This document shows, one piece after another, positions 1 to 20,471 of a stretch of DNA of 20,471 bases. Position 1 is the first letter of the stretch, and the number at the start of each line of letters is the position of its first letter. The notes beneath the pieces were generated by a model. The model had not been told where the DNA came from and searched no databases. It saw only the letters and a program-made list of their open reading frames with translations. The translations under genes were made by a program, and so were the position numbers. Origin of the DNA: a virus; the IMG/VR virus record IMGVR_UViG_3300042292_001389, positions 1 to 20,471 of that record. One strand, given 5' to 3'.

Positions 1-1037
1 TTGACTGTTACAGCGTTGCCGAGTTGTTTATATCTCTGGCTGTCTGATTGCCCTTCCGTCCAATTGTCCGGGAATCCCTGCAATCTTTCACATTCAAGTG
101 GGGTCAATCTTCTCACTACGCTAGGCGCTGCAATAAAAGTTTGTGCGTGGTGGCTTTGAACGCTGGGTTGTAGTGAAGTCAAAGCATTGGATACCGTGAC
201 TGGAGTGGCACTAAATGTGTTTGCACTGGCATCCTCCCTTATTGAATAAGCATGGACTATAGGGTGGTTTACTTCCGAAAACCCTGAAGTTCCCATGCTG
301 GTTCTCAAAGTAGCCACGGTACCGTCGTTTACCAGCCCTTCCTTGCTATTTTGCCACCGATAGACGATCAGGTTGTAATGTTCGTCTCCGGCTGGTCCCC
401 CGGTGCCTTTTGCCCATTTACTGCTACATGTTCCAGCGATTCCTGCAGGGGTGCAGGTAACTGTTTTCCCCGCTTTGCGGCTCGGCGAAGTATTCCCTGC
501 GCTGCAGTCGGAGAGAGACAATATTTCTGAGGCACAGTCTCCTCCAAGATCTGCGACAAAGAAGATTCGTCTGCGTCTTTGGGGAACTCCAAAGAATTGA
601 CTGTCCAGTATTCTCCACGCGATAGATTTAGCACCCCACCTTTCGACCATTTCATTGAGGACGAAAGCAAAGTCGTGTCCTGAATTGCTTGAGAGCAGTC
701 CTGGGACATTTTCGACCACGACGAACCGGGGATTGGTTGCCCGAATATATCTGTCAAACTCATAGAATAGTGAGCTCCTTGCTCCTTGTAGACCTTCTCT
801 TTTACCTGCTATCGATATATCTTGACAAGGAAACCCACCCACAAGGACATCAATCTTATCCAGTGTGGTTGGGTCTACTTGAGTAATGTCATCACAAATT
901 TTAGTATTTGGAAAGTGCTTTGTCAAAACTTTTTGACAAAAAGTGTCTTTTTCTACACACCATGAGACTTCATAACCAGCATTAATAAATCCTAGATCAA
1001 ATCCACCAATGCCAGAAAATAGACTTCCAACTTTCAT
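1..1037 (-). CDS. dcm: DNA (cytosine-5-)-methyltransferase, C-terminus cut by window edge
   Basis: Transfers a methyl group from S-adenosylmethionine to C5 of cytosine in a specific DNA sequence. The minus frame is open for 345 codons from ATG at 1037 to the window edge. It shows the ordered C5-MTase motifs: FSGIGGFDLG (7-16, SAM binding), GGFPCQDISIAG (67-78, with catalytic Cys71), ENV (109-111), FGVPQRRRRIFFVA (149-162), a variable target-recognition region (about 165-305), then RRLTPLECERLQGFPDNWT (309-327) and GNAV (340-343). Only a short C-terminal part can be missing. No restriction endonuclease is visible beside it, so it is probably an orphan phage methyltransferase protecting phage DNA or altering its expression. 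The recognition sequence cannot be read from the protein. The ATG lies six bases after a TATAAT on the same strand, with no ribosome-binding site. Shadow frames inside the gene are not real genes. Confidence 0.95.
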   Translation of the reverse strand, partial: MKVGSLFSGIGGFDLGFINAGYEVSWCVEKDTFCQKVLTKHFPNTKICDDITQVDPTTLDKIDVLVGGFPCQDISIAGKREGLQGARSSLFYEFDRYIRATNPRFVVVENVPGLLSSNSGHDFAFVLNEMVERWGAKSIAWRILDSQFFGVPQRRRRIFFVADLGGDCASEILSLSDCSAGNTSPSRKAGKTVTCTPAGIAGTCSSKWAKGTGGPAGDEHYNLIVYRWQNSKEGLVNDGTVATLRTSMGTSGFSEVNHPIVHAYSIREDASANTFSATPVTVSNALTSLQPSVQSHHAQTFIAAPSVVRRLTPLECERLQGFPDNWTEGQSDSQRYKQLGNAVTV

Positions 1038-1043
1038 TGCTAT

Positions 1044-1072
1044 ATTATACAGCCGTATGTACTTTGCGTCTA
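1044..1072 (-). promoter_or_regulatory. sigma-70-type promoter of the methyltransferase, predicted leaderless
   Basis: Read on the minus strand: a -35-like TAGACG (1072-1067, 4 of 6 matches to TTGACA), a 17-base spacer, then a perfect TATAAT (1049-1044). Six bases (ATAGCA) separate it from the ATG at 1037. Standard -10 geometry puts the transcript start on the A of the ATG. No Shine-Dalgarno sequence is present. Confidence 0.7.
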
Positions 1073-1095
1073 GTGTGAAAGGATATATATTTTAT

Positions 1096-1293
1096 ATGAG
1101 AAACTCTCTCAAATATTTAATAGAATATCTATTGGTTGGCAGTGAAAGTGCACTCAACTTAGGAGATGCATCTTTAAAATTGAATAAAAAGTATTCTAAA
1201 ATTTTAAAGAAACAAGCCAGATCAAAAGGTAATTATTATGCCCAGAAAGAAATTGCTGGTATAATGAAGATATTAAAAAATTACAATATATAA
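1096..1293 (+). CDS. Small basic protein, unknown function
   Basis: A 65-residue product if translation starts at ATG 1096 (MRNSLKYLIEYLL...). The frame is open back to 1009, but that longer version would run through the methyltransferase start and its promoter, so I prefer 1096. A GAAAGGA lies 12 bases upstream, further than ideal. The protein is Lys-rich and probably helical, with a basic middle (KLNKKYSKILKKQARSKG) and no recognisable motif. It is divergent from the methyltransferase, with 58 bases between the start codons. Function unknown. Confidence 0.5.
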   Translation: MRNSLKYLIEYLLVGSESALNLGDASLKLNKKYSKILKKQARSKGNYYAQKEIAGIMKILKNYNI

Positions 1294-1412
1294 CTTTAAA
1301 GATACTTTAAGATACTTCTTTAGGTATTATTTAAAATAAGTTTTAAAGGATCCTTTGAGTAAATTGTAATACCTTTCCAAAACCTTGTCAAGTAAAAAAT
1401 ATAAATATTTTT
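1294..1412 (+). other. Intergenic region with nested inverted repeats
   Basis: AT-rich gap without an ORF. It holds an 8-base inverted repeat, AGGTATTA (1322-1329) with TAATACCT (1367-1374), enclosing a 12-base perfect palindrome AAAGGATCCTTT (1345-1356). There is no T-tract after it, so it is not a typical terminator. The late-promoter octamer of the next gene is at its right end. Confidence 0.5.
1400..1407 (+). promoter_or_regulatory. T4-type late promoter octamer TATAAATA
   Basis: Exact T4 late consensus TATAAATA, followed by five T residues and then the ATG at 1413. No Shine-Dalgarno sequence lies between. With T4-like geometry the transcript would start on or within a base or two of the ATG. 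Confidence 0.75.
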
Positions 1413-1988
1413 ATGCCAAATCCTCATAATAGAAAATCTTTTCAAGAAGCCCTAGCAAAAGTTGAAATTAACGATAAACTTTTGACTGAAGCTTATGCCA
1501 TTGCAGATCAAGAAAAAATGACTGACAAGCAACTTAGAGAATTTTTTGAAATTCTCGGTGGCTTGGCTGCTGGTGCTGCAATCGCTGCTCCTGCAATTGC
1601 AACCGGTGTTGGTATGTACCGTAAAGCAAAGAAAGAAGAGCAACAACGTCAAGACACTTTAAATACAGAAGCACAGAATAGAGCCACAGAAGAAAGACGT
1701 GCTGCCGAGGATATTGAACAAAAGAGACTTGGAAGAGAACATACTACTAGTGAAAGACAAGCAGGGGAAGCCTTTACAAAGGCAGAAAAAGGAAAAGATA
1801 GAAGACAGACAGCTGCACAAAAAAGATTGGATAGAAAACAACAATCAAAACTAGCTAAAAAAGCTAGAAAATCAGAGGCTAGATCAAGGCGAGAAAATAC
1901 TGTTGTGCGTGTAGTAACAGATCCAAGAATGACAGCAGCACAGCTTGCCGCCGCTGAAGCAAAAATGCGTAGCATGGGATTGATGTAA
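1413..1988 (+). CDS. Single-membrane-segment coiled-coil protein, unknown function
   Basis: 191 residues, family not recognised. A soluble N-terminus (1-46) is followed by a Gly/Ala-rich hydrophobic stretch (about 47-68, LGGLAAGAAIAAPAIATGVG) that could cross or enter a membrane. A long, highly charged helical region rich in Lys, Arg, Glu and Gln follows (about 70-165), then a short C-terminus. The late octamer upstream suggests a virion component or a protein delivered or acting late; that is inference. Its stop overlaps the start of the next gene (TAATG at 1986-1990), so the two are probably translationally coupled and may share a role. Next to a membrane-like segment the charged coiled coil could suit a phage internal, ejected or membrane-associated protein, but nothing shows this directly. 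Confidence 0.8.
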   Translation: MPNPHNRKSFQEALAKVEINDKLLTEAYAIADQEKMTDKQLREFFEILGGLAAGAAIAAPAIATGVGMYRKAKKEEQQRQDTLNTEAQNRATEERRAAEDIEQKRLGREHTTSERQAGEAFTKAEKGKDRRQTAAQKRLDRKQQSKLAKKARKSEARSRRENTVVRVVTDPRMTAAQLAAAEAKMRSMGLM

Positions 1989-3100
1989 TGAATAATTTTC
2001 AACAACATTATTTGTCCAAATCTGTTTTAAATGGTACTGGCAGCGTTTCTTCTTTTTTAAAAGAAGGCAAGCACAAAGATTTTATGTCTGCAATATTTGC
2101 TCTTGGACAGGGGCTTGCTGCTGGCAATGAAGAAATAATGAGACAAAAGGCTGCAGAATCTGAATTGAAAATAAAAACAGGTAGACAGACCGCAGCAATA
2201 AGAGCGCTTGGGGAACGAGGGAGAACTAGAGCAGCACAAGCTAGAGCCGAGGCAGCAGATAGAATGGCTGCTGCAAGAGAATCAACTGCCGCCGCTAAGG
2301 TTGCAGCAACTGGTGCCGAAGCAGAAACTGCAAGACAGTTGGCCAGCGTAGAAGCAATTGGTGCTAGAGCAAAAGGTCAAAGAGAAGCTCAATTAAATGT
2401 TGCAAGAATTAAGGATCTAGAAGCTAAGGCAGCTTTAAATAGTGCACGTGCAGCAGCAATCTCGGATCCAGAAAATTCAGATGAAACTATTGCAATGAAT
2501 CATGCAAAAGATGTTGCAAGTAGATCTGTCCCAACTACCCCTGCAATTCCACCTGAAGGCTCCAAACGAGAAACTGAAGCACTTAATGCAGCGAAGACTC
2601 TGGAAGGTGTCCTTAGTAAGAAACTTCCAACTCCGGGAGAAATGAAATTACAAGTACAAGCAATCGCAGGCAGAGGTTTAGTTTTACCTCAACCTAAAAA
2701 AGGAACTCCTTTGTATAAAGTTGAACCAGATTCAACTTCAAATACTTCAAAGCCAGCGGCAGTAAACAATCCAAAATCAAAACCAAGTGTTAAGGCTAAA
2801 ACTAAAGCTGCAGATAAACCAGCTCCCACTCCGGCCCCTGTAAAAAAAGAAGAACCAAAAAAGGAACCAGAACCAAAGAAAGAGCCGGAACCAAAGCCAC
2901 AACCAAAAGCTAAACCAAAAAAATCAAAGGTAAAACTAGCTAGTGACACTAAAAATCGTCGTTCCGGTAGAGGTAGCAATAAAAATCGTCGTTCCGTTGG
3001 AGAAGGACTTATGCCTGAACATGCTATGATTGCTGCTCAAATCAGAAGAGAAAATTTAATGAGAAAGAGAAATGAGAATCCTCCGGACGAAAGATATTAA
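1988..3100 (+). CDS. Ala-rich coiled-coil protein with Pro/Lys/Glu-rich tail, unknown function
   Basis: 370 residues, family not recognised. After about 45 residues comes a long Ala/Arg/Glu-rich helical region (about 50-155), then a mixed region, then a low-complexity Pro/Lys/Glu segment (about 252-316) with repeated KKEPEP units. The basic C-terminus repeats KNRRS (about 322-326 and 332-336), encoded by a 16-base direct repeat. The start overlaps the previous stop by one base (TAATG). The mostly disordered, very basic C-terminus might bind nucleic acid or a partner protein; this is inference. Like the preceding gene it is AT-rich and uses AGA for Arg and AAA for Lys, matching the late genes of the window. 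A structural or ejected virion role is possible but not shown. Confidence 0.8.
   Translation: MNNFQQHYLSKSVLNGTGSVSSFLKEGKHKDFMSAIFALGQGLAAGNEEIMRQKAAESELKIKTGRQTAAIRALGERGRTRAAQARAEAADRMAAARESTAAAKVAATGAEAETARQLASVEAIGARAKGQREAQLNVARIKDLEAKAALNSARAAAISDPENSDETIAMNHAKDVASRSVPTTPAIPPEGSKRETEALNAAKTLEGVLSKKLPTPGEMKLQVQAIAGRGLVLPQPKKGTPLYKVEPDSTSNTSKPAAVNNPKSKPSVKAKTKAADKPAPTPAPVKKEEPKKEPEPKKEPEPKPQPKAKPKKSKVKLASDTKNRRSGRGSNKNRRSVGEGLMPEHAMIAAQIRRENLMRKRNENPPDERY
2951..2996 (+). repeat. 16-base direct repeat, 30-base period
   Basis: AAAAATCGTCGTTCCG occurs at 2951-2966 and again at 2981-2996. The period is 30 bases, so the reading frame is kept and the peptide KNRRS is repeated ten residues apart. 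It lies wholly within the coding region and looks like a recent in-frame duplication. Confidence 0.85.
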
Positions 3101-3104
3101 GTCA

Positions 3105-3112
3105 AATAAATA
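3105..3112 (+). promoter_or_regulatory. T4-type late promoter octamer AATAAATA
   Basis: AATAAATA lies in the short gap after the stop at 3100. Five bases separate it from the GTG at 3118, and there is no Shine-Dalgarno sequence. The same arrangement occurs before four other genes of the window. Confidence 0.6.
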
Positions 3113-3117
3113 ACTAT

Positions 3118-3363
3118 GTGAAGATCGAAGAAAAAGATTCTTTAAGAAATACAGTATTTACTGTCACTCCATCCTCCTTCTCGGAGGATTTTTCTTCTTT
3201 GTTTTCAAAAATCAAAAAATTAAAAATGCAGCCTTTTCACTCAGTGTATGTAATCATACCTAGTGATTATTATTTTAATTTTCAAAAACAACTACAAGAC
3301 ACAGCATTAAAAATTGAACAAATAGAAATTAAATATGGAATTGCAAGGATGGAGGTAAGTTAA
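3118..3363 (+). CDS. Small protein of unknown function, GTG start
   Basis: 81 residues if started at GTG 3118 (the ATG at 3116 is followed directly by a stop in its own frame). The GTG sits five bases after a late octamer, as in several other genes here. The product has a Ser/Phe-rich first half (FTVTPSSFSEDFSSLFSKIKKLK) and a second half with alternating hydrophobic residues (SVYVIIPSDYYFNFQKQLQDTALKIEQIEIKYGI). No family is recognised. The stop overlaps the next ATG (TAATG at 3361-3365), suggesting coupling. A terminator-like hairpin lies inside the frame at 3171-3189. If that is a real terminator, the true start could be the later ATG at 3226. Confidence 0.6.
   Translation: MKIEEKDSLRNTVFTVTPSSFSEDFSSLFSKIKKLKMQPFHSVYVIIPSDYYFNFQKQLQDTALKIEQIEIKYGIARMEVS
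3171..3193 (+). terminator. Terminator-like hairpin inside a coding region
   Basis: ATCCTCC (3171-3177), loop TTCTC, GGAGGAT (3183-3189): a perfect 7-bp stem followed by TTTTC. It lies 53 bases after the GTG of the 3118 gene. It may end transcripts from the upstream operon or act as an attenuator. Confidence 0.45.
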
Positions 3364-4031
3364 TGGCAGAGTATGAAATAGTTGAACATGCCTCCGACGA
3401 AGATTATCCTACAGCTGCAAGACCCGCAAGAAAAAGTGTAAGAGACGCACTTGCAAGTATTGACGCTCAGCGCACCGCAATGCAAGTGCAAAGAGATTTT
3501 GGGTTTGACGATACAACTTTTGGTTATGGAACGTATGAAGGCAAAGAGATACTTACATACGGGCTGAGAGAACAACGAGAAGAAAATCTAAAAGGTGCAC
3601 TGGAAGAAGATATGATGTATTCATCGTATTTTTCAAAACGGTATGGCAACTTTGAAGCATACTTTAATCTAGATGCAAAGTATTATTCACCAGGATTCAA
3701 TCCTTTAACAGACAAATACGTTGATGTAAAAATTGCCAAAGAAGGCAAGCTGTATATTTCAGATCACGTAAATCCAAACCAAATTATTGAAGAGCTATTG
3801 GACGGAGTTGTTTCCTTTATGGTAATAAAAGTCAATGGACAAATTACCACAATAACTGGAACACTGAAAGAAGATTTAGTCAGCGGAGAAGAACACGTCA
3901 GAAACGCAGCATTTAATTTATTGCCAGATGGAAGAGTTCTTCTTTGGAATGTAAGAAAGCAAAAGTGGAGTTCTTTTTATCCAGACAACTTACTTGAGAT
4001 GACACGTGATGATACTACTGATTTTGAATAA
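3363..4031 (+). CDS. Protein with C-terminal DUF2693/WYL_2-like small beta-barrel domain
   Basis: 222 residues. The N-terminal part is acidic then basic (about 1-45), followed by a Tyr/Glu-rich middle (50-140). Residues about 150-215 resemble the phage WYL_2/DUF2693 family: a VNGQITTITGTLKEDLV segment, then LLWNVRKQKWSSFYPDNLLEM. That family often shows this order of TxxGTL followed by a W/F-containing segment ending in SFxxDxL. The role of the family is not established; a small SH3/Sm-like barrel that binds nucleic acid or protein is the usual guess. The start overlaps the preceding stop (TAATG), and a late octamer overlaps its own stop to serve the next gene. The domain assignment is recall of a sequence pattern, not a search result. 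Confidence 0.75.
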   Translation: MAEYEIVEHASDEDYPTAARPARKSVRDALASIDAQRTAMQVQRDFGFDDTTFGYGTYEGKEILTYGLREQREENLKGALEEDMMYSSYFSKRYGNFEAYFNLDAKYYSPGFNPLTDKYVDVKIAKEGKLYISDHVNPNQIIEELLDGVVSFMVIKVNGQITTITGTLKEDLVSGEEHVRNAAFNLLPDGRVLLWNVRKQKWSSFYPDNLLEMTRDDTTDFE

Positions 4032-4034
4032 ATA
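4027..4034 (+). promoter_or_regulatory. T4-type late promoter octamer AATAAATA
   Basis: AATAAATA overlaps the stop codon of the 3363-4031 gene. Exactly five bases separate it from the ATG at 4040, and no Shine-Dalgarno sequence is present. Confidence 0.6.
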
Positions 4035-4039
4035 ATTAC

Positions 4040-4228
4040 ATGGAAGATCCAAAAGATCTAAAAACTGAGCGACACCTTTATGCTATTCTTTTAAGAGAGG
4101 CTCGCTTGGCAGTAAAAAATTACGAAGGATATCTTTTGGATAAAATTACTTCTAAAGACTTGGCAGATAAAATGTTAAGTCTTTCCCATATTCTAAAAAG
4201 AATAGAAGACTATCAAAAGGGCTCTTGA
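4040..4228 (+). CDS. Small helical protein, unknown function
   Basis: 62 residues, predicted mostly helical, with a heptad-like pattern (YAILLREARLAVKNYEGYLLDKI, then LADKMLSLSHILKRIEDYQK). No family is recognised. The ATG follows a late octamer by five bases and has no ribosome-binding site. Its stop (4226-4228) lies inside the -35 element of the next promoter. The size and helical hairpin character would suit a small adaptor or inhibitor, but nothing in the sequence shows the function. Confidence 0.65.
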   Translation: MEDPKDLKTERHLYAILLREARLAVKNYEGYLLDKITSKDLADKMLSLSHILKRIEDYQKGS

Positions 4229-4252
4229 TCACATCTAGTTTCATGGTATAAT
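4225..4252 (+). promoter_or_regulatory. sigma-70-type promoter, predicted leaderless
   Basis: TTGATC (4225-4230), a 16-base spacer, TATAAT (4247-4252), then six bases before the ATG at 4259. Standard geometry puts the first transcribed base on the A of ATG. No Shine-Dalgarno sequence is present. Confidence 0.75.
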
Positions 4253-4258
4253 ATACCC

Positions 4259-4822
4259 ATGAACATTTTTGTTTTGGATGCCGATCCCGTTGAGTCTGCT
4301 CGCATGATGTGTGACAAGCATGTTGTAAAAATGATTGTAGAGTCATGTCAGCTTTTGTCTACGGCACACCATGTCGTTGACGGCAAAGAAGTTCAGGTTG
4401 ATACTGGCAAAAGAAAATACAAGACTTCTGTCTGCAAGTTGCAAAATATTTGCAAGGCAACCATGATCAACCACCCCTGCTCTATCTGGACTAGAGCAAG
4501 CAGATCCAACTACCTTTGGCTTTGGAAGCATGCATATGCTCTCTGCAATGAATACAAGCAGCGTTATGGTAAGACGCATTCAATGGAGGCTATGTTGTTC
4601 AGAGAACTGTATAGCCCTCCAAACAATATTGCAAAGGGCAAGCTGACGGTTTTTGTTCAGGCTATGCCAGACACATACAAGAACACTGATGCTATTATCG
4701 CTTACCGCCAGTATTATTTGGGCGAGAAGGTGCGGTTTGCAAAGTGGAAGACTGGCGGCGTACCGGTGTGGTTTGTTGAGAAGAGCCCAACGCTGGGGTT
4801 GAACCAATTGGTTCCGTTTTGA
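4259..4822 (+). CDS. Conserved phage protein, unknown function (MNIFVLD...CDKHVVKM family)
   Basis: 187 residues. The N-terminus (MNIFVLDADPVESARMMCDKHVVKMIVES, then QLLSTAHHVV) and the middle (NHPCSIWTRASRSNYLWLWKHAYALCNEYKQRYGKTHSMEA) match a family I recall from many tailed phages. No function is established there. Conserved-looking His, Cys, Asp and Trp residues (C18-D19-K20-H21; H73-P74-C75) suggest a metal site or enzyme, but this is inference. The gene has its own sigma-70-type promoter with the ATG at the predicted +1, implying a leaderless early mRNA. Codon use is mixed and more GC-rich than the late genes. The last 128 bases overlap the 3' end of the minus-strand gene 4695-5555, so both strands are coding there. 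Confidence 0.85.
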   Translation: MNIFVLDADPVESARMMCDKHVVKMIVESCQLLSTAHHVVDGKEVQVDTGKRKYKTSVCKLQNICKATMINHPCSIWTRASRSNYLWLWKHAYALCNEYKQRYGKTHSMEAMLFRELYSPPNNIAKGKLTVFVQAMPDTYKNTDAIIAYRQYYLGEKVRFAKWKTGGVPVWFVEKSPTLGLNQLVPF

Positions 4823-5555
4823 CGCTATAGTTTTCAGGATATTTTTCAGTCCAATTTACTGGGCTTTGTGCATATCCATGCACCTTTAAGTAATCATCTT
4901 CCATATTCATCCCAGCACCGGAAGCTTGTTGATTTGCGCTAGCAGATTGATTAAAGGATACTTGATTTCCAATTTCCTTGTACTTGGCATATCCCGCTCT
5001 GGCGACTTTATAGTATTCAGAGTCTTTTGTTTCTGGAACACCACGCCATCTTTGTATGGTTGTAGATAAGTCTTTGTCGGATAGTGGTTTTGTTATATCA
5101 ATTCCAGCATCTTTCATTTTACCTTTTATTACAGCAAGCGCAGCTTCTTGATAAGGAACATGATATGATCTGTGTGAAAGATCACCAGCCCCGCCGTAAT
5201 CATACACTTTATCACCTTTTTTGGCTTTGGCAAATTTATCTGCCTGATTTACAAAATTTTGGGCATACTTAGCACCCGATTGATTAAAAAGTTTAGAGTG
5301 TCTTTGTAAAGCATCTCTCATTGTACTACCAGTAATTTGAACCGGACCATACGCAGTAGACATTGCTTTAGGATCTTTATGTCTTGCTTTTGTTCGAATT
5401 GCCAATTTAGGATCGTATGTAGTAGGGTCTTTTACCTGACCTCTGTGCTCAGCAGACACTAGTCCATAATAAATTGGAGTCAAAGGATCCGTAGGATCTA
5501 ATTCTTGTGATTTTACTCGTAAATCTTCAGATAAAAATGTTTTAAAACTTTTCAT
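4695..5555 (-). CDS. Putative muralytic enzyme (lytic-transglycosylase-like)
   Basis: 286 residues from ATG 5555 (MKSFKTFLSEDL...). The frame is open further to 5741, but the extra 62 codons are antisense to the 5611 gene, and an AAGGGA ribosome-binding site sits just before 5555. The N-terminal half resembles lysozyme/SLT-like folds: SAEHRG with candidate catalytic Glu36, then STAYGPVQIT (66-75), like the GxxQIT motif that follows the catalytic Glu in transglycosylases. Residues about 200-286 are Ser/Gln/Thr-rich and probably disordered. Likely a virion-associated or lysis-related cell-wall enzyme acting on peptidoglycan. Residues 245-286 are encoded antisense to the conserved gene 4259-4822. 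The family assignment is moderate: a different peptidoglycan hydrolase is possible. Confidence 0.7.
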   Translation of the reverse strand: MKSFKTFLSEDLRVKSQELDPTDPLTPIYYGLVSAEHRGQVKDPTTYDPKLAIRTKARHKDPKAMSTAYGPVQITGSTMRDALQRHSKLFNQSGAKYAQNFVNQADKFAKAKKGDKVYDYGGAGDLSHRSYHVPYQEAALAVIKGKMKDAGIDITKPLSDKDLSTTIQRWRGVPETKDSEYYKVARAGYAKYKEIGNQVSFNQSASANQQASGAGMNMEDDYLKVHGYAQSPVNWTEKYPENYSVKTEPIGSTPALGSSQQTTPVRRQSSTLQTAPSRPNNTGGKR

Positions 5556-5563
5556 GTTTCCCT

Positions 5564-5592
5564 TTGACTTAGTGTATTGTTGTTGATATAAT
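5564..5592 (+). promoter_or_regulatory. Strong sigma-70-type promoter of the early operon
   Basis: TTGACT (5564-5569), a 17-base spacer, TATAAT (5587-5592): 11 of 12 consensus bases with ideal spacing. The predicted start is near 5599, giving a leader of about 12 bases that carries AAGGA before ATG 5611. Confidence 0.9.
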
Positions 5593-5610
5593 ATGTAAAA
5601 GGACTCAACA

Positions 5611-5922
5611 ATGAACGTAAAACTATTTAGACTAAACTCAGGCGAAGAAATTATGGCTCGTTTTACTGAAAACGATGACACTTTTACTCTCAAGGATCCA
5701 GCGGTTCTCATTCCGATGGAGCGCGGCCAAATCGGCATCATGCCTTGGCTTATCTACACCAAGGCTTCAAGCGGTCTTGAGATCAAGAAGTCTTTTATTG
5801 CTTTTTCCGTTGAGCCCGTCGATGAGCTCAAGGAACAGTATGACGCAACCTTGAATAAGGGCATCGTTGCTCCTTCGAAGTCGGTGAAGTCGTCGCCGTC
5901 GTTGAAGTTGACGATGGATTGA
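5611..5922 (+). CDS. Small beta-barrel-like protein (Sm-like?), early copy of a paralogous pair
   Basis: 103 residues. The N-terminal 75 residues have a beta-rich pattern (VKLFRLNSGEEIMARF, FTLKDPAVLIPM, QIGIMPWLIYTKA, KSFIAFSVEPVDELKEQY). They align along their length with the 15983-16288 protein of this window: both have F-x-L...EE, PA-x-L, IG-x-x-x-W-L-x-YTK, then D-E/D-x-x-E-x-Y. Small phage proteins of this type with a GEEI-like turn resemble Sm/LSm-like barrels; that structural idea is inference. The C-terminal 25 residues are Ser/Lys/Val-rich. The gene is first in an operon with the deaminase-like and SPOUT genes and has a strong promoter and an SD. Codon use is GC-rich (AAG, CGT/CGC), suggesting high early expression. 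Confidence 0.85.
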   Translation: MNVKLFRLNSGEEIMARFTENDDTFTLKDPAVLIPMERGQIGIMPWLIYTKASSGLEIKKSFIAFSVEPVDELKEQYDATLNKGIVAPSKSVKSSPSLKLTMD

Positions 5923-5923
5923 T

Positions 5924-6304
5924 TTGAATATAGAAACGATAATTAAAACCTATGTTCCTGTCGCAAAGCCAATGTCCATGGCAATGCTTCGTCAAAAAAA
6001 GCATATTTCTTTGATTATTCATAAAAAAGAAATAGTGTCTATTGGGCAAAACGAGTATAAGACACATCCACAAAGTGTTAAACTGGGATACAAGTACCCT
6101 GAAATGCACTCTGAGTTGGATGCGTTCCGTAAAGTTCCTCGCAGCATGAGAGACAAAAAGCTTGTACTGCTAAACTTTAGATTTAATCGTTTTGGTAATT
6201 ATCGTAACGCCAAGCCTTGTCCCGTATGTTCTCGGTGGTGTAAGGATATTTTTCACGATATCTATTACACCACCGACGATGGAATAATTTGTTTGGAAGA
6301 TTAA
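5924..6304 (+). CDS. Zinc deaminase-fold protein (cytidine/dCMP deaminase-like), TTG start
   Basis: 126 residues. It carries the two hallmarks of the deaminase superfamily in the right order: HSE (62-64, zinc His and catalytic Glu) and PCPVC (98-102, two zinc cysteines), separated by a beta-strand (KLVLLNFRF). The N-terminal helix and strand (SLIIHKKEIVSIGQNEYKTHP) also fit. Such proteins remove an amino group from cytidine, dCMP or a base in RNA. The substrate here is unknown; the position between a barrel protein and an RNA methyltransferase with a tRNA allows either nucleotide metabolism or RNA editing. The start is taken as TTG 5924, one base after the previous stop. The first ATG (5972) would remove the first 16 residues, including part of the first helix. 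Confidence 0.8.
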   Translation: MNIETIIKTYVPVAKPMSMAMLRQKKHISLIIHKKEIVSIGQNEYKTHPQSVKLGYKYPEMHSELDAFRKVPRSMRDKKLVLLNFRFNRFGNYRNAKPCPVCSRWCKDIFHDIYYTTDDGIICLED

Positions 6305-6305
6305 T

Positions 6306-6881
6306 ATGGAAACTAGGAATATTATCGATCATTACGCATATTGGAAAGACGATGCGATTAGAGCAGATCTTGATACAAAGCGTTTTAATTATTCAGTTGT
6401 TTGTTGTAATATTGGCAATGATTTTAATATTGCAACCGTTATTCGAAATGCTAATGCGTTTTTGGCGAAAGAAGTAGTAATATATGGTCACAAAAAATAT
6501 GATCGTCGCGGCACTGTGGGGACGCATCATTACACTAATTTTCATCATGTACGTGATATTAATTCTTTATCCAATTTTTTTGTTAATGTCACTAATGAGT
6601 ATGTGGGTCAAGGACGACGAGTCAAAATCGTTGGAATAGATAATGTCCCGGAATCAACAGATGTAAATAAATATTCTTTTGATCCTGATACACATTATCT
6701 CATGGTGTTTGGACAAGAACAAATTGGAATTCCAGATAACGTATTAAACATGTGTGATGATATTGTTTACATTCCCCAGTATGGCTCAGTCAGAAGCATT
6801 AATGTGGGATGTGCAAGCAGTATTATTATGAATAATTATTGTTCGCAAATTACAAACAAAACTCTGGGCCTCAGAGTATAA
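6306..6881 (+). CDS. SPOUT-class (TrmH/SpoU family) RNA 2'-O-ribose methyltransferase
   Basis: 191 residues, with the three SpoU motifs in order: motif 1 NDFNIATVIRNANAF (38-52), motif 2 LMVFGQEQIGIPDNVLNMCDDIVYIPQ (132-158), motif 3 GSVRSINVGCASSIIM (160-175). The family uses S-adenosylmethionine bound in a trefoil knot to methylate a ribose 2'-OH in tRNA or rRNA. The N-terminus is short and there is no separate RNA-binding domain, closer in size to TrmL/YibK-like enzymes than to large SpoU proteins. It starts one base after the preceding stop, and a tRNA-Gln gene begins 15 bases after its stop. A phage tRNA is therefore an attractive substrate (G18 or wobble U34); that link is inference. 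Overlapping hairpins straddle its stop codon. Confidence 0.9.
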   Translation: METRNIIDHYAYWKDDAIRADLDTKRFNYSVVCCNIGNDFNIATVIRNANAFLAKEVVIYGHKKYDRRGTVGTHHYTNFHHVRDINSLSNFFVNVTNEYVGQGRRVKIVGIDNVPESTDVNKYSFDPDTHYLMVFGQEQIGIPDNVLNMCDDIVYIPQYGSVRSINVGCASSIIMNNYCSQITNKTLGLRV

Positions 6882-6890
6882 ACCCGAGGC
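6861..6890 (+). other. Two mutually exclusive hairpins before the tRNA
   Basis: Hairpin A: ACTCTG (6861-6866) with CAGAGT (6872-6877), five-base loop. Hairpin B: GCCTC (6868-6872) with GAGGC (6886-6890). They share bases, so only one can form at a time. Hairpin B is followed by TTT. They lie across the SPOUT stop codon and end seven bases before the tRNA. Confidence 0.5.
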
Positions 6891-6896
6891 TTTCAC

Positions 6897-6967
6897 TCCC
6901 CGATGGTGTAACGGTAGCACAGGAGGTTTTGGTCCTTCTAGTCCAAGTTCGAATCTTGGTTGGGGAA
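6897..6967 (+). tRNA. tRNA-Gln (anticodon UUG)
   Basis: A 71-base cloverleaf. The acceptor stem is TCCCCGA (6897-6903) with TTGGGGA (6960-6966) and discriminator A6967. The D stem is GTGT/GCAC with loop AACGGTA. The anticodon stem is GGAGG/CCTTC with loop TTTTGGT, giving TTG at positions 34-36. The variable loop is TAGT. The T stem is CCAAG/CTTGG with loop TTCGAAT. CCA is not encoded. It reads CAA (and CAG with wobble). It lies at the end of the early operon, right after a SPOUT methyltransferase, and a late promoter begins two bases after its 3' end. Confidence 0.95.
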
Positions 6968-6968
6968 T

Positions 6969-6976
6969 TATAAATA
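6969..6976 (+). promoter_or_regulatory. T4-type late promoter octamer TATAAATA
   Basis: Exact TATAAATA two bases after the tRNA discriminator base and five bases before ATG 6982. There is no Shine-Dalgarno sequence. The predicted start is on or next to the ATG. Confidence 0.75.
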
Positions 6977-6981
6977 ATGTT

Positions 6982-7341
6982 ATGCAGATCATAACTCCTT
7001 TATTGACTTTACAAAATACACTTCGAATTCATCATTGGCAGACCAAATCCTATGCTGAACACAAAGCATTAGGTAAAGCATACGAAGGACTTGATCCACT
7101 TGTTGATCAATTTGTTGAAGTTTATTTTGGCAAATATGGAAATATTAATGCCAAAGAATCTTTTAAATTAACATTAGAAAATTACAAGCCCGGTGCATGT
7201 AAAGAAATGATCGATGAATATGTCCAATATTTGGAAAATATGGGAAATTCACTCAAAGATAACGACTCAGAGCTTCTAAATATTAGGGATGAGATGCTTG
7301 CTGTATTACAGCAAACCAAGTATCTCCTTCGCCTAACATGA
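6982..7341 (+). CDS. Dps/ferritin-like small protein (DUF5856-like)
   Basis: 119 residues. The N-terminal half, LLTLQNTLRIHHWQTKSYAEHKALGKAYEGLDPLVDQFVEVYFGKYG (7-53), has the Dps-like order His-Trp...His...Glu...Asp...Glu (H18, W19, H27, E35, D42, E46). It matches a phage and protist-virus family I recall as DUF5856. In Dps these residues bind iron at the subunit interface. The rest (about 65-117) is two further helices, consistent with a short four-helix bundle. The role in phages is not known; iron handling or DNA protection are possibilities by analogy. It has a late octamer upstream, no RBS, and a 4-base ATGA overlap with the next gene. Confidence 0.75.
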   Translation: MQIITPLLTLQNTLRIHHWQTKSYAEHKALGKAYEGLDPLVDQFVEVYFGKYGNINAKESFKLTLENYKPGACKEMIDEYVQYLENMGNSLKDNDSELLNIRDEMLAVLQQTKYLLRLT

Positions 7342-7652
7342 AAATTCCAGAACTAACTTACGAAATCCGTCTGTTGGCTCGCAAAGAAGAAGATCTTTCT
7401 AAGAAAGATCTTTTTTATCAGGTAGCTAGCGTATTGGAATATACAGATGACCTTGTGAAGCAGTGCGACTTGGCAGTATCTGAAAGTCTCAAATCGGGCA
7501 CAGGACCGATTGAGATGAATGGCGAGATAAAATATCCAGTCAACCAAGAAGTCCTCGGGATGATGGACGATTTTCTTTTAGAACTTGTTCAAAAAGGATA
7601 TCTTCTCCATAATGACCGCTGGGAAGAAATAAGAAAGTTAGACGCAGCGTAA
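7338..7652 (+). CDS. Small protein, unknown function
   Basis: 104 residues, predicted mainly helical (LTYEIRLLARKEEDLSKKDLFYQVASVLEYTDDLVKQCDLAVSES, then NQEVLGMMDDFLLELVQKGYLLHNDRWEEIRKL). Family not recognised. It starts inside the previous stop (ATGA, 7338-7341), so it is probably translated by coupling from the Dps-like gene. A long, nearly perfect hairpin with a T-tract lies within its first 27 codons. Its last 15 bases overlap, tail to tail, the minus-strand gene 7638-8240. It may work with the Dps-like partner, but there is no direct sign of this. Confidence 0.75.
   Translation: MKIPELTYEIRLLARKEEDLSKKDLFYQVASVLEYTDDLVKQCDLAVSESLKSGTGPIEMNGEIKYPVNQEVLGMMDDFLLELVQKGYLLHNDRWEEIRKLDAA
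7390..7416 (+). terminator. Terminator-like hairpin inside a coding region
   Basis: AAGATCTTTCT (7390-7400), one base, then its exact complement AGAAAGATCTT (7402-7412), followed by TTTT: an 11-base inverted repeat with a T-tract. In RNA the tip would open into a small loop. It starts 52 bases after the ATG of the 7338 gene and may act as an attenuator or a partial terminator. Confidence 0.5.
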
Positions 7653-8240
7653 AAGCGCGTTGTAAACTTTTTTAGGGATTGTTTGGTGACTCAATGCCTT
7701 AAAATTGCTAGGCATGGTTTTTTGCACAAATTTGCTCTTGTAGGGATCTTTCTTAAACATCCAAAATTTTCGTTTCTCTTCCATAAAATAATGGGTATAG
7801 ATATAGCAGTTTGCTAGTCGAATGTACTTTTTTTTGTTTATCGGAAGATTGTACTTATCAATTAATTTTACTGCATATTGTTCGCATTCCCGTTCCATCT
7901 TGCGAACCCAATAAAATGCTTTTTTAATCTTTTTTGAAGAATATTCTTTTCCGTCAAACCAGTCTGCTACTGTTGTACAATGTTTATCTGCAATTTTGTA
8001 AATTTTTGATTTATGAAGCCATTGAAGAAAGTGGCAATATTCGTGCAAGAGGACATCTAAAAAATTTGGGGCTTTGATGGCAACTCGTATACAAATTACA
8101 TTATCGTCAAAGCACCCCGAGCATCGGCTCCCCTCCACATTAATGGATTTGCCTCTTCCCAGTATCAATTTTCCATTATAAATTTTGAGGTGTTTTCGAA
8201 CATGGTTTATAAACTGGCTATGCTTTGGGTCCAAGTTCAT
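7638..8240 (-). CDS. Putative zinc metallopeptidase (HExxH)
   Basis: 200 residues from ATG 8240. The core LDVLLHEYCHFLQWL (61-75) contains HEYCH (66-70), the zinc-binding and catalytic motif of many metallopeptidases. A downstream helix, MERECEQYAVKLIDKY (115-130), offers Glu118 or Glu120 as third ligand, a gluzincin-like spacing. The N-terminal segment has a Cys pair (SRCSGC, 38-43). The C-terminus is Lys/Tyr/Phe-rich. The substrate is unknown. The frame is open to 8285, but the late octamer lies within that extension, so 8240 is preferred. GGAGG abuts this ATG almost directly (one base), closer than usual. The gene converges with 7338-7652 and overlaps it by 15 bases. Confidence 0.7.
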   Translation of the reverse strand: MNLDPKHSQFINHVRKHLKIYNGKLILGRGKSINVEGSRCSGCFDDNVICIRVAIKAPNFLDVLLHEYCHFLQWLHKSKIYKIADKHCTTVADWFDGKEYSSKKIKKAFYWVRKMERECEQYAVKLIDKYNLPINKKKYIRLANCYIYTHYFMEEKRKFWMFKKDPYKSKFVQKTMPSNFKALSHQTIPKKVYNALLRCV

Positions 8241-8254
8241 ACCTCCAGTATAGA

Positions 8255-8262
8255 TATTTATC
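8255..8262 (-). promoter_or_regulatory. T4-type late promoter octamer GATAAATA
   Basis: On the minus strand GATAAATA (8262-8255) lies 14 bases before ATG 8240. The predicted leader is only a few bases long and includes GGAGG. Confidence 0.55.
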
Positions 8263-8306
8263 TTTAAAAAGTCTAAAAAAGTCAAAAATTATTTTGGCAT
8301 AAACGC

Positions 8307-8334
8307 TTGACAAAAGAAACACTTGTGGTACAAT
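8307..8334 (+). promoter_or_regulatory. sigma-70-type promoter of the HTH gene
   Basis: TTGACA (8307-8312), a 16-base spacer, TACAAT (8329-8334). The predicted start is near 8341, giving an 18-base leader with AGAAAGG as ribosome-binding site before ATG 8359. Confidence 0.85.
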
Positions 8335-8358
8335 ATACGCAGAAAGGTTTAAATTTAT

Positions 8359-8592
8359 ATGCAAATTACTAAGAATACCCGTCCGTCTAAGATTCAGCGC
8401 GTTTTTGATTACATGTCTCAGGGTCGTACCCTGACTCCCGGCCAGGCTCGGTCAATGTTTAAGGTCAGCAATATCCGAGCCACAATGCACGATCTTCGGG
8501 AGGCCTTTGGACGCCTCCGTTACCGTATGGATGTCGTCCGGGAGACCCGTAATGGGCAGTCTCGGTACCGTCTGCGCAGCACGCGCCGCTAA
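8359..8592 (+). CDS. Small basic winged-helix-like protein, putative DNA-binding regulator
   Basis: 77 residues, very basic (16 Arg, 3 Lys). Residues 10-22 (KIQRVFDYMSQGR) look like a first helix. TLTPGQARSMFKVSNIRATMHDLREAF (24-50) fits a helix-turn-helix with a recognition helix. VVRETRNGQSRYRLRS (59-74) fits the beta-wing. This is the layout of small winged-helix DNA-binding proteins; the exact family is not recognised. It is a one-gene unit with its own sigma-70-type promoter, a good SD and a strong terminator, so early high-level expression is likely. All 16 Arg codons are CGN and all Lys codons AAG, unlike the AGA/AAA-rich neighbours. It could be a regulator of phage or host transcription, or a DNA-compaction protein. 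Confidence 0.75.
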   Translation: MQITKNTRPSKIQRVFDYMSQGRTLTPGQARSMFKVSNIRATMHDLREAFGRLRYRMDVVRETRNGQSRYRLRSTRR

Positions 8593-8615
8593 ACTTTAAT
8601 GTTTAGCCTTTCAAG

Positions 8616-8645
8616 CCCCCACCTAAAAATTTAGGTGGGGGTTAT
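8616..8645 (+). terminator. Rho-independent terminator
   Basis: CCCCCACCTAAA (8616-8627) pairs with TTTAGGTGGGGG (8630-8641): a 12-bp perfect stem with a two-base tip, followed by a short T-rich stretch. It ends the HTH gene and separates it from the late region. Confidence 0.85.
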
Positions 8646-8653
8646 TCATTTGA

Positions 8654-8661
8654 GCTAAATA
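8654..8661 (+). promoter_or_regulatory. Late promoter octamer GCTAAATA
   Basis: GCTAAATA right after the terminator and 13 bases before ATG 8675. This CTAAATA variant is repeated before 15334 (plus) and 18812 (minus). It would head the virion-type operon. Confidence 0.6.
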
Positions 8662-8674
8662 TCACGGATCAAAT

Positions 8675-9079
8675 ATGCTTACAAGAAAATGTTGTTGCCC
8701 AGAAGGTGCATGTTGTGAAATTTGGCTTACAGACCAATTTGTTACAATTTTTGGAGATCTTATGAACAGTGCCGTTCCTGTATCACAGGGAGATTTGATT
8801 TCTTTAAAAATTAATCGACCAACGTCAAGAACACGAAGTCGTGAACGTGGTTGGAGAATTCAACCCAATACAAATGAAATTCCATGCAATTGTTGCTGCA
8901 CACCCAACTCTTTCAGTGCATGCGAATGCTGCCCACTTACTCGCGATTGTGTGGACTGTCCAAACAATTCAGGCAGTAATACTTGTGGTGAAGGAGCACT
9001 ATTCGCTGCAGTAAACAGAATAGGTGACTTGGGTTCAACGCCAGAGAGTTGTTGTAATATTTGCGGAACATGTAGTTAA
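8675..9079 (+). CDS. Cysteine-rich protein (19 Cys in 134 residues), putative virion protein
   Basis: 134 residues, 14% cysteine, family not recognised. Cys clusters lie at the N-terminus (KCCCPEGACC, 5-14), in the middle (PCNCCCTP and ACECCPLTRDCVDC, about 70-96) and at the C-terminus (SCCNICGTC). Between them is a plain segment (IWLTDQFVTIFGDLMNSAVPVSQGDLISLKI), suggesting a folded beta domain. The cysteines could bind metal or form disulfides once outside the cell. It is the first gene behind a late octamer, followed after 15 bases by the giant cysteine-rich protein, so the two probably belong to one virion structure; that is inference. There is no signal peptide. Confidence 0.75.
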   Translation: MLTRKCCCPEGACCEIWLTDQFVTIFGDLMNSAVPVSQGDLISLKINRPTSRTRSRERGWRIQPNTNEIPCNCCCTPNSFSACECCPLTRDCVDCPNNSGSNTCGEGALFAAVNRIGDLGSTPESCCNICGTCS

Positions 9080-9082
9080 ATA
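9075..9082 (+). promoter_or_regulatory. Possible late octamer GTTAAATA
   Basis: GTTAAATA overlaps the stop of the 8675 gene, 12 bases before ATG 9095, with AGGT as a possible ribosome-binding site between. It departs from the TATAAATA consensus at its first two bases. Confidence 0.35.
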
Positions 9083-9094
9083 TAGGTACATATA

Positions 9095-12000
9095 ATGTCT
9101 TCTGATTTTTTCATTCCTCGTATTTTTAAACAATTTAATAAAACATTTATTACTCCATTCAAGGGTAGTAGATCACAATTTATTTTTCCAAATAAAGAAT
9201 TATATGTAGCTGAAAATCCAAATACATATACGACTACAAATAAAATTGAAACCTTAAGTCCAATAAAATCAAATCAAAGATTTAAAGATCAATTAAGTTT
9301 AAATCGTGTATGTAGACAGTGTTTGGAAAACAATGGTTATGATATTGACTGTATAAGAAACATTCGACCTGTTGGTCTAGACTGCAATGGAAAAAATGTT
9401 AATTTTTGTGAAAACTGCCGAGAAGAATGTATTGAATTTTGTGATCCAAATTTTGGAAACACTGATGGACAATTTAAAAATGTTACAGAAGTTTTAAGTA
9501 CTCCATTTTATTCTGATAACTTAGGCAATGCGATTGGATCTACATTTCAAAATGTAAATTTTTGGAAAGGGTATATTAACCCACCGCAGGCTGAAACTCT
9601 TAATATTTTGTTTAAAGGATTAACTGGATCTACTATAAGTGCAAATGAAATTGAAGATTTAAAACAAGGATTAAATCCATCAATTAAAACAAATTATAGA
9701 TCGTCTGTTGGCGACCATGTAAATGAATATAGTTACCAAAATACAAGTATTGGTCTTTTGACTACACTGGACGTAGGTCCCGGGCCGAATGGTGGCGGTG
9801 GTGGCGGTGGTGGTGGTGGAGGTGGTGGGCCGGGTGGTGGCGGTGGAGGAGCTCCGGATGTACAATGTGAAATGTGTTTGTTTAATGGAGGAGCTCCCGG
9901 AGCATTGCCATTATACTTGGTATACAGATATTCACAGTGTTCTTTAGTTTGGTATCCCCCAGAATATATTTTTAATTATAATCCAAGTGTCACGCAAGGA
10001 CAGGGATGGAAACGAACAGGTTTAGAGGGCAATGAAGCATATAGAGCATGTGATCTGGTGATCGGGGATGTCCGGGATCAGTCTAGCAACGGAGGAAACA
10101 ATGGTCCAGATCTAGATGCAAGTTGCATAAAAAGCTATTACAATGATCTTTGTTCTCGGGGTCTAAATTGTATTTGTAGAGAACGTGGAAACTTTCCATG
10201 CCAGTGTTTTGCGTACCCACATTTGAGCGGTGGGTTAGTAGATACTGTTAAAAAACAATTTAATGTTTCTCAAAGAGAAAACATGGGAGGCTACTTTCCT
10301 TCTTCAGATCCATTCTTGCCAAGAATGACTACAACTGAAGCAAATTGTATGACATGTTATCGTTCCTACTCTGCTGTTTCTGGTGGTAGCGATTGTGACC
10401 CAAGCTTTGAAGTAAAAAGATTAAATGCTGCAGCTTGGCCCAAAGCAAGTGGATTTGGAAAAACACCACAAACTATTGGTCCATATTGTAATACAACTAT
10501 TTCATCATCACCTAATCCAGATTTTCCTTTTTTTAATCCCAATTACCAGTTTTCTTGTTTTAGTAGAGGAGTTTCTCCTTATCTAAACAGAATTTCAAAT
10601 AGAACTGCAACAGCAGCACATGATATTATTAATTATGGAAGTGCAATTCCTTCCGAGTATGAAACTTTAGGACCAACATACAAAAGCACCATAATTCAAA
10701 CTGGTAAAAATCAAGCTGGCAACATGGAATGGTCTTCTGTAAAGTTTAAAACAGCTTACAATAAAAAAGACCTGTTATATCATAAATTAGTAGGATTGGT
10801 CGGCATTGATCACCACTTTGAATGTTGGGCTTATCACAGTAAAGTTCTTTTTTGCCCAGCACCTATACCGACCTTCAATCATGCTCGTTTACTTATTCTT
10901 CCATATGAACGTCCTTACGGTGGAATAGTAGCTCCAACTAAGTTTACATACGATCCTCGGGAAGCTTTACGTTTTCAAACCATGAAATCTTTCCCACGAA
11001 GTGTAATATATGGATCTTCTACAGTTCCAATTTTTTATGCTGACATATATGCGATGGAAGTTTTGTCGCAAAAATATGATATTAAAATTGATGGTAAGTA
11101 TTTTGATGGTGAACAGTTTTTAGAACAGTTTTACAAATATTTTTATAATATTACAGTTCGCAATGGAGAAACCAGATACAACGAGCCACTGATATTTAAA
11201 TCGGATGTTGATGATTACAATTTTGTTTCAACTTGGTTGAAACAAATGATCAAATATAATATTTTAAGCGTAAAAGACCATGCCCCAGACGTTGCAGATG
11301 AACTTTCTGAAATATTAGATAATACTGCCGTTGAAGAACTTCCATCAGGTGATATAGATGTTACATTCAGAGATTCCATGGATGATATCATGGTTGGAGG
11401 AAAAAGTGGATATTTAAATCTTATAGATTTTTTGTATACTTTGACTGGTGCGTGTGGGCCAGAAAAAACATGGGAAAACATTAAACCATATTTTAGTTCA
11501 AAAAATATAAAACAACTTATCAGACCTCAGTCACATCAAAGAGCTCCTGGACAGATGTTCTGGGCTCCACGGAGAGTTAAACTGTATCCGACACCAGATA
11601 CATCAGGGTTGACAGCGTGGGGCTGCGAAGAAGGTGGATGTAATGATTATGGATACTCACCGAACCTCATTCCACCAGATGATTACCCTTTAGAGTTTTT
11701 TAATTTGGATGGTGGAGATAGAACTTGGTTTGCTACAACTAATTCTGGTAAGCTTCAAGCTTTTGGTCACGAATCAAACGGATTCTGTGGAACAGATGCA
11801 CAGAGTGTAATTAACAGTGTAGCAAAACTTGGTTGCTATCCTGCACACTTAAGTTACGCAGATGAACTTCAAGCTGTGTCAAGTTCTACTAATTTGAGTG
11901 ATGGAACAGTACTTAAAGTTTCTTCTAAAGGTTCTAGTGCTGTAGCCTTAGTAGATTACAATCAGGGAAGAGTTTTGGGCCCTACCGAGGGAGATGCTTT

Positions 12001-15000
12001 TGGCTCAGCCCAACAGCGGAGTTTGTTTTCAAATTCTGGATACTTCCGACAAAACGGTGATTCAAATTATCAACCATTTTATGGAAAATTTAATAACCAA
12101 AGTGGATTTGTGAGCGCTTATACTATTCGTGCATGGGGAAGTAATCCCCATTGTATTTTTTATCAATCAAATAATTTTATTTCTGATTATTTTGTTCCAA
12201 GTTGGATTCCATTTTTGGGTCTTCCCGGAGCTGTTGGTAGAATACAAAATAATTATTTTATTTACAAAGATGTTGCTTCGGGAGTAAACCACAGTGCAGC
12301 CATCACATTTGATGGCGCTCTTTTCATGACACCGGATTCAAGTAATCTTGACGGTTCAAATAAACAAACTTCATATGGATACCCCACGGCATCTGCAGTA
12401 AAACAACCAACATCAGCATCATCAGAAAAATTAAATGTTGCAACAAATAGTTTAACTTTTTATAAAAACTTTCCAAAACCCGGTTATTTTACAAACGAAG
12501 AATGGGAACGGCTTTACGACGCTCAAAGAATAAACAATATACCAGGCGTCACTTACATAAATGAATTTAAGTGTAACAGAATATCAAATCAGTCATCTCC
12601 CTGCGACATTAGGTGTTATCTTTACCAAATTGGAATAGATTCTCTTATCAACGATGAAAATGATACAAAGGGTTATGTATTTGATGGAGGCAATGCTGGG
12701 TCGATTCGCGTTGATACGCCAGTGTTTACAGATGTAGCCACAGGACACTACCATACTATTGCGTTGTCTGATGATAACAATATTAAAATATGGGGTCAGT
12801 ATGTTAAAGTAAAACCCGATGGAACTGTTTTGGGTCCAACACAAACGGATGTTAGCGGCAACAGTGGAATTAACGCTATAGACGTTTTCTTGCCAACAGG
12901 TGAAATTTACGCAGATCAATGGTCATTGGGAGGTCTTACTTATGGATGCAAAGATACTTCTGTTTCAGATACAAATGCAGACCACACTCCCTACCTCGTT
13001 TACACTGAAGCCAACAAAACAGTGTATCAAAGTAAAAAAATATTTGCTATAGAAGGTGGCCCAGATTATAGTATTTTGGCAAGAAAAGATGGAACTACTG
13101 ATCGTTTAGTTATTTGGGGTCATGCTGAAATGGTCGAATCTGTTTCCGGCATTCCAATAAATGGCTTGACAGGATCTTATGGAAAAAATTACAGCAATAT
13201 TAAAAAAATTGTTGCTGGGCCAAATGCTGTTACAGTATTGTATAAAAAAGAAAATGCATACACTAACAGCACAGAAATATTTGTTAGAAAAGGACGTAAA
13301 ACAAATAGTCTGTATGATTTTGGTTTAACTGGAGGGCTGGAAGGAAAATATTACACGGACATAACTTCCACTTATGGAAATGCAGCTGGAATATACACAG
13401 CTGGATTAGTTGCACAAACGTGGAATGGAGATTCCTTTTCACCGGGTCATGCAGTTTGGCAGTTTAAAGATTACAATTCATTGCCGCAGTATTTTAGATC
13501 ACAGGCATTTTTTAGAGCTGTTCCAGGTCGTTGGGAAATTACAAAATGGTTATTTGGAAGACCTTGCCATTTGTTGGGCACGGATTTTATTGATAATCAA
13601 GTAGCAAAGCCTGACACCTGTAGTGTGTACTACAGAAAAGGTGATATAAATCGCTCTTATACAGGAATACCTCAGTATTATTGGATGAGAGGTTCGTGGA
13701 AAAGAAATCAACAAGCTACCCCACTACACTCATATGATCCTGCTAAGGGAGGTGGTTGTGGGTTAATAAGAAATATAGACAATGAAGACGGATTAAAGCC
13801 TGAAGATTTTGGTATAGGAACACAAGCGGGGACATTGCAAGATACTAATGTAGCATTAAATAGAAGTTTTGGTGGATGTTATGCAAACGGAGATATATGT
13901 TGGATTGGCGATGGAAGTCCTTCGCCCTATGCGTATCAATATGAAAATTTTACAAATAATGTCGTGTCATGTCAATGTTTAGATGATGTATGTGGATGTC
14001 CTCCATATACAAGACAACAATATAGATTAAGTTGCGATGCAGATGCCCAATACATTGGAACAAGATGTTTTGGTTATATAACCGGGAGAATCGGGTTTAA
14101 TTCAAATAAAGATTACTTTATACAATCAGCCAAGGCTTTTGGTAAATTAAACGGTAGAGGAAATTTTCAATTAAATGTAGGAGAATGCTGTGGTGTTGTT
14201 AAAACTAATATTACAGGATTTTTATACGCTAGAAGAGAATATTACTATGCTTATAACACCACTACTCAAAACTATGGAGTAAAAGATGCACCGCTACCAT
14301 ACCGTCCAGCCTTCGTTGGATACGATAGACCAACAGAGGGTGAAGTTTATGGATTGACATCTAGTAGACTGTTTAATGAAATAATGGTCCCGAAGGATGC
14401 TTTGATAAATGCATATACGGTTGAAAATGTTTTAAAATATCCAAAAGTTTATGTCGGTGGGCCCAATTTAAAACCGCTAGAGGACGACTATAACCAATCA
14501 AAACAAAGAAATTTGAGTTGCCCTTCAACAAATCTATGTGCTGGAGAGCCTTGTGACGATCCGTGTGCAACACAAAGTGGGTGTATGACACGCAGTCCGT
14601 ATGATTTAATAGGTCCCGGCGGCTGGGTCCATGCATATGGACAGAAACAAAATTGTAATTATGGTGATCCAGTCATAACAAATGGCACGTTTAATGAAAC
14701 TGCAACGGCAAATTATTATGAAAAAGATATGTATTTGTCTATTGTTGCTACCGATGATTGGCTAAAAGGAATGGCATCGTTTAAAGATTATTCTGGGCGA
14801 ATTCCTCCGGGGTTGAGTGCATCTGAGTGTTGGTGTGGACCAACCAGTCCAGCAAATCCAACTGGCGTTGGTAATTGCCCCAATTCATCTTTTGGGTGCC
14901 CAAACGGAGAACGTGTATGTGAAAATTGTAGATGGTGTTGCGCTTTGCCATCTGGAATGTTCTACGAATTGGCTGGAAATACAGGAATAGATTCCCCGGG

Positions 15001-15301
15001 ACTTTACTATCCAGGAAACGAACCTTTGCCGGGTCCACCAGAAGATAATATTTCAGAAATTCCACCATATCTTTGGTATAGAGTTTACGAAGAAATTCCA
15101 TCAACATATAATCTGGAATGTCCCGGTTTAACTTATGGATTTACTGGAGCTCCAATTGCATTCCAAGGTTTTAGCGATGATGCGGGAACACAAGTTGGAG
15201 ATTTTAGAGCAAGGTGCTTCGATGACCCGAGTGATACTATACCAATTCAAATCATTGGAGAAACATCAGATGTTCGTTGCGATTTATATTACGATAACTA
15301 A
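9095..15301 (+). CDS. Giant cysteine-rich virion-type protein with RCC1-like repeats (2068 residues)
   Basis: 2068 residues with about 66 cysteines; no close family recognised. The N-terminal region (1-110) has CxxC clusters (CRQC, CENCREEC). Residues 233-252 are an almost pure glycine linker. Residues 255-860 are mixed, Cys/Tyr/Pro-containing. Residues about 865-1420 contain units resembling RCC1 propeller blades, such as FTDVATGHYHTIALSDDNNIKIWGQ (about 1210-1234), VASGVNHSAAITFDGALFM, EGGPDYSILARKDGTTDRLVIWGH and KIVAGPNAVTVLYKK. The C-terminal 500 residues again have Cys clusters (CQCLDDVCGC, NLCAGEPCDDPC, CENCRWCC). RCC1-like propellers generally bind partner proteins or sugars. Size, late context and lack of enzyme motifs suggest a long fibre, tail or surface protein for host contact; this is inference. 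AT-rich codons match the late class. Confidence 0.85.
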   Translation: MSSDFFIPRIFKQFNKTFITPFKGSRSQFIFPNKELYVAENPNTYTTTNKIETLSPIKSNQRFKDQLSLNRVCRQCLENNGYDIDCIRNIRPVGLDCNGKNVNFCENCREECIEFCDPNFGNTDGQFKNVTEVLSTPFYSDNLGNAIGSTFQNVNFWKGYINPPQAETLNILFKGLTGSTISANEIEDLKQGLNPSIKTNYRSSVGDHVNEYSYQNTSIGLLTTLDVGPGPNGGGGGGGGGGGGGPGGGGGGAPDVQCEMCLFNGGAPGALPLYLVYRYSQCSLVWYPPEYIFNYNPSVTQGQGWKRTGLEGNEAYRACDLVIGDVRDQSSNGGNNGPDLDASCIKSYYNDLCSRGLNCICRERGNFPCQCFAYPHLSGGLVDTVKKQFNVSQRENMGGYFPSSDPFLPRMTTTEANCMTCYRSYSAVSGGSDCDPSFEVKRLNAAAWPKASGFGKTPQTIGPYCNTTISSSPNPDFPFFNPNYQFSCFSRGVSPYLNRISNRTATAAHDIINYGSAIPSEYETLGPTYKSTIIQTGKNQAGNMEWSSVKFKTAYNKKDLLYHKLVGLVGIDHHFECWAYHSKVLFCPAPIPTFNHARLLILPYERPYGGIVAPTKFTYDPREALRFQTMKSFPRSVIYGSSTVPIFYADIYAMEVLSQKYDIKIDGKYFDGEQFLEQFYKYFYNITVRNGETRYNEPLIFKSDVDDYNFVSTWLKQMIKYNILSVKDHAPDVADELSEILDNTAVEELPSGDIDVTFRDSMDDIMVGGKSGYLNLIDFLYTLTGACGPEKTWENIKPYFSSKNIKQLIRPQSHQRAPGQMFWAPRRVKLYPTPDTSGLTAWGCEEGGCNDYGYSPNLIPPDDYPLEFFNLDGGDRTWFATTNSGKLQAFGHESNGFCGTDAQSVINSVAKLGCYPAHLSYADELQAVSSSTNLSDGTVLKVSSKGSSAVALVDYNQGRVLGPTEGDAFGSAQQRSLFSNSGYFRQNGDSNYQPFYGKFNNQSGFVSAYTIRAWGSNPHCIFYQSNNFISDYFVPSWIPFLGLPGAVGRIQNNYFIYKDVASGVNHSAAITFDGALFMTPDSSNLDGSNKQTSYGYPTASAVKQPTSASSEKLNVATNSLTFYKNFPKPGYFTNEEWERLYDAQRINNIPGVTYINEFKCNRISNQSSPCDIRCYLYQIGIDSLINDENDTKGYVFDGGNAGSIRVDTPVFTDVATGHYHTIALSDDNNIKIWGQYVKVKPDGTVLGPTQTDVSGNSGINAIDVFLPTGEIYADQWSLGGLTYGCKDTSVSDTNADHTPYLVYTEANKTVYQSKKIFAIEGGPDYSILARKDGTTDRLVIWGHAEMVESVSGIPINGLTGSYGKNYSNIKKIVAGPNAVTVLYKKENAYTNSTEIFVRKGRKTNSLYDFGLTGGLEGKYYTDITSTYGNAAGIYTAGLVAQTWNGDSFSPGHAVWQFKDYNSLPQYFRSQAFFRAVPGRWEITKWLFGRPCHLLGTDFIDNQVAKPDTCSVYYRKGDINRSYTGIPQYYWMRGSWKRNQQATPLHSYDPAKGGGCGLIRNIDNEDGLKPEDFGIGTQAGTLQDTNVALNRSFGGCYANGDICWIGDGSPSPYAYQYENFTNNVVSCQCLDDVCGCPPYTRQQYRLSCDADAQYIGTRCFGYITGRIGFNSNKDYFIQSAKAFGKLNGRGNFQLNVGECCGVVKTNITGFLYARREYYYAYNTTTQNYGVKDAPLPYRPAFVGYDRPTEGEVYGLTSSRLFNEIMVPKDALINAYTVENVLKYPKVYVGGPNLKPLEDDYNQSKQRNLSCPSTNLCAGEPCDDPCATQSGCMTRSPYDLIGPGGWVHAYGQKQNCNYGDPVITNGTFNETATANYYEKDMYLSIVATDDWLKGMASFKDYSGRIPPGLSASECWCGPTSPANPTGVGNCPNSSFGCPNGERVCENCRWCCALPSGMFYELAGNTGIDSPGLYYPGNEPLPGPPEDNISEIPPYLWYRVYEEIPSTYNLECPGLTYGFTGAPIAFQGFSDDAGTQVGDFRARCFDDPSDTIPIQIIGETSDVRCDLYYDN
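9791..9850 (+). repeat. GGN codon tract encoding a poly-glycine linker
   Basis: Twenty codons: thirteen Gly, one Pro, six Gly, mostly GGT and GGC. They join the N-terminal domain of the giant protein to the rest. The tract is slippage-prone, and its length in multiples of three may vary between relatives. Confidence 0.9.
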
Positions 15302-15306
15302 AGTCA

Positions 15307-15314
15307 TCTAAATA
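15307..15314 (+). promoter_or_regulatory. Late promoter octamer TCTAAATA
   Basis: TCTAAATA just after the stop of the giant gene. The predicted start leaves a leader carrying GAAAGGTG (15319-15326), eight bases before GTG 15334. The identical octamer precedes the 18812 minus gene. Confidence 0.65.
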
Positions 15315-15333
15315 ACATGAAAGGTGCGAATTA

Positions 15334-15975
15334 GTGTTTAATAATAATACATTTGTTGGGAATCATTCTTTGACTTCTAATGGGTATACTACCTTCTCCG
15401 TACCCAATGAACTAAATTTTAATTTAGATTTTACTAATCCAGAATTAGTAACGGCAGCAAAAGAAAGTAAAAAACATTTATTTTATTACCGACCTTTTGC
15501 AATAAAATTAGAATGGAATCGAACATTAAAGATAGAAATTAAAACATATTCCCTGCGTATAGGTGATATGATTGATTTCTTTACAAGAAAAACTGGATTA
15601 AAATCTTTAATTATCAAATTAACAAACGGAAACTGCGGTTGTGAAGCAAGAAGACAAAAATTTAATAAATGGTTTAGCATTCCGATTTTTAAAATTTGGT
15701 TTGACGATCATGATTACGAGGATGCAGTGGTCATTCGCACTCGCTTCTACCGCAAACAACGTCTACAAGAACAAAAATTAGAAGAAGAGCGTCTTGAAAA
15801 TCTTTATGATAATGTAAAAAGAAACATTATCGAACAAGCACACAACAAAGAACAAGATGAGCTTGGACATTCTAATAATAATTATTCACAAACAAATCAG
15901 ACGGCTTCACCTAGACCTGCAAGCAATGGCTGTGGGTGTGGCTCTAAAATGAAAAAGACTGTTAACTATATTTGA
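15334..15975 (+). CDS. Protein with CGCxxRRxxxN motif, probable accessory of the giant protein
   Basis: 213 residues, GTG start with a good SD. The middle, SLRIGDMIDFFTRKTGLKSLIIKLTNGNCGCEARRQKFNKWF, matches a phage motif in which a TGxK segment precedes a Cys-Gly-Cys/Arg/Asn turn. I recall it from many phages without a known function. Then comes a charged helix (RFYRKQRLQEQKLEEERLENLYDNVKRNIIEQAHNKEQ, about 137-175) and a polar tail ending CGCGSKMKKTVNYI. The two CGC clusters link it in style to the neighbouring cysteine-rich proteins. It is the first gene of a short late unit with the paralogous barrel protein after it (seven bases between stop and ATG). It could help assemble or attach the giant protein; this is inference. 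Confidence 0.75.
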   Translation: MFNNNTFVGNHSLTSNGYTTFSVPNELNFNLDFTNPELVTAAKESKKHLFYYRPFAIKLEWNRTLKIEIKTYSLRIGDMIDFFTRKTGLKSLIIKLTNGNCGCEARRQKFNKWFSIPIFKIWFDDHDYEDAVVIRTRFYRKQRLQEQKLEEERLENLYDNVKRNIIEQAHNKEQDELGHSNNNYSQTNQTASPRPASNGCGCGSKMKKTVNYI

Positions 15976-15982
15976 GGAAACT

Positions 15983-16288
15983 ATGGAACTTTTATATTTT
16001 AAACTTTATACTAATGAAGAAGTTATCGCCCCCGCTCGCCGTGTAGACAATGGATGGATTATCAATAATCCAGCAACATTAGTTCACATGAAAGATTACA
16101 AAATTGGTCTTGCAACATGGCTACCGTACACAAAGGTGGATACTGGATCGTTGCTTCCATTTTCTGCCGTAATGCTTGCACTGGATGTTGCGGATGACAT
16201 GGCTGAATATTACACAAAATGGATGAACCCGGACATGTCTACTGTAATTAAAGTAGACGAAAATGGAGAAGTCCAGACAAATAAATAA
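15983..16288 (+). CDS. Small beta-barrel-like protein (Sm-like?), late copy of a paralogous pair
   Basis: 101 residues, paralogous to the 5611-5922 protein. Shared positions include the F-x-L strand, the EE turn (TNEEVIAPA against SGEEIMARF), the NPATLVHM/DPAVLIPM strand, IGLATWLPYTK against IGIMPWLIYTK, and the D-x-x-E-x-Y helix start. A GAGGAAA ribosome-binding site overlaps the previous stop and sits two bases before the ATG. It uses AT-rich late-type codons, whereas its paralogue is GC-rich and early. The Sm-like fold is inference from the strand pattern. The pair may be an early and a late version of the same RNA- or protein-binding module. The stop overlaps the late octamer of the next gene. 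Confidence 0.8.
   Translation: MELLYFKLYTNEEVIAPARRVDNGWIINNPATLVHMKDYKIGLATWLPYTKVDTGSLLPFSAVMLALDVADDMAEYYTKWMNPDMSTVIKVDENGEVQTNK
16280..16287 (+). promoter_or_regulatory. T4-type late promoter octamer AATAAATA
   Basis: AATAAATA overlaps the end of the 15983 gene. Only four bases separate it from GTG 16292, and there is no Shine-Dalgarno sequence. Confidence 0.6.
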
Positions 16289-16291
16289 TTT

Positions 16292-16573
16292 GTGTTTAAA
16301 GGAACTTACAAAAAGAAACTTGGAGATGGGTCGTACAATGTGTATAGCCCAACTGATACTGTTTTGTTTCATGGAAAAATTTATGAAACAAAGCAATCTA
16401 CGTATTTGTCTCCAATAGAAAAAGCATCAGCTTGGGAATACAGAGGATTGTCTGAGATTTATATTTCAGACAATCCTCCCCTTGATCCTAAAGTTGGCCA
16501 AATTTGGTCAACAAATGGTAAGTTTTATACTTATTTCTATGATGGAAATAATTATACTTGGGTTGAACTTTAA
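16292..16573 (+). CDS. Small putative fibre-tip or carbohydrate-binding protein
   Basis: 93 residues from GTG 16292. The pattern NVYSPTDTVLFHGKIYETKQSTYLSPIEKASAWEYRG resembles the chitin-binding CBM5/12 type (y-x-x-GDxVxYxGkxYxA...P...W). PLDPKVGQIWSTNGKFYTYFYDGNNYTWVEL resembles a C-terminal module common in phage tail-fibre proteins that ends in a short Trp-containing strand. A virion surface or glycan-binding role is likely; the exact fold is inference. It lies four bases after a late octamer with no RBS. Its stop shares the palindrome TTAA (16570-16573) with the stop of the opposite-strand gene, so the two converge with a four-base overlap. Confidence 0.7.
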   Translation: MFKGTYKKKLGDGSYNVYSPTDTVLFHGKIYETKQSTYLSPIEKASAWEYRGLSEIYISDNPPLDPKVGQIWSTNGKFYTYFYDGNNYTWVEL

Positions 16574-17892
16574 TCTATAATTATTTCAAGAACTTTTGTG
16601 TTCTCTCTAGTCAGCTGCATATATATGCTTTGTATTGTGTCGGCCCTGTCTGCATAATATATAAAGGCTGCACCATCTCTACCGGGAACCCCGATCAATC
16701 TGGAGTTGTTCTCCAGCGGAATAGAGCAAGCTGGGTCTAGATAGACATCAATGTCCGTTCCCAGATTCCTTGCATCGGACAGATCAATTTTAAAATTTTT
16801 GGGATCACTGACAGTGCTCACGCTAAAGAGTAGCGTTTGAGTTTGGCTTCCATCAATTAAAATATTATTATAAGTTTCCGTGGTGGCAATGATAGGAACT
16901 TCATTTAGTGCAGATGATACGAACACAGTTTCGACTACAGTGTTATACACTAAATGATAAATCCGAGTGAAACTGTAACTTTCTGTCGTATACGGAAGTA
17001 CGTTATTTGTGGTAAAAGATCCAAGTGATAAATTTGGATACCAGTAGTAGTACACCGTCGTCGGTGGGTTCGAATATTTTGTTAAAATAGATTGTTGAAA
17101 GTTTTGATTATCTAATGTTAGGCTAAACTGACCCGGACTATCAGCAGTAATTCTCATAACTCCATTGATTGTTTCATCAAAATTAATTTGGTCTGGAGTC
17201 AATGATCCACGTAGATAAACGGAAACTAAGCTTTTTTGGAAAAAAAGATTTTCATTTACTATCGTTGAGCTAGGAGAAAGATAGATGGCTTCGGAACCAT
17301 CATTTAGTTTAATTGAAGTTTTTACTGGAATCCGGTATTGATTCAACGTGCTTGTATCGACTTGAATATACTCTTCGATGTTTAAATCGCTGCCATACAG
17401 ACCCAAATAATTAAAATTCAATGGATCCAAACCGGGATTTTTAAATAACAAAAGGTTTGCAGTAGCCCCAGAAGTAGCGCTAAACTGTATTGGGTTGGTA
17501 AAAAGATTTGGATCGTAATTAGACTGAGTTAAGCTACTAATTCCAGATACACCAGAAAAATATAAAAATTGATTAAATGTTCCAGTTTTACCTTGAAGGG
17601 TAAGTTGTCCGTTCCAACTGGTTGACGCACCAGTGTCGATATTTACGTATGTGCCTGAAGAAAAATTTAATGTATTTCCTACATTTAAACCATCAAAGAA
17701 TAATTTTAAAAATCTAAGATCTCCAGAAATTTTGCTCTGTGAATAATCAAAGAACATACTATTTCCAGTAAAATAAATGGCAGGCGACGATTCAAGCAAG
17801 CCTTTGGAGTAGCATGGGCTGGCTGTGCCACCCAAAAACTCCAAAGTAAATGCCTGTGTCGATTTTACATTTATTAACGCACTACTGCTCAT
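16570..17892 (-). CDS. Beta-rich putative fibre or virion protein
   Basis: 440 residues, family not recognised. It is rich in Ser, Thr, Asn, Tyr and Leu with alternating hydrophobic residues, few Lys and no Trp-rich or enzymatic motif, the composition of extended beta-structured phage fibre proteins. The last part (SDARNLGTDIDVYLDPACSIPLENNSRLIGVPGRDGAAFIYYADRADTIQSIYMQLTREN) looks like a compact C-terminal domain. The ATG overlaps the stop of the upstream minus gene by one base (TAATG on that strand), so the pair is a two-gene operon from the late octamer at 18839. A whisker, fibre or decoration protein is likely, by inference. Confidence 0.7.
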   Translation of the reverse strand: MSSSALINVKSTQAFTLEFLGGTASPCYSKGLLESSPAIYFTGNSMFFDYSQSKISGDLRFLKLFFDGLNVGNTLNFSSGTYVNIDTGASTSWNGQLTLQGKTGTFNQFLYFSGVSGISSLTQSNYDPNLFTNPIQFSATSGATANLLLFKNPGLDPLNFNYLGLYGSDLNIEEYIQVDTSTLNQYRIPVKTSIKLNDGSEAIYLSPSSTIVNENLFFQKSLVSVYLRGSLTPDQINFDETINGVMRITADSPGQFSLTLDNQNFQQSILTKYSNPPTTVYYYWYPNLSLGSFTTNNVLPYTTESYSFTRIYHLVYNTVVETVFVSSALNEVPIIATTETYNNILIDGSQTQTLLFSVSTVSDPKNFKIDLSDARNLGTDIDVYLDPACSIPLENNSRLIGVPGRDGAAFIYYADRADTIQSIYMQLTRENTKVLEIIID

Positions 17893-18812
17893 TAGCTAGC
17901 CAAGTATGAAATTATCTGGGAAGAAGATTTTGCTCTAACGTAAATTGTATTGATGTTGATAACGTCGATGAATATATTTTCGCCGGGGTCTAGTTCATAT
18001 CCCACTGTCGCTATTCCATCTGAGTTGATGTAGACGATGTCTGTGTTGGCTGAAGATGCCTTTACTTGAACTCCGTTTCCAGTAGTATAGCCAGCGCCAT
18101 ACATGAAAGTGACGCCAGTAGTGGCGGTCATTCTGCCAGAGATGAAGGTTGTGGGTCTAGAAATTCCAATGGTGCTTAGATTATTATTAAGATCTACGAT
18201 TTCACCATAGATCGCAGTTAAGCCATTGGTAATATTGGTATCGTAAATATTGACTGTACCACACACTCCGACGTTTACAGGATATCCACCAGAATTTCCT
18301 TCAACCCGAATGGCAGAGGTAGATCCATAATTTTGAATGTAAATTACAGGATTGATGCTGGCAGTAACTGTAATATCTTGGACGGATACTCGGATGGCGC
18401 TACCAGACATTCCAATCGCAGCTCCACCGGATCCAACTAAAGTTGCTTGAATAAAAGAATTTCCATTGTAGCCATATACAGCAATGCTGTCTGTTGTATA
18501 ACTGCGAGGAATGCCCCCAGTGACCGCTAGGGGAGCTCCGCTGACACCTTGGATATTTACGGTGCCTTGAACGAAGACCGCGTCTCCGGCGCTATTACCG
18601 ACCACAATGACTGGATTAGTAAAATTAACAATATTGGCAGTGACACCTGATGACAAAGTTACAGGAAATGGTGTGCTGGAAGTGACCAAGGTCGCGCTTC
18701 CAGTGTTGCCATATGCCATTTTGAAAACTTGATACTGAGCTCCAGCTACATCATTTGTAGCGATGTTAGCGGTATTTCCTCCAGCAATATTAATAATAAG
18801 GTTGTTTGCCAT
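17892..18812 (-). CDS. Beta-helix-like putative virion decoration or fibre protein
   Basis: 306 residues, no enzyme motif. It is made of short Gly/Ser/Thr/Val/Ile repeats (VTLSSGVTANIVNFTNPVIVVGNSAGDAVFVQGTVNIQGVSG, then similar units), as in beta-helical fibres. The C-terminal domain (GNGVQVKASSANTDIVYINSDGIATVGYELDPGENIFIDVININTIYVRAKSSSQIISYLA) resembles a phage structural domain I recall with a tail of the type V-x-V...GExxxIDVxNxxxIYVxA. The promoter is a late octamer, with CGGAG as a ribosome-binding site seven bases before ATG. A late structural protein is well supported by composition and promoter; which part of the virion is unknown. Confidence 0.75.
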   Translation of the reverse strand: MANNLIINIAGGNTANIATNDVAGAQYQVFKMAYGNTGSATLVTSSTPFPVTLSSGVTANIVNFTNPVIVVGNSAGDAVFVQGTVNIQGVSGAPLAVTGGIPRSYTTDSIAVYGYNGNSFIQATLVGSGGAAIGMSGSAIRVSVQDITVTASINPVIYIQNYGSTSAIRVEGNSGGYPVNVGVCGTVNIYDTNITNGLTAIYGEIVDLNNNLSTIGISRPTTFISGRMTATTGVTFMYGAGYTTGNGVQVKASSANTDIVYINSDGIATVGYELDPGENIFIDVININTIYVRAKSSSQIISYLAS

Positions 18813-18831
18813 TTATACTCCGAGTCTGAGA

Positions 18832-18839
18832 TATTTAGA
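18832..18839 (-). promoter_or_regulatory. Late promoter octamer TCTAAATA
   Basis: Minus-strand TCTAAATA (18839-18832), 19 bases before ATG 18812, with CGGAG between. It is identical to the octamer before 15334 on the plus strand. Confidence 0.65.
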
Positions 18840-18851
18840 CTGTGGTAAGTA

Positions 18852-18879
18852 TTGATAAATTTTTAAAGTATGCTATAAT
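18852..18879 (+). promoter_or_regulatory. sigma-70-type promoter of gp33, predicted leaderless
   Basis: TTGATA (18852-18857), a 16-base spacer, TATAAT (18874-18879), then six bases before ATG 18886. An ATG at 18880 abuts the -10 box and would lie upstream of the predicted transcript start, so 18886 is the better start codon. Confidence 0.75.
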
Positions 18880-18885
18880 ATGGTT

Positions 18886-19122
18886 ATGTATCTAGATGAA
18901 AAAGCAAAATTAGCCTTTTCAGCCAATGTCATGAAACGAGTCCAAACAACAAAATTGTCTTATATGGATTGTATAATTGAATTAGCTGAAGAAATGAATA
19001 TTGAGCCAGCCGCTGCTGGAAAACTTTTAACAAAGCCTATTATTGAAAAAATTCAAGAGGAAGCAAAAGAAAAGCATCTTTTAAAAGTTCCAAAAAAGAA
19101 AAAGCTCCCTATTGATGATTGA
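18886..19122 (+). CDS. 33: Late transcription co-activator gp33
   Basis: 78 residues, close to the usual length for T4-type gp33 of marine phages. The pattern LDEKAKLAFSANVMKRVQTTKLSYMDCIIELAEEMNIEPAAAGKLLTKPIIEKIQEEAKEKHL matches that family: K-x-AFS, SYMDxI, IEPExAxKLLxKPxxEKI. In T4, gp33 bridges the host RNA polymerase flap and the sliding clamp gp45 and works with gp55 at TATAAATA promoters. The C-terminus is Lys-rich (KVPKKKKLP), unlike the acidic clamp-binding tail of T4 gp33; a clamp motif is not obvious. It lies directly upstream of gene 32. Its TGA stop is within the -35 of the gene 32 promoter, and the T4 loader gene 59 is not between them. Leaderless start at 18886. Confidence 0.85.
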   Translation: MYLDEKAKLAFSANVMKRVQTTKLSYMDCIIELAEEMNIEPAAAGKLLTKPIIEKIQEEAKEKHLLKVPKKKKLPIDD

Positions 19123-19146
19123 CACCCACCATAAATATGGTAGAAT
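19119..19146 (+). promoter_or_regulatory. sigma-70-type promoter of gene 32
   Basis: TTGACA (19119-19124), a 16-base spacer, TAGAAT (19141-19146). The predicted start is 19153, the first base of a hairpin. The -35 overlaps the gp33 stop. Confidence 0.8.
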
Positions 19147-19152
19147 AAGCAT

Positions 19153-19209
19153 ATCAGGGAATGTCCTCTGATAATTTTTAGGTCCGGGTAGATCCCGGAG
19201 AAAGAAAGG
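19153..19209 (+). promoter_or_regulatory. Structured leader of gene 32 mRNA, candidate autoregulatory operator
   Basis: Two hairpins lie in the 63-base leader. Hairpin 1 is ATCAGGG (19153-19159) with CTCTGAT (19166-19172), one G-T pair, starting at the predicted 5' end. Hairpin 2 is TCCGGG (19183-19188) with CCCGGA (19194-19199), five-base loop. A single-stranded A-rich stretch with GAAAGG (19204-19209) leads to ATG 19216. In T4, gp32 represses its own translation by binding a pseudoknot-headed, unstructured leader. A matching role here is inference; I could not find a clear pseudoknot. Confidence 0.6.
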
Positions 19210-19215
19210 TTACAC

Positions 19216-20076
19216 ATGAGTTTTGCAGATTTTAAGAAGCGTAGCAAGAATTCGGTTGAGGATCTCAGCAAGAAGCTGGAGAGTCTTAATAGCAAGGAAA
19301 GCTACAAGGATGATCGGTTCTGGAAGCCCGGTATTGATGCATCTAAGAACGGCTACGCCGTCATTCGTTTTCTTCCCCCCACCGAGGGCGAAGAGGTTCC
19401 CTTTATCAAGATGTACACGCATGCCTTCCGAGGCAAGGGTGGTTGGCTCATTGAGAACTGCCGCACTAGCCTTGGAGAGAAGTGCCCTGTCTGTGAAGCC
19501 AACACTGAACTTTGGAACAGTGGCATGGAAGAGGACAAGAATATTGCCCGTGAGCGTAAGCGCAAGCTAAACTACATTAGCAACATTCTTGTTGTCAGTG
19601 ATCCCTCCAACTCAGAGAATGAGGGCCGAGTGTTTCTCTTTAAGTACGGCACCAAGATCTTTGAAAAAGTTCAGTCTCTGATGAGCCCTGAGTTCAAGGA
19701 CGAGACCCCGACCGATCCCTTTAATTTCTGGGAGGGTGCTGACTTTAAGCTGAAGATTCGCAATGTTGGTGGTTACGTCAACTACGACCGTAGCGAGTTT
19801 GCTGCCCCCGCTCCTCTTATGGGCGGTGACGACAAGAAGCTTGAAGCGCTGTGGAAGAAGCAGTACAAGTTGCAGGAGTTTCTGCATCCGTCTAACTTTA
19901 AGTCTTATGACGAGCTAAAGGAGCGGTTCAAGAAGACCGTTGGCGAAGACATTCGCGAGCAGTTTGACGAAGCCTCTGAGCGCACTGTAGAGGATGACTC
20001 TACAGTGAGTCAGGTCCCTGCCGAAGACATGGATACGCTGGATTACTTCAAGACGCTTAAGAATAAGCAGGATTGA
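19216..20076 (+). CDS. 32: Single-stranded DNA-binding protein gp32
   Basis: 286 residues (T4: 301). It binds ssDNA cooperatively in replication, recombination and repair. The N-terminus has the basic LAST-like segment (FKKRSKNS, 6-13). The zinc site is visible as His69, Cys82, Cys90 and Cys93 (THAF...NCRTSLGEKCPVC), as in T4. ISNILVVSDPSNSENEGRVFLFKYGTKIFEKV (121-152) and PFNFWEGADFKLKIRNVGGYVNYDRSEF (168-195) match the OB-fold core. The acidic C-terminus (VEDDSTVSQVPAEDMDTLDYF) would contact partner replication proteins, though it is shorter than in T4. Codon use is strongly GC-rich (AAG, CGT/CGC), as expected for a protein made in large amounts. It has its own promoter, a structured leader and a strong terminator. 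Confidence 0.97.
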   Translation: MSFADFKKRSKNSVEDLSKKLESLNSKESYKDDRFWKPGIDASKNGYAVIRFLPPTEGEEVPFIKMYTHAFRGKGGWLIENCRTSLGEKCPVCEANTELWNSGMEEDKNIARERKRKLNYISNILVVSDPSNSENEGRVFLFKYGTKIFEKVQSLMSPEFKDETPTDPFNFWEGADFKLKIRNVGGYVNYDRSEFAAPAPLMGGDDKKLEALWKKQYKLQEFLHPSNFKSYDELKERFKKTVGEDIREQFDEASERTVEDDSTVSQVPAEDMDTLDYFKTLKNKQD

Positions 20077-20079
20077 AGG

Positions 20080-20102
20080 AGCCCCCGAAAGGGGGCTTTT
20101 TT
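20080..20102 (+). terminator. Rho-independent terminator after gene 32
   Basis: GCCCCC (20081-20086), GAAA tetraloop, GGGGGC (20091-20096), then six T. It is a textbook terminator. It reaches the stop of the opposite-strand gene (20101-20103) and, being symmetric, may stop transcripts in both directions. Confidence 0.95.
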
Positions 20103-20466
20103 ATTGCCTCCAAGTTGGCATATTGCCAATTTGATTAGCCGTGAGGTTAAACAAAGATTGGCTTGCCGCCACTGTGTAATGTTCGTTGTTAAAATCCATT
20201 TTAGCTTTGTTTAATTGACCTTGATAAGACAAAATTTCTTCAATGCGCTGAAATGCTGGTTGAAGTTTATTGATTGTTTGTCTAGACATTTGCTCTTCTT
20301 TGGATTTTTGAATATTCGTATCCAGTGCTTTCTTTATATTTTCTTTCTGAAGTATAGATTCAGCAATGGTTATTGCTTCTGGCTGAATATTTTCTTGAGG
20401 AGCAATTTTAACATTCATCGGAGATACTTTAGCTTCAACTGACGCAGAAATATCAGGTTTTAACAT
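20101..20466 (-). CDS. Gln/Lys-rich helical protein, unknown function, possibly cut at window edge
   Basis: At least 121 residues, ending MPTWRQ. Only five bases are seen before the ATG at 20466, so this may be an internal Met and the gene may continue beyond the window. The visible part is polar and helical (ITIAESILQKENIKKALDTNIQKSKEEQMSRQTINKLQPAFQRIEEILSYQGQLNKAKMDF) with an N-terminal Pro/Val/Ala segment. No family is recognised. It converges with gene 32 across the shared terminator. AT-rich codons place it with the late-type genes. A virion or scaffold role is conceivable but unproven. Confidence 0.65.
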   Translation of the reverse strand: MLKPDISASVEAKVSPMNVKIAPQENIQPEAITIAESILQKENIKKALDTNIQKSKEEQMSRQTINKLQPAFQRIEEILSYQGQLNKAKMDFNNEHYTVAASQSLFNLTANQIGNMPTWRQ

Positions 20467-20471
20467 TTCAG

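Follow-up and report, generated by a model that had tools for sequence, protein, structure and literature searches.

Late transcription in phage T4 is a textbook system whose mRNAs are leadered and carry a Shine-Dalgarno (SD) sequence. A review of T4 late transcription places the promoter octamer at -13 to -6, a helical turn ahead of the point where transcription begins (PMC2988020). Late promoters of the form NATAAATA are the octamer consensus of the cyanomyoviruses S-PM2 and Syn9 (PMC2984593), CTAAATA is a recognised late-promoter variant, (a/g)CTAAATA, in Aeromonas phage Aeh1 (PMC2988020), and T4-like late octamers have already been reported in the marine methylophage Melnitz; octamer-to-start spacing is not discussed in the available part of that article (PMC9004378). 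For leaderless bacterial genes, the accepted signature is a TATAAT about 12 nt before the start (PMC3160421).

The DNA analysed here (the window, meaning this whole stretch) is a genome fragment of 20,471 bp from a T4-like phage that is uncultured. It encodes gp32 (phrog_224, 3e-109) and the late-transcription co-activator gp33 (18886-19122, + strand; PF16805, 7.8e-18; phrog_254). No gp55 was found within this 20-kb fragment; the late sigma factor is encoded by a relative, G001 (phrog_234, 6.8e-50). Octamers close to TATAAATA lie 5' of genes in the window, as T4-type late promoters do, and we interpret them as such promoters because the window encodes gp33 and its relative encodes gp55. The octamer, its A(-13) variant, gp33 (window) and gp55 (relative) are thus common to the window's phage group and to T4 (gp55/gp33/gp45, TATAAATA). 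They differ in spacing, d, the number of nucleotides between the end of the octamer and the start codon: in T4, d is mostly 12-35 (mode 27-28), with an SD, and no octamer has d=4-6. The octamer consensus is also the same as that of cyanomyovirus late promoters, but Syn9, P-SSM2, DSL-LC03 and AG-345-L05 are leadered. As in Aeh1, the CTAAATA sites described below have C at -12; here, A- and C-type octamers coexist.

Five octamers on the + strand of the window lie immediately before start codons. TATAAATA at 1400-1407 is 5 nt from ATG 1413, the start of a gene of unassigned function (1413-1988; from the list of open reading frames, with no Pfam match), and at 6969-6976, directly 3' of a tRNA-Gln gene (6897-6967), it is 5 nt from ATG 6982, the start of a 119-aa DUF5856/phrog_858 gene (6982-7341). 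AATAAATA is 5 nt from GTG 3118 (octamer 3105-3112; 81-aa gene, 3118-3363), 5 nt from ATG 4040 (octamer 4027-4034; 62-aa gene, 4040-4228) and 4 nt from GTG 16292 (octamer 16280-16287; 93-aa gene, 16292-16573); the octamers before 4040 and 16292 overlap the stop codon of the preceding gene. These positions confirm the sequence-only reading, which had placed five NATAAATA octamers at 5, 5, 5, 5 and 4 nt before these starts and had noted that each start lacks an SD. We likewise saw no SD between octamer and start codon at any of the five, although this absence is partly built in because the octamer occupies the SD zone. A G-run near 6982 sits 5' of the octamer, inside the 3' end of the tRNA-Gln gene, and is therefore outside any transcript starting at +1. 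When we shuffled the 25 nt upstream of each of 24 gene starts, 20,000 trials averaged 0.044 such cases and never gave more than 2, compared with the 5 observed. ATAAATA and TTAAATA are not over-represented per se in the window (18 found, 17.1 expected), and five of the seven ATAAATA on its + strand are the close-spaced octamers. The signal is the position of the octamer and not its abundance.

With the octamer at -13 to -6, the fifth base beyond it is -1, and at d=5 the first base of the start codon would therefore be +1; a -10 element at a distance that places +1 on the start codon is what is expected of a leaderless gene. We propose that host RNA polymerase with the phage sigma factor gp55 and gp33 would read the octamers as late promoters, and that many octamers in the clade are placed so that the fixed +1 would coincide with the start codon's first base or be a few bases off. 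Late transcripts from these sites would open with AUG or GUG and have neither 5' leader nor SD; host ribosomes would translate them by leaderless initiation. Other late genes (portal, scaffold and the gene starting at 18812) would have the same type of promoter farther 5', with a leader and often an SD, and the class of a gene would be set by the distance from promoter to start codon and not by the type of octamer. We put the probability of this explanation as a whole at roughly 85%. The +1 is carried over from T4, and we infer both that transcription starts there and that mRNAs with a 5'-terminal AUG or GUG are translated. At 16292 (d=4), +1 would fall one base inside the GTG unless initiation slips by 1 nt, and we predict an mRNA that is leaderless or has a leader within 1 nt of that; we predict leaderless mRNAs for the other four genes. 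The octamers of 4040 and 16292 share bases with the stop codon ahead of them, and these two genes could also be translated from read-through RNA.

We next compared the starts with those of relatives, fetched via gp32 as whole contigs (G001-G007); the genomes of the clade are fragments. Homologous proteins back the starts at 3118, 4040, 6982 and 16292, because their alignments begin at the N-terminus, for genes 3118 (in three relatives, 33-44% identity) and 16292 at residue 1. Giving the window first, spacing is d=5, 5, 5 and 5 for gene 1413 and its orthologues in G001, G002 and G003; d=5, 5, 5 and 4 for gene 3118; d=5, 6, 6 and 5 for gene 4040; d=5, 6, 6 and 8 for gene 6982; and d=4, 5 and 5 for gene 16292, followed by 6, 7 and 8 in the most diverged relatives. 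Orthologous starts thus hold d=4-8 at 33-78% protein identity, with the upstream DNA largely diverged outside the octamer. A non-redundant set from the clade contains 14 cases of [AC]TAAATA-N5-ATG, compared with 1.24 for each of the other offsets (p=7.6e-11). Two further observations concern these orthologues. TGTCAAG is conserved about 10 nt 5' of the gene 1413 octamer in four diverged phages (about 1385-1391 in the window; G001, G002 and G003), and the gene 6982 orthologue at G002 11540 has ATA in place of ATG, 6 nt after the octamer, where a non-standard start is possible.

The same arrangement recurs in HTVC008M, a cultured phage of Pelagibacter. Among its 64 [AC]TAAATA sequences, 12 lie exactly 5 nt before independently annotated starts, one lies at d=6 and none at d=2-4; the expectation at d=5 is 0.04 with uniform placement and 0.27 after shuffling (maximum 3 in 2,000). 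The d=5 genes include gp2, gp3, gp4, a gp25-like baseplate wedge gene, the tail tube cap gene and the tape measure gene. An SD match (SD-like pairing, dG <= -4.5) was found for 8% of the d=4-6 genes of HTVC008M; the share is 77% for its octamer-leadered genes and 57% for all remaining genes, on annotated starts throughout. The figure for leaderless genes of the window's clade is 4%, but SD scores in unannotated contigs hinge on the starts chosen, and that choice favours an SD for the other genes. Octamers at d=5 also number six in the pelagiphage Mosig and seven in the viral contig G008 (p=8e-7). No d=5 peak was present in T4, Syn9, P-SSM2, DSL-LC03, AG-345-L05 or phiM12; Melnitz is mostly leadered (1 leaderless, 11 leadered), and Caulobacter phage Cr30, in which 50 kb hold 2 octamers, has too few to be informative. 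A tree of gp32 alone does not bring the leaderless phages together: the pelagiphages sit near Syn9, apart from both the window's clade and G008/G011. This scatter suggests repeated gain or loss, although one gene with several weak forks is not proof. The earlier proposal that these late mRNAs are leaderless is thus well supported, as a prediction from sequence, by the exact register, its conservation and its recurrence in a cultured phage.

The sigma-70 promoters of the clade, including those of gp33 and gp55, are also predicted to be leaderless (TATAAT N6 ATG). The last base of TATAAT is -7 by the usual numbering. In eight families of the clade, a gap of exactly 6 nt separates TATAAT from ATG (p=1.9e-5). 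Within the window it occurs at 4247-4252 (+ strand; TTGATC 16 bp upstream), 6 nt before ATG 4259 of a pyrimidine-dimer glycosylase-like gene (Pfam); at 18874-18879 (+ strand; -35-like TTGATA at 18852-18857), 6 nt before ATG 18886 of gp33; and at 1044-1049 (- strand), 6 nt before ATG 1037 of a cytosine methyltransferase gene. The gp55 gene of G001 (L157:1653; G001 60652) is preceded by TTGACA, 17 bp, TATAAT, N6 and ATG. The mRNAs of gp33 and, in G001, of gp55 are thus themselves predicted to be leaderless. This register agrees with that of the octamer, with a second promoter type converging on the same point. The TATAAT signature is like that of leaderless (TA-led) genes in Actinobacteria and Deinococcus; here, a phage late sigma factor and its octamer are involved too. 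The gp32 gene, just downstream of gp33, has a sigma-70 promoter of TTGACA, 16 bp and TAGAAT (19120-19147) and, in contrast to the predicted leaderless gp33, a leader roughly 60 nt long that contains a GC-rich inverted repeat (CCGGG..CCCGG). In HTVC008M, the leaderless sigma-70 signature was not seen (2 at d=6, p=0.28), and leaderlessness there would therefore be a late-phase trait.

CTAAATA octamer cores also lie farther from start codons in the window, 13-19 nt upstream as previously noted. They are at 8655-8661 (+ strand; d=13 to ATG 8675), at 15308-15314 (+ strand; d=19 to GTG 15334, with an AAGG-like SD) and at 18832-18838 (- strand; d=19 to ATG 18812, with the SD GGAG), the last spacing being kept in 14 relatives. 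The farther octamers of the clade precede genes that are plainly late and structural, namely those for the portal (d=15) and the scaffold (d=21), gp13 (d=8) and gp4 (d=9). Late genes of the clade fall into three groups: leaderless, short-leader (2-6 nt, d=7-11) and leadered. CTAAATA 7-11 nt before gp4, gp13, baseplate wedge and other structural genes was seen at G001 26694, 31730 and 34306 and in their orthologues; leaders of 2-6 nt, as in these, are too short for an SD. Two other features of this part of the window were observed: a 2068-aa late protein with an RCC1-like repeat region (9095-15301; PF13540), found in close relatives only, and a five-codon mini-ORF, MKGAN (15317-15334), whose stop codon overlaps the GTG start at 15334 (TAGTG).

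The sequence-only reading had suggested two late initiation classes, A-type octamers being leaderless and CTAAATA leadered. As a description, leaderless genes and leadered genes with an SD do stand apart; that octamer type decides between them does not hold. It would do so if there were two promoter sub-types, perhaps for different sigma forms, and in the close clade there is such a tendency (19/34 A-type against 6/27 C-type octamers at d=4-6, p=0.01). However, orthologues of gene 1413 switch between ATAAATA and CTAAATA (the latter in G001, G002 and G003) at a constant d=5, which largely refutes this idea, and some orthologues of gene 16292 also have CTAAATA. Moreover, octamer type does not predict spacing in HTVC008M, where 9/17 A-type and 4/7 C-type octamers are leaderless (p=1), and A-type octamers precede SD-led genes, both long-leader genes in HTVC008M and, in the window, the gene at 8240 (ATAAATA at 8255-8261, - strand; d=14 to ATG 8240, with the SD GGAGG). 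We therefore consider distinct sub-types very improbable. At this last gene (7638-8240, - strand), a single nucleotide separates GGAGG from ATG 8240; a TTG lying 6 nt beyond would be at normal SD spacing and may be the true start.

It had also been suggested that the AU-rich octamer functions at the RNA level, where the ribosome or S1 would bind it in read-through transcripts, and not, or not only, as a promoter. The sites are indeed AU-rich and SD-less and lie in short gaps between co-oriented genes, two of them overlapping the upstream stop codon. By contrast, the equally AU-rich TTAAATA is never at d=4-6 (0/18 in the non-redundant clade set), and pooled counts at d=4-6 are 10 for control 7-mers against 62 for octamers (AATAAAT was dropped as a control because it overlaps AATAAATA). 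Spacing in HTVC008M is held to a single base, although several spacings ought to be acceptable to an element that acts by binding in RNA; octamers of this kind also lie 12-36 nt before SD-led genes; the element is the T4 late promoter, with gp33 and gp55 present; and the unrelated TATAAT shows a matching register at d=6. These results disfavour ribosome or S1 binding, which we regard as very unlikely to be what the octamer does. Another possibility is that these genes are translated by stop-start coupling, or by re-initiation after the gene ahead, and that the octamer spacing reflects mere compact packing: gene 4040 starts 8 nt and gene 16292 starts 3 nt beyond the preceding stop codon, and coupling could contribute at both. 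It could not at 1413 or 6982, where no coding gene ends close upstream (6982 follows a tRNA gene); the HTVC008M sites are in gaps and on both strands, and the conserved spacing is to the octamer and not to the stop codon. As a general account, coupling is highly improbable, and promoters fused to start codons remain our preferred reading.

GTG starts are enriched among the leaderless genes of the window's clade (8/25, compared with 2/54 others, p=0.001); none of the 30 leaderless starts in HTVC008M, Mosig and G008 is GTG. GUG on leaderless mRNAs works in some actinobacteria and poorly in Caulobacter (PMC9031893), and because its efficiency varies by bacterium, host ribosomes may differ among the leaderless phages. 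A search for an actinobacterial host via WhiB found none, and a search for a host via gp32 in genome contigs found no relative. Both pelagiphages with leaderless late promoters encode bS21 (HTVC008M 91228; Mosig 9932-10141). It was not found in the window's clade as far as covered, and we rejected bS21 as a common cause since it is present only in HTVC008M and Mosig.

A literature search, which was not exhaustive, found no earlier report of T4-type late promoters fused to start codons. Speculatively, and on balance improbably, some T4-like phages might run a late leaderless programme, in which the gp55 polymerase makes mRNAs with a 5'-terminal AUG (or GUG) and initiation shifts away from SD-led starts, possibly on altered ribosomes. 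A T4-type promoter appears here to be fused to the start codon, not only in an aquatic clade but also among phages that infect Pelagibacter, which is among the most abundant bacteria. For the cultured phage HTVC008M, late 5' ends are accordingly predicted on the A of the ATG codons at 6280, 7562, 11972, 18943, 19456, 31132, 49760, 75559, 75830 and 142360 (+ strand) and at 18916 and 16007 (- strand). The arrangement would tie promoter evolution to the mechanism of translation, and would help to call start codons and to predict late genes in T4-like phages from the environment.
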